NCBI GenBank assembly: GCA_030272155.1
Contig: CP126205.1
Span: forward strand, 2,778,501-2,842,500
DNA: 64,000 nt
Source: Tetradesmus obliquus
Lineage: Eukaryota > Chlorophyta > Chlorophyceae > Sphaeropleales > Scenedesmaceae
Direction: 5' to 3'
This document shows, piece by piece, positions 1-64,000 of the stretch; positions within the stretch are counted from its first letter, which is position 1; every line of letters starts with the position of its first letter. Both the position numbers and the translations under genes were made by a program. The notes beneath the pieces were generated by a model that had not been told where the DNA came from, ran no database searches, and worked only from the letters and a program-made list of their open reading frames with translations.

Positions 1-3000
1 CCAGGGCCTGCTGGCGCCAGCCATTGCACACAGCCCTATGCATTCCACTGCTTTGGCCCTGAAATGGCAGCAGCAGAGTGCAGGGAAAGGAACGTGCGTG
101 TCCGGTGAGAACCGACTGCCATGTCTGGGCGACCTTAAACTTCCTTGGATCCAGTACGTGTTCTCAAATCGCCTGACACGTGTTGCTGCCAACGCTATGG
201 CACTGAACAGTGCTCAAGTGGGCTGTGCAGCACAGCAGCACTTCCACTTGTTGTGTGCATGCGCAACAGCAACCTACCTGATCTCTGGCTGCTCCTGCTT
301 CAGCGCCAGCAGCAGCAGCGTCTCCCACAGGCTGTCAAAGCTGATGGCAGCTCCCTCATCTGGCACAGGCCTGCCACTGGGCAGCTGCTGCAGCAGCAGC
401 TTGATGTATGCCAGGCACTGCAGCACCTGGCTGGGCTCTGCAACACACACTGCAGCGCAAGCAGACAATACAAACATGCACACGTGAGAATCTGGCAGGC
501 ATAGATTGGAGAAGCTTAGTACGTGCTCTGCTTGTGCTGGCTGCAGTGTCTGGATTTGATCATCTACAATTTTTGAATGTCCACCCTTTGCTGCTGCAGG
601 GCCCCTCAGTATGCCCAGCAACTCTGGATCCATACTGCCATCTGCTGCTGACTGTCGCTGCTGCTGACTGTCGCTGCTGCTCTGCCTATAGCGCCCGAGC
701 ATGTTGCTTCCTGCATTCCCCACCTGTGACCGCAGCAGCAGCAGCAGCGCCCGCCTCGCCGCCTGGCTTCGCCAGCAGCCCAGCAGCAGCAGCCAGCGGT
801 GCAACCCCATCCAGCATCGCCACTGTAAAGCCAGCTCCAGCGCCCTGCACTGCCAGCACCAGCTGCGTCACAGCAGCCTCAAACAGCCCTTCGCCTCCAT
901 TGCCTGCAAGCTGCAGGCCTGCCGCAGCAGCAGCATCTGCTGCGTCATCATCATCGTCTGACATCAACTCGTCCTCCTGCTCTGCTTCTGACTGAGGGTC
1001 TAGCCCGATTAGCTGCTGCAGGTACGGGGCAGCCATGCTGCGGCTCGCTGCGTCGACCCACTCCTGCGGGCCACAACAGCAGAGCAGGGGACGCCAGCAA
1101 GTGATCAGCATGCGCACAGCGCAGGCAGTCGCCAAAACATACTGTTCACTTTGTTCACAACCTCTGCAGGGCGCTTTCAGCAACACCGGGCCGGCATCCC
1201 GTTCCGCTGCAAACGCTGACGCGCCGAGTGACCGCTTGTATGCAGCAGGCTGCTGCTGAACTCCAACAGAACATGGCGCTGTCCCTAACATACCAAAGGC
1301 TGCCTCAGAACTGTTGCAAGCCTCACCACGCAGCTTGACGCGATGATCATCAGCTGCGCCGCTGCGAAGCGCGCAGCAGGCCCAGCAGCAGCGTGCCGCA
1401 TCACCAGGCCCATCAGCTGGCCTGCAGACTCCGGCAGTGCGCGCTCCAGCACCTGGACAGCAGCAGCAGCAGCAGCAGTAGCACATTGTGTGGCTGAGGG
1501 CACGAGCTTGCCGATTGAACGCATTGTAGTCCGGATGGCTTCCTGCAGGTCCACAAACATGCTTTACATGAGGCCACTCCCGTGCAACATCCAATCCCTG
1601 CGCAACATGCCACAGATCAAACACCAGCTGTCTTGCATGTACCGCACAGGACACGCAGCGGCAGCCTCTTGAACAATGGAAGTCGTCTGTACGCATCAGG
1701 GCACAACCTCTTTTGTGACTGAGCGTCACTCATGCCGCACCTCATGGCGCTCCGCTGCCACTGCTGCCTGCACTGCAGCCCTGGCGCCACCCGTTGCTGC
1801 AGCAGCCAGGCCCTTGCTGATGGCATCGCTGCGCAGCCACTCGCACAGGCAGCGCCTGCAGCACACACAAGCAGTTGATGGACAGATGTGCTGAATGTTG
1901 GGTGTGAGGTACAGGGAGTGGTAATGCGCCATAGACAAAGCAACATGTTGGTGCGCTGCTCAATGCCAACGGTGCTGGTTCATATCTCAGTGCTGCCAGT
2001 GCTGCAAGTGACCTGGTGGCTGCAGCGACACGCAGTGCAAATGCCAGGCAAATCATCAGCACAGCGCTACATTTGCAGCTGGCTGCAGCCACTGTGTCTG
2101 CTGATCTGCACACCCCAACACGACAATCACTCTGTTAGCGCGCACCAATGCCACTCGTTACAGCTCACCACATGAGCGCCTCATGCGGCATCAGCAGCTG
2201 CTCCTGCTGGCCCTCCTGCTGCTCTGCAAGTGCCCGCAGGCCCAGCAGCGCCCCTGCCTGCTGTGCTGCAAGAGAGCTGCGGCTGGCAGCATCAACGTAG
2301 TCTGTCACGCCGCTGCCGCCGCCGATGCTGCCGCTGTTGATGAGGCTCTCCACTGCAAGCGCAGCTGCATCTGCGGTCACAAGTGGCATACAGAACAGCC
2401 AGCATGCAGCTAGGATCATCATCACCCATGTACATGGCATGCAGACGCCAGCAGCAACAGACACTGGCTGATGGCCTGCCGGCGTGTTCATTCATCAGCA
2501 CAGTGCTGCGGCACGAAGTTCAAGCTTCACTCGCTTCGCTATGTTGCAGGACATCTCACTGCAATGCCAGGCAGCAAAAAGTATCACCTGTGTATGTCTC
2601 TACATCCAGCAGCTGCAGCAGCTGCAGTGGGTCGCCTCCACAATCATTTTCCAGCCAGTGGGACAGCAGCTTGGCGCCAGCATCAGCCACAGCAGCATCC
2701 CTGTCCTGCAGCAGCTGCTGAATGACCTCTGCGCGCTGCTTGATGCTGCAGGCAGTAACGGCGGCGGCGTGAAGCAGCTGTCAACACGTTAGCATGACGT
2801 TGTATTGCCAGCAGCTGCTGCTTGTCACGCTGCGCAAATGTCCAGAAGGCACACATTAGCAGACTTGGTGCTGCAGGATGCCTTGCACTGCCTCACACGG
2901 GGTGCAGCTTCTCAGCAAAACACGTGGGCAGCTGTCTGAGCCACCTCATCAGCACATGGAGCAAGCAGCGTGCTTGCAAGGCAGCACAGAGCTGTACAGT

Positions 3001-4169
3001 GCAGCATAGCACAGTACGTAGTACTGGAGCACAGCACATTAAAGCAGCACGCCGTATGCGCGCCGTACCTGAGGAGCTTTATTGGCAGCCCCTTGAGGCG
3101 CACCACCAGCGCCTTGCGCACAAGCGGGTTGACATCACGCGCTCGCTCCAGCAGCACAGGCAGGCTGGCAGCGTCCAGCGGCAGGCTCTGCAGCACTGCA
3201 ATCCTCACGTCCTTGCTCTTGTCTGTGTCCAGCAGCTGCAGCATGGCTGCCAAGATGGCCTGGCCGTCCTGCAGGATGCAGGATGAAGCACAGCGACACA
3301 GCCATCACCGGTTTGAAACCATGATGTGGCACACGTGTGACTACACAAAATGCTTATGATGGACATGCAGAAGAATTGCTTGCTAAACCCAATTGCACTG
3401 TGTGTTAGGGTTGTTTCGGAGTTGCCTGCTCACCTCATCCTCAGACACCAGGTGGCTGAGCGCCCTGCACGCCTCAGCTCGCACAGCAGGCTGCTTGTCG
3501 TGCAGCCTTTCCTGCAAGCTGTCCCGCAGCAGCTCTGCAACCGAGTTCTCCAGCAGCAGGCTTGCAGGAACACCAGATAGCAGCTGCTGCAGCAGCTGCG
3601 CGCTGCGGTAGCGCACAGCCTTTTCGAGCGCAGACAGGTGGCGAGACAAGTGGGACAGCAGCTCCTCGACTACTGCTGCTGCTGCCTCGTTGTCGGCGGG
3701 CATCTTGGCGGCAAACGCGCCAAAGAAGCGCACGCAGCGCTCCACATATGTGGACTTCTGCGGTGTGGACCAAGCAGAAGAAGTGTGAAGCATGTGCCAG
3801 AAGAATGCTCAACACAGTGGCTTGTACAGGCAGGTACGTAAGCAGGATCAACTTCACATACTTCAATAAACACGGCGCTGCTGCAATAGGGTGAGGTCGA
3901 CGCTTGACGCTGCAAGCCAGGCACATCACAGAGCATCACAGCACAGCACAGTCGCCACAGTGCTGCCATCAGCAGCATGGTGTGCGTGCACCTACCTGGC
4001 CCAAGGTAACGAGGTGGTCCACACATCTGCGGAGCTCCTCATACGTGCCATCAGGGTCTGCCACTGCTAGTTTCCACAGGCTGCCTGCACATCTGTCTGC
4101 TGCAGCAGCGCTGTCCTGGGCACTGTTCAGCAGCTGGCCAACAGTTATTGCCGACGGCATGCCGTTCAA
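1..4169 (-). CDS. Condensin complex subunit 3 (CAP-G/YCG1 family), 3' end outside window
   Basis: HEAT-repeat subunit of condensin, which compacts mitotic chromosomes by binding the kleisin CAP-H and DNA. Proposed exons in transcript order: 4169-3996, 3757-3434, 3268-3069, 2745-2588, 2370-2169, 1855-1741, 1542-1327, 1063-724, 437-278, and 58-1 running off the window. All joins keep phase. Diagnostic stretches include 'KSTYVERCVRFFGAF', 'DVNPLVRKALVVRLKGLP' (HEAT), 'DPLQLLQLLDVETYT' followed by 'MWRCLCEWL', which matches the CAP-G layout of a GDPL..LLDVxTYE block then a WCALCEYL-like block, and 'AVECIGLCAM' near the window edge. The start at 4169 (MNGMPSAITVGQLL) fits the short N-terminus before the first helix. 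An acidic run (DDDDD) lies in exon 8. The ATP synthase gamma gene starts divergently 500 bp away. CAP-G2 of condensin II is less likely because the LLDVETYT block is typical of CAP-G. Exon 8 is the least certain. Confidence 0.8.
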
Positions 4170-4668
4170 TAAACAGCTTTGTGTTGCTAAGAAGACTGTA
4201 AGGGTTGAAAGACACAGTTTCAGCTGACACTTGCAGCACCAGTCCGAACTGACGAGACGATCACATCTTCAGTAGGCAGCTGCAGGCTGAGTAAACTAAT
4301 ATGAAATGTACATCCTCTGCGCGTGGGCTGTCCGCAAGCAACCAAGCCACAGCTAGCTGCTGCAATTCAAATCGGGCACCAGCTGTGTTACACTCAGTAC
4401 AGTGAACAGTTGGCGTGCAAGCAACCAGATCTGGCGTACCCGCTAGTTTAGACCGTTCATGGCGGTAGAGGCTCGCATACAAATGTGAAACCTGCCTGGC
4501 CAGAGGTGTCACTTTGTGTAGTGTGCACCCATCCGTCAAGCGTTTGTTGTTTCATCTTTTGAGTTCAGTAATATCCTGCACACATTCTCAGTATCGGCCA
4601 GGAGGCCGCTCCTGTGTGTAGTGATCGGACGCAGACTGGTTGCAGCTCTGCTAGCAGACTAAAGCAGC
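4170..4668. promoter_or_regulatory. Divergent intergenic spacer between condensin CAP-G and ATP synthase gamma
   Basis: This 499-bp gap separates two start codons pointing away from each other, so it must hold both promoters and 5' leaders. I see no clear TATA box or other named element and no coding potential. Assigning promoter function rests only on position. Confidence 0.4.
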
Positions 4669-7590
4669 ATGGCTCTGCGCCAGGCAGCAGGTGGTCTGCT
4701 GAAGCAGCTAGCAGCAGCACCTCTCGAGCTAGGTGGCAGTGCCATACAGCAGCAGGCGACTCTGCTCGGGTGCGGTCGCAGCAGCAACGCGTGTGCAGCA
4801 TCTAAACAATAGCATAATGTGTAATTCATTATTAGTGACCCTGATCGTGGTGCACACCAGCAGCAGCAGCACTGGCTCAACCAGATCCCTATGAACCTGT
4901 ACGCAGGTCTGAGGCTGTTGCCGGCGTTCGCCATGCCTCAAACCAAGCAGGTGAGTCTTATGAATTGTTTAACAGTGCTGCTGCCTGTGCACCTCCCTGC
5001 CAGCGCACCTCCTGCCCAACTTGCTGCTACAATGTACTGTTGCCAGCACCTGCGCTACACTCATCATCACCCAACTGAGCTTGTATGCATCCTCACTCCC
5101 TTACTTACTTGTCCTCAATCAACTGAATGCAAATAATAATTTTCAACAGTCAAGCAGCGCATCAGGGCCATCAAGAACATCGGCAAGATCACCAAGGCCA
5201 TGAAGATGGTTGCCGCGTCAAAGATGCGCAACGCACAGTCAGCAGTCGAGAACAGCAGGGGCATGGTGGAGCCATTCCTGCGCATCTTTGGCGACTTCCC
5301 AGGTGAGGCATGTGACAAGGCAGCTGCAAGTTTGTAGTCGGCGGCAGCAGCAGCAGCAGGGGCATGGTGGAGCCATTCCTGCGCATCTTGGGAGACTTCT
5401 CAGGTGGGGCACTACAGGAATCAGTGTTGAGCCAGCAGCAGCAGCAGCAGCAGCAGCGCCACAGTGCAGCAGAGCCAACCTCAGCAGGCGCAGGTGCAGG
5501 CGCAGGTGCAGGGATACAGGAGACGTCAAGGAATGGAAGGGTGGCCACAGAGCAAGTAGTAGGTACTGCACGTACGCACCAGTAGGCAGCAGTGCTCAGC
5601 CAGCAGCAGGAGCAGCAGCAGCTGCGCCAGCTGCAAGTGCCCAGCCAGCAGCGGCGGCACAGCAGGCAGCTGCGAGACGTAACCAGCAGCAGCGGGCAGC
5701 AAAAGCAGCAGCGGTACCAGGGGCAGTGGATGCAGCAGCTGCCAGCATCAACAACAGCATTGCCAGGTGCTTTGATTCAAGCAGCAGCCGCATGTAACAA
5801 CAGAACTAGTGACAGCAATCAACCACGCTGATGTTTTGAATGTTCTAGCAGCGCGCCAGGGCTTTGGCACGGGGGCCCACCATGCACTTGGCGCAACAGC
5901 AGCACAGATGCTGTCAATGTGAAGAAGTAGCGTAATGCGCAGCGGCAGCAGCAGCAGCAGCAGGTGCTGCTAACCATTACTCTGCAGCACTTGCAGCACT
6001 TGCCAGCTGTGCATTTTGGTGAGGGAGCGCCGTTAAAGTTGTCAGCCACAGCAGCAGGCTGCAGATAGGCTTGCTGAAGGATGCTAGGACAGGTGGCACC
6101 ATGTTTAAATATCTGCTGTAGATCAGCACTGCTCATCAGGAGGTGCAGGCAGCAGCAGTGAAGGGGCAGGCAGCACAGCCCAGCTACCCTACGCAGCGGA
6201 TGGCGCTGGTTGCAGCAGCAGCAGGGGCAGGGCATTATACAGCAGTTATGGAGCGGCAGCATGGCGCCAGTGCTGGAGCAATTTGCACAAAACCACATTC
6301 AAGCAGCAGCTGCTGGGCTTGTGTCAGCATTGCACAGTCAGCTGTATCCTATGCAGCCCAGGGACAGCATGTCCTTCTCCTGCGCTGCAGCTGACACCCA
6401 CCAAGCGTGGCACAGCTGCGTCGTTTGCAGCAGCAGCAGCAGCAGCAGGGCATCAGCTGCAGTGCGGCCCTGGCAGCTGGCATTTGTTGGTGGCAGCTGC
6501 TCACTGTGGCTGTCAACCATGATCAAGCTGGTTGTGCCAGCCTGCCCGCTGCACATTTGTTCAAGATGGGAATCATCTGCTGTGTCTGCTCTGCAGCCGT
6601 AGACCCGCCAAAGACCGTCACTGTGGCTGTCAACTGTGTTGCCAGTGCTTTGGTTGTTTCCAGCCTGTTCACATAACCTGTTATGTTACCTGCTTGCTTT
6701 GTATGCCGCAGCCGTGGACCCGCCCAAGACCATCACAGTGGCTGTCAACCGTGTTGCCAGTGCTTTGTTTCTAGCCTGTTCACGCAACTTGTCATGTCAC
6801 CTGCTTGCTTTATACGCTCCAGCCGTGGACCCGCCCAAGACCATCACTGTGGCTGTCAACCGTGTTGCCAGTGCCTTGGTTGTTTCCAGCCTGTTCAAGT
6901 AACCTGTGCTGTTGTCTGTTTGCTTTGTATGCTGCAGCCGTGGACCCGCCCAAGACCATCACAGTGGCTGTCACATCAGACAAGGGCCTGTGCGGCGGCC
7001 TCAACAGTAACATCACCAAGTACACCAAAGCACTCATGCAGATGTACAAGGGCAGCGGTGAGTGGCGCAGATGCAGCAAAGGCGAAAACAGCAACAGCAC
7101 TTGTCAGCAACACACAACCAGGCCCAGAGTTCTTCTTCATGTGCACACTTACGCAGCACCTGCGGCACCTCCATCGGCTGTCATGTGGACTGTTGTATGC
7201 AGTGCTTGCTGCAGCTGTTACCAAACCCTCTTGACCAGAGCAGAGTAAGACCCTTGAGGTTGTGCTGATTCCAGTCTGCTCGCACTTCTGCTGCTGCTGG
7301 TCATGCTACAGAGGCTGTTGGTGATGCTGACAAGCTGTCGCTGGTGACCATCGGTGACAAGGACCTGAGCTTGTGCTGACGCTAGTTTGTTGCTGCACCC
7401 TCCTGCTGCTGCTGCTGCTGCTGCTGCTGATCATGCTACAGAGGCTGGTGGTGACACCGACAAGCTGTCGCTGGTGACCATCGGTGACAAGGGCCGTGCA
7501 CAGCTGCAGCGCGTGGCGCCGGAGAATATCAAGCTGAGCATCCAGGACACGTACAAGGACAAGGTCACCTTCGGCCAGGTGCGGGGTTGT

Positions 7591-7627
<37 letters not shown>

Positions 7628-9237
7628 GCCTGTGTATCACATGAGCATCCAGGTCACCTACAAGGACAATGTTGCCTCCAGCCAGGTGCGGGGGGACGGT
7701 GTGAGTGTGCAGCAGCAGCAGAGTGAGCTCTGCTCAACGGCAATGTGAGATCCAGCAGCTCACCAGCAGGACCATTGTACCACCTCTGTCAACCCTGCCT
7801 GTTCATCTTTGGGTGTTTGCTGTGCAGGCGTCACTGGTGGCTGAGGAGGTGCTGCGTGAGGGTGGTGACGCTGTGCGCGTGGTCTTCAACAAGTTCCACT
7901 CGGCCATAAGCTTCAAGCCCACGCTGGCCACAGTGCTGACAGCAGAGGTGAGAGCTCTACTGTGCTATTTCTATTGTCAGCTGCTGTGTAGTGTGCGTGC
8001 TTGTCTGTCATGTGCAGGCGCAACAGCTTCAAGCCCACGCTTGCCACAGTGCTGACAGCAGAGGTGGGCGCTGTTAGTTGTCTGGGTGTGGCTGTTGCAA
8101 GCTATCATGTGTTTGCCTTTTATTACCATCGTCTGCAATGACTTCAAGCCCACGCTGGCCACGGTGCTGACGGCAGAGGCACGTTGTGTGATCAGCTGGT
8201 TACAGGGCTGGCTATACAGATGTTTGTAGCTATTGCAGGATCAGGTCAGCAGCCTTGTTTGCGATCCGCTGCGTGTCCAGCTGCTGGCCGGTTTGTATGA
8301 CCAGGTTGTATGAGACGCGCAGCTGGCAGGCAATCAGGGCTGCACCCTCCTGCGTCATCTGCCCCATTTAATCTCTAAATCAAGGCTTTATAACCTCGTG
8401 TTGCTGCTCGGTTTTGTCGTACTTTCTGTCGCTGCAGGCGCTGGACGCGCAGATGGCGGGCGAGTCGGGCAGCAAGCTGGACGTGTACGAGATGGAGGTG
8501 GCCAGCCAGCACCATATGCCCCAGTCGTGCTCTTGAGACCATATTTGTGTCGCCCGTCGGTTCTTGTTACTGCAGGCGCTGGACGCGCGGCTGGCAGGCG
8601 ACCAGGGCTGCACTCTCCTCCGTCATCTGTCTCAGATCACGCCGTTGTAAATGATCAGACTTTGTGTTGCTGCTTGTTTTTGCCGCAGGCGCTGGACGCG
8701 CAGATGGCTGGCGAGTCGGGCAGCAAGCTGGATGTGTACGAGATGGAGGTGGCCAGCGAGCGAGGTGACGCGCTGCAGGACCTGGCAGAGTTCAACCTGG
8801 CAGTGGTGAGCCGGCAGCTTATTGTTGCTTTGGTGATATTCAAGTTCTGTGGCAGTGGAGATTCAGCAGGGCAGAAGGGTGCAGGGGGAGGCACTGCAGG
8901 ACGTGCAGTCTTCTTACGCTGCCGCGGGCGCTGTACATTTCGATGCTGCAGCACAACTGCAGCGACATGTGCGTGTCAGCCACGCAGTACCCCAGCTCAT
9001 GCCCTTGCTTTGTCTCGCTGTGCTGTTGTGCCGCCGCAGACGCTGTACAACGCGATGCTGGAGAACAACTGCAGCGAGCACGCGTCCCGCATGTCTGCCA
9101 TGGAGAACTCCAGCAAGTCTGCCGGGGAGATTCTGGAGCGTCTCACGCTGCAGTACAACCGCGACCGCCAGGCCACCATTACTAACGAGCTCATTGAGAT
9201 CATTTCGGGAGCAGCGGCGCTGGAGGACGCCAACTAA
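4669..9237 (+). CDS. ATP synthase F1 gamma subunit, mitochondrial
   Basis: Central rotor shaft of mitochondrial F1Fo ATP synthase. Exons: 4669-4769, 4907-4950, 5150-5302, 6938-7057, 7442-7578, 7828-7947, 8689-8805, 9040-9237; they close at 329 aa, the usual family length. The N-terminus (MALRQAAGGLLKQLAAAP) looks like a mitochondrial presequence. The mature part begins near 'VKQRIRAIKNIGKITKAM' and contains 'SDKGLCGGLNSNITK', the KFHSAISF region, and the C-terminal helix '[20 protein letters not shown]', which is the family signature. The regulatory cysteine insertion of the chloroplast gamma subunit is absent, so this is the mitochondrial form. The tiny 44-nt exon 2 was chosen because it joins in phase and gives a VRHASNQAVKQRI junction. 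Introns 3 to 7 carry copied exon edges (listed separately), and the 3' end is duplicated downstream. Confidence 0.93.
5253..5406 (+). repeat. Copy of exon 3 end plus donor in ATP synthase gamma intron 3
   Basis: The end of exon 3 with its 5' splice site (about 5259-5305, encoding GMVEPFLRIFGDFPG) recurs at about 5359-5405 with a few changes and again ends in a GT donor (CTCAGGTGGGG). The copy lies in the intron in direct orientation. Confidence 0.85.
6590..6976 (+). repeat. Four-fold array of acceptor plus exon 4 start, ATP synthase gamma
   Basis: A unit of about 110 bp beginning with a GCAGCCGT(G/A)GACC acceptor/exon start occurs at about 6593, 6708, 6818 and 6932. Each has a CAG acceptor followed by sequence encoding VDPPKTITVAV, and the first three then run into similar intron text (GTGTTGCCAGTGC...). 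Only the last copy continues into the full exon 4 (6938-7057). Confidence 0.9.
7295..7700 (+). repeat. Exon 5 edge copies, ATP synthase gamma
   Basis: An upstream copy of the exon 5 acceptor and start (about 7301-7362, GCTACAGAGGCTG...) precedes the real one at 7442, each after a CTG-rich stretch. A degraded copy of the exon 5 end plus donor (about 7644-7692, AGCATCCAGGTCACCTACAAGG...GCCAGGTGCGGG) follows the real donor at 7578. So one exon has its 5' edge copied upstream and its 3' edge copied downstream. Confidence 0.85.
7905..8185 (+). repeat. Three copies of exon 6 end (TTCAAGCCCACGCTGGCCAC unit)
   Basis: The end of exon 6 with donor, encoding FKPTLATVLTAE, is at 7911-7949. It recurs at about 8027-8066 and 8141-8180, with spacing of about 115 bp. 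The second copy retains a GAGGTG donor; the third reads GAGGCA and has lost it. Confidence 0.88.
8430..8764 (+). repeat. Three copies of acceptor plus exon 7 start, ATP synthase gamma
   Basis: GCAGGCGCTGGACGCG units start at about 8435, 8571 and 8685. The first copy extends about 70 bp into exon-like sequence (ALDAQMAGESGSKLDVYEME), the second about 25 bp, and the third is the real exon 7 (8689-8805). Each is preceded by similar T-rich intron sequence. Confidence 0.88.
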
Positions 9238-10263
9238 GCAGCAAGCTGGCGTGCAGAAGACGCAGTCGCTGCAGTGCTTCCGCATGTACTGCTTAGCTGC
9301 AGCTTGCTTGGCAGGATGCTGGTGTGAGGCTGGTGTTCGGTTGAGGCGCATGTACACGCAGTTTGCTTTGGGCAGTCGGCTGCGTTTATAACAGCATGCT
9401 GGCAAGGCTGCAGTAGTCTGCGCTCGTGCTGTCTGGCTGTGTGCTGTGCCAGCAGTTGCGCTCCCCACTGCCGGGACTGCAGCCTTGGCAGCTCGTTGAA
9501 GCCTAGTTTCATAGGTGCCAGCAATCGTGGGGTTGTAAGGATTGGGTGTGGGGTGTGGGGTGGGGTCACACTGTGACAGTGTCACAGTGTCACAGTGTAG
9601 GATAGGTGCGGCTGCAGGGTCTGTCGGGACTGGCCCGCTGCTTGCAGAGTTTAACAACCTGAATTCAGTGTAACGGTGCATGAACCTTGAACGTAGCGTA
9701 ACATTCAACATGAAATTTGAACTCCAGCAAGTCTGCCGGGGAGATCCTGGAGCGGCTCACGCTGCAGTACAACCGCGACCGCCAGGCCACCATTACTAAC
9801 GAGCTCATTGAGATCATTTCGGGAGCAGCGGCGCTGGAGGACGCCAACTAAGCAGCAGGCTGGCGTGCAGCAGACGCAGCTTGCTGCAGTGTTTCAGCAT
9901 GTGCTGCTTAGCTGCAGCTTGCTTAGGCAGGATGCTGGTGTGGGGCTGGTGTTCAGTTGAGGCGCAGTTTGCTTTGGGCAGTCGGCTGAGTTTAACACAG
10001 CCTGCTGGTAAGGTAGTAAGGCTGCAGTAGTCTGCGCTCGTACTATCTGGCTGTGTGCTGTGGCGGCAGTTTGCGCTCCCCACTGCCGGGACTGCAGCCT
10101 GGGCAGCTCATTGAGGCCTAATTTGATTAGGTGCAGCAATCGTGGGGTTGTAAGGGTTGGGTGTTGGGTGGGGTCAAAGTGTAGGATAGGTGCGGCTGCA
10201 GGACCTGTCGGGACTGGCCCGCTGCTTGCAGAGTTTAACAACCTGAGTTCAGTCCAACGGTGC
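9105..10263 (+). repeat. Tandem duplication of the last-exon end plus 3' UTR, ATP synthase gamma
   Basis: About 555 bp (9105-9660), covering the C-terminal 44 codons, the stop and the 3' UTR, is repeated at 9719-10263 with scattered substitutions and small indels. The copy still encodes the same C-terminus and stop. Both copies contain a TGTAA in the same context (GGGGTTGTAAGG). Confidence 0.92.
9534..9538 (+). terminator. Putative poly(A) signal TGTAA, ATP synthase gamma
   Basis: TGTAA is the usual poly(A) signal of chlorophyte algae. It sits 297 nt after the stop and is repeated at 10149-10153 in the duplicated 3' UTR, so two alternative ends are possible. Confidence 0.45.
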
Positions 10264-10969
10264 AAGTTCAGCGTCAAACTGCTGTCAGACATGTGCAGCT
10301 ACTGCAGGGGTTTTAACCCTTATATACTGCAGAATGTACAATCGGCAACTTTCTATATACTGTCTTCCTGCAAATCTTCATACTGTTCAACAGGCCAACA
10401 GCGTTGACCTGCAGCACACTGTGGCAGCTGCAGCACTGGCATATGCAGTGCGCTGCTGTTCGAGCTGGATAGTGCTAAAATATCTTGTCAGCAAGCATTA
10501 AGCACTCTGGAATTGCACGTATCGTGGCAGAACTTGACGAGCGGTCCGCAGCAGCATTGGACGACAGTGACGGAGGCAGCAGTACAGTTCAACCACGCCA
10601 CTCCTTAGATGCGCCGAGTAAAAGATTGTGTACATCTGGATACAGATTCCAAGCTTTACAACGCTCAGCTAGGTGGCTGCAACTTGGTGGGCGATGTTGG
10701 ACCACATACACGCGTGCTGCATCTAGACACTTGGCAACAGCAACAAGCAAATGTGACACTAAAGGGTGTTTTCCGAATGTTGTAGCAGTCATGCCTCACA
10801 AGATCTGGGTAACAACTTGCAAGTGACAATTGCTGCTGCGTCAACTGGAAAGCCCCACCGTTCCGATGGTCAGTCGCGTTTGTGCTTTTGTTTTGATACA
10901 TTGAACATGCAGAAGTAAAGGCGACTGTGCTTGTCACCTGACCACAAACAAGTCAGGATGAGGGCCAAT
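10264..10969. other. Intergenic region upstream of ChlD
   Basis: About 700 bp between the duplicated ATP synthase gamma 3' end and the ChlD start. I see no supported gene. It should contain the ChlD promoter, but no clear motif stands out. Confidence 0.4.
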
Positions 10970-13900
10970 ATGGCCTTGCAGCAGCAATGTAGCAGCAGAG
11001 GTATTAGCAGTAGGCATAGTTTACTAGTTGGCCAGCGCGTGCCCGTTGCCAGCGTGGTGTCACGAGGCAGCAGCAGCACTCGCCAGCTAGTGTGCAATGC
11101 TGTGGCCGCAGATGTCACTGAGGCGGAGGCACGTGGTAAGTAAACATAATGCAGCAATCGGGATCTCGGGATTCAACGGGCGTCAGGGCCTGACGTTGAC
11201 CGGTTTTGCAGCACAAGCAACCATGGAAGCCATGAAGTCCGTGGAGAATGTTGGCTTCGATTACGAGCGTAGCGGGCGTCTGGCGCGTGCTTTCCCCCTT
11301 ACAGCAGTCATTGGTCAGGATTTGATCAAGCAGGCGCTGCTGCTCGGTGCTGTGGACACCCAGCTGGGTGGCATTGCCATTGCTGGCAGGAGGGGCACAG
11401 CAAAGTCAGTCATGGCGCGAGGCCTACATGCGCTGCTGCCACCAATTGAGGTGGTGGAAGGCAGCATCTGCAATGCTGACCCAGATGACCCCCGCGGCTG
11501 GGAGGTGAGGCGCAGCAGCAAGCACAGCAGCAGCGCGTATGCTTGCATGCAGCAGTGCTATCGCACCTGTGGCAGCAACAACTAGCAGCGCATGCCAGCA
11601 GTCATGTGAGCACACAAGTAGTTGTGCACAGCAATTTGGCAGCAGTCTTTCCTGCTTATGTGTTTTATTTGGCGCTTGAGCTGGAGGTAGTGAATGACAA
11701 CAGGCATGTCAGGCCCAGCCTGGATGCATGCCTTCAGCATTTGCTGCGTTGCCATTCTGCAGAAGCTGCACAGCAGTACCTGCCTTGTTCCATTGCATAC
11801 GGTGGTTCATCCACAGCATGTTTTTGCACACGGACAGCTGCCGCATTCGCAGGCCATTGTGCAGCTGGCTTGTCAGCCATGCATTGCCATGATGAACCAG
11901 ATAGGCAGTACATCGTACTGATGCACATTCTGCAACACTGGCAGCTGGACAGCTGGTGTATTGCACATCAGCTGCTGTAGACTACTCTGCACAGGCCACG
12001 GCTCCAACTGCAAGCAAACCCATGCACATGCACTGCTTTTCATTGGTGAAGCGGTATACTTTTTTTTGTCACAGCAAGCACATGCTTTCGTTCGCCCCCA
12101 GGAGCGCTTTGCAACACACTTCACATAATCACCAGCTGTTACCTCGCAGTTTTTTTACTCAAACGCGGGCAATGCCTTTTAGCTTGAACCAAAAGGTTGA
12201 AATGCCTTTTAGCTTGAACCATAAGGTGCAAAAGCAGGAGGGCCTTGCTGAGAAGCTGCCAGCTGGCGAGGTGCCCCGCAACACACTCATTCTCAACCAA
12301 CACCCAAAGCACACACTGCTGCCTGTCTCCCGTTGTTCGTGTTGCCTCACACCTGCTGCTGCAGGAGGGCCTTGCTGAGAAGCTGCCAGCTGGCGAGGTG
12401 CCCCGCAGGATCCGTGAGGCTCCCTTTGTGCAGATTCCCCTCGGCGTGACTGAGGACAGGCTGGTGGGCACAGTGGACATTGAGGCGTCCATGAAGGTGA
12501 GTCACTGCTGCGTGTGTTGGCTGTTGTTCAGTTGCACATGCAGTTGGTGTGGTTTGGGTACTGCTGAACGGTGGACAGGCTGGTGGGCACAGTGGACATC
12601 GAGGCGTCCATGAAGGTGAGGAAGCCGGTGCCACAGTTGAACAGCAGTTTGCATGCATGAAGTGTGGCTGGGTGCATTGTGGACTGAGGACAGGCTGGTG
12701 GGCACAGTGGACATTGAGGAGTCCATGAAGGTGAGGCACTGCTGTGATTCAGTCATGTGCAAATGTGCAACTATTTGTTTTGGATGCGTCAGCTGGGTCC
12801 ATTGCAACTGTATGCGTGACTGAGGACAGGCTGGTGGGGACAGTGGACATTGAGGCCTCCATGAAGGTAAGACGCAACACAAGTTCAGATGCATATTCTG
12901 CCAATTTCAAGTCCCATTGCTGAAGTATGGGTGTCATGGCATGGGTGTTGCAGCCTACCTTGCTGCTCAAAAAGCACAGCGGCATCCTGAATATGCTGCC
13001 TTCGCTTTTCTGATGCCATAATTGCTAATGACCCCATTGTGGCACATTGCACGTATGCAGGAGGGCAAGACGGTGTTCCAGCCTGGCCTGCTGGCTGAGG
13101 CGCACCGCGGCATCATGTACGTTGACGAGATTAACCTGCTGGATGATGGCATCGCCAACCTGCTGCTGAGCATCTTGTCAGACGGTGTCAACACAGTGGA
13201 GCGCGAGGGCATCAGCGTCAGCCACCCGTGAGTGTGAACCTGCTGTTTACTGTCCCGTTGGTTCTGTGCAATTGTTGTGTTTGCGTCCTTGTGTCTCGTT
13301 CCTTGTGTTTGTTGTTGTGCGGATTTGAAGTAAAGGTGTGTGCCATCATGCCTCATGCCTGGTGCTTGAGGTGTTATGTTGACGAGATCAACTTGCTGGA
13401 TGATGGCATCGCCGACCTGCTGCTGAGCATCTTGTCAGATGGCGTGAACACAGTGGAGCGCGAGGGCATCAGCATCAGCCGCCCGTGAGTTTGGTGCTAT
13501 TATATTGATGTCCTGTTATTTCCTGTGCTGCTGCTGCGTTTGTGTCCTTCTCTGTGTTGCATGTGTTTTGTTTAGTCTTACATCACATGTGGTGTGTGGG
13601 CTATCATGCCTAATGCGTGTTGCTTGGAGTGTTATGTTGACGAGATGAACCTGCTGGATGATGGCATCGCCAACCTGCTGCTGAGCATCCTCTCGGATGG
13701 TGTCAACACCGTTGAGCGCGAGGGCATCAGCATCAGCCACCCGTGAGTGTGACCTGGCTACTTTGATGTTTTTCGAGTTACTTTGTTTGCAGCTGTTGTG
13801 TTTGCGTCGTTGTCTGTGGTTCCCGTGTTTTGTTGTGTGGATCCCATCTGAACTGTGCACAACTTTGGGCATATTGAGCATAGTCTTGTGCTTGGATCGT

Positions 13901-14986
13901 ACGTAGACGAGGTCAACCTGCTGGACGATGGCATCCGCCCTGCTGGGCATCCTGAGGATGGCAACTTTACGACGCACAGCATCATCTTCGGTCACGTGCC
14001 TGCAGGTGCCGGCCGCTGCTGATTGCCACATACAACCCTGAGGAGGGGCCGCTCAGGGAGCACCTGCTGGACCGCGTGGCCATCTGCCCATCTTCTTTGC
14101 AGGAAACATGTTAATTCAATGCTGGGGCCTTTTGAAACACTATAGAAACCTTGTGACGGACAGTATTGTATGTGATCATATGCCTGCAGGTGCCGGCCGC
14201 TGCTGATTGCCACATAAAACCCTGAGGAGGGGCCCCTGCGGGAGCACCTGCTTGACCGCGTGGCCATCTGTCAATCTCGTTTGCGAAAACAATATGCAGC
14301 TATCCTGCGACAATGCAAAACATTGTGGAAACCCTGTGAAACCCAAATATGTCTATGATAATGTTTGCCTGCAGGTGCCGGCCGCTGCTGATTGCCACAT
14401 ACAACCCTGAGGAGGGGCCTCTCAGAGAGCACCTGCTGGACCGCGTGGCCATCTGCCTGTCAGCAGACGTGCCGGGCACAAGCGACGAGCGCGTGGCAGC
14501 CATTGATGCAGCAGTGCGCTTCCAGGATTCACCTGAGAAGGTGTTTGAGGAGACACGCGACATGACTGATGGCCTCAACTCATCGGTGAGCAGCAGCAGC
14601 AGCAGCAGCAGCAACAGCAGTGGCGGCAGGAGAGCCTTGGCAGCAGCACTGGCAGAAGCAGTAGCAGCAGCAGCACCAGCAGCACCAGCAGCAGCTGTTG
14701 GTGATGGCAATCACGTATAGGGCCTGCAGGCAGCTTGCAGGAAAGACGGACAAGGCTATCTTGTCCGTGCAGCAGCTGTCCTGGCAACCTAATCAGGGCC
14801 AGCAAACTCACATTCCTAAGCATTATCACTGTGTGCGCAACTTGAAATGTGCTTCTTGCCTATTAGTCAACCTGCTGTTGCTGCTGCTGTCATTCTGCAA
14901 CCGCCAGGTCATCCTTGCACGTGAGTACCTGAAGGAGGTTGATGTTGTGCTGCTCCTGCTTGCTCCTCACGATGATCTTCTTCTTA

Positions 14987-15030
<44 letters not shown>

Positions 15031-18000
15031 AATTCAGGTCATCCTTGCGCGTGAGTACTTGAAGGAGGTCAACATCAGCTCCGACCAGGTCAAGTACCTG
15101 GTGGAGGAGGCGCGCAGGGGCGGCGTGCAGGTGGGTTTGAACGCAGAAGTGACAACAAAAGTAACAACACAGGTAACAGATGTGTTGTAGGTGCATGTGA
15201 TTTTGGTGTGACCAAGCGGACAGCTCCCTTGCTGCACATTGGTCATTGCCCTTGGCCGAACAGAGTCTGCTGCATCAAATAGTTTTCTCCGTCACATGCA
15301 CCTTGGTCTCGTGTAACACCTGGCCCGCTACTCTCACCAACCGCAACGCCTGCGCCTGCAGGGTCACCGCGCGGAGCTCTTTGCGGTGCGTGCAGCCATG
15401 GCAGCAGCAGCGCTGGAGGGCCGCGACAACGTGAACAAGGATGACCTGCGTCAGGCGGTCAACCTTGTTATTTTGCCGCGGTCCATCCTGCTGGACCAGC
15501 CGCCTCCAGAGGACGAGGCTCCACCCCCGCCCCCTCCTCCCCCTCCTCCCCAGGTAAGGTTTGGGGCTTGGTTGGCAAGAGAGCAAAGACAGTACAGCAC
15601 GTGCAGCTGCGGCTAATCCAACAGCTTGCATCACTCTCATCGCCCAGCAAGCTTGCTCAAGCTGTGATGAAGTGCTGCAAGTTGTTTCAGATAGGTCTGC
15701 TCATCAGCCTCTTCTGCACTTTATGTTTTGTACGAAGCGAGCATTGGCAAGCCAGCATACTCCTTGCTTGCGTATTTGCCTGGTTCAAATCTTACGATAT
15801 GCACGATATCAATTGCTGGAGATTAACATGTTAATGTTCTTTGCTTGCTTGCAGGACAACATGGAGGACCAGGAGGAGGAGCAGGACGAGGAGGACAAGG
15901 ACGAGGATAAGGAAGAGGAGGAGGAGGACAAGGACGTGAGCTTTCGAATTTAATTTAATGTGACATTGTTAAGTTATGTTGTTTCGGCTTCACTGCAGTT
16001 TATCAGTGTCACAACAAGTCAGCTTGAGCACGTGCAACCTGTGCCATGAGTGAGGCAGTATGCAAGCCGTCAGCTACGGCACAAGCACTGCGCTTCTTGT
16101 GCACGGCTCGCCTCTCAACTTTGCGATGATGATGCTGTATCCTACACCCGCTGCTGCTTGCAGGAGCCGGACCAGATCCCAGAGGAGTTTGTGTTTGGAG
16201 CGGAGGGCGTCATCCTGGACCCCAGCATCCTCATGTTTGCACTGCTGCTGCTGCGGCCGCTGCTGCTGCTGCTGCTGCTGCTTGCAGGGGCCGGACCAGA
16301 TTCCAGAGGAGTTTGTGTTTGAAGCGGAAGGCGTCATCCTGGACCCCAGCATCCTCATGTTTGCACTGCTGCTGCTGCTGCTGCTGCTGCTGCTTGCAGG
16401 AGCCGGACCAGATCCCAGAGGAGTTTGTGTTCGAGGCTGAGGGCGTCATCCTGGACCCCAGCATCCTCATGTTTGCGCAGCAGCAGCAGCGCGCGCAGGG
16501 GCGCAGCGGGCGCGCCAAGAGCCTCATCTTCAGCGACGACAGGGGCAGGTGGGAAGCATGGGAAGCAGTTTGCTGGTTTTATAACTGTTACTTTGTGTAC
16601 AATGCGTAGTCAGGGCCGCAGCAGGCGCGCCAAGAGCCTCATCTTCAGCGACGACAGGGGCAGGTGGGAAGCATGGAAATCAATTTGCCAGCTTGGACTT
16701 TTGCCGATTGTTCAAATTCACATTATCCAAAGACTGACTGCCAGTGTGCTGCTGGGCCAACAGCGACATTGGAATTTGGCAAAGTCTGCCCTTCTTGCCC
16801 CGCCACACAATTCATCCTTGTTGTAACCCTGTGCTGCACCCTGCTGCTGCTGCTGCTGCTGCTGCTGCCCTGCAGGTACATCAAGCCCATGATTCCCAAG
16901 GGTGACAGGGTCAAGCGCCTGGCAGTGGACGCCACGCTGCGCGCAGCAGCGCCATTCCAAAAGGTGGGCACAGCCACATGATGGTCACATGTGTCACAGT
17001 GAGGGTGATGGCAGCAGCTGGCTCACCAATGCCCAAATTACGCTATTTGTTCATGCCCGCCAACCAACAAATCATCTTGCCAAAAAGATGGCACCAGGAA
17101 GGCATTGACAACGGCATTCACCCGCTACAGTAGTGCTCACAACCTGCAACCACCTGCTCATCATCTAAACTGCCCTGCAGATCCGCCGCCAGGAGGCGAT
17201 TGACAAGGGCACCACGCAGCGCCGCGTGTATGTTGAGAAGCCCGACATGCGCAGCAAGAAGCTGGCTCGCAAGGCCGGCGCGCTGGTGCTTTTTGTGGTG
17301 GATGCCAGCGGCAGCATGGCGCTGAACCGCATGAGCGCTGCCAAGGGCGCCTGCATGCGGCTGCTGACAGAGTCCTACACCAGCAGAGACCAGGTGCGCA
17401 CTGTGTTTGTTACGTATCATTGTGATGCTGACGTTTTGGTTGTGCTGCCGATGGCGAGCTGCACCAGCGTGTGCCTCATCCGCCCAGCAAATCTATTGCT
17501 GATCCCTACCTACAACACTGCTGCTTTGGAAACCCCTGTGACAATTTACTTAAACGCCGCTGTTTGATCTTCAGGTGTGCCTGATCCCCTTCTACGGCAG
17601 CAAGGCCGAGGTGCTGCTGCCGCCCAGCAAGTCCATCATGCATGTTCACATCCTTCAAACCATCTTTCTGTCTTATTTTTGTCACTTCTGTGTCATTCTC
17701 AGGTGTGCCTGATCCCCTTCTACGGCAGCAAGGCTGAGGTGCTGCTGCCGCCCAGCAAGTCCATCAGCATGGCCCGCAAGCGCCTGGACCAGCTGCCATG
17801 CGGTGGAGGCAGCCCCCTGGCACACGGCATCTCGACAGCAGTACGCACAGCCATCCAGGCGCAGGCAAGCGGCGATGTGGGCCGTGTAATGATGGTGCTG
17901 ATCACAGATGGCCGCGCGAACGTGACGCTGGCGAAGAGCAATGAGGATCCTGCAGCGATGGACCCGGATGCACCGAAGCCCACCGCAGACGAGCTCAAGG

Positions 18001-19136
18001 TGCGTTACAACACGCTGTGACGCATTTGAAATGGTATTGAGACGAACGCATCGTGGGTCTGATGTGGAGGAAAGCTCCGGCAGGGCACGGCCTCCCAGCA
18101 GTGGTCTGCCTAGGACGCCGGCTGCAAAGCTGGCAGCCGGTGCTGCATGCTGCCCTTGCCAGCCATTCTTCCACTCAGCACTGGTTGTCCTAACATCACG
18201 CTGCTGCTGCTGCTGCTGCAGGAGGAGGTGCTGGACATGGCCAAGAAGTGCATGGCCAACGGCATCCAGCTGCTGGTCATCGGTGAGTGTGATTATGCTG
18301 CAGGCACAGCTGCTGCTGTTTCTTTGTTTAGACAGCGTGGCACACACATTGCAACGGCATCCACCTGCTGGTCATCGGTGATTGTGATTACACTGTGGCG
18401 CAGCACTTGCAAGCACGGCTGCTGATGCTCACGCGGCGTGACGCAGCACAGCATGCGGCAGCACACAGTGCAGTGGGATATCCGTTTGCTTGACTGCGCT
18501 TGCAACCGCGACATGCATCTTGCAGGTATCTGCATGCAGCAGCGCAGTACACAGTGACGCAAGCAGGAGCAGCTCCTGCTGCTGCTGCTGATTCTAGATG
18601 GATGAGCGATGTGCTGCAAGGCTGCATGTTGCTTTGTACTCCGTGTGCTCCGGTCGATCAAGCTTTCGCTGACAACTGCGTTTCCTGTTTTTGCCTGCAT
18701 TTATGGCTTCCTGCAGACACGGAGAACAAGTTTGTCAGCACTGGCTTTGCAGAGGAGATCTCAAAGGCAGCAGGAGGTGAGATGTCAAGTTTTAGACATG
18801 TCCAGCAGCAGCAGCAGCAGCAACGTCCATAACATGGCTGCTGCACTGTAGCAGGAAGCTCTTGGAAGTGGCAACAATATGCGCGTCAGCAATTTTTCAA
18901 GTGCGTACGCAGCTGCGCGTGTAAGGCAACACCTTCCTGTGTCCGTTGATGGCTTATCTGCTGTGTGTGCTGTCGGCTGTGCAGCTGCCACACTTTTTAC
19001 AAAACGTAGACAAAACTGACCAACACCGTAACTGTTTCTGCTGCTTGCAGGCAAGTACTACTACCTGCCAAACGCCAGCGATGCAGCCATTGCAGCAGCA
19101 GCCTCAAGCGCCATGGCAGCAGCGAGGGCGGGCTAA
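10970..19136 (+). CDS. chlD: Magnesium chelatase subunit D (ChlD), plastid
   Basis: Subunit of the ATP-dependent Mg-chelatase (ChlI/ChlD/ChlH) that inserts Mg into protoporphyrin IX for chlorophyll synthesis in the plastid. Exons: 10970-11135, 11212-11504, 12365-12496, 13061-13227, 14375-14585, 15038-15130, 15362-15553, 15855-15935, 16400-16548, 16876-16963, 17181-17393, 17703-17999, 18222-18282, 18717-18776, 19051-19136; they close at 762 aa, as in plants. Order: Ser/Arg-rich transit peptide; AAA+ module with P-loop-like '[14 protein letters not shown]' and Walker B '[13 protein letters not shown]'; a linker with ten prolines and an Asp/Glu-rich exon 8; and a von Willebrand A domain with MIDAS '[13 protein letters not shown]'. 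The Pro-rich and acidic linker is typical of ChlD and absent from ChlI. An ATG at 10958 would add four residues. Many introns carry copied exon edges. Confidence 0.95.
12227..12412 (+). repeat. Upstream copy of ChlD exon 3 acceptor and start
   Basis: GCAGGAGGGCCTTGCTGAGA... appears at about 12234-12280 and again at 12361-12408. The second is used as exon 3 because only it continues in frame. The copy encodes [14 protein letters not shown] and then diverges. Just before it, a 28-bp unit (ATGCCTTTTAGCTTGAACCA) is itself repeated at about 12172 and 12201. Confidence 0.85.
12449..12870 (+). repeat. Four-fold array of ChlD exon 3 end plus donor
   Basis: The unit GACAGGCTGGTGGGCACAGT...TCCATGAAGGTGAG ends the real exon 3 (about 12455-12500). 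It recurs at about 12574-12620, 12686-12736 and 12823-12870, each encoding [14 protein letters not shown] followed by a GT donor. Confidence 0.92.
13110..13962 (+). repeat. Four-fold array of the ChlD Walker B exon end plus donor
   Basis: About 115 bp of exon 4 (13115-13232), encoding [20 protein letters not shown] onward, including the GTGAGT donor, recurs at about 13374-13490 and 13632-13748, with a shorter, decayed copy at 13905-13960. Spacing is about 259 bp, and the intervening intron text (GTTGTGTTTGCGTCCTTGTC-like) is also shared. Confidence 0.93.
13996..14460 (+). repeat. Three copies of acceptor plus ChlD exon 5 start
   Basis: TGCCTGCAGGTGCCGGCCGC units have the exon-like part starting at 14006, 14191 and 14375, each about 85 bp ([20 protein letters not shown]...). 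The first two stop resembling exon after AICP and AICQ. The third continues as exon 5. Confidence 0.92.
14900..15062 (+). repeat. Two copies of acceptor plus ChlD exon 6 start
   Basis: GGTCATCCTTGC(A/G)CGTGAGTAC starts at 14908 and 15038 ([11 protein letters not shown]). A (CTG)n run of about 40 bp at 14991-15030 lies between them, directly before the used acceptor. Confidence 0.88.
16155..16480 (+). repeat. Three copies of acceptor plus ChlD exon 9 start
   Basis: TTGCAGG(A/G)GCCGGACCAGAT units start at about 16158, 16281 and 16394, each encoding [20 protein letters not shown] and SILMFA. Between copies lies a CTG run that leads into the next acceptor. All three stay open through the exon-like part. 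Confidence 0.92.
16494..16680 (+). repeat. Two copies of ChlD exon 9 end plus donor
   Basis: GGGCGCAGC(G)GGCGCGCCAAG...GGGGCAGGTGGGAAGCATGG at 16498-16562 recurs at about 16613-16677 with the donor retained. Confidence 0.9.
17569..17765 (+). repeat. Two copies of acceptor plus ChlD exon 12 start
   Basis: TCAGGTGTGCCTGATCCCCT starts at 17572 and 17699; each copy encodes [20 protein letters not shown]. The first copy breaks into intron text after CCATCA. Confidence 0.9.
18260..18392 (+). repeat. Two copies of ChlD exon 13 end plus donor
   Basis: GGCATCCA(G/C)CTGCTGGTCATCGGTGA at 18261-18290 recurs at 18357-18383 with the CGGTGA donor context kept. Confidence 0.85.
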
Positions 19137-19537
19137 ACCTCAGGCTCTTCTGGGGTTTAGTCATGGGCTTGGCAGCGTAGGGTTTTGCAGGATGTGTGCA
19201 TGCTGGGTGGAGGGTTTAGCGCGTAGGCGGGGTGTGACGGCTGCGGCGGCGGTTGGTTGCATTGAGTTGACCGGCAGGCAGGGTTTGACGCGTGGAGTGT
19301 GTGGTGTAGGGTTTGACCGTGTGTTTGTTGGTGTACAGGAGCGGATTCGTTTCTTCAGAGAAATTCCGAGTGCAGGTCTGAGGATAAGTGCTGTTCTTTT
19401 TTGCAGTTCACATGGTGCACGGTTCAGGAACTGCAGTGCTTGCAGGAAGCTCGAGACACTGTTTGCGCCATGGATCGGCACTTGAGTTGGCAGCGACTTG
19501 CGCCTGCTGCTGCTGGTCTTTTACTGCCTTCAGCAGC

Positions 19538-19592
<55 letters not shown>

Positions 19593-20393
19593 TTGGTGTT
19601 AAAGCTTTAGCTGGTCAGCAGCACTGCGTGGCTGGACGTGCAGTTCATCAATTTTCCTCAGGCTGGTGGGCAGTGTCTCGTCATGAACAGCTACTTCAGG
19701 TGCACTATGCGCCTAGTCACTGGCGGCCATGCCTGCTGCAAGCACTGTAAATGACTGTGACACGTGATGTATGGGTTTTTACATGTTGTATGATGCTGAT
19801 GCTTGTAATGAATGCAATTCGGCAACTTTCCTTATATGTCGTGGACGCAGTCTTGCAATACGCTGCAGCCACCTGCTGTGCTGGCTGTCCACTGTCTGCC
19901 AGCACAGTGTGCTGTACAGTCAAGGCAAAGTCAACACATGTTGCAGCAAGCCTTCTCGTGCAGGCGCTGACTCTCAACAAACACAATCATCTGCAGCAAT
20001 GAGAGCACGGACAGCGTGCATTCAATCACGTGCTCAGATTTGAGGCAGTGACTGCTGCTGCTGCTAGGTCAAACAGTAGCCGATGCGCATAATGCTCATT
20101 GAGGTGTAGTTTCATACCAGTGTCGGTCTAAGTAGAGTTGACACACCCTGATTCGTCCCTTGCTTCATCCACCGCGTGCGTTAGGGTACGGTAACAAGTC
20201 TGTGTAGACTCGTCCTAGCTGGATACCGGTCAATGAGCGCCACATCAGAAAGCACTAACGCATAAATTTTTCGTGAGTTTGTGGGTGATCGAGAGGTACC
20301 TGCATTCGCGAATCCAGCACTACCGACCTTGTTCAAGAAGAATATGAGTTGATACGTTCACCACACGACCGTTCAGTGACTTACAACACCAGC
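19137..20393. other. ChlD 3' region and spacer, with a (CAG)n run
   Basis: No supported gene. It contains a pure CAG run of about 50 bp (19540-19590) and a TGTAA at 19746-19750 that could end the ChlD transcript. The remainder, to 20393, should include the leader of the next gene. Confidence 0.5.
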
Positions 20394-23300
20394 ATGATGG
20401 CTCAGCAGAGCTTTAGTATTCAGCGCAGGAGTTTCGGGGCTCGCAGCAGCAGGCAGCAGCAGCTGAGGCACTTTGGGCCCTCTACTGTGCAACAGTTCAG
20501 AGCACCATGGCAGCCCCTGCAACCCAGCCCGCTGCAGCAGCGGCACGAGCAGCTGCTTTCAAATCACTCTACGCAGCCTCACAGCTTGCAGCAGCACAGC
20601 AGCAGCAGTAGCAGCAGGCCGCTGCTGCAGCCAGGCGCAGCTGTGCGCAGGTCAACAGCAGTAGCAGCAGCTGCTGCTGCAGGCGGGGCGGGAGCTGCAG
20701 TAGTAGTTCAGGAAGACAATAAGTCTGAGCTTTACAGCTTGATCCACTCAATACCGTACAGGAGGCTGCTGCTGTGGGCGGGCGTTGCAACAGTGGCCTG
20801 GCAAATGCACGATTTCTTTGGGGTGAGTGCAAGGACGCGTAATGATCCGGACAGAGATGCCCTATACGTATACATTCACAAAGTAAAACACTTTCTTAGA
20901 GCCTAAGTGCCAGGATATGTGCAGTTGCAGCCTTGCCACTGTCGCATGAATGCACAGTAACCTTGTAGCAGCTGGCAGCGCTGCTGCGCACAGCATCTCT
21001 GCAGTACGCTTTGAACAGTAGTCACCTCTGCAGCAAGTATGATGCATGTGACGGCATACACAGCCGCAGCGCAATAACAAACGATTGACCGCAGCAGCCA
21101 TTTGCATCAGTCAGGACAATGTCCCCTGCAGCAGTTGATGGCGCCATTGAGGCAGGAAGTGATTGTAATAAGGTGCATCAGCAGGTTGCCAGTCACCAAG
21201 TAAAGCAATCGTGAGCTGACAGGCTCAAGCCTGTGGCGGCCCCTGGTCCTGCGTTTGCGATGGTACAATGCAGCAGCGTACATTTGGGATAGTTGGGAGT
21301 GTGTTGGTGTCTGCTGCGTCGCCTGCGCTGCGCACCTGGCGCACTATGCAGAGGCATCAGCCGTTCGGAGTCCAGTGCCCTGTTCTTCCTAATCATCATG
21401 TCAGCAACATATGCACGCTAATGACACTGGGATGCTGCTGCTTCGAGGGAGCCATACACGTGAAGTAGCAGCATGGTGCCAGCCAATGCAGCTGCAACTG
21501 TGTGCTGGGTCTAAAGGTATCCTACAGACTTCCGACTGCCTGTGCACTTCCATCAACAACAACTATGTACGGCATGCTGCTGCTGCTGCTGCTGCAGATT
21601 GTGATGGGCACATTTATTGTGGCCTTCATAGGAAACTCATTCATCGTCAACACAATCGACAGCCAGCTGCTGCAGATGGTGCAGCCGCAGCGAGACACCA
21701 GGTGACTGCTGTGCGGAAGCAGCAGTCGCAGCAGCAGGAGCACAGCCGTGCTGCATCATGACACTCTTATACGTTTGCAGTTGCGTTGATGATGAAAGCT
21801 TTCGTTGTGGGTGCTGCTTGGGTGCAAGCTCAGAGCACCTCCGTCTTGCAAGTTGATGCCTGACTGCAGCGAGTAGACTTGGCTGTTGCGGCTGTTGATG
21901 CCTGAGGCTGGTGCGAGCAGCAGCAGCAGCAGCTGAGACTATACGGCGGGACATGCTGCCACTGCCTGCTTCATCCTCCGCCCCTGATTGTTACATACGT
22001 GCAGGCGGCGGCTGCTGGTGGTGATCTACTTTGCCATCATCATCGCGTTCATCACGCTGTTTGGCGTGATGACCATCCCCGACATCGTGCGCGAGGGTGC
22101 AGACTTCATCCGGCGGCTGAAGAGCGACAACGTGTGGGTGATCCTGGTGGAGAAGATGCGCCACGGCCTGGGGTGAGTCAGAGGCGATTGCAATTCACTA
22201 ATACGAGCATACATTGTGATGCCTCTTGGGTGTGTGGTGTACGTGCATTGGTAGGTTGCCGGTCTGCACAACGTGTGGGTGATCCTGGTGGAGAAGATGC
22301 GCCACGGCCTGTGGTGAGGTGACTTCCTATGTTTCTGGCATATGGTGCAATGTATTGTATTGCCTTGTTTGCGCCCTGTGTGTTGTGGATGGCGACAACG
22401 TGTGGGTGATTCTGGTGGAGAAGATGCGCCACGGCCTGGGGTGAGTCAGAGGCGATTGCAGTTCACTGATACGAGCATACATCGTGATGCCTTTTGGGTG
22501 CGTGGTGTATGTGCATTGGTAGGTTGCTGGTCTGGAGACTTTGTGGGTGATCCTGGTGGAGAAGATGCGCCACGGCCTGGGGTGAGTCAAATGCAACTTG
22601 ATATTAGTAACAAGGGCATTTATCTGTAGACGTACATCGTGATGCCAATTGGGTGCGTGGTGATCATGCATTGATGGGTTGCTGGTCTGGACAGTGTGTG
22701 GGTGATCTTGGTGGAGAAGATGCACCACGGCCTGGGGTGAGTGCATTAGGTGGCTGCTGGTGCATCGATGTGCAGCAATCCTTCTCGTGTGAGCGCTGTA
22801 TGGGGTTGGCAAATGTGATCTACGTGCGAATCATGTCATGACTGTGGTACGGCTACTGCCAATGTTTCAGGCATATGACGCAATGTGTTGTAGTGCCTTG
22901 TTTGCGGCCTGTGTGTTGTGGGTGGCGACAACGTGTGGGTCATCCTGGTGGAGAAGATGCGCCACGGCCTCGGGTGAGTGAGTCGGGTATGTGATGTCTG
23001 CAACACCCTGCTTTTGTGTGTCCAATGCCTTGATAGTTTGCTGGTCTGAACAACGTGTGGGTTGTCCTGTTATGTATTGGAAATGCTCCTCGGTTTGGGT
23101 TGAAGCGGCTGTTCTTTCATCACCTCTGCTGCTTTCTGCACTGTCTGCCTCTATGCTTGCTTGCAGCAGTCAAGAGATGGAGAGCCTGGAGCGCTTTGTC
23201 ATGCTGCTATGCGCTGCTGACTGCTGCTGCTGCTGCTCTGTTTTGCAGCGAGGTGGTGATGGAGAGCTTGGAGCGCTTCGTCATGCTGGCCACCAGCAAC

Positions 23301-25670
23301 GACATAACACGCGCAGCAATCGACCACGGACATGTGAGCTGCGACTTACAGCGCCAGCTGCAGCCGTGCCACAACTATGTTGTGTACATCAGCAGCAGCT
23401 GCAGCAGCAGCAGTGGCATTGAATTGCAGAACACTGCCATGTTCACTACATATAAAGGTGCAGCCACAGCTTGCAGGATAGCGATATCAGCGAGGCACTG
23501 CCTTGATGCATCCGGCCGCTGCATATTGAACGCCACGCTCACATCAGCGCTCAGGATACTTACATGCTTACATGCCATATGCAAACTCTCCGTCCACAAC
23601 AGGCCGGGATTTTCCTGGTGCCCATGTTTTGGTGTTCTGCTGAGCCGTACTGCTGCTCAGAGGCCACCTGACAGTGCCTGGTGTCACTTTTGTTACACTA
23701 TCTGTTACACCATGGCTGCGATTTGTGCTGCAGGTGTGGACGGCTGAGCGCAGCACGCAGCTGGGCATGGCGGTCAGCAGCATGCTCAAGGGCTACACCA
23801 CCACGGCAGCGCAGATCATCACAGCGATGCTCAAGTCCGTGACCAAGTTCACCATCCAGGTGTGTGCGTGTGCTTGCAGCGGCTGTTGCTGCTGGAGCTG
23901 CACATATCATATTGATCAAGAGTGCTGGGCAGAGGCAGACCACAGGCGCTGCACTGCGGCAGCGTGCGTGGCATGGCGACCGACGGTTTTGGCGCCGCGG
24001 GCAAGCGGAGGTTTACCGGGCATCATGCAAACACGTTACCGGGTGTTCCGCACAAACTTCAACACACAATATGCTAGGCCTGATTGCCCCGTCACGTTTG
24101 TATCGTACGTACAATCACACAAGTGGGCGTGGCCATGATCTGCTTTATGATCCTCGTGCTGTGGGCCTGACTGCTCAAAACCTGCCTTGCCTTGCCGTGC
24201 TATTCTTGCTTCTGCTGAAACACAGGTCTGCGTAGCTATGATTTTCGGCTTCTTCATGCTGTGGGACCTGCCCACCATCAGCGCCGGCGTCTCCAGCCTT
24301 GCCAGATCCCGCCTGGCACCCACTCGCCAACCTGATCCCCCAATCTGACTGCTCAAAACCCTGACCCTGACCCTGCCTTGCCGTGCTCTTCTTGTCTCTG
24401 TGCAACCGCAGGTCGGCGTGGCCATGATCTTCGGCTTTTTCATGCTGTGGGACCTGCCCACCATCTCAGCAGGCGTCTCCAGCCTCGCCAAGTCCCGCCT
24501 GGCTCCGCTGCACACAAACCTGATCACTCACCGCTCAAAACCCTGCTTCATGCCCTGCCTTGCCGTGTTCTTGTTTCTGCTGAACCGCAGGTTGGCGTGG
24601 CCATGATCTTCGGCTTTTTCATGCTGTGGGACCTGCCCACCATCTCAGCAGGCGTCTCCAGCCTCGCCAAGTCCCGCCTAGCCCCACTGCACGCTGAGCT
24701 CGCCCCAGTGCTCAGCGTCTTCGGCAAGCTCTTTGGACGAGCTTTAGAGGCACAGGCCCGCATTGCGTTGGTCAATACAGCGTTGACCGCGCTGGGCATG
24801 TGGGCGCTCGCCATCCCCGGCATTGGCCTGCTGAGCATGTTTGTGTTCATCTGCAGCTTCATCCCGATCGCCGGCGTGATTATCAGCACCACGCCGATCG
24901 GGTTTGTGGCGCTGACGGAGTACGGGTTCATCAAGCTGGCGCTGGTGATCATCATGGTGACCGGCGTGCACTTTGTGGAGGTGGGTGGTGTTGTTTGCGA
25001 GGAGTTTGTTGTTACTTTTGTGGGTAAATACTGTTTGTGAGGTGCTGCCGCGGAATACGGCTTCATCAAGCTGGCGCTGGTGATCATCATGGTGACCGGC
25101 GTGCACTTTGTGCAGGTGGGTGGTGCTGTTACAGCAAATGCTCCCAAAGGCACCGTCATGCAGCTGCCGCAGTGTGTGTGTTAGCATCTGCTGTGCATCT
25201 AGCAATAGCAGGTAGGAGGTGCCGCTACAGTCCCCGCAGCAGCTGTGTGTGGTCCTTTCACGCAATCCTTTCACATGCTCTTTCAGTTTCCTCAACTGTG
25301 CTGTCTGCTTCCAACGTGTCCCTTTTCACTGCCGCAGGCGTACATGCTCAACCCGGCCATCTACAGCGCTCACCTGAAGCTGCACCCGCTGATGGTGCTG
25401 GTCACACTTGTCATTGCGGAGCACTCCCTAGGCGTGTGGGGCCTGCTGCTGGCAGTGCCGCTGACTGTGTTTGCGCTGGACTACCTCATCCGCTACCCAG
25501 ACAGCAGTGTGACTGAGGTGGGAGCAAAAGAGCTGGAGAAGGTCATGCACACGCATGATGAGGGCGACCACATGCCGAGCAGCGGCAGCAGCAGCAGAGA
25601 CGGCAGCAGCAGCGGCGGCAGCAGCCCTGGCCCGCAGCAGTTTGGCGTGCCTGGCAAGGCTACCAGCTAA
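20394..25670 (+). CDS. AI-2E family (PerM/UPF0118-type) membrane protein, probably organellar
   Basis: Multi-pass membrane protein of the AI-2E transporter family; plant and algal members are generally predicted plastid proteins with unproven substrates. Exons: 20394-20822, 21598-21701, 22005-22172, 23249-23333, 23734-23859, 24591-24980, 25338-25670; they close at 544 aa. The first ~100 residues are rich in Ser, Gln, Ala and Arg with almost no acids, like a transit peptide. Family features follow: paired hydrophobic segments ('VVIYFAIIIAFITLFGV'), the 'VAMIFGFFMLWDLP' segment, the long 'LALVIIMVTGVHFVE' helix, and the conserved C-terminal block 'NPAIYSAHLKLHPLMVLV', typical of AI-2E proteins (NP.I....l.l.P..vl). 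The tail is Ser/Gly-rich and soluble. The start at 20394 has a second ATG directly after it; an ATG at 20349 is also in frame. Confidence 0.85.
22115..22985 (+). repeat. Six-fold array of exon 3 end plus donor in the AI-2E gene
   Basis: The end of exon 3, encoding NVWVILVEKMRHGLG with its GGGTGAG or GTGGTGAG donor (22127-22180), is followed by copies at about 22268-22318, 22395-22450, 22541-22588, 22697-22743 and 22928-22982, with a decayed trace at 23049-23066. Flanking intron text (TCAGAGGCGATTGCA...) is also shared by several copies. This is the largest such array in the window. Confidence 0.93.
23160..23300 (+). repeat. Copy of acceptor plus exon 4 start, AI-2E gene
   Basis: GATGGAGAGCCTGGAGCGCT with a preceding TTGCAGCAG acceptor (about 23161-23205) precedes the used exon 4 start at 23249 (TTTGCAGCGAGGTGGTGATGG). 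Both encode MESLERFVML. Confidence 0.85.
24222..24690 (+). repeat. Three copies of acceptor plus exon 6 start, AI-2E gene
   Basis: Exon-like starts at about 24230, 24411 and 24591, each encoding VAMIFGFFMLWDLPTISAGV and SSLAKSRLAP, about 100 bp long. The first copy differs from the others at several third positions. Intron text ending in CTCAAAACCCTG also recurs. Confidence 0.93.
24917..25125 (+). repeat. Two copies of exon 6 end plus donor, AI-2E gene
   Basis: The last ~65 bp of exon 6 plus donor (24919-24990, GAGTACGGGTTCATCAAGCT...) recur at about 25052-25124 (GAATACGGCTTCATCAAGCT...GTGGGTGGTG). Confidence 0.92.
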
Positions 25671-26567
25671 CTGCCAGTGCGGCACAGTGCGACTGTGAAA
25701 GGACGAATTTGAACGGTTCCTGGGTTCGAAATATCCGTCTGTGTGCTTGCTGTCGCTTACGGCCTGGGGCGGCAGTGCAGGGCATATGCCGTGCAGCCAC
25801 TCGCCAGAGTGGTGCTAAAACATTCATTGTTATGCACATGTCATGTGTGTCCTCATGTAGCAGAGTGTCGTTTTGTTGGGGTGCTGTGGTGCATCCTTGA
25901 GATGGCATCATGCTGCACACCTGGATGTGTTTTTGAGACGTGGGGGCAGCAACCAGGCATACCAGTGCTGCGTCTCCTACGAGATCTCTGCGCACTGCGT
26001 GCTCGCAATGTTTTGCAGTGTTCCGCGTAACAGCGATTGCTGCTGCAAATCTGGTGCCGAGGAAGGGGTTGCTCCTGTACAAGTTTTTTGTACTGCCTCC
26101 ATGCCTGGGCAGGGTGTGTAATCTGGCTGCGACCTGCGCGATCTTATCTTACTTTGTTGATTGTTGCTTTCTTGCAGCCACAGCAGCGCTGCAGGGTCCG
26201 CAGGGCACGGGCTCGGCGTGGCACTGCGCACGGCTAGTGTCTACTACCAGGTCTACAGTAGTAGCGTTAGTCCAGACTGTCAACCTTGCCATTTGCATCC
26301 TGATCATGCTCTGCGCCGCACTAGTTGTTTGCACCACAACCAATTACTCCTGATCACTGTCACGTCTGAACTGACTAACCACACCGCTCACTACACACTA
26401 CAGCAGCAGCGACAGCACGGTCATCGTCGCCGTGCCTTTCAAGCTCTGCTGATTGCCCTGCATACTTTGTTGTGCACGCGCTAGTGCTGAGCACACGCAC
26501 CTGCTGACCCTCGCACAGCTCACCTGACCTGTCCAGGCGTGTCTGAAGGCACTAATCACTCATAGAA
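25671..26567. other. Spacer between AI-2E gene and PGR5
   Basis: About 900 bp without a supported gene. A TGTAA at 26117-26121 could be the AI-2E transcript end. No repeat or RNA gene recognised. Confidence 0.4.
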
Positions 26568-27639
26568 ATGGCTGCCAGCATGAACGTTTGCCGGGGCTCT
26601 CGGGCTAGCTACACTAGGTGCTCAGCAGCAGCCACCAGCAAGCGCGTACAGCAATTGCAGGCAGCGCGGTCATTCACCTGCAGCAGCCAAATGTACCTAA
26701 CATCTTGGGACGCACCTCGTCAAAGCAATCTAGCGCTGCAGCAGACAGTGCAGAGCACAGCTTGCGCAGGTGGGTGGTGTGCAACGTGTGCACAACAGGG
26801 GTGCCGAGCGGGGGAAACGTCCCGGCATCTTTAGATCGCCGAGAAACCAATATATGAAGGTTTTCAGCAATCCTACTGGTTACAATTGCATTCCTGTGGT
26901 ATGCAAGACATCAGTAGGTCGTGACTTCCTGGTCACAGCATCATCAAGGCAGCAGGTTGCGAACAGTCGTGATTGTGGCCTCGCCCGATGTTTAGAAGTG
27001 GTATCAATCAGCCAGCTTCGGATTGTCCACCAGACTGGCAAGACAGCAGCTTGTAGTATACTTGCATAGCAGCCTCATGTCTGTGCTGCTGCTGTTGACT
27101 CTGCCGCTGCAGGTGCCCCCAAGCGCCAAGTTGTACGGATGGGAAACAAGGGTGCTGGCGGTCCTTTTGCCCCGCTTGTTGTTGTTGTGCGCGGCGTGGT
27201 GGGAGAGAAGGAGTTCAACAAGCTGCGCGGCAAGGCCATCTCATTGCACTCGCAAGGTGGGTGTCTGTACAGCTTGCAGGACTGCAGCCCAGCCACAACA
27301 GCAGCAGCAATGCTGTGGGCAAAGGCACTTAGAGCAGCAGCCTGGTGCAGCGGCGATATGCTTGGTGCAGGGCAAAGAAGGTAGGTGCACAAGGCTGGAC
27401 GCAGCTGTGCATCGAGTCGCGTCAGCAATGTGGGTGTCCTGCAAGCGGAAACATGTGCATGGCACAGCCCAAACCATGCTTGCAGGCACAAGCACTCACG
27501 CGATAGCTGCTACTGCTTTTGTTACTGCTCTGCAGTGATCAAGGACTTCTGCAAGCAGCTGGGCGTGGATAACAAGCAGGTGCAGGGCGTCATTCGCCTG
27601 GCAAAGAAGAACGGAGAGAAGCTCGGATTCCTGGCCTAA
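26568..27639 (+). CDS. pgr5: PGR5, proton gradient regulation 5 (thylakoid cyclic electron flow)
   Basis: Small stromal/thylakoid-associated protein needed for antimycin-sensitive cyclic electron flow around photosystem I, working with PGRL1. Exons: 26568-26769, 27113-27256, 27536-27639; they close at 149 aa. The first exon is a Ser/Ala/Arg/Gln-rich transit peptide. The mature part carries the near-invariant family text 'MGNKGAGGPFAPLVVV', 'FNKLRGKAISLHSQ' and the C-terminus 'IRLAKKNGEKLGFLA', which is the exact PGR5 ending. Introns are short (about 340 and 280 bp) and, unlike those of its neighbours, show no obvious copied exon edges. Plant PGR5 is similar in length (about 130 aa). Confidence 0.95.
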
Positions 27640-29306
27640 AGCAAGCTGTGCGCTGACGCCAGTACTTGTTCTTCATCAGGCATCTGCTGACCAGGCTTTG
27701 CGTGTTTGCGCACGCAAGCTTGCAGGAACTGGGTGAAACCCCCAGCGTGGCAGCTGGCCTTGCTTGAGAGTGGCTGTGTTGTGAACAGGCAGTGCTGCTG
27801 CACTGCAGCCGCGTGCGCATGCTGCAGCTTCTGTGTGCTGCGGCTGCAGCATGCAGAGGCATCACAGCTTGTGCAGGTGCTGCAGTTGCAGCAGACAGCC
27901 TGGTGGTAAGGAGTGTGGCAGGTGTGGCTGCGCTGTGCTCGGGCATATCTGTTGTTCTGTGTTTCTTCTTGCGATTATTGACCGAGTGTGCCTCTCAGCT
28001 GAGGCATGGGAGAAGAAGGTTGTGTGCGGGTATACAGGGGAGGGTGTGCTGTGGGCTGAGTGTGTTTTGGCCTGCTATTGGAAAGCGTTCTTCTTCGACA
28101 TAAAGCCAGCATGCAGCAATGTGGCTTCTTCAGGTCGATGCAGCTTATGCGTTGCTGTCGCAAGCTGCATGCGTGCTACATGGCTGCTTGCGCGGCATGT
28201 TCTGCAGTTCTTTCGCACTGTCGTCAACAGTCAGGAACCAAATACCATGTTATGTGCGCTCTCGCCAGCACTGTCACGGATACAGCCCTGTGCATCACTT
28301 GAGCTGCTGGTGCACACTTTGTGCTGGCCTGCTCCATGTAGCATCTTCCTTGCTGCATGCAGCGTGACCTAGACTTTGCGCGCACGATGTGCTGCCCAGT
28401 AGCAACTTAGCCGGAAGGGGGACGTGTGTGGCGTGCCTGCTGTGTGCTGTCCTTGTGGATGCAGGACAGCATGCAGCAGTTCATGCAATGTGCCTGATGG
28501 CCGGGCTTCCCTTGCTTTGCTGTCTTGGCTGGAAGCCTTCACTTCTTGATGGTAGTGATGCAGATATTGGCGTTCCGTGCTTGTAGCTGTGTTGGTCTGC
28601 CCTGTAGCGGGTGTGCTACCCCAACCCAGCCGAGCCTAGGCATTTGGTAGGCACTGCTCCATGCAAAGCATGCATGCAGAAGGGCGCAGTGCAGTGGTGT
28701 GCGGTGCATTCAGCAGGGTGTGCACCCGCATGCAGGCTGGTGCAAGCTGCTTTTGGCGAGAAAGTGAACTGCGGCATGTGCAGGACAGTTCGGATCCCTG
28801 ACACGTGGGCGTTGTCTGCAGAGAGTGAATTTGAATCATATTTTTCAGGTGTGCGCCATCAATGCGCCACAATTGAGAGTTGGAGTGAATGAGTGCCTGC
28901 AGGTTTCCTGCAGCACAGCTCAGCAACGGCACGAGTTGCAGGTGGTTCATGCCTTGCAGCGTGAGAGGGTTTGGTACATGCCTTTGCTGCTACTGACTCG
29001 GCTCCAGTGAGCACGTGTGTCGGCAGCGCCTGTGTCCGTGGTTTCCCACGGTTCTAAACTTCAATCCCAGGGAGTGCGGTGTGTAACTGCTTGAAGTACA
29101 TACTGGAGCTCCTATGGTTGAAACAACCAGCATGATGCAGCCTCATCAGCCTGACCCAACTGGTGCTTGTCTTGCAAGATTTTGAACAGCCAGAACCCCA
29201 GCCTGACAGAGCAGAAGAAGCTCGATAGAGAGACTTGATCAAAGCACCAGCAGAGTTCTCGGCTATAACGTTCTTAAGTTTACTCATGAGATACTGAAAA
29301 CTGGAC
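27640..29306. other. PGR5 to MOG1 spacer
   Basis: About 1.67 kb with only short overlapping open frames of low-complexity composition. I find no protein-family resemblance, RNA gene or repeat array. It presumably contains the PGR5 3' UTR and the next promoter. Confidence 0.4.
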
Positions 29307-30534
29307 ATGACCGTGCTCTCGCAGGAGACGTGGAGGCCGGTTGAGCTGTACGGTGGCGCGATCATAGCTCAGTTTCCGGAACGGTTCGTGGATGTCAGCG
29401 ACTTTCGACCTGTACCAGATCATCAAGAGGTGCGAGACCACTGCATCGATGCGGGGGGGGTCTGCAGCCAGGGAGCATTGCGCTGCTGCTGCCAACCTGT
29501 GACTACTGCTGCTACTGCTGCTGCTGCATGCTGTTGATGACCAAGCACTACTGTAACCCGCATGTGCTGTTTGCAGGTCTGGGCAGATGGTGCCAGTGAT
29601 CAGTCAATAGTAGTGGAAATCGCTGTGAGTGCCCGGACGTACACCCTGTCTAGTCGCAAGACATGTCATGCCAGCAGCCCTGTGCACTCAGCATGCGCCG
29701 ACGCAACATTACGCTGCTGCCAGTGCATGTGAAACTTTCTATTGTTCACATATAAGCTGACAAAACAAAGCAAATAATTCATTCGTTATGCTTGGACGCA
29801 GTGCGTACAAGCGTACGTCTAGAGTCATGCTGCCCCTGCTGCCTGGTTCTGACGCTGCGCTGCGCCGGTGCCTTTCTGCTGTGGCTGCAGGAGCACAGCG
29901 ATGTGCCTGACAGCAATGTGGGCCGCTTCGTGTTTAACGACTTGGCAGTTGCCAATGAGGCTAGCAGCAGCAGCATTGCAGGCATCAGGCAGCTAGGTGA
30001 GGCTTGTACAACCCTTGAGGTGCCCTGCACTGCAGCTGAGCTGTAGGGCTACCAAGCATGCGGCAGTGTGTCTGTTCATAGGCAGCTGCTTGCTTGATGT
30101 TTTTGCTTACTGTCACAAAGCCGTACAAAATAAGCATGGCTGCTGCCACATCATACTCAGCCCAAATCTTACGCCTCTGGCTCACTTTTATCGTGTCAAA
30201 CTAATTTGCAGGTGCTGCAGACGCGCCGCACATTCCTCCTGAAACATACATGTGCCTCGTCTCAGGCAGCCAGCAGGCTTGCAAGGGCAGGGATGCAGGT
30301 GAAGAGCGCTCCAACACAGTGCAGCTGCTGCTGTGCATCATACGGCTGCCACAGCATGGCTCAGATCTGCTGGTGACTGTCAATGCACCAAGCTACATCA
30401 GCCCTAGCAGCAGCGCAGTGCAGCACGCAGATGCACAGGGACAGCAGCCAGAGGCGGGGCGCCAGGCTGCTGCAGTGATGGAGGGAGTGCTGCGCAGTCT
30501 GAAGGTGCAGGATTGGGGCTTGTTTGGCGGCTGA
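29307..30534 (+). CDS. MOG1-like Ran-binding nuclear import factor
   Basis: MOG1/RanGRF binds Ran and helps nucleotide release and nuclear protein import. Exons: 29307-29429, 29577-29624, 29891-29996, 30212-30534; they close at 199 aa, the family size. The N-terminal block 'ELYGGAIIAQFPERFVDVSD' followed by 'FRPVPDHQEVWADG' matches the conserved MOG1 start (L(F/Y)GGAI..LP..F.DvS..R.VPDnQEVf.d), and 'DQSIVVEIA' follows the expected order. The last exon carries a beta-rich C-terminal half ending in 'VLRSLKVQDWGLFGG', the position of the MOG1 SL.I.DwgLF motif. Exon 3 is less conserved and its acceptor could lie further upstream. Confidence 0.85.
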
Positions 30535-32737
30535 GGTTTTCCCCTCTGCTGGCATCAGCTGCTCTGCTGTGAGTACGCAAACACATCATTGGACGAGGTG
30601 CAGGTGTGATGTCTGCCTCCAGCCACTGGTTGTGCCAGCACCAGGGTGCACTTGTAGTAAGAAGATTTGTGCCCTTGCATTGCTATGCTGGCTTTAGGCC
30701 ACTTGGCGCTAGCGTGGCTGCTTGCCTGTGTTGTTGCCTGCCCGCTGTACATACATGTGCATGTACCGGCCAATGGCTGACATTTCAGTGCACCAACTTT
30801 GCACATCCAGGAGTATGCACTTTTGCAGGCAGTCAGCAGCGGTCAGTAGCAAGCAGCTGCCGTCAAGCTGGCGAGTAAACACCCCATTTTTTTGTTACCA
30901 GGGGGGACGGAATCCTACTGGCTCTAAACACGCCATTGCCTGCAATGTGTTTGCTATTCGTGGCGGAACAAGAGGAATGCAGCGCTGTTGCTGGACATGT
31001 GCTGAGGTGCATTGTGTCGTCATTTTGAGCTCCCCAGCATCGGCAAGCGGTGGCAACGTAGTGTCACAAACTTGCAGTGCTTGGCCTTCTACGGTGCCTG
31101 CTGCGTTTTGAGGACTGCACCTCACCTTCGCTACTGCACCATACTGTGCATTGTACGCAGCAGTGGCATGGCTTGGCAGCATTCCCGGCACCATCACACC
31201 ACTGTGTCGTCAGTGGCAGGTACCTGGCATTGCGTACTGCACTGTATGATTGGCTCCTCTGCCTTGGACGGTGCGACAGTTACTTGCACAATTTGCTTGC
31301 TGTGAAGCAAATGCGAGCATTTGCGCTTGTTGTTGTGATTTTGTGGCCTTACGCTGGCAAAGCTACATTGCCGGGACCACCAGGACTCACAAGCCAACTG
31401 TTGAGGATGTCATGCATGGCAGATTGCAGCCTGCTGGCGTGGCTCTCACCTCTAGTCACTCGAGGGGATGATCACGGTGATCATCAGTAATTGCCGGTAC
31501 ATTGAAAGCAGGTCACAAGCTCCTGCTGCTGCGTTGCAGATGGTCACCATGCTGGTATACATGGCCACCAAGTTGCTTGTACATGTCATGTGGTGACATG
31601 GTGATGAATCAACCATCTCGCGATGATGTTTGACTGCACCACAGAGAAGGTCAACGGCGGCCAGTTCACTGCTGGTGCACTGAGCTGTGCTTGAATGTTC
31701 GACGTGCAACTGTCATGAAATCATGAAAGTATGGAACTAGGAAGGAGGCACGCCATCTTTGCCAAGCGTCAACAGCATGATGAGGTGCATGCCAGGTGCA
31801 AGCATAGCGGTTGCACACTGTGACAGGCGGTTGTGGGAGGGTCAATGCACTGCTTGCTGACCCTTCAATGCCTTAACACGATACGCCCCAGACATATGGT
31901 GCGCAGGCAGCGTATTTTTTTTGGTATTTTGAAGACTTTAGGCGTCTGCTTGGTTGTTGGCAGTTCCCAACTGCAAGTGAACAGCTTGTGACTGACATTT
32001 GGGCGTTACACACGCCCTGATTGCTGCGCCTTGGCCAGGACATGTTTCGCACGTCAGGAACGTATTAGCTGATCCAGGTTGTCCGACATACGTGAACCTC
32101 TGTTCTCACAGTCGCAGTCACAGCCCCGCGACTGGTTTCTACAAGGCCAGTCTAGTACTCGTCTGCTGAATAGTATCATACTGCCTTTGTTAGGCTGATC
32201 TGTGCATTGATCAGCTGCGTAGCAGTTTCAACGTACCAAAAAGGGTAAGCAGCAGGGTTGTTGTGTCGATGAGGGTCTCGTTTGTGCTGGACACAGCATG
32301 TTCGTGAACCGTCTGCCTCACAATAGTTTAAGCAGGGCCGCTGCTGCGTTTTTCTTGGCTTTCCCTCCTTGTCCCGCAGCAGGCGAGGTCTGTGTGTGCG
32401 GCTCATCGTGGGCCATGCGCAGCGCCTAGTACAGGTAGGAAACGTGACTTCTAGCAGAGAAGTGAGTTTATGGGGCCGACAACGCCTCTTGACATGATCT
32501 CCACAGGCCGTGAGCAGTAAAGCGTGAAAGTGCTGGTCGTGCTCCGCTCCAGCTGCAGGATCAGGGCTGCAAGCGGTGAATGTCGATATGTCAAATATCG
32601 ATTCATGCAAGTTACTGACCATTCTGTGCATGCGCTGCAAATCGCAGGCCCAGCAGCATTGACCAACCTCCTGCTGCTCTGAAGCCCGTGCTGCAACCAG
32701 CCACAACTACAGCCCTGGACGCGTCCTCAGCCTAAAG
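30535..32737. other. 2.2-kb spacer upstream of alpha-amylase
   Basis: No supported coding sequence. Short frames on both strands show no recognisable family. No repeats stand out. The region holds the MOG1 3' UTR and the amylase promoter by position only. Confidence 0.4.
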
Positions 32738-35700
32738 ATGGACAGGCTTGGCGCGTTCAGCAGCACGCCATCTGCCCAGCTTAGCAGGCATCAACAACTC
32801 CGTGTTCAGTGTGTCCAAGGCAGACCGCTTGCAGCTGCATCGCTGCGTCGCGTGGTGCGGCCAGCAGCGCTGCCTTGCCCAAGGGCCGCAGCAGCAGCAG
32901 CCCTGCACAGAAGACCTGCAGTTCCAGGCAGGAAGGTGTGTACAGCAGCTGCAGACTTTGCCTGTGTCGGCAGCAGCAGCCGCGCACCTAACCGCCACGG
33001 TAGTTGCGGCTTTGAAGGCACAAGCAGCATGTGCATTTGACATCCAAGCATCATATACGCTACCATATGTGCCGTTGTTCTGTCATTCACGTCAAGCAAC
33101 AGCAGTGACTTTTGCCTCTTGGCCATGGTTGGTGCTGTACGACTGACACCATTCTCCGCCATTGTCGTGCTGCCCCTGTCCTGCAAGCAGGCATACGTGC
33201 AGCCGCTGCGTGCAGTGGCCATGTCAGGGGCCCAAGACAGCCTGACCTCAGCAGACAGCCAGGCGCAGCCGCTAGAGATTGAGATCGACAATGAGGCAGA
33301 GAGGGAGTTCACCCTCATCCGGGTGAGGCGCACGAAAGCGCTTTTGTAAACCAAAGCGCAGCAAGTGGCGGTTTGCAAGCAAGTGTGCTTTTCCTGCAAC
33401 GTCGCATGTCCTGCCAAGCCAGTGCAGCAGTACATAATTCGTATAGCTCCTGCAAGCATACTGCAATCGCATGTGCCTTGATCGCAAGTGAACTGAGCCG
33501 TGATCTGCGACAGCTGTCTGGGCACGTGGCATGTGATGTCAGAGGCTGTTTGAACGGGGTCGCACCGCATGGTTCACTATTTATCAATGCATCTGTGGTG
33601 CTGTTCTCTGTTTGCACTGCCACCTTGCAGGTCGAGGGCCGCGGCCAGGGCGACGCTCTGCTTGCAGCACTCAGCAGCGGGCTGCAGCAGTTTGGTGTGA
33701 ACGTCAACTCTGCTGCGCAGCAGAGCGAGGACGGCATGGTGCTGAACGTGTTCAAGGTCACAACAACAGACGGCAAGAAGGTCCCCAAGGTGCGCAGCAA
33801 TCTGTTGCTCTGTGTTCAACCCCACCAGCAATGATTGTGCTGTTGCTGTGTACGGCTGCTCATTTTTGACCAGCCATATGACATGTGGACAAATAAAGAG
33901 ATGGACAAATAGGCATGCAGAGTTGTTCGTTATTGTTCGTGCAAGCTATCAGCTGCAGGCTTGGCTCATGCTCACCACGGTCAACATGGTCAACACACGT
34001 TTGACCGTTTGTGCTTGCAGGAGCGCTGGGATGGCCTGCGGGACTTGGTGCAGAACATGGCCTCCACCACCAAGGTCAGCAACCAGCCAGCCATCTACGG
34101 CCAGCTGGCAGCAGCCGATGTGATGCGCCTCAAGGGCCAGGTGCAGCCGGGACTCACCACAGGTGCGGTTGGCTGCAGCCAAACATGCACAGGGGGTTCT
34201 AGTACATCCATAGGGTGCCTGCTGGGTGTGCCCATTGTAACTGCTCTACTGACTCCTGCTCTTCTTCGTTACCTGCACACTTTGCTGCACCCCCCATGCT
34301 GCGCTTCGGGTAGTCAGCTGCATGTAGTCAGCTGATCACATTTGCGTGGGGTGCTGCGGTGCTGAACATTACGCGCGAATGTGCTGCTGCAGGCGATGCT
34401 GTGGCGCTGGAGCTGGCTGCCGCTGAGATGGCGCAGGCAGCAGCTGTGTTTGTGGCGCTTGAGAAGGAGATGGACAAGCTCAGGGCCAAGGGCGCAGACG
34501 GCGGCGTCATTGCGCTCAAGGACACAGCCAGGTGGGTGGTGCCGTAACAAAGGTGCAGCATGGGATTGAGACATGTGGGATGGGAGCAGGCTGTGGGTTG
34601 CAAGCAGTGCTGTGCAGGGTGGGTACCGGGATGCTAACCTGCATGTGTTGCTGGACTTTTTGCAGGGCACATGTACGTGTTGCTGCTGCAGAGGTGTAGG
34701 CAGCAGCATGCATACCTGTTATTATTGTGCAAGGACACTGATACTGAGTGTTGTTTGCGGTGTGCCTTGCTTGTTGCTGTGCAGGCAGGAGGCAGCTGCT
34801 GTGCTGGAGCAAGTTGGCGGCCATGGAGGCCTGCCTGGCTGCGCGCCGCGTTGTTGTCGTCACCAGTGCTCGATGTAACTGATACATATCATTGTTTTTG
34901 GCGCGCTTCACTTGCTGTGTTGCAGGCAGGAGGCAGCTGCTGTGCTGGAGCGCAAGATGGCAGCCATGGAGGCCTGCCTGGCAGCGCGCCGTGTCATCGC
35001 AGTGCCGGAGCAGCCCAAGACAGCAGCAGAGATGATGGCGGAGCAGATGAAGGCAGCTGTGACAGCACCGCCATCTGTGACCAGCACTGGTCCAGCAGCA
35101 GGCAACGGCTATGAGATCCTGCTGCAGGTGAGAGAGATGGGGCACAGCATGAGCTCAAACAGCTCAAAATCTGTCGTTTGGCAGCTGCCAGGGTTCACAC
35201 TTGGCGGAGAAATGCTCATTTTGAAGTGATGCAGTGTTGTTGGCTGCTGAGCCTCCACTCATTGCAGCTGCTGCAACCGCCACTCACTGCTGCTGCATCT
35301 GGCTAGGCGTTCAACAGGGAGAGCCACAAGCGCAACTGGTACAAGGACTGCATCAGATCATGCATTGTTGCTAGCTGGTGAGATCTGCCGGGTTGCCGCA
35401 CTGGGGGCTCTTCAACATTAGTTGCTGCTGCTGCCGCTGTTGCTGCTGCTCCGTTTGCTCGGCCAGGCGTTCAACTGGGAGAGCCACAAGCGCAACTGGT
35501 ACAAGGACTGCATCCCCAAGGTGGCCGACTGGGCCAAGCAAGGCTTCACTGCCATCTGGCTGCCGCCTCCCAGTGACAGCGTGAGCCCCCAGGGCTACCT
35601 GCCGCGTGACCTGTACCAGCTGGACTCCTGCTACGGCAGTGAGGCGGAGCTGAGGGAGCTGATCCAGGTGTGCCACCAGCACAACATCAAGGTCATCGCG

Positions 35701-38700
35701 GACATCGTGGTCAACCACAGGTGAGGGTTTGATTATGATGCGAAATTGCAGCCCCTGGTGGTGAGATGCAGCTGAAAGTGTATGTAAATTGTGCTGGTGG
35801 CGGTGAGCTGATCCAGGTGCGCCACCAGCACAACATCAAGGTCATTGCGGATATTGTGGTCAACCACAGGTGCGGGTCTGATGATGCTGGAGATTGGCAG
35901 CTCCTTTTGGTGGTGAGATGCAGTCGAGGGTGTATGTATATTGTGCTGGTGGTGGTGAGCTGATCCAGGTGTGCCACCAGCACAACATCAAGGTCATCGC
36001 GGACATCGTGGTCAACCACAGGTACGGCAATGTAGGCAAGTGTGCTTGCTGCTGATGATGATGCCAGGTATGCTGTGTGAAGCCTGCTGCTGCTTGTTGG
36101 AAAGCCAACAGATGAGCAGTAGCATGAGCCCCAGTCATGCCAGCGCTGTTGGTCAATCACAAGTCCTGCTGCTGGTTGCAGTGCAGCCATGTTGCAGAGT
36201 GTTAAAGCAGGCTGCTGTGCATGTGGTTGGCGTAAGGCTCATCATGTTGATGCTGCTTTGCTTGCAGGTGTGCCACGTACTAGGGTCAGGGTGGCTAGTA
36301 GAACGATTCCATTGGGCGGCTGCACCTGTTGAATTTCCATCCAATCATCGGCTCACTGACGTGTATTGGTGTTGCTTGGCTTGCAGGCGCGCCACCTACC
36401 AGGGCGAGGGCGGCAAGTAGAACGCTTCCAGTGGGCGGCTGCGCCTGTTGAATGTCTGTCTAATCTTCGGTTAACTGACGTGTGTTGGTATTGCTTGGCT
36501 TGCAGGTGCGCCACCTACCAGGGCGAGGGCGGCAAGTGGAACAAGTTTGGCGGGCGCCTGGCATGGGACAACACCGCCATCTGCAACAACAACCCGGCCT
36601 GGTCCGGCCGCGGCGCGCACAAGACGGGCGACGACTACCCCGCAGCACCCAACATCGACCACACACAGGTGCGCGGATCAGTAAATCAGCCACATGGTCA
36701 ATGGTTGCTGGTTGATGGTGGCTAGGCCAAGCGTAGTGATCGGCATTGCATTTTTTGCTGGCCAATAACCACGTGCTTCTTGCGCATGCTGCAGGGTCAG
36801 TAACATCATCAACCATGTCGTGTGCCTGGTCACTACACTGCACATGCAAACTTGGTGTCTTACGAGCTCAAGTGCCTGTCTTCCTGCCATCCTGCAGGAG
36901 CGCATCCAGAACGACATCATCGAGTGGCTGCGCTTCCTGAAGAACAGCATCGGCTTTGACGGCTGGCGCTACGACTTTGTGCGCGGCTACGGCGGCCAGT
37001 TTGTGAAGATCTACACGGACGCCACGGTGCGAAGGGCAGCATGCTCACTCATATCAATGGATCATACATTGCCAACATCGAGTTTGATTTGTTTGCTTGA
37101 TCGGCACAGGGATCACGTGCTGTGGCTGACGTCCGACTAGCGCGCTCCGGCAGCAGGTGCTGGGCTGTGCTGCGAATGTGAACTGAAAATGTGTGTGTGT
37201 GTGTTGCTGCAGGTGCCGGAAATGGCGTTTGGCGAGTACTGGGACACCTGCGAGTACACCGACGGCGTGCTCAACTACAACCAGGTGCGCAGCTGCAGCA
37301 GAAGCGCGTGGTATCGGTCACTGTACTGCAACCAGCGTATGCATGCTATATCACAACACTGATGGCGTGCTCATTCACAACCAGGTGCCCAAACGCACTG
37401 CATTGCAGTCACGGAGAACCCCAGCTGATGGGTAGCAGCATGCACACAGGTGGCAATAGCATGGCACTCATATGTGCCACTTTGTCCTGAACGTGTTCTT
37501 TTATGTGCTGCCGCAGGACGCGCACCGCCAGCGCACCGTCAACTGGGTGGACGCCACTAGCAGACAATGTGCTTAACTAATGTGCCCTGTTGTTGTGTGC
37601 TGTTGCTGCCGCAGGACGCGCACCGCCAGCGCACCGTGAACTGGGTGGACGCCACCGGTGGCACCAACGCAGCCTTTGACTTCACCACCAAGGGCATCTT
37701 GCAGGAGGCGCTGGGCAGGAACGAGCTCTGGCGCCTCGTGGACGCGCAGGTGCGGCTGGTTTCGAGGGGCTTTTGCAGAAAAGGGATGCAGTAGATGTAG
37801 AGGGTCCTGCCCTGGACAGTGCTGTGAGTCAGCAGTGTGCACCCGCTTGACAAGGGTGAATTCAGTTTCATTTATGGTGCATGCCTCAGCAGTGCAGTTA
37901 GCTTCTTCTTTTGTCTTGCCCATGCGCCACTGTTGCTTGCTGCTGACATTGATGTTGTTCGCCTGCTGCTCTGCCGTCTGCTGCACAAAATTTACCCCAG
38001 CTGTCCCGCACGGGCTGCTCGCCAGGCTTTGTACGCATGGGGCCGTCGTGCGCCATCACTCTCACTGCTTGATGCTGATGCTGACACTACTCCTGCTGTC
38101 TGCTCTGTTCTTTGTTTGTCTCATGTCCCGCAGGGCCGCCCGCCAGGCTTTGTGGGCATGTGGCCATCCCGCGCCATCACCTTCATTGTCTGCTGCCAAT
38201 GCTGATGCTGACACTGCTGTGCTGCCTGGTGTGTGCTGTGTGTTTCTCCCTGCAGGGCCGCCCGCCAGGCTTTAAGGGCATGTGGCTGTCGCGCGCCATC
38301 ACCTTTATGTCTGCTGCCAATGCTGATGCTGACACTGCTCTGCTGCCTGCTGTATGCTGTGTATTTTTCCCCGCAGGGCCGCCCGCCAGGCTTTGTGGGC
38401 ATGTGGCCATCCCGCGCCATCACCTTCATCGACAACCACGACACGGGCTCCACGCTCAACCACTGGCCCTTCCCCAACAACCACCTGCAGGAGGGATACG
38501 CCTACATCCTCACGCACCCGGGCACCCCCTGCGTGTTCTACGACCACCTCTACGCAGAGGGAGGCCTGCGCGAGGTGTGTTAACATTGTGATGTGATGTT
38601 TTGTGATGTAATGTTACATCACATGCGGCTGCCAGCGCTTGTGCTGTGGGTTGTTCTTGTTAGTGCTCCCGTACAGCACTGGTGCCCTATCGTAGTCTGA

Positions 38701-39277
38701 CAATCAGCCCTGATGAAGCGCTCGCGGCCTGCTGTGCCGTGCCGCAGCGTCGAGATAGCGAGCTTTGCAAGCTTCGTTGTGCACGTGCCTGTGACTGCCT
38801 CATATCAAACTTATCCATCACAGCCGCGCTGATCTCCGTTGTACGACTGCCTCTTATTTCACTTATCGATAACAGCCGCGCTGACCTCCCTTGTTTGTTT
38901 CGCTGTGCCTGCCTGTTCCGCAGTGCATCCTGGACCTGCTGGCAGTGCGCAAGCGCCACAACTTGGACTGCATGCATCAGCGTTAATTTTAATAGTTCAC
39001 TTGGATATGTGTCTGCTGTACTTGTCCCTGCGCGCAGTGCATCCTGGACCTGCTGGCGGTGCGCAAGCGCCACAACCTGGACGTCCGCGCCAAGGTGCAG
39101 GTGCGCAAGGCGGCCGGCGACGTGTACGCCGCCACCATCAACGACGCAATCGCCGTCAAGATCGGCCGCGGCGACTGGTCACCCAACAGCGCCCGCATCG
39201 AGGCGCCGGGCGGCAAGCAGTGGGTGCGCGCGTGCAACGGCAAGGATTGGGCCTGCTGGGAGGTGGGCACCAAGTGA
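32738..39277 (+). CDS. Alpha-amylase (GH13), plastid-type, with N-terminal ACT-like extension
   Basis: Hydrolyses internal alpha-1,4 bonds of starch. Exons: 32738-32935, 33191-33322, 33631-33789, 34021-34162, 34393-34531, 34926-35127, 35467-35720, 36506-36668, 36898-37026, 37213-37284, 37615-37749, 38377-38574, 39038-39277; they close at 720 aa. Residues 1-66 look like a transit peptide. About 75-165 form a beta/alpha segment ('[20 protein letters not shown]', '[18 protein letters not shown]') resembling an ACT domain, then a helical Ala-rich linker. The catalytic part starts at '[18 protein letters not shown]' and has all four GH13 regions: '[10 protein letters not shown]', '[13 protein letters not shown]' (nucleophile Asp), 'AFGEYWD' (acid Glu), '[10 protein letters not shown]'. 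The C-terminal beta domain ends '[12 protein letters not shown]'. It resembles plant AMY3 catalytically but lacks a recognisable CBM45 pair. Introns carry numerous copied exon edges. Confidence 0.93.
34770..34990 (+). repeat. Copy of acceptor plus exon 6 start, amylase
   Basis: GCAGGCAGGAGGCAGCTGCT occurs at 34781 and 34922. The upstream copy shares about 70 bp with the start of exon 6 (34926 on) and then diverges. Confidence 0.88.
35300..35520 (+). repeat. Copy of acceptor plus exon 7 start, amylase
   Basis: GGCGTTCAAC(A/T)GGGAGAGCC with GAGCCACAAGCGCAACTGGT starts at about 35306 and at the used exon start 35467, each after a CTG-rich tract. The upstream copy runs about 50 bp, to GACTGCATC. 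Confidence 0.88.
35650..36025 (+). repeat. Three copies of exon 7 end plus donor, amylase
   Basis: The GH13 region I coding end, GAGCTGATCCAGGTGTGCCA... to AACCACAGGT (35657-35722), recurs at about 35803-35873 and 35958-36023. Each copy encodes [15 protein letters not shown] and keeps a CAGGT donor. Confidence 0.93.
36255..36545 (+). repeat. Three copies of acceptor plus exon 8 start, amylase
   Basis: GCTTGCAGG(T/C)G(T/C)GCCAC units are at about 36260, 36380 and 36499, spaced about 120 bp. The middle copy keeps ATYQGEGGK and the first is decayed. A shared stretch (GTGGGCGGCTGCGCCTGTTGAAT-like) joins the first two. Confidence 0.88.
37230..37392 (+). repeat. Copy of exon 10 end plus donor, amylase
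   Basis: GACGGCGTGCTCAACTACAACCAGGTGC at 37261-37288 has a decayed copy at about 37358-37388 (GATGGCGTGCTCATTCACAACCAGGTGCC). Confidence 0.75.
37508..37665 (+). repeat. Copy of acceptor plus exon 11 start, amylase
   Basis: GCCGCAGGACGCGCACCGCC occurs at 37511 and 37609. The upstream copy continues about 45 bp ([14 protein letters not shown]) and then diverges. Confidence 0.9.
37995..38440 (+). repeat. Four-fold array of acceptor plus exon 12 start, amylase
   Basis: CGCAGGGCCGCCCGCCAGGC units start at about 38128, 38253 and 38372, with an older copy near 38005. Three encode GRPPGF(V/K)GMW(P/L)SRAITF. The intervening ~60 bp (TGCTGCCAATGCTGATGCTG...) is also repeated. The last copy is the used exon 12. 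Confidence 0.92.
38918..39090 (+). repeat. Copy of acceptor plus exon 13 start, amylase
   Basis: CAGTGCATCCTGGACCTGCT occurs at about 38921 and 39035. The upstream copy shares about 48 bp ([15 protein letters not shown]) and is followed by intron text. Confidence 0.9.
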
Positions 39278-39393
39278 GGTGGCACCAAGTGACCTCAGTG
39301 AGCTCTTCAGGAGGAGGACTTGAGGGGTGTGCTGCAGCAGCTGGCAGCGCAGCCGGTAAGGATTGGGCGTGCTGAGAGGTGGGCACCAAGTAA
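39244..39393 (+). repeat. Copies of the amylase stop-codon region in the 3' UTR
   Basis: The end of the CDS (GGATTGGGCCTGCTGGGAGG...CACCAAGTGAGG) is followed by a short copy (GAGGTGGCACCAAGTGA, 39277-39292) and a longer one (about 39357-39391, GTAAGGATTGGGCGTGCTGA). Confidence 0.85.
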
Positions 39394-41539
39394 GCGAGGA
39401 AGGTTTAAACGCCGCGCAGGAAGGTTTGAAAGGTCGTAGCAGCAGCTGGCGGTACCGCCTGGTCCACCAGCTGGCTGGCGGCTGATGGTTTGGTGTGTGT
39501 GCAGTGGAGGCAGCGGAGGCACTGGAGTTGAGGAAGGGATAGGAAAGGAGGTGCTGTGCTGCAGGGGAAGGAGGTGTGATTTGTGCAGCTAGTCGGACGC
39601 ATTGACTGGCTTGGGCAGTGGATAGCTTTATGCATTGATCGATCAAGGCGCATGCACTGGCAGTGGCGTGTAGGTGCAGCAGCAACAGCAGCAGCAGCCT
39701 GTCTGTGTTTGCTGCTGGCGTGTATGGTGCCGTCTGGGGTGTGTGGTGGCTTGGGTGCAGTATCAGGCCCCTGGTTGCATGTTACTATGATTTACATTTG
39801 TGTCTGATGGGGCAATGGTGTGTGCATCTACAGTTTGCAAGTTGGTGCTTCAGCTGTGGACCTTGCCAGTATGCTTGCACTGCCTGGCATGCACAGAAAC
39901 CACTTGATTCCTGCTTTTGCTCAATAGCAGTGCGTGCTGCTGCTGCAAGCGTCAACTGCAAATGCAGAAGCAACAAGGCAGTCTGGTGTCATGCTGTTGA
40001 AACCTGTGCAGCAGTCTGAGAGTTTTTGTGCAACTGTTCTGCAAGCAGTCTGGTGGCTGTTGCTTCAGCTCTGCTTACGTGACGCGGAAGACTGGCAGTG
40101 CCTGGCAGGTGCACTCATCATTCAGGTTTCCAGACATGAGCCAAGTGTGCTGTCTGATATTTCCACCGTGCAAGATTGAAGCAATCGCCACACATGCTGG
40201 GGCGGTCGCAAGCTCCACGCGCGTCTTGTGTGGGGTGTGCGTGGGGTAGGCATGTGCGATGGCGCGGTGTGTACTATTGTGGGCTTCAACTGCTGCGTGT
40301 GTGCAACTGCATGCGTGATAATGACACGCTACTCAGCGGCTGCTGCAGAATCGGATGTGAGACAATGAAAAGCAGGCACCTGCTGTGTAAGTGCTTGCGT
40401 GTGGGCACGCGTAGCAAACGCCGCGTTTGAATCTGACCGCGTGTGTAACATTCAGTGTCCTGTGCGCCCGCCACAATCAAGCCGTTCTACTTGCTAGTAG
40501 CAATGACGGTGGACCCATTGATGCTGGCAAGCTGTCTGATTCTCCAGGGAAAACTACATGTATGACACGTTTGTGGTGTACCAGGCGGCAAAGTGCGCAG
40601 CAAAGACTGCAATTCTTTATAAAGACCGTAGGCTGTCACAACACGGCATCGTAACAGGGGCAGCTGCTCCCTGCACATTGCTGTGCATTGTTGGCCAAAG
40701 CACTTCACCCTGCTGCTAGCCGTGCTGTTGCCGGCTTTAGCAGGATTCATACAAACGAAAACCGTGTTTTTGCCTGGCCGCAGGTACCATGTCAAGCACA
40801 GCTTCATTTGAAACAGTCCCCTTGGACAAGGGTTCGAGGGGGTTATTTTCTTGAGGTTCGTCAGCAGGGTGATTGGCAGTTGAAGATTGCATGCACGACT
40901 TACCTTTTTATCTTATTTAGCTTTTTTTATCGATACGACATCCGCCAGTCTCAATTGACAGTTGTGTAAGAAGCCGTGACGTGGTCTGATTCTTGGCAAG
41001 CCGCAAAAAGCTGTCGACGGGTGCTTCAAATACTGTAGGTCTGGCCTCATGTACCGTTTTGTGTTGGAGTTGGAGTTGAATGGCCTGATCATCGTCTCCA
41101 GCTGCTGTTGCTGTAGTTGCTGCTGCCATGCTGCAGCAACACTGCATAGCAACTTCTTTGCGCTGACAACTGGGCGGCTAGGAGATGTCGATTGTTGCTA
41201 CCCTATAACAACAACGGTTGATGTGTGAGTTGCAGCAGCAACTCTTGAACACATCACCTGCTAGCAACCAACCGCTGCAACTGCATCCATGCACATCTGC
41301 TGCTCAACGCGGCCAACACTTGACTGCCGCTGTACCTCCTGCCTTGGCTCCCATCCAATCTCTTGCAGGCATCAGCTGCCTCCACCACGCAGCATCAGCA
41401 CAGCCACAGCTTGCAGGACGCAACCAGCAGTGCAGCTTCAGCGCTCACAACCAACAGCAAAGGGCTAGTTATTACAGCGCAGCAGCTATCTCCCAGCAGC
41501 CCAGAGGTCACCTCAGCACCAACCAAACCAGTCAACGCA
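39394..41539. other. 2.1-kb spacer after alpha-amylase
   Basis: No supported gene. Short Ala/Gln/Ser-rich frames near 41218-41540 could be leader or low-complexity sequence of the next gene; an in-frame ATG at 41363 would extend that protein by 59 residues of low complexity. Confidence 0.4.
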
Positions 41540-42562
41540 ATGGCGGCAGTGCTCACTGTCGACGAAGAGGTGTTCAAAAGTGCAGCACGTGTGACCAGCG
41601 CGTTCCTGCTGCTGCTCGCTGGCTGCCTGGTGTGGCAGGGCGTCACCAGGACCAGCCATATGATTGCGGTACGCTGCAGGAATTTTGGTCAACTTTGACC
41701 CAACTTTGACCAACTGTGAACATGGCAGTGTCACATGCTGCAGCGCGTATTGCTGCCTGCACAGTTTACACACTGCGCAGCAGTGCCAGCGCAACAGCAG
41801 CTGTGTGCAGCTACTGCGTATGCCGCAAGGCTCACCTGGGGAGGCTCGAGCAGCATGCATGCCAGATCATTTACAGCGCAGTATGCACACTGACATCTGC
41901 TCAGGATGCCTGCAGCCATGTTACTAGAGAGCCAGTAAACCTCTGCTCAACTGTTGGCAGTCCTTACAGACAGACAAACCAAACAAGATGAGCGGTGCCG
42001 CACCAATGCAAGGAATGCGCAGAGTGCGCAACGCACTGCAATGCACTCGCCCTGCTGACGTGGATGTCGCTGTTTTTATTCATCAAGCTGCTGTCACGCT
42101 GCCGCACCAGGCGGTCAAACGCATGGAGCGCTACAAGCGGTCAAAGGATGCCAGCCTGCTGCCCATTGACCGCACCGTTTGCGTAACTGGCTGTCTGCAT
42201 CAAACTGCTGCCGCTGCTGCGCCAGGCGGTCAAGCGCAAGGAGCGCTTTGAAAGCACAGCTGCAACCACCCGTTTCAGCACAGGGAATCTGCCGCTCATG
42301 TGTTGCTTGCCCATCCACTTGCATCCAACTGCTTCCGCTGCTGCATAGGCGGTCAAGCGCAAGGAGCGCTATGAGCGGGCAAAGGATGTCAGCCTGCTGC
42401 CCATTGACCGCACCGTTTGTGTTACTGGCTGTTTCCATGCAACTGCTGCTGCTGCTGCTGCTGCAGCAGGCGGTCAAGCGCAAGGAGCGCTATGAGCGGG
42501 CAAAGGATGTCAGCCTGCTGCCCATTGACCGCACCGTTTTTGTTGCTGGCTGTTTCCATCCA

Positions 42563-42600
<38 letters not shown>

Positions 42601-43239
42601 ACAGGCGGTCAAGCGCAAGGAGCGCTATGAGCGGGCAAAGGATGTCAGCCTGCTGCCCATTGACCGCACAGTGGGCAACCTGCTGGAGTGGATGCCTGTC
42701 TTCTTTGGCTTCTTCTGGACGTCCATGATACTGACAGGTGCGATGTTGTTCCTTGCATATTGTTTGATTATACTGCATAGTTCTGCAGCAGGTGATTGCA
42801 GACCATGCGTCTTGTTGCACTTCCTTTTGGAATAGATGCCCATCATTCTGTGAGATCTTTTGGACGTTCGTGGTGCTCACAGGTAACATGTTGCCGCAGG
42901 GCACACTGCGGCCGACACTAGCTGCATGGAGTGACTGACCAGTGTTTGTCACACACCCCTATTTCCTGCAGGGAGCTTGCTGCACAATGCCAACTGCAGT
43001 ACAAACGTGCCTGTTGTAAAAATGCGTCTGTGTGATGCTTTCTGTGTGCTCTTGCAGGTGGTGCCACTGTAACCGCCGGCTGGGTGTACGTCGCATTCCG
43101 GGCGCTGTACCCATTCGTGGCTGTCAATAAGGGTGTCACTACAGCTGGAGCCAAGCCGCTGATCCTGATCGCCACCGTGCCGGCGTATGGCGCACTTTTT
43201 GCGCTGGCGTCACCCGTGATCCGTGCTGTCTTCTTCTGA
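41540..43239 (+). CDS. Small MAPEG-like integral membrane protein
   Basis: Exons: 41540-41668, 42605-42737, 43058-43239; they close at 147 aa, the usual size of MAPEG proteins (microsomal glutathione S-transferase / FLAP superfamily). Visible features: an N-terminal membrane segment ('AFLLLLAGCLVW'), a charged loop ('VKRKERYERAKD'), the segment 'RTVGNLLEWMPVFFGFFW', which fits the MAPEG (R).xxN.xE.xPxF motif at the start of helix 2, and two further hydrophobic helices ('VTAGWVYVAFRALYPF', 'LILIATVPAYGALFALA'). Four membrane helices are expected for the family. Substrate and compartment cannot be inferred. The start at 41540 is preferred because the upstream in-frame extension is low complexity and contains a good acceptor-like CTTGCAG. 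Intron 1 contains four copies of the exon 2 start. Confidence 0.62.
42105..42660 (+). repeat. Five-fold array of acceptor plus exon 2 start, MAPEG-like gene
   Basis: CAGGCGGTCAA(G/A)CGCA(A/T)GGAGCG units have exon-like starts at about 42111, 42226, 42350, 42470 and 42605, spaced 115-135 bp. Four continue for about 65 bp encoding ERYERAKDVSLLPIDRTV; the copy at 42226 is shorter. Copies are followed by CTG-rich tracts of growing length, up to about 40 bp, that lead into the next acceptor. Only the last reads on into exon 2. Confidence 0.94.
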
Positions 43240-43475
43240 AGCGTGCAGCTCTGCTGGCTTGGCGGTTGGATGTGCTGGCACAGATGGTCTTGAGTGTCCA
43301 GCAACTGCTGGCAAGTAGGGTGCTGCGCAGCAGAGGTGATGCGCATGAGAGATGCACCGCCTCTGCACATCCAGTGGATCTGCAGAGCATTATTAAGCCT
43401 GTATCTGTGCTGCAGTGGCAATGGCGTCTGCCGGTGACACCACCTGTGATCCGTGCTGTCTTCTTTTGAGGTTTG
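43205..43475 (+). repeat. Downstream copy of the MAPEG-like gene stop region
   Basis: The last ~30 bp of the CDS with stop (GTGATCCGTGCTGTCTTCTTCTGA, ends 43239) is copied at about 43445-43470 with a TTTTGA ending. Confidence 0.8.
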
Positions 43476-44272
43476 AAGCTGGTTCCAGCAACAGCGCTGG
43501 CAATTGAGGCATCGCAGTGCTGTGGGCAGCTGAGGTGCCGCAGAGCGATTGTGTCATGTAGTGGTCACTGTCAGTACAATGTCTTTTGAGGTCAATTGTG
43601 CTGGTTGCCCAAACCTTGCGTCATCGAGTGAGGTCGCCATTGTTGAAAGAAAGAATAACGGGCTAGCCAGCGCTGTGTTGCCGTCGTGTAACACATCAAC
43701 TGTGCACATTATGCGCTGGATGTAATCAACTAGTACTACCACTCTTTAGTACAGAGGCTGCTCAAGCCTACTAGGTGGTACCTCTATTCCAGGACTCCCG
43801 AAGGTTCGGAACCCCGGGCTTAACAAGAGGGTTTGGCACTTGAGCTGTACTGCTATCAGGCGTGCCTGGCCTATCTCGTGCGTGTACATGCGCTTTGCCC
43901 TAGCGCACCAGCTGGCATTGACTTCTGCATGCTATTCTCAAACCCAGCTTGGCGATAGACCTTGAAGCATACCAGAAACATACGCAGATGATCACCTCGT
44001 GGCACAGTCAGTTCCCTTTCAAATGCAGATGGCCAGCTCGCTGAACCGTCAACTGCTGTACAACACTATGCCACAGGGCAAGTACGACCCTCAGTTAGCG
44101 CAGCTCACGCCCTGCGACAGCCATGTTGTGTTGCCTTTGTTACACAGCCTCTCTGTGTTGGCTGAACATCACATGTAGCTCACCGGCAAACTCAAACTAC
44201 AGCTATTGCGACCCAGCAAGTAACGAACCAACAAATCACATACCGCCAGAAATAACCGTGACCCCGGGTTAG
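43476..44272. other. Convergent spacer, MAPEG-like gene / SGNH hydrolase
   Basis: No supported gene. It should hold both 3' UTRs: TGTAA on + at 43687-43691 and TTACA (TGTAA on -) at 44140-44144, the latter about 130 nt after the SGNH stop. Confidence 0.45.
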
Positions 44273-45794
44273 TCATAACATGCCTATGCGGTTGCTGCTG
44301 CCGCTCCTGCTGCTGCTGCTGCTGCTGCTGCCAGCCGCCGTGGGACACAAGCAGCCCCGCAGTGGGACACGTGGACTAATCGCATTGAAGATCTGCCAGG
44401 CCAGCATATCATACCCCTTCTCTGTCAGATGCAGCAGATCGTCCTGCATCTCTGCCCTCCTCTCAGGAGGCATTGACCAGAAGCCAAACCAAAAGCTCGG
44501 CAGCTCTGCTAGATACACACGAGGCTGCCCACAGTCCCCTGCAGCAGGCTGTGCTGCCACCCAGTTGCGCATCAGCACGGCGAGTTCTAGCCGCTGCTGC
44601 TCATTTTTGCTGCTGCGGGAGACGAAGCGGTTGGGGAAGGGAGGGATGGCAAGGACGTTGGCTCCGGAAGCAGTTGCCAGCCGGTAGGCCTGCAGTTGAG
44701 CCAGTCATAGCACACAGAAGGAGTGACGTTAGGAGTGGAAGTGCTTAGGGAGTAATTAAGCAAGTGGCAACCATGCTGCAGGAGTGACGTTGGCTGGTCC
44801 GGAAGCAGTTGCCAGCTTGTATGCCTGCAGTTGAGCCGGTTACAGCACACAGAAGAAGTGACGTTGGAGTGGAAGCGCTCAGGAGTGATCACGCAAGTTG
44901 TAACGTTACCATGCTGCAGGGGTGATGTTGGCTCCTCCGGAAGCAGCTGTCAGCCGGTAGGCCTGCAGGGGTGGAGGGTGGGAGCAGTTGTGTGAGATGT
45001 GAGAGGTGTGAGGTGTGAGGGTGGGAGCAGTTGTGTGAGGTGTGAGGGTGGGAGCAGTTGTGTGAGGTGTGCCACATGCTGCAGCTGGTTAGAAGTAGTA
45101 GTAGTGCATGCAGGAGCATACGCAGCGCGTTGCTGTCGCTGCAGTGCTGCGGCTGCACATGTGCGCCCCAACATGATGCACTGTTGCTGCATTGCTTCTG
45201 CAAGCATCCTCTCACCGTGCATGCGGGGTGTTGCTGCATCCTGACATTTGAACACATCCCTGTCAGTCGCCTGCAGCAGCATCCCCGCCACACATGTAAG
45301 CATATGTTTCCCCTAACTGCACTCGAGCTCACCTCTACAAGCTTTGGCATGATTGCAGCTGCAGTGTAGTTGCCAGCGCCCAGGTCATTCACTCCTGCCA
45401 TTACTACCACCCACTGGTAACCCTGGCCTTGCTGCTTTGCCTGCTCCAGCTGGCTTTGCATGAGTGGGACAAGTGTGACATCTAACACCTGCCCGTTGTC
45501 TTTGGCCTTTTGGAAGACACCCATGTGGTTGAAAGCTGTGAGGCAGCAGCAGCAGCAGCAGCAGCATCAGCAGCAGGAACAGCAGGGTGACGTACTGTAG
45601 CAGGGTTTGTGTAAGCAAGCTTCTGCAGGCGGTGTGGGCGGTTGCGTGCTGTCCAGTGGAGCAAACTTTGGTAGCTGGAGGCTGCTCTACAGTTGCTCAG
45701 TGCACGCACACACTTGCTAAAAGCTTATGGTGTTGGAGTGGTGTTTCTGGCAGGCTGCCGGTGTTGCTGTGCACATTGAGCCAGCTGCTGCTGC

Positions 45795-45833
<39 letters not shown>

Positions 45834-46332
45834 AAGTCACAGACGCCATTGTATCTGCAGCTCAAGCAATCAGGGACATCACCTAGTCACAACAGGTAGA
45901 GGGGTTTGCACGAGCTGCTGCCTCTTACAGTGCAGCAGCAGCTGGCTGTAGCTGCATGCATGTCCGCTTCAACATGCATCATTACTTCACGGATAGCTGC
46001 TGCTGAATAGCTGCTGAAGACCACTTGAACATATAATTGCATTTGAGTAGCGTGTCTTCTGAATCACCTGCTGTTGTGACACTAGGCGTAGCTCTGTTCT
46101 TGAACTTCCTATCAAGCAGCGCTTGCAGCCTGAGCGAGTAAGGATGGTTCAGCTGCTTTGATGGCACAGCTCCTTTGGTGAGGCTGTCTCCGATTGCTAG
46201 CACTCTGAAAGCACACTGTTGCGCGGGTGGGCAGGACTGTGCGCTAGCTAGCACCAACAGCAGCTGTGTGCACACTGCTGCTGCCAGCCATGCTGCCCGG
46301 GCGGTGCACAGGAGCCCGCGGCTGCGGCCCAT
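44273..46332 (-). CDS. Secreted SGNH/GDSL hydrolase (esterase/lipase-like)
   Basis: Exons in transcript order: 46332-46068, 45535-45333, 44689-44273; they close at 294 aa. The N-terminus is a signal peptide ('WLAAAVCTQLLLVLASA'). SGNH landmarks appear in order: block I 'FRVLAIGDSLTKGA' (nucleophile Ser), block III 'VVVMAGVNDLGAGN' (Asn), and block V 'DDLLHLTEKGYDMLA' (Asp and His, D-x-x-H). This is the triad arrangement of single-domain GDSL esterases acting on sugar esters, lipids or wall polymers; the substrate cannot be told. The tail is Ser/Arg-rich ('SSSSSSRSGSS') with no clear retention signal. The acceptor of the last exon lies in a ~135-bp tandem repeat, and the copy nearest the coding region was chosen because it alone stays open. 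Confidence 0.88.
44660..44975 (-). repeat. Three copies of acceptor plus last-exon start, SGNH gene
   Basis: On the minus strand, CTGCAGGC(C/A)TAC... exon-start units begin at about 44968, 44826 and 44689, encoding AY(R/K)L-A-ASG. Unit length is about 135 bp including shared intron text (GTTGGAGTGGAAG-like on the plus strand). This mirrors the arrays of the plus-strand genes. Confidence 0.88.
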
Positions 46333-46973
46333 TTTAGGGGATTATCAAGCCGATATTGCTCAGTTATGCGTTACGCGATAGTCAGAGCAGCACAGAAACG
46401 TTGAGGCGGAAGTCGATCAGAAAATGTGGTGCGAAAATAAGCGCACTTTGCAGCAAGCAGTTGAAACTTATATGATCTTTAATCAGACAAAATGTGACCT
46501 TGGCGACGGTGGAAGTTTGCCAAGGAAGGCCACGCAGGTCTTGGTCGCAGTGTGTTTTGTTGTGTTGCTCGTCGGCCTACATCAACTTCGTTATCTGTTT
46601 ACAAATGCATCAATTCTGAACGTGTAGCAGTTTGCTTTTCGCCATCAGAACGATGAGCTATCGGAACATGGGACACACACTGGTGTCACCAGCCTGGTGA
46701 CCGACCTAGCGGGACCAACTGAAGTGCTGATGCTCCACACCGAACCCGGGCACATAAGTATATAATACGCAGAGTGTTCGAGCAGGTTACTGGCACCGCA
46801 GCAACCGGCCTTGCCTCATGCTGAAGCATCAATTGCAGATCGTCTCGCTGAAGAGCAGTCAGTGCAGCTGAAAGGGCGGCACACTTCGCTAGCCATAGCT
46901 TGATACAATCACCAACTTACACCTCTGCAGTCAGCTTCTGCTGCCGCTGCAGCAGCACCTCCAAGCGCTGCAC
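46333..46973. other. SGNH promoter region and VPS37 3' end
   Basis: No gene seen. The TTACA at 46917-46921 (TGTAA on the minus strand) is a candidate VPS37 poly(A) signal. An A/T-rich TATATAATAC at about 46757 has no clear distance relation to a start. Confidence 0.35.
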
Positions 46974-47125
46974 CTAGGCGCTGTTGTTGCTGCCGCCCGC
47001 CCCACCGCCACCGCCCACCCCACCCCCAGCTATCTCACCCAGCAGCGTCTCAGCCGCCTGCCGCTGCATATCCAGCACATAAATTAAAACGCATTTGCTG
47101 TGGAGCCCGCAACACGCCGGGTCTG
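46974..47125 (-). repeat. Diverged downstream copy of the VPS37 terminal exon end
   Basis: Minus-strand sequence from about 47080 down to 46978 repeats the last part of the VPS37-like CDS. 'DMQRQAAETLLGEIAGGG' corresponds to 'DLKRQAAEALLSVMAGSG' of the real gene, and both are followed by a Gly-rich tail and stop. About 200 bp separate the copies. It is either a relic of terminal-exon duplication or an alternative last exon. Confidence 0.8.
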
Positions 47126-47189
47126 TTGCCAGGGCAGCTGTATGTAAAGCAGGACTCGCTGGAGGACAAACAATGAGGCACACGCTTGG

Positions 47190-48346
47190 TTATGCGCCGC
47201 CGCCGCCGCTGCCGCCCGCCCCACCCCCGCTGCCAGCCATCACACTCAGCAGCGCCTCAGCCGCCTGCCGCTTCAGGTCCAGCACATGGTGCTGCATCCG
47301 CAGCTCCAGATGCTGCTGCACAAACTCCTCGAGCGCCACGTCACCGCTCATAAAGTCTGCTGCCAGCGCAGACGAAGCTGAGTCAGCGGCTGACACAGCT
47401 TCTTCCAGCTTCTCCCGCCACACCACGCCACCCATTGTAGACAGCACGCGTGCCTGGCGGGTGTAGAGCTCGTCGAAGCGGGACTTGATGAGGGTGTATT
47501 CGCTGCCACGCACCACTGCCAGCTGGTTGCGCGCCTGCAAAGCAGCAAACAGCAAGCAGCAGGCGGAGGTACCGACATTAAAGGGCAGCGGGCGTACAGC
47601 TCGTCAAAACGAGACTTGATGAGCGTGTATTCGCTGCCGCGCACCACTGCAAGCTGGTCGCGCGCCTGCAAAAGATTGCCAAACAGCCAGCAGCAGGCGA
47701 TGGGGGAAGGGAAAGACAGCTCGTTAAAGCGGGACTTGATGAGGGTGTGCCCGCGGCTGCGCACGTCTGCCAGCTGGTTGCGTGCCTGCATGTTGCCTGA
47801 GCAAGGTTAAAAGACATGCAAGCAGACAACGAAGTTGGCTGGCTGCCAGGAGGGTGCAAGCCATGCAGGCATGCCCATATGAAAGAATGCGCTGCTTGAC
47901 ACGAATGTATGCAGACGTGCACCACCAGCAGCTATGTGTCGAGCACAGCAACACTTTGACCACAGCAGCACACACAGGGTGAAGTCACATGTGCCGATGC
48001 TTTGTCAACAATTCACACTGACAAGGGTCCAAAGCATATACACAAAGCTCACCTCGTTGATGGCGTTCTGTTTGCTGAGGTTGGACTCTGCCAGCTGCCT
48101 GTTCTTCTCACGGATCTCCTCCAGCGTGGCAGCCATCTGCATGACGGCAGCAGCAGCAGCAGCGGCGGCAGCAGCAGCAGCAGCGGCAGCGGCAGCGGCA
48201 GCAGCAAGTGTTCAGGACAATGCCACAAGCAGATCTCCTCCAGCGTGGCAGCCATCTGCACGGCAGCAGCAGCAGCAGCAGCAGCAGCAAGGTTTTGGGA
48301 CAATGCCACAAGCGCATCTCCTCCAGCGTAGCAGCCATCTGCATGG

Positions 48347-48400
<54 letters not shown>

Positions 48401-49081
48401 GGTGTTGGAAGGAATGTAACAAGTGCAGGAAGCACCGCCACCCCACAGCAGGCAAGCGTGCCTGCAGCACTAAGTGCCCTTGGCAATTGCCCAGCAGCTT
48501 ACAGTGCAAGCGTAGTCATAGACAGACCCCCAGCATGCATGCCAAGCTCAAGGCTCAAAGGCAAGTGTTGAAGCATCATCCCAGCTGGCAGTACGGCAGA
48601 ACAGCTAGCTGCTGTCATTATGTTGTGTTGTAGTCAACCCTGTATACAGAAGCCGCCAAACTATGACCTAGTAGGTCACTGGCATTCAATGCTTGCTGGC
48701 ATGATGCTGATCAGCCGCAGCCACTCACTGGTGAGCCTTTGACAGCCTCATTGAGCAGCGCCTTGAAAGCTGCCCCTTCCTTTTGGGCCACTGGCCATTG
48801 CTGCTCTGAACAATAATCATATTCGAGCACAGTTTGTAAAGCCACTCACCGGTGAGCCCTTTACTGCCTCTTTCAGCAGCGCCTTGAAAGCGGCCCCTCC
48901 TTTTGGGCCACTGGCATTCACTGCTGTAGTTGAACGATTAAAAACATTTGATCATCAACGGATATTGGCAGGCAGATACTCACTGGTGAGCCCTTGACTG
49001 CCTCTTTCAGCAGCGCCTTGAAAGCAGCCTGGTCGTTCATCAGCTCCTCCAGCTGCTGCACTGAGTATCTGCAGCGGCAGC

Positions 49082-49119
<38 letters not shown>

Positions 49120-51547
49120 GGAAAGCCACAGCAGCAAAGCGTCAGGCACGCACGAATGGCAAAAGTGAATGAACGTGTGCACAGCAACACATAGAAACAG
49201 CAGCGCTGCATGTGCTCCAGTCTCGTAGGTTGCTGAATGTACCAGTAGCCGAGGCCGTAGCTGTAGCCGTAGCCATAGCAGTAGCAGTAGCAGCAGTAGC
49301 AGCAGCAGAACCGCATCTGCTCCAGTCTAGTAAGGTGCTAGACTTGGCAGGGCCCTGCTGCAGTAACAGCCAATTGGCTCAATCAAACCAAAAAATGTGC
49401 AGTAGCGATAGCCATGGCAGTAGCAGTAGCAGTAGCAGCTCACCTGCTCCAGTCTGGTAGGGAGCTGGATGTGGCAGGGCCCTGCTGCCGCCGCGGTGAG
49501 CTGCCGCTGCTGCCGGCGCCTGACCCTGGCCACGCGCCAGGCGTTGGGCTGCCTGTGGAGCAGCACAACAACCAGCAGCACAAACAGCATGCACAGCGGC
49601 ATTGGTGCAGGCAAAAGGGTGCTGTGCTGAGCAAGCGAGCTGGCGCTGCTGCCTGTGCCTGACCCTGGCCACGCGCCAGGCGTGGGGCTGCCTGCAACGC
49701 AGCACACACAGCAATGCAGCACACCAGAACACACAGCACCCGCAGCACGCACAGCAGCACAAGCAGCAGCATTGCATGCAGGTGAAGAGTGTGCCGTGCA
49801 ACTAAACTTGTACTGTGCAACAGCAGCAATACACGGCTGCAGAAGGTCAAACACACTACAGGAGGGCATGCGCCAGTATCTGGCACCTTGTGCTGCATTG
49901 CCGCTGCCGCCGCTGCTGCTGTTGCTGCTGCTGCTGCGGCTTTCATATGCTCATTCATGAGGTGCTGCCTGCATTGCGCTGCTGCTGCTGCTGCTGCCGC
50001 CTTCAACTGCTCACCCATGAGGTGCTGCCTGCCCTGTGCTGCTGCTGCTGCCGCTAAATCAACTGCTCACCCATGAGGTGCTGCCTGCCCTGTGCTGCTG
50101 CTGCTGCCGCTGAATCAACTGCTGCGGCTTTCAAATGCTCACTCAAGAGGTGCTGCCTGCATTGCACTGCTGCTGCTGCTGCTGCTGCTGCTGCTAAATC
50201 AACTGCTCACCCATCAGGTGCTGCCTGCCTTGTGACAGCGGCCCCCCAGGCACTGGGTAGCCGGAGGGGTAAGGCACGGTGCCAGCAGCCATGGATGGAT
50301 CTGCGGCAGCAGCAGCAGCAGCAGCAGTGCACCAAGCACAGGCATGCCTGCTATTAGCACATAATTTGCGATGTGGCGACTTTATGTGCATGGCGCACCC
50401 GCAGTGTGCTTGCAGCTGAGCGGGCACTGCCAGCAACACTGCTGCTGCTGCGCAACGCACTGCAAGTACCGCCCACCTCAACAGATACAGCACCTGCTGC
50501 CATGTGTCAAGTGGAGCTAGCTGCACTGCAGCTGCTGCTCTCACCTGACTGTCTGCTGTCAGTGACGCCGTCTGTAAGTGTTGCAACAGCCTCAGCCACT
50601 GCACTGCTGAGCCTGCTGGAGCCATACACCCAGCTGCTGATGAGGCTGGTGTGTAGCCGGCCCGTGGGGTCTACTGCTGCATGTGCCACAGGAATGAGCA
50701 CGCTCAGGCCTGGCCGCTCCTGTTGGTGGTGGGCGCAAAGAAAGGAGGATGCTTTTGTGGGTTAGCAGAGGAGCAAAGGAGAAGTGCAAGGGTAAATGCC
50801 GGAGGAGCACGATTGCAGAACAGTGCGGCATGTCGATGCAAGCAGATGCAGTGCAGGTGCTGCTGTTGATGTGCTGCCTACGCAAGTACAGCAGTTGCGG
50901 AGGCTCTGCCTTGGTGTGGCCATGTGTAATAAGCAGAGGGGCTGGTGAGGAGGCACCTGCTGCTGAGGTCACACCTGTGGGAAGTGTGGTGGCAGGGTGA
51001 TGCGCAGCGCTGTCGTCTTCTTGTCTTTGAGCTCCAGTGGCAGGTCAAACACAGACCTGCGGCAGCAGCAGCGCACCATCATTGCTGGCATGATATCTAA
51101 AGACAGTGGTGCTGCATGGGCTACAGTCGGAGAGCAGACCACGGGGAAGGCAAAAAATGGTCTGTTGCTGCTGCAGTGGTGATCACCTTGCCGGGCTCTT
51201 GGTATGCTTGCAGGAAGCACTTTTGCTGCCTGTTGCAGAACGTGGGGCTTTGCATGCATTTTACTGTGCACTTGCTGTGCTGGTACAACTGGACACATCT
51301 GCACATATCACTAGCGTCTGTGCCCTGCAAATACGTTTGCTGATGCTTACCTGTCTGGGTTTATGGCTCTGCATCCTGGGAATTGCCGCATAAGCTCATC
51401 TATCTGCTGCATGCGCCTGCAGGAACATATGACAGTGCCCGTCAGCACCGCTGCTGTACACTGCAGCTGCTGCAGCACTGCCCTGGCTCCGAACGCGTAC
51501 TCTGATGCTAGACGCCCATACGGGGAGTACATAGGGTACCCCGCCAT
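47190..51547 (-). CDS. VPS37-like ESCRT-I subunit with N-terminal UEV-like region
   Basis: ESCRT-I sorts ubiquitinated membrane cargo into multivesicular bodies; VPS37 bridges its stalk. Exons in transcript order: 51547-51351, 51056-50975, 50719-50545, 50300-50211, 49552-49444, 49068-48984, 48136-48053, 47534-47190; they close at 388 aa. The C-terminal half is a Mod(r)/VPS37 domain: 'YSVQQLEELMNDQAAFKALL', 'EEIREKNRQLAESNLSKQNA', 'ELYTRQARVL' and 'EEFVQQHLELRMQHHVLDLK', in family order. The N-terminal ~150 residues ('FDLPLELKDKKTTALRITLP', 'RPGLSVLIPVAHAAVDPTGR', 'LISSWVYGSSRL') look like a UEV-type fold (LPxxFP, then P.L.V..PV.H..VD..G), followed by a Pro/Gly/Ser linker. The start at 51547 (MAGYPMYSPYGR) is the only good ATG. 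Exon 1 might contain a further short intron. Confidence 0.83.
47530..47800 (-). repeat. Three copies of acceptor plus last-exon start, VPS37 gene
   Basis: Minus-strand units encoding AR(N/D)QLA(V/D)VR..(Y/H)TLIKSRF(D/N)EL start at about 47790, 47668 and 47534, spaced 120-135 bp, each with an upstream TTTGCAGGCGCG-like acceptor. The last is the used exon. Confidence 0.92.
48121..48350 (-). repeat. Three copies of acceptor plus exon 7 start, VPS37 gene
   Basis: Minus-strand CAGATGGCTGC(C/T)ACGCTGGAGGAGAT units start at about 48342, 48260 and 48136, separated by (CAG)n-rich tracts as read on the plus strand. They encode MAATLEEI/M. Confidence 0.92.
48728..49030 (-). repeat. Three copies of exon 6 end plus donor, VPS37 gene
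   Basis: Minus-strand units encoding FKALL(K/N)EAVKGSP followed by a GTGAG donor end at 48984 (used), about 48851 and about 48731. Spacing is 120-133 bp. On the plus strand each starts with CACTGGTGAGCC or CACCGGTGAGCC. Confidence 0.92.
49218..49700 (-). repeat. Exon 5 edge copies, VPS37 gene
   Basis: The exon 5 end (minus, CTGGAGCAGGTGAGC) has copies at about 49317-49365 and 49215-49230. The exon 5 start (minus, CAGGCAGCCC(A/C)ACGCCTGGCG) has an upstream copy near 49690-49640. The single exon is thus flanked by copies of both its edges. Confidence 0.85.
49945..50225 (-). repeat. Five-fold array of exon 4 end plus donor, VPS37 gene
   Basis: As read on the plus strand, CTGCTCACCCATGAGGTGCTGCCTGCCCTGTG-like units begin at about 50203 (used donor), 50137, 50065, 50006 and 49948, spaced 60-70 bp. 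On the minus strand each encodes GRQHLMG followed by GTGAGCAGT. CTG tracts separate them. Confidence 0.92.
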
Positions 51548-52149
51548 GGCCTAGCCTTTCCAGCCAGCCCCAAACGGGGCTTCAACCACTGCCTCACTCT
51601 CCCAAAACAGTACTGGCAAGCGTGGTACGTGGGCAACGTGATCGTGCCGAAACAACGCAAGATTTGAAGTCACGTGATAACAGTACAATGAAGTCTTTGA
51701 CGCTCGACAGGCAGTGAACGGTGAAGGTTGATGATGCAAACGTTCCCTAGTTCTAGCGTGCCCAGGAGCTGCTGTTAAAACGCTTGATATAGTCAAATTC
51801 AACGAACGCATCGTCTTCCGTCCCCTCGGCTGGTTGGTCCTACTGTTATACAGGCGTGTGACATGTTGCTGCTGCTGCTGTCATCACCAAGCCGCACTTG
51901 AAATGCTTGATCGCACTTCAAGTACTCCACTTAGTTCCTGAATTACTGTTTGTCACAGCGTGACAGCTTCTATCTTACCAGGCACGGGTAGTTGACCCGA
52001 CCCAACGTCGAGCCGAAGCCCTGCACTATTGCCTGCGCAGCTCAGCTGCAGCAGACTTTTCGATCTGCTGATTATTGACATGGTTTAACCTATAGCAAGC
52101 TGAATTCGGAGGAGCTCGTCATTGTGCGAAGGGCGCGCTCGGCGCAGAA
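51548..52149. promoter_or_regulatory. Divergent spacer between VPS37 and RING-CH genes
   Basis: About 600 bp between two outward-facing starts, so both promoters should be here. I see no coding potential and no clear core promoter motif. Function is inferred from position only. Confidence 0.4.
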
Positions 52150-55100
52150 ATGGCGCTCACCCACGCGCACTCTGTGTCGCTGCCACCGCTGCCACCACAG
52201 GTAAGTTTAAATGCATAGATGCTATACCAGTAATGTTTATAACAGTAGTAAACCGATGAGGGCAGTCATTAGAAGGAGCTGGACGATGCAGGCTCACTCT
52301 CAGGCTGGCCTGCCCAACACTTTGCCATCAGTTGTTCAATCGTAATTTGTCAAGTCGCATCATCAACTAACGTAGATGAGGTCAAACTTACCCACGGTCA
52401 ACTTTCTCTGTGCTGCTGCCCTTCCTGCTTCAGCACTCGCTGCCACAGCTGCCGCCGCAGCACTACCTCACGCCTCAGCTGAGAATGTCACACTCCCTGG
52501 CGCCGCAGCACAGCACGCCACTGCTGCCGCAGCACAGCATGCCGCTGTTTCCGCAGCACAGCACACCGCTGTTGCAGACAGTGGAGAGCAGGCTTGCAGG
52601 ACCGGAAACATCCTTGGACATTGGCTCGCTACAGCTGCCAGAGGCTTCAAAGTCATCTGCTGCTGGCCATGCCTGCAAGGCTTGTCAGGCTGGATCCATT
52701 GGTGCCAAGCATTGCAGCAGCTCATCGGCTGCCATGGGGAGCTCTGCTGCAGCAGCAGGCAGCAGCAGCATCGGCACCTGCAGGATCTGCTTTGAGCAGG
52801 TGTGGCCACTGTGGTGTTGATTGCATCATGTTTGATGTTTTGTGCTGCAGTGTTTGGCTTGCACGATGCAGCTGCTGTTGACACGGCATGTCATCTTGTG
52901 CATGTTTTAGCTTAAGCTTTGGCAGCTCAACCTCTTTGAGCACGTCCGCGGCCGCAAGCAGCGCCAGCAATGGCACCTGCAGGATCTGCTTTGAGCAGGT
53001 GCAGGGGCACAGCAAGGCAGCGGCTGTGGTGCAGCGTTCGGTCTGTACCCTGCAGCTGCCTGTCATCTTGTACATGTTGTCAGGCTTGCTCAGGCTGGCT
53101 AATGCTCCTGCACCTTGCAATGCTGCATATATCAGGCCAAATTCTACAATCCACTTTGACCTATGAAATGGATGTGTTGCAGGATGGCATTGACAAGCCG
53201 GAGGATGCCGCCAACCCGCTGATTACGCCTTGCCAGTGCACTGGCAGCAGGTGAGGTCCCCGCCACAGCATACAGGCACAATACATATGAATATTCTTGC
53301 CGCTGTATACTTGCTGCTGATTGTGCCCAGCCAGTGCACAGGCAGCAGGTGAGGCCACTGACAGGGCAGACAGCAACATTGTACTGTAAATTTGGCATAC
53401 GTGTATCGTTCCTGCTGTGCACAGTGACATTGAGAGAGAAGCAGGGTGACGTGGACACTGCTGACATACATGTGTAAGGCTTGTGACTACATCCACTAAG
53501 CTTGCTGATGTGCTGTTGCGCCTGCAGCAAGTACGTGCACCGGCTGTGCCTTAAGCAGTGGCGGGAGAAGAAGCACCGCAGCGACGCCTTCTTCCAGTGC
53601 GAAGTGTGCCAGTACAGGTGGGTGGCTGCTGCTGCGTGCTTTCATGCAGCTAAACAGTGATGCTCCTGATGTTGAGCAGCATTGGCACACTTCGCTCTTC
53701 CAGTGCGAAGGGTGCCAGTACAGGTGGGTGGCTGCTGCAGCGTGCTTTGATGCAGCTGTGCAGTGATGTTCCTTGATGTAGCAGCATAGGCACACTTCCG
53801 TTCTTCCAGTGCGAATTGTGCCAGTACAGGTGGGCGGCTGCTAAAGTGTGCTTTGCAGCTGTGCAGTGATGTTCCTGATGTTGAGCAGCATTAGCACACG
53901 TCGTTCTCCCCAGGGCGAAGTGTGCCAGTACAGGTGGGCTGCTGCTGCTGCAATGTGCTGTGATGCAGCTGTGCAGTGATGTTCCTGATCTTGAGCAGCA
54001 TTGGCACACTTCCGTTCTTCTAGAGCGAAGTGTGCCAGTACAGATGGGCTGCTGTGTGATGCTAAAAGTGTGAATGTGTCATGTTCAGGCCCATTGGCTG
54101 TAGAGCCTGCCGACACCCGCCCATGCATTTAACATAGAAAGCAACAACATGGTAAGGCTGCTGCTGCAGCTGTTGCGCCTGCTGCATCTCCCTCACAGGC
54201 ACCGCCACCTGTGGTGGTCCCACCTGCTGGGTGGCCACCAGACAATCCTTACAGCACAGACAACCATGTGACGCTGTCGTTGCTGCTGCTGCTGCTGCTG
54301 CTCTTATTGCATTTGTCTCACAGGTACCGCTACCGCCGCCTGTGGTGGTCACACCTCCTAGGCCACCAGAACACGCTCACAGCACTGTTCATGGTGACGC
54401 TAGTGGCTTGCATAGCCCTACTGGGCTTTGTGCCGATTACAAACACCTTCTTCCTCGGGCCAACCAGCAGCAGCAGCAGCAGCGGCAGCAGCAGTAGCGG
54501 CGGCGGCAGCGGCAGCGGCATCTTTGGAGGGTTTGGGGGTGCTGGGATCGGCCTCGGCAGCAGCAGCATTGATGTTGATCCATTTGGCGGGAGTTACATC
54601 AGCAGCAGCAGCGGCAGCAGCAGCATTGGCGGCGGCGGCATCGGCAGCAGCCAGGCAGCAATGCGGCAGCATGCTGCCATGCATGCAGCACTGCCGCACC
54701 CCCAACACACAAGGCCAGGGTTTGCTTCCGGCACCCCTCCTGCAGCAGCAGCAGCAAGGCACGCATCAACCCTACCAGCAAGCCCGATCAGCTACTTTGT
54801 GGTCCACACATTCAACGGCTTAATCCTCATGGCACTGCTTGGCTTGATGCTGAGCCTCATGATGAAAGTGGGCCGGGCTTTTGGACTGCCTGCATTGGCA
54901 CTGCTGCCTGATCCATGGTCCAGCACTGGAGCTTGCCTCTGGTGCATGGATCTGCACGGAGGGCTGTCTCCCTTTGTGACTTGCAGCAGCGGAGCCGGGG
55001 AGTGTGGGCTCGCAGTGCTTGTCATTATGTCAGTGCTGATGCTGATGCTGGGGCTGGTGCTTGCGGCATATCTGCTGTATGGTGTGCTGTGGGTGCTGGT

Positions 55101-55203
55101 GCAGGCAGGGCTGAGTAAGGCGCAGCAGCTGGTGGAGAATGTGCAGCTGGATGGGAAGGGTGGGAAGGAGGTTTCCAAAGCAGCAACAGCAGCAAAGGCT
55201 TGA
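52150..55203 (+). CDS. RING-CH (MARCH-type) membrane E3 ubiquitin ligase
   Basis: Exons: 52150-52200, 52434-52799, 53183-53250, 53528-53617, 54324-55203; they close at 484 aa. Residues ~17-130 are a Pro/Gln/Ser-rich low-complexity region. The RING-CH finger is split over three exons: 'GTCRICFEQ' (first Cys pair), 'ITPCQCTGSSKYVHRLCLKQ' (Cys pair, His, Cys) and 'FFQCEVCQYRYRYRRLWW' (last Cys pair), the C4HC3 pattern. The insert 'DGIDKPEDAANPL' is usual for plant and algal members. Membrane segments follow ('LFMVTLVACIALLGFV', 'VHTFNGLILMALLGLMLSLM', 'VLVIMSVLMLMLGLVLAAYL') with a long Ser/Gly linker between the first two. It is probably an E3 ligase of an endomembrane. The start at 52150 gives a short exon 1 joining in phase; its distance from the finger makes it the least certain part. 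Confidence 0.88.
52755..53000 (+). repeat. Copy of exon 2 end plus donor, RING-CH gene
   Basis: GGCACCTGCAGGATCTGCTTTGAGCAGGTG ends exon 2 (52773-52802) and recurs at about 52972-53001. Both encode GTCRICFEQ, so the first zinc-binding half-site is present twice, each with a donor. Confidence 0.9.
53228..53356 (+). repeat. Copy of exon 3 end plus donor, RING-CH gene
   Basis: GCCAGTGCACTGGCAGCAGGTGAGG (53231-53255) recurs at about 53330-53354 as GCCAGTGCACAGGCAGCAGGTGAGG. Confidence 0.88.
53588..54050 (+). repeat. Five-fold array of exon 4 end plus donor, RING-CH gene
   Basis: CTTCCAGTGCGAAGTGTGCCAGTACAGGTGGG at 53590-53622 is followed by four copies at about 53696, 53804, 53908 and 54016. 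Spacing is 104-112 bp, and shared intron text (TGTGCAGTGATGTTCCTGAT) lies between. The later copies lose the first cysteine codons but keep CCAGTACAG(G/A)TGGG. Confidence 0.93.
54190..54375 (+). repeat. Copy of acceptor plus exon 5 start, RING-CH gene
   Basis: CTCACAGG(C/T)ACCGC(C/T)AC...CTGTGGTGGTC units occur at about 54193-54240 and 54318-54368. The second is the used exon 5 start. Confidence 0.88.
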
Positions 55204-55856
55204 CAGGAGGGGTTTTGGGGGTTTGATCTTGCAGCTGCAGCTGCTGCAGGTATGCTGCTTGATTCTGATCGTTGCTAATGAGCATGTTGGCGGCAAGTGC
55301 CTGCCTGGCAGATATGCTGCTGCTGGCAGGTATGATGAAAACGGCGGCTGCTCCGCTGTGGGGTGTTCCGAAAAGTGTGCAATAATGATATACAGCGCAA
55401 TGTGTGATAACATGCAGCACTCACTACATGTTGTCTGCTGCAGAGATCATCTGGCGGTTGATACAATGGCTGTTTTTTTTCTGACTGTTATACTGCCATT
55501 GGCGGCAGTCAAGTAGAACCACAGGGTGCGCTGCTCATCTTAAGATGCTGTGACGGCGCTGCACTGCGGCAAGAAATGCGTGCAGTGTTGCGGAACAGGA
55601 GTGTCTGCTCTGTTGCTGGACAGGCGTGCCTGCTTGTTGCTGAACAGCAGGCATGCGCCAGGTAGCGGGGAAAGAACTTACAACGCACCTTGCTCCATGC
55701 TGTGCGTGCCACACACCAAGTTGTTGCTGTGTATGCCTGGTCTGCTGCTGAGACATGCGAGCAGCGATGTTGTGCTCACATCATGATGTTATTTCTTGAA
55801 CAAGCCACGCACAAAGCTTGACTGGAGGCCGCGCCGCCACCAGCAGCAAGCGACCT

Positions 55857-56166
55857 GCGTGGAAGCAGCGTTGACGTTGATGCGCCTGTCGAGAAGGGCG
55901 TGCATATGTGCTCAGCCAGCTTGCTGCAACAAGCAGGCAGTCGGGTTGTGTTGCACTGTATCACACCACAAAGCCTGTCGAGAAGGGCGTGCATATGTGC
56001 TCAGCCAGCTTGCTGCAACAAGCAGGCAGTCGGGTTTGTGGTGTGATACAGTGTATCACAACCTGACTGCCTGCTTGTTGCAGCAAGCTGGCTGAGCACA
56101 TATGCACGCCCTTCTCGACAGGCACATCAACGTCAGGCGCATCAACGTCAACGCTGCTTCCACGCA
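55857..56166. repeat. Compound palindrome (inverted plus direct repeat)
   Basis: A 60-bp segment containing GAAGGGCGTGCATATGTGCT and GCTGCAACAAGCAGGCAGTC occurs directly at about 55888-55950 and 55976-56035. It occurs again as reverse complement at about 56062-56124. Outer arms GCGTGGAAGCAGCGTTGACG (55857) and its complement (ending about 56166) pair too, with a small GTGATACA/TGTATCAC palindrome near 56043-56062. The whole can fold into a long hairpin. No coding content recognised. Confidence 0.9.
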
Positions 56167-56318
56167 GGGCGCTACAGTTGGCAACTGTAGTAGTTACGTG
56201 TGGGTTTGCAACCTGTGCGGAGCATCGTTGGTTACGCCATGCGCCCTGCATCTCTGCATGCGGCTTTGCCCGATCTGCAGCTGGTTTGCACTGAGATGCA
56301 TGCAAGGCTTGCGATTGA

Positions 56319-56864
56319 TTGTATGTGCAGTGTGCGAATGGGTCAGCATGGGTGTTTGTTAGCTGGGCTCAACAGCAGGTAGCATGCGGAGGGAGCAGCA
56401 GCAGCTGCAGCAGCAGCAGGTGGGGCTACTTGTTAGATCTGGTCAGCAGCTGCAGGGGCCAGTCAGTGGGTGCCTGGCAGGCGATTGAAGAGCAACAGCC
56501 AAGCTTGCAGGATGTGATGGCAGAAGCAAGAGGCGACAGCAGTCCAGCAGCACAGACAATTGCTGCTGATGCTGCTGATGCAGCCAGCACCAGTCAGCAG
56601 CCTGCTCAGCAGGCAGACATCAGCCAGTTTTATGCAGATGCAATCCAGCTTTGCAGGACTGTAGTAGCTGCAGTGCCGCTGCCGCTGGTGTGCAACAACC
56701 CAAGCTGTGACAGCTTTGAGGGAGCCAGCGAGGCTGCTGCTGCCAGCAAGATGTGTGCCGGCTGCCGCTGCCGCTACTGCAGCGTTGCCTGCCAGGCTGC
56801 TGACTGCAAGCGTCACAGGCGTGCCTGCAAGCGCATGGCGGCTGCTGGGCAGGCTTGCCGCTGA
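56319..56864 (+). CDS. MYND-type zinc finger protein, C-terminal part
   Basis: The open frame ends at 56864 with a C-terminal MYND finger: 'CNNPSCDSF' (C-x4-C), 'CAGCRCRYCSVACQAADC' and 'KRHRRACKRM', which supply the eight Cys/His ligands in MYND order. The C-x4-C first pair with a following Ser/Ala-rich loop is common in algal MYND proteins, often at the end of large proteins of unknown role in protein-protein contacts. Upstream of it the sequence is Ala/Gln/Ser-rich ('AADAADAASTSQQPAQQ'). The start at 56319 is only the first in-frame ATG; exons further upstream may exist, but I could not identify them across the palindrome at 55857-56166. A TGTAA at 56969-56973, about 105 nt after the stop, fits a transcript end. 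Confidence 0.6.
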   Translation: MYVQCANGSAWVFVSWAQQQVACGGSSSSCSSSRWGYLLDLVSSCRGQSVGAWQAIEEQQPSLQDVMAEARGDSSPAAQTIAADAADAASTSQQPAQQADISQFYADAIQLCRTVVAAVPLPLVCNNPSCDSFEGASEAAAASKMCAGCRCRYCSVACQAADCKRHRRACKRMAAAGQACR

Positions 56865-58112
56865 AGCTGGCGCGTGTTGAGGCGGACGCCTGATATTGGC
56901 ACTTGCATCTTGTGGGGCGTTAGAGGGTGTTGACTGCCTCAGCTGGTGTGCCTGTGCTGCAAGTGTTATGTAAAATGACGAATTATGTAGCGTCATCAAA
57001 GGATGGAGGCATGTGGGGTGTCAGGAATCTGCCATGTTTAAAGCACGGTTTGGGCCACATGTAATGAACATGCTTGGGCATTCTACGAGTCAGCAGAATA
57101 GGAGTTGGGCCAGGCTGGTGTGGGTTGCTGTGTGTTCAGATGGTCACGTGTACACACGTTGCAGTGGTGATCACTGTGATGACATGCTGCCACCCCGCAA
57201 TGTGTTCAGATGGGTAAGTAGCAGTGGTGATGCTCCATCAACACGCGTGTCAAACAACTGCTCTCAAAGGCTTATGTATCAATGGACAGCCCAAGAGCTA
57301 CACATGCAGGGATGCATTGACCGGTGCTAGCACGGTGGCGGGGACACAGCACAGCCTGATGAATGCTTCCAGGAGCCCACGCTGCAGTTCTGAACTGCCC
57401 TGTGACCCTGTGACATGGTCCATTCTTTGTAACGCTACTCACAATCAACCACTGATCAGGCCCTGTGTGAAGTGCACCAGTGGGCAAAACACAGGCCCTG
57501 TTGCAGTGCACCAGTGCTGCCAACACCCTGACACCCCAGCCGCTGGTGATGATGGCATCTGTCAACCAACCGTTGCCAGCTGGCAACTGCAGCTCGAGCA
57601 GTGCGCCACGCACTGCAGGCTGCAGTGGCAGGGTGGCCCTAGGCGGGATGCTGTTGGCTGCTAAGCATCACAGCGCGGGGCCACTTCTAGCAGCACTCGA
57701 AAGTCCAACGAACATCGCATTTGTAGCATAAGTGCAGCTTGAGTACCACGCACATCGTGCCATTCAGGTCAGGCATAGGTCCATTCTTGAAATTCCACTG
57801 TCACTTCAAGTGACTTGAAGTGACAGGCTGTGAAAGCATCACTGTTTCAACAGCTGGTTGCCGAACTAGCTGCAGAGAGAAACTTTCGTAGTTATCCTTC
57901 AACTTCGTACATCAAGTTCTCGGCAGCAGCAGACGTCGTCCTGGACAGCGTCACGTTGGTCGATTTCCTGCTGAGCTTGACAGCCGGGCAGGGTTGAAAA
58001 GCTGCACACGACATCTATTATCTCTGTTTGACAACTATCTTCTGCTGCCGGACAGCTACGTACACGGTAGGTCCGGCGCACGTGTCACCCGTGCACGCCC
58101 TGCAAGAGCCTG
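56865..58112. other. Spacer before the inverted-repeat element
   Basis: About 1.25 kb. Apart from the likely MYND 3' UTR (to about 56985) I see nothing supported. Around 57807-57825 there is a small direct/inverted motif (CACTTCAAGTGACTTGAAGTG). Confidence 0.4.
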
Positions 58113-59477
58113 TTGACTCCCATAACTCCCTGTCACACCCATTGGGGCGGAGAGGTAAATGGTGGAAGTTAGTGATTCTATTTGCACAGCTGTGTTGTAC
58201 GTGGTCTGAAAGGGCCAAAGCAATATAGTGAAACTTTAGTTTTTTTTAACTTCTGGTACCTCCCAGCTTCCACGATTATAGGCTTCCACGATTATAGGCC
58301 GTCCCACTGAATTTTTGATGGCGTTTTGTATCAGCAGTGGCAGGGGTGCCCTGTCAACCCGCGTGATGCTGCTAGTGGTCATGGTGTCTACAGTACCTAT
58401 GAGCGGTGGTTTGCGGCATGCTCTTCTGCTGACATGCTGTCTGTGAGCCCAGCTTTATGGTGCCCAGATCATGTCTCTCAAACTGCTGGGATCAACAGAG
58501 AGCATCTGGGGTCCTTGACCCGTTTCCGGTTGGGTTGAAAAAGTTGAAAGTGTCTACGCCCTCTTTGCAGGGAGCGGAATTAACGGAGGGCAAAGGGTTT
58601 CCGGTTGGGTGCCCATGATTTACGTGTCTGTAGTGGCAGGTGGCAGCGACCACCTGTGCCGCGAAGTGACAGGGTGTGCCTACGTCCTGGCTGCCAGTCT
58701 GAGGTTGTTGAGGATGAGTTTCATATGATCTTTGAGTGCCCTTTCTATGCACCAGTCCGCGAGCGATTTGCTTTGTTGTTCGAACCCTTCGGGGACTCGT
58801 CACAAACATGGGCTACTATTGCTGGTTGCCACCCAGCAGGCGATGACATGATCACTTTTATGAAGCAGGCACCTGCTCTGGTGGCTGCTTTTGTGCACTG
58901 CTGCTATCTGTTGCGGTGTCACCCGGACACTGATCCTGAGGTCCTTCTGTCCTGTCAGGCTTTTGCTCAAGTTATTGATGATACTGATGAGTTTTTTTCT
59001 GCGATTTCTTCTGACGGTTGGGATGATGATGAGCTGTTCTTTGATGTTTCCTCCCCCTATGAGCCTCTCGTTGGCTCCTGACTGGGGTTCCCACTCCTCG
59101 TTGAGTGGAGCATGTAATGTAATGTAATGTTTACCTCCTAACTTCCCTTTGAAAGCCTGTTCTCTGGGATCCAAGGGGGATTAGGGGACCAGCTAGCTCC
59201 CCTAAATCCCTGGCTGTCACTCATGTCTCCTTGCACGTGCCTTGCCACTAAATCCCACAAGCTCCCAACTTCCCATGTTTTGGCCTCGCCCACTGAATTT
59301 TAACTCCCAACTTCCACTGATTTCCCACCCCTTTTTGAAAAGCTGAGATTTTAGGGGAAGTTAGTGCACACACAGCCTTCTGACGCTTCTTACAATATTT
59401 CTGCCGTTAAACATTCACTAACCTCCATCATTTACCCCTCTGCCCCAATGGGTGTGACAGGGAGTTAGGGGAGTCAA
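58113..59477. mobile_element. Element with 63-bp terminal inverted repeats, carrying a LINE 3' fragment
   Basis: The left end 58113-58175 (TTGACTCCCATAACTCCCTG...) and the right end 59415-59477 are reverse complements over 63 bp with five mismatches. I see no clear target-site duplication outside the ends. The 1365-bp interior has no transposase. It holds a 5'-truncated LINE end (58326-59130), a perfect direct repeat (CTTCCACGATTATAGG, 58266 and 58282) and a hairpin GGATTAGGGGA...TCCCCTAAATCC (about 59178-59210). It is most simply a non-autonomous DNA transposon (MITE-like) into which a LINE tail inserted; the superfamily is unknown. Confidence 0.75.
58326..59130 (+). mobile_element. 5'-truncated LINE (non-LTR retrotransposon) 3' end
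   Basis: The frame 58605-59081 encodes 'FRLGAHDLRVCSGRW', then 'CLRPGCQSEVVEDEFHMIFE' and 'CPFYAPVRERF'. This is the C-terminal C-x4-C...H-x4-C zinc-knuckle block that follows the reverse transcriptase in algal and plant LINEs. The reverse transcriptase itself is missing. An upstream frame (58326-58538) ends with the same 'FRLG' block: GTTTCCGGTTGGGT occurs at about 58524 and 58599 as a direct repeat around about 61 bp. The element ends in a short (TAATG)n tail (59113-59130), the microsatellite tail type of many chlorophyte LINEs. It looks dead. Confidence 0.75.
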
Positions 59478-59738
59478 TGGGCCCTTCGCCCTGCTGTGTC
59501 CACCTGCAGTGCCTTCCTCAGCTGCGGCTCACACTTCGATACCATATACATGCACGTGTTGTTTCCTCTGTCAGCTCTTGCATGAGCACAATGCAGTGCT
59601 GCTGTCACATCAGCTCAACATCCCGCAAGTAATTTGCCAAGTGCAGCATGCAGCATGCAGAGCTTCAGCACATGTTCTGATCATGTCCCCCCGCCTTCTG
59701 GTGATTGCAGGCGAACCAAGTCTGCCAGTTGAACAATT
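59478..59738. other. Spacer after the inverted-repeat element
   Basis: About 260 bp, not recognised; no feature supported. Confidence 0.3.
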
Positions 59739-60135
59739 TTGTGTTGCTTCAGCATGTCCTTGGCAGCATGGTGGCTGGCGTCAATGGTGCTCTTTTGCTA
59801 CGGTGCAGCTGCTGCAGCAGCAGACAAACCCTGGAGTTTGAGGCTGCTCACCAACCTTCCAGAGGAAGACTGGTTCAAAAAGACTGGGCAGCTTCAAACC
59901 ACAATTATTGTCTGCAACCCCAGCGTCATCATTGGCTCAACAGCAACCGCAGCGGCTCGTGCCATCTGCAATCTGAGGGGCGTGGAATACTTTTCCAACT
60001 TTGCTGCTGACATGCTGATGGCTGCAAGATCTGTGGGTCTGCAGCTGCAACTTACGGCGTCAGCTCATCAAGCGTCAACACAACAGCAGCAGCAGCAGCA
60101 GCAGCAACGGCAGCAGCAGCAGCAGCAGCAGCAAC

Positions 60136-60168
<33 letters not shown>

Positions 60169-60179
60169 GGCACCCATGA
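59739..60179 (+). other. Coding-looking stretch with a polyglutamine run, unidentified
   Basis: A 146-aa open stretch starting with a signal-peptide-like segment ('LAAWWLASMVLFCYGAAAAA') and ending in a glutamine run encoded by (CAG)n with CGG interruptions (60083-60173). The middle ('TIIVCNPSVIIGSTATAAAR', 'VEYFSNFAADMLMAARSVGL') is not low complexity and has no family I recognise. It lies just upstream of the long open frame at 60204 and may be related to it. Confidence 0.4.
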
Positions 60180-60203
60180 TCAATAGAGCAGAACACGCCA
60201 TGG

Positions 60204-61847
60204 ATGCTGGCAGATTGTTTTATCAAGCTTGACGTTCAGCAGCGCCGGTCAAACAGCGAGAAACACATCATTGCGCAAGCCCAGGTGGACCTGTTCCTAT
60301 GCAGCAATCCTGACTGCGATGTGATAGGCGACTTACTGGTCCTCAATGTTTTCCATTACAAGATGGACATGGGCACTGTCTTGAGAGTGATTGCGGGTGA
60401 TGAAACAGCAACAGCTTCACTAAGACAACCCAGCCTCGCTTGGGGCCTGGCTTTCTCCACATTTGGTAACACCTTGCTCAGCGCTCCACACTCCACAGCT
60501 AGCGCCATTACCTCCAGCCATGACGTGGATGCCAAGTTCACAACGTTGGGCAACATGTGGGGAAGTGAAGACTTGGCAAGTGTGAAACAAATCAGCTACA
60601 AGATCGATGCTCCTGTGTGGGGCGGCAAAAACATGAGTCAAGTACCTGGCTTTCAAGTACCTGGCTTTCAAGTACCTGGCTTTCAGACGGTTGACTTAGC
60701 ACGCCCACACGGCATCCTTGGGGGCTTTGTCATATCCACCAATGGTAACACGGGCAAGGTCCCAGGGAACCCCAACACCATGCCGTTGTCTGTTTTTGCG
60801 CATTTGCTGGGACATAAACTGGCTGACTGGAGTACCCTCCAGTATGGTGTCTTCAGAGCACGACAACTGTACGGCAGCAGCTCTGTGTGGTGGCAAGATG
60901 GTATCAGTTCCTCAGGAACAAAGTGTGTTCTGATCAACCACCTCCCAAAGTCCAAGTGGATGGATGAGCATGGTTGGAACACATCTCATGCAGAGTGTCT
61001 GGGCAAGAATATGAGCACCATGCCTATGTATGTGCTTGATAGCTACTTTTATCAGGCTCAGTTTTTGGGCAACCGCTCCAAAACAACTTACATCAGCCGT
61101 GGGGACGGACCTCTGCAACCCTTTGCTGGCAGGGTTTTGCCTAATGACACCGTGCTACAAGAGGTCGAGATGTTGGTCCCCTTCAGCCACCCACTTCAAC
61201 CAGCACTTGACTTTGAGCAGTATAAGCTTGCCGGCTTGTATGGAATGAGTCTTAAGTGTGACGTTGCTGGCAATGAGGCATTATTCGTGAACAAAAAGTC
61301 ATGGACTGGATGTGGGGCCGACTACATAACAACACAGCAGATGTCTGACTGCATCAAGTCGTGCGTGGTGGAGGGAGACTATGGTGTTGCCGGTGAGTTG
61401 CCAGTTTCATGTGGCCTGTGCAGCGTGCTTGAGGTGGGCACTGCCACAATTGCAGCCCACCCTGTTGGCAAGCAATATCACAAAATATGTGAGTTGCTGC
61501 AAACAAAATTGATGGCGTTGCATTACATGCATGACTGGATGGTAGGGGACGATAAGGTGCTAGTGCCACCCTCCCATAGTGCCCCATGGTGCCAGGCTAC
61601 TACAGTTGGCATGTGGCGATTTCGAAACATTTCCCGTGCAAACATTTTTCATTCCAGAATGCCATTTCAACACATAATTAGTGTAGGATTGACCGGGGTG
61701 AGAAATGACACAGAATATGAAACGTCTTGGCATGATGCTTTGTCACGATCATATGATATGGAGAGGCCTAGAATGAGCATCGTTTCCTTGTGCCGTTACT
61801 GGGATAGGCAAGGCGTGGGGTTTGCCGATCTCCCACAAAAAGTTTAA
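60204..61847 (+). CDS. Unidentified intronless 547-aa protein
   Basis: This is the longest uninterrupted open frame in the window. It stands out because neighbouring genes are split into short exons and it has no triplet runs. Composition is that of a real globular protein: about 18 Cys, many Trp and aromatic residues, and several N-x-S/T sites ('NMSQV', 'NTSHAE', 'NMSTM', 'NRSKT'). Near residue 145 there is a threefold VPGFQ repeat encoded by three nearly identical 15-bp units (60638-60687). I recognise no family or catalytic motif. No membrane segment is obvious inside it. The lack of introns, together with repeats on the left flank, suggests it may belong to a mobile or virus-like insertion, but I have no positive evidence. 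The start at 60204 is the first ATG after the glutamine run. Confidence 0.55.
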   Translation: MLADCFIKLDVQQRRSNSEKHIIAQAQVDLFLCSNPDCDVIGDLLVLNVFHYKMDMGTVLRVIAGDETATASLRQPSLAWGLAFSTFGNTLLSAPHSTASAITSSHDVDAKFTTLGNMWGSEDLASVKQISYKIDAPVWGGKNMSQVPGFQVPGFQVPGFQTVDLARPHGILGGFVISTNGNTGKVPGNPNTMPLSVFAHLLGHKLADWSTLQYGVFRARQLYGSSSVWWQDGISSSGTKCVLINHLPKSKWMDEHGWNTSHAECLGKNMSTMPMYVLDSYFYQAQFLGNRSKTTYISRGDGPLQPFAGRVLPNDTVLQEVEMLVPFSHPLQPALDFEQYKLAGLYGMSLKCDVAGNEALFVNKKSWTGCGADYITTQQMSDCIKSCVVEGDYGVAGELPVSCGLCSVLEVGTATIAAHPVGKQYHKICELLQTKLMALHYMHDWMVGDDKVLVPPSHSAPWCQATTVGMWRFRNISRANIFHSRMPFQHIISVGLTGVRNDTEYETSWHDALSRSYDMERPRMSIVSLCRYWDRQGVGFADLPQKV

Positions 61848-63200
61848 CAGATTTATCAAAGGTGCAGCTGTTAGATGTTACAGCAGCCCCTGCACGCTAT
61901 TCAGCTAAATTCAAAACCCCTGACAACCAGGCTGAATGGTCTGATGTGACGGATCTGGCTGTCATGGATAATGACCGATTGCAGTAGGCCATAGATGTTG
62001 TAATGCTCGATGTCAGGCGCATCTTGCTACAACACGCTACTCTTGAGCTAGCCACCTCTGATGCCACCAAGACGGTGGTTGGTGCAGTGCTGGACATCAT
62101 CATGACACTGGTTTCCAGCATTGCAATGGCGTCTGGCTGCAAAGACATTAAAGCGCTGCTTGTGGCGGTCTTGAGCTACTGTTGCCGCATGCAACCCCAA
62201 GGTTGGTGTTGCAAATCTGTGTCAAAGGCTCTGACAGCTGCATTGGTTGTGGTTAGTATTGTGCTGCCGCCTGTGCTCTTTTAGCTGAGGAGTGGAATGC
62301 CCATGGCCTAAATATGAAAGGCGACTCCAGCCATGTGGCATGGACTTCAGCTGACACAGGTGTTGGCACAGGGCCTTATGCTGTGTTGGCGGCTTGTACT
62401 TTACGGCTGAAGGCAGTGTATAGTGTTGCTGCATTTGAGCTGGTCATCGCCAATTTAGTCCTTGCATGCGCCACTGCTTTCTCGTCTGCAGCAGAAAGAC
62501 TGCGTTGTATAAGGATGAGGTGCTGGTTGGATTTCAGCGGCTAGTAGCTCTCATCACAAGCATGGGGAGCGCAGCAGCAAACATTGTGCAATGGGCAAAA
62601 GTGACCTTCGGTTCATGTTGATGGCGTGTCATACTGCATGGCGCACTGGTCGTGGCACTGGTCGTGAACATACCAAATCTTCTGAGCAATATAGCATTTG
62701 TGGCGGTTGCGTTGGTGCACTGTTATTGCACAGTGCTGTAACTCGATTGTATGGCGCAGGTCGCGAAGTACTCACTTCAATACCAGTAACTTAGACTAGT
62801 TCCAAACACTGCTTTGGCTGGCAGCCCGGCACCACTCACACCGATTGTTATGGAGTGCCCCACACAGTGCCTGCAAGGCATGCTAACTCAAGCTGGGCAC
62901 ACACCCTGTCAACACATTGGAGATCTGTCAGTCAAGTTGGTGTTTGTCAACACATGTGGGTTGACCTGAAGAGCCATGCTGCCGATATCATACCGGCTTA
63001 GCTTGATGCTGCTTGCAAGGTTCTGCAGCGGCTTGCAAGACTGCATCCGCTTGCCTGGCGTGTACTTCAGCTCAACACTACAAACACATGCCAGATTGTT
63101 CAGCCCATTGCAGTAGCTGCATGACAGCCATACAGAACTACTCCAGCGTCGTTTTCAGGACTTGGTGGGTGTCTCAATCCTTCTTTTAAAACTCCGTCCT
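61848..63200. other. Unassigned region after the intronless frame
   Basis: Short open stretches on the plus strand (for example 62003-62284, with a hydrophobic end 'AALVVVSIVLPPVLF', and 62314-62544) look like decayed or unrecognised coding sequence continuing from the intronless region. No family recognised. I see no host-type exon structure here. Confidence 0.35.
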
Positions 63201-63201
63201 T

Positions 63202-63206
63202 TTACA
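63202..63206 (-). terminator. Putative poly(A) signal (TGTAA on minus strand), QPRT gene
   Basis: TTACA on the plus strand lies just beyond the array of terminal-exon copies (63255-63830), so the QPRT transcript could include the whole array in its 3' UTR. Confidence 0.3.
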
Positions 63207-63254
63207 CAATCCAGCACACTCCTGCTGCGCAGCATGATGGTCATTGGGTGACAC

Positions 63255-63742
63255 TTGTCGAGTTGCCTTCATGCTGTGCGTGTGCCACCCACTGCTGTTG
63301 CTGCTGGTCACCGAATGACAACATCCAGTGGTATGTCCAGAGCCTTCACGCTGTACGTCAGCCTGCTGCTGCTGCTGCTGCTGCTGCTGCGACATGAAGT
63401 GCAATGTCAAGTGGTGCATTACCGCCTTCACACTGGGCGTCAGCGCCCCACTGCTGCTGCTGCTTCTGCTGCTGCTTGTCACCGGGTTACAACATTCAGC
63501 GAGATGTCCAGCGCCATCACGCCTGTGCGGCAGCCACGCGCCGCCGCCGCCGCCGCGGCTGCTGCTGCTGCTGCTCTGCTGCCGTGGTCACCAGGTTGCC
63601 AAAATCGTGGCAACTTTCAGCAGAATGTCCGCTGCCTTCACCATGTGAGTCCGCGACCCACCACTGCTGCTGCTGCTGCTGGTCACCGTGTGACCACATT
63701 GAGTGATATGTCCAGAGCCATCACGCTGTGCATCAGCCGCCC

Positions 63743-63788
<46 letters not shown>

Positions 63789-63835
63789 GTCACCGTGTGA
63801 CCACATTGAGTGATATGTCCAGAGCCATCACGCTG
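63255..63835 (-). repeat. Six-fold array of the QPRT terminal exon end and stop
   Basis: Minus-strand units encoding T(H)SVMALDIS... and ending in GTGGTCACACGGTGACCAGC plus a CAG tract lie at about 63830 (used), 63725, 63630, 63525, 63435 and 63340. On the plus strand they read CTGCTG...GTCACCGTGTGACCACATTG. The two nearest the gene are near identical; the outer ones are more diverged. Each repeat sits next to a CTG/CAG run. This is the same terminal-exon duplication as in the ATP synthase gamma, amylase, VPS37 and MAPEG-like genes. Confidence 0.88.
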
Positions 63836-63942
63836 TGTGTCAGTGCGCCCACACTAATGAAGTCAACGCCTGATGACGCAATCTCTGCAACGCTCTGCAG
63901 CGTAACATTGCCGCTGGCCTCTGTCTGCACTTTGCCAGCAAT
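63790..63942 (-). CDS. Quinolinate (nicotinate-nucleotide pyrophosphorylase) phosphoribosyltransferase, last exon
   Basis: Converts quinolinate and PRPP to nicotinate mononucleotide in NAD synthesis, in plastids of plants. Only the last exon (63942-63790) is in the window; the gene continues beyond 64000. It encodes '[20 protein letters not shown]' and '[19 protein letters not shown]', the hallmark NadC C-terminus (E.SGNI....i..ya..GVD.iS.G.LTHS...lDiSL). The exon ends VVTR and stop. The acceptor CTGCGCAG/ATTGC was chosen because it leaves 51 codons in phase and starts just before KVQTEASGN. The stop and last codons are repeated in the array that follows. Confidence 0.9.
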
Positions 63943-64000
63943 CTGCGCAGCACAGGAGCATAGCAGCGCATCAGGCATGATGCAATGATGTGTGGGTGAG

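What the first reader, a model, noticed from the sequence alone, without database searches (positions are those of the whole stretch)
5150..63942. Exon-edge reiteration: splice sites with adjoining exon pieces are tandemly copied into introns in most genes
At least nine multi-exon genes on both strands (ATP synthase gamma, ChlD, AI-2E, amylase, MAPEG-like, SGNH, VPS37, RING-CH, QPRT) show the same arrangement. The exon start plus acceptor is copied upstream, or the exon end plus donor is copied downstream. Copies are always local and direct, one to about five extra, with units of 60-260 bp. More than 30 copies are seen. Copies often keep open frames and GT/AG signals, so introns are filled with plausible alternative splice sites. 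The graded divergence suggests repeated events over time, not an assembly fault. I know of no named process that produces this specifically at exon borders. Possible drivers are triplet-run slippage, replication restart at spliceosome- or R-loop-linked breaks, or selection for splice-site redundancy. PGR5, MOG1 and (as far as I can see) condensin lack it.
Basis: partly seen in the sequence, partly recalled or inferred. Interest (0 to 1): 0.9.

Follow-up and report, generated by a model that had tools for sequence, protein, structure and literature searches.

The report
Tandem-duplicated splice-site edges in alga
In this green-alga genome many exon ends sit next to extra partial copies of themselves, splice site included; the copies look like mostly neutral leftovers of small tandem duplications that stay recognisable mainly because exon sequence is slow to fade.

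Summary
There, 72 direct repeat pairs, all within 1 kb, stand against 2 inverted; 53 intron-side copies lie at 30 predicted exon edges. In 254 kb, 81 of 275 tested edges have a copy.

Judged by the noncoding half of the units alone, no excess at exon edges is detectable (48.6 vs 53.9 per 100 kb of opportunity inside introns; ratio CI 0.46-1.72), and introns show a similar period. Decoy splice dinucleotides (99 of 118 kept) and in-frame stops (9 in 1180 codons) sit at neutral expectation; codon-position counts leave room for weak constraint.

Unexplained: in 11 of 17 single-copy cases the exon half is at least 90% identical while no spacer homology is detected, and a uniform neutral simulation does not give the edge peak. 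I infer homogenisation by the real exon; edge-targeted copying is not excluded. Closest precedent: one potato gene. New variant of a known kind.

The parts
5251..5411 (+). ATP synthase gamma: exon end + donor (edge 5302) and one downstream copy (donor 5403)
   Evidence: exon-part identity 0.91, both GT
6581..6973 (+). ATP synthase gamma: real acceptor edge 6937 with three upstream copies (6596, 6711, 6822), spacing 111-115
   Evidence: exon-part identity 0.84-1.0, AG kept in all three
7301..7495 (+). ATP synthase gamma: acceptor edge 7441 with upstream copy 7311
7535..7693 (+). ATP synthase gamma: donor edge 7578 with downstream copy 7685
7909..8179 (+). ATP synthase gamma: donor edge 7947 with copies 8063 and 8178 (the last lacks GT)
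   Evidence: 7947 and 8063
9105..10264 (+). ATP synthase gamma: last exon end + 3' flank, duplicated downstream (9105-9558 vs 9719-10264)
   Evidence: both coding parts match PF00231 to its end
12418..12872 (+). ChlD-like: donor edge 12496 and three downstream copies (12615, 12730, 12866)
13061..13751 (+). ChlD-like: large part of an exon in three copies (donors 13227, 13484, 13742), period 257/258
16150..16506 (+). ChlD-like: acceptor edge 16399 with upstream copies 16163 and 16287, CTG runs between them
16509..16688 (+). ChlD-like: donor edge 16548 with copy 16663
17560..17770 (+). ChlD-like: acceptor edge 17702 with copy 17574; exon part 97% identical, no spacer homology detected
22124..22982 (+). 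AI-2E transporter: donor edge 22172 with five copies (22313, 22440, 22581, 22736, 22973); at least two classes of spacer
24167..24692 (+). AI-2E: acceptor edge 24590 with copies 24411 and 24225
24916..25130 (+). AI-2E: donor edge 24980 with copy 25115 (exon part 97% identical, no spacer homology detected)
35301..35514 (+). Alpha-amylase: acceptor edge 35466 with copy 35306
35656..36027 (+). Alpha-amylase: donor edge 35720 with copies 35869 and 36021
   Evidence: 35869
36245..36560 (+). Alpha-amylase: acceptor edge 36505 with copies 36386 and 36267, spacing 119/119
38006..38429 (+). Alpha-amylase: start of the predicted exon 38377-38574 and three upstream copies, period 121-122
   Evidence: not listed by my edge probe
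42081..42723 (+).
   Evidence: copies without splice dinucleotide; no Pfam hit for the 43060-43236 exon
44654..44968 (-). GDSL/SGNH-like: acceptor edge 44689 with copies 44824 and 44962
48717..49029 (-). VPS37-like gene region: donor edge 48983 with copies 48849 and 48728
53589..54054 (+). RING-variant gene: donor edge 53617 with copies 53723, 53829, 53933 and 54043 (the last without GT)

Best explanation
The genome undergoes frequent local tandem duplication with a typical unit near 120-140 bp, within predicted genes about three times as often as elsewhere. Units wholly inside an exon or covering a whole exon are mostly removed because they spoil the protein; units inside introns survive but fade; units crossing one exon edge survive because the outermost splice site still defines the intact exon, so exon-start copies end up upstream and exon-end copies downstream. 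The extra edge ('decoy') lies in the intron and decays like neutral DNA. Its exon half stays recognisable because the real exon hardly changes and, I infer, because the decoy is now and then rewritten by the nearby real exon (gene conversion), while the intron half, free to take indels, drifts beyond recognition. Shown: locality, orientation, period, direction rule, decay of splice dinucleotides and stops at the neutral level, no detectable edge excess by the noncoding half. Inferred: removal by selection, gene conversion, and the molecular cause of the duplications.
For: Local and direct: 72 direct vs 2 inverted in the window; one inverted pair in 19 further readable stretches. Similar period in intron-only (median 136.5, n=40), coding-involved (139, n=140) and intergenic pairs (155, n=23) (some 'intron-only' pairs there are decoys of unpredicted edges). 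Near-constant spacing within many arrays (111/115, 257/258, 119/119, 145/146), not in all (268/141/392). Direction rule 12 of 13 and 7 of 7 by Pfam hits in four families, beside 2 whole and 3 other copies (p 4e-5). With exons and decoy pieces masked: edge 48.6, intron-only 53.9, intergenic 18.2 per 100 kb; genic vs intergenic p 5e-5. Exon-side substitution 0.074 vs intron-side 0.148 in the 62 of 82 pairs with alignable intron side, half as expected if mainly the decoy drifts. Codon-position mismatches 125:96:228 (sums), ratio about 2, the ceiling for a neutral decoy beside a constrained exon. GT/AG kept 99 of 118 (CI 0.76-0.90); stops 9 vs 8.3-10.4 expected. Homogenisation: AI-2E copies 22172 and 22313 differ at 1 of 46 exon bases though their spacers show no homology beyond 10 bp, while spacer pairs 22172/22440 and 22313/22736, which I take for a later, larger duplication, are 93% and 88% alike.
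Against: A forward simulation of uniform tandem duplication with neutral decay gives fewer copies at edges than in introns (ratio 0.52-0.56 in all 5 settings), whereas probes find 2-3 times more at edges: decay alone does not make the pattern. In single-decoy arrays with exon identity >=0.9 spacer homology is found in only 6 of 17 (14 of 38 single-decoy arrays in all), not as expected of a simple head-to-tail duplication. Exon-half identity hardly depends on intron-half alignability (means 0.856 to 0.897). Other codon-position counts are above 2: real-decoy 48:39:156 and decoy-decoy 60:39:136, decoy-only changes 8:10:28, 2.57 with CI 2.06-3.17, decoy-decoy 2.43 with CI 1.73-3.24; they share much of the same data and leave room for some constraint on decoys. 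Indels are rarer on the exon side than half the intron-side rate (0.71 vs 2.48 per 100, 7 and 30 events). The birth-rate test rests on 16 and 29 events. Gene conversion was not tested directly.
Confidence: 0.6

Rival explanations
1. Edge-targeted copying: a process linked to splicing or transcription copies the exon edge (about 45-70 bp of exon plus 15-20 bp of intron) and places it about 120 bp into the intron, without the spacer; it is not a tandem duplication.
For: 11 of 17 single-decoy arrays with exon part >=0.9 identical show no spacer homology; intron-side similarity in 11 such copies fades within 20-30 bp; copy frequency peaks at the exon edge and falls to 0.09-0.13 at 75-90 bp inside the exon; uniform simulation fails; duplications are commoner in genes than between them.
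Against: Free placement should also drop exon-interior pieces into introns, yet exon centres have few copies (11.2%); periods do not differ between single-decoy arrays with and without intron-side homology (median 128 both, KS p 0.75); multi-decoy arrays do show spacer homology (33 of 47 at p<=0.05); noncoding halves show no edge excess.
Confidence: 0.2
2. Functional redundancy: decoy edges are kept by selection as spare splice sites or alternative exon ends.
For: Third-position excess even between decoys (ratio 2.43, CI 1.73-3.24; 60:39:136); most decoys keep GT/AG (99 of 118); exon side more conserved than intron side between decoys (0.90 vs 0.77-0.79 at 20-44 bp); few exon-side indels.
Against: GT/AG retention and in-frame stops match neutral expectation; in the kinesin array, differences among decoys fall on all codon positions while the real exon differs mainly at third positions (by eye); an edge-only copy cannot be joined to the rest of its exon without a further splice site (inference).
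Confidence: 0.08
3. Triplet-run instability: CAG/CTG runs near splice sites break or slip and duplicate the adjoining edge.
For: Several window units carry a run; the seven kinesin copies are separated by CTG-rich runs; run near a block boundary 0.47 vs 0.27 shifted control in the window (n=34).
Against: Over the sample 0.28 vs 0.28 for any boundary (n=162) and 0.35 vs 0.31 inside the period; masking of runs itself makes blocks end at runs.
Confidence: 0.07
4. Assembly artefact: arrays come from mis-resolved repeats.
For: No reads could be inspected.
Against: Most copies differ from the real edge by substitutions and indels and form graded series; the same pattern occurs on other contigs.
Confidence: 0.03

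Closest known systems
Tandem genomic duplication across an intron-exon boundary, potato RdRp gene (Ma, Lan and Niu 2016, PMC4974935; abstract and passages seen)
   Same: A direct tandem duplication holding intron end + acceptor + exon start; splice signals inherited from the parent edge.
   Different: One gene, one event, and a new intron supported there by RNA-seq; here 81 of 275 tested edges, both donor and acceptor side, up to 6 copies in the kinesin gene, no evidence that the copies are spliced.
Rogers/Hellsten/Gao-Lynch model: exonic AGGT duplication makes a new intron (as described in PMC3443670 and PMC4974935, passages; the original papers not read)
   Same: Internal tandem duplication inside genes as raw material for gene-structure change.
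   Different: There the duplicated piece is exonic and becomes an intron; here the duplicated piece straddles an existing splice site and lengthens an existing intron.
Tandem-duplication introns in Drosophila (PMC2891723, passages)
   Same: Duplicated splice-like sites in tandem.
   Different: Seven introns there potentially arose from proto-splice-site duplication; here 128 edge copies in 254 kb.
Haematococcus lacustris repeats (PMC7617258, outline and passages)
   Same: Green alga with mostly short interspersed repeats organised in tandem; 47.3% of the genome repetitive.
   Different: The passages shown say nothing about exon edges; the species of this window is not known to me.

Membership tests
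Tandem genomic duplication crossing an intron-exon boundary | Direct orientation, local | tested here: met
   72 direct vs 2 inverted, all direct pairs within 1 kb
Tandem genomic duplication crossing an intron-exon boundary | Unit spans the splice site, so both exon and intron sides are copied | tested here: met
   Intron-side homology above the random 95% level in 62 of 82 pairs; 20 of 82 fail
Tandem genomic duplication crossing an intron-exon boundary | Head-to-tail: the spacer is homologous to the sequence flanking the copy | tested here: inconclusive
   Multi-decoy arrays 33 of 47, single-decoy arrays 14 of 38 at p<=0.05
Tandem genomic duplication crossing an intron-exon boundary | A new intron is made and spliced | not testable with these tools
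   No transcripts available
Introner elements (defining feature from PMC3443670 passages, and recall) | Similar copies dispersed in introns of many genes | tested here: not met
   In the window only: no direct pair spaced more than 1 kb at E<=1e-4 with triplet runs masked; other contigs not compared
Mutually exclusive tandem exons | Whole exons duplicated, each with acceptor and donor | tested here: not met
   115 of 148 copies are edge-only by my exon models; 33 cover the whole predicted exon and are not excluded
Mutually exclusive tandem exons | Copies under coding constraint | tested here: inconclusive
   Stops at neutral level but codon-position ratio 2.1-2.6
Satellite or minisatellite | Many homogeneous head-to-tail copies | tested here: not met
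   63 of 70 edge families have 1-3 copies beside the edge

The most novel reading that the evidence does not exclude
Exon edges act as masters that repeatedly print or rewrite copies of themselves, splice site included, into the neighbouring intron at a fixed distance near 120 bp, through a transcription- or splicing-linked repair process, so that intron sequence is continually reseeded from exon borders.
Probability: 0.2. Interest if true: 0.85.

Novelty: new variant of a known kind. Interest (0 to 1): 0.6.

Why it matters
If about three in ten exon edges carry partial copies, most of them with a GT or AG in place, this genome is a natural experiment on splice-site choice: each array asks which of several similar sites is used, and at what error cost. 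It offers a simple route by which introns grow and new introns or exons could arise; the atypically long introns of Chlamydomonas and its relatives were left unexplained (PMC8226300, passages). It also warns that gene predictions here will include decoys as exons, as my own gene finder did.

Tried and rejected
Rejected: dispersed introner-like elements (no long-range direct pairs in the window); inverted repeats; CAG/CTG runs as the general driver. The first gene-finder run gave many micro-exons and a triplet-biased acceptor model and was replaced. A lenient gapped alignment is weak at telling homology on the intron side, so I added random-intron controls and stricter scoring. Early signs of coding constraint on decoys weakened when copies were found by an exon-only probe and compared with neutral expectation; still leave some room. 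An age-matched count that favoured edges 8-fold (20 edge loci, 4 intron-only pairs) used unequal detection for the two classes; with one and the same detection the excess vanished. Uniform neutral simulation failed to give the edge peak and is reported as evidence against. The second ATP synthase gamma locus on C9 showed no local repeat in two overlapping stretches of 3.2-3.3 kb. Rfam: no match at gathering threshold in the window. In the listings and passages seen of ten paper searches there was no report of genome-wide exon-edge arrays; only an open-access library was searchable. Papers opened for outline or passages only: PMC7617258, PMC4974935, PMC2891723, PMC3443670, PMC7955037, PMC8226300, PMC11228838, PMC5552973. 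The organism was not identified.

Rows dropped: L027 (all N) and L015 (satellite-like) from then on; L025 and L010 in part and, also L024; L025, L010, L024 and L019 and in the analyses built (68, 71, 72); predicted genes under 150 coding bases; exons under 30 or 60 bases, by call; probes with many masked bases; periods of 300 or more and spacers with under 30 unmasked bases. In one search hits were clustered within 6 kb and a copy needed 70% overlap with a longer hit; by this mechanical rule a few 'copies' may be neighbouring exons whose profile ranges overlap. The family searches score only the best candidates, so counts are lower bounds.
Full report
WHAT WAS CHECKED. The window is G000:C15:2778501-2842500 of a 104.66-Mb, 17-contig genome. 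From its genes (ATP synthase gamma, a ChlD-like gene, others) and structure I take it to be a green alga; the species was not identified. Masked self-BLAST gives 72 direct pairs, every one spaced 1 kb or less, and 2 inverted.

BEYOND THE WINDOW. Twenty 10-kb stretches at random places in the first 0.1-2.9 Mb of the 17 contigs were fetched (one reads N throughout). Local direct repeats are present in 18 of the 19 readable ones, and an inverted pair in one. I wrote a small gene-finding model, trained on this sequence. With 40-bp probes, local direct copies at >=65% identity are found at 30.4% of donors (n=168), 37.4% of acceptors (n=123), 11.2% of exon centres (n=116), 14.0% of random intron places (n=336) and 5.3% of intergenic places (n=189); reverse-complement controls give 0 to 0.5%. 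With five more stretches the set is 294 kb with 64 predicted genes and 408 exons. An exon-only probe on deduplicated edges of 254 kb (four repeat-rich stretches left out) finds a copy at 81 of 275, and 118 of the 128 copies lie on the intron side, at 75 edges. An independent check without my gene finder uses Pfam hits over the whole genome for four families (PF00133, PF00118, PF00225, PF00122): of 315 hits in 77 clusters, 25 are nested copies; exon-start copies lie upstream in 12 of 13 cases and exon-end copies downstream in 7 of 7, with 2 whole and 3 other copies besides. A kinesin gene has six extra exon starts in a row, each followed by a CTG-rich spacer.

IS IT AN EXON-BORDER PROCESS? The raw peak at edges is real, but exon sequence fades more slowly than intron sequence, so edges are easier to see. 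I therefore masked all predicted exons and all decoy exon pieces and repeated the search: what remains is the noncoding half of each unit, found by one and the same test for every class. Per 100 kb of opportunity there are then 48.6 edge-crossing loci, 53.9 intron-only pairs and 18.2 intergenic pairs (16, 29 and 20 events). Edge to intron-only ratio: CI 0.46-1.72; genic against intergenic p = 5e-5. An earlier count with unequal detection had suggested an 8-fold edge excess; I set it aside for that reason. The period of neighbouring copies is similar in introns and at edges (medians 136.5 and 139; intergenic 155 with n=23). So the birth process looks like general local tandem duplication, commoner within genes.

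ARE THE DECOYS FUNCTIONAL? Between real edge and decoy, mismatches by codon position are 125:96:228 (summed). A neutral decoy beside a constrained exon can give a ratio of up to about 2 (composition adds nothing: factor 0.96), and this is about 2.1. Other counts on overlapping data are higher: 48:39:156 and, between decoys, 60:39:136; 2.57 (CI 2.06-3.17); between decoys 2.43 (CI 1.73-3.24). Weak constraint is therefore not excluded. The splice dinucleotide is kept in 99 of 118 decoys; the mismatch rate at codon positions 1 and 2 in the same set (about 0.088 per site, worked out by hand) predicts about 0.83. In-frame stops: 9 in 1180 decoy codons against 8.3-10.4 expected under neutral drift. 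Where the intron side is alignable, exon-side divergence is half of it (0.074 vs 0.148 in 62 of 82 pairs), as expected if mainly the decoy drifts; exon-side indels are somewhat rarer than that (0.71 vs 2.48 per 100, 7 and 30 events). I conclude that the decoys are mostly neutral.

WHAT DOES NOT FIT. A forward simulation of uniform tandem duplication with neutral decay gives fewer copies at edges than in introns (ratio 0.52-0.56 in five settings); the real data show the opposite. In arrays with a single decoy and an exon part at least 90% identical, the spacer shows homology in only 6 of 17, and in 11 such copies intron-side similarity fades within 20-30 bp. Exon identity hardly depends on how well the intron side aligns (means 0.856, 0.876, 0.867, 0.897). 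Something keeps the exon half young. Two readings remain. One is homogenisation of decoys by the real exon (gene conversion): periods do not differ between single-decoy arrays with and without intron-side homology (median 128 in both), and in the AI-2E gene two copies differ at 1 of 46 exon bases though their spacers show no homology beyond 10 bp, while spacers of what I take for a later, larger duplication are 93% and 88% alike. The other is a copying process that takes only the exon edge. I favour the first, at 0.6 for the whole explanation, and give the second 0.2.

CAG/CTG RUNS. Triplet runs are common, and many acceptors sit in or behind a CTG run, but over the sample block boundaries are not clearly nearer to runs than shifted controls are (0.28 vs 0.28 for any boundary, n=162), and the masking used biases this measure. 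The association seen in the window (0.47 vs 0.27, n=34) did not hold in the whole sample.

KNOWN OR NEW. The elementary event is known: in a potato gene a tandem duplication crossing an intron-exon boundary made a new intron (PMC4974935, abstract and passages); a review calls tandem genomic duplication a prevalent route of intron gain (PMC3443670, passages), and a Drosophila study gives cases (PMC2891723, passages). In the listings and passages I saw of ten searches of the open library there is no genome in which about three in ten exon edges carry such copies. I therefore call it a new variant of a known kind.

LIMITS. Gene models are my own and without transcripts; the sample is 294 kb plus the Pfam survey; no reads, strains or relatives could be examined; the birth-rate test rests on few events; opportunity was computed from my own exon models.

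Noticed in passing
L015 (C7:2554001-2564000): About 94% of the stretch is covered by direct repeats with a median spacing of 935 bp: satellite-like array, GC 0.50.
   Followed up: no
L009 from about 2513: A 288-bp unit repeated over about 2.4 kb at 99.9% identity: a young minisatellite.
   Followed up: no
L025 (C17:454001-464000): Half of the stretch is local direct repeats, including edge families with up to 8 members; may be a repeat-protein gene.
   Followed up: partly
window 9105-9558 and 9719-10264: The last coding exon end and 3' flank of ATP synthase gamma are duplicated downstream; the copied coding end still matches the Pfam profile to its end.
   Followed up: partly
294-kb sample, four stretches left out: Noncoding tandem duplications are about three times as dense in predicted genes as elsewhere (45 vs 20 events, p 5e-5), which hints at a link with transcription; missed genes could blur it.
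   Followed up: partly
window, whole: 7895 of 64000 bases lie in runs of CAG/CTG/CGG/CCG-class triplets; predicted donors mostly read CAG|GTGNG.
   Followed up: no
L027 (C2:531001-541000): The stretch reads N throughout: a gap or a withheld part.
   Followed up: no
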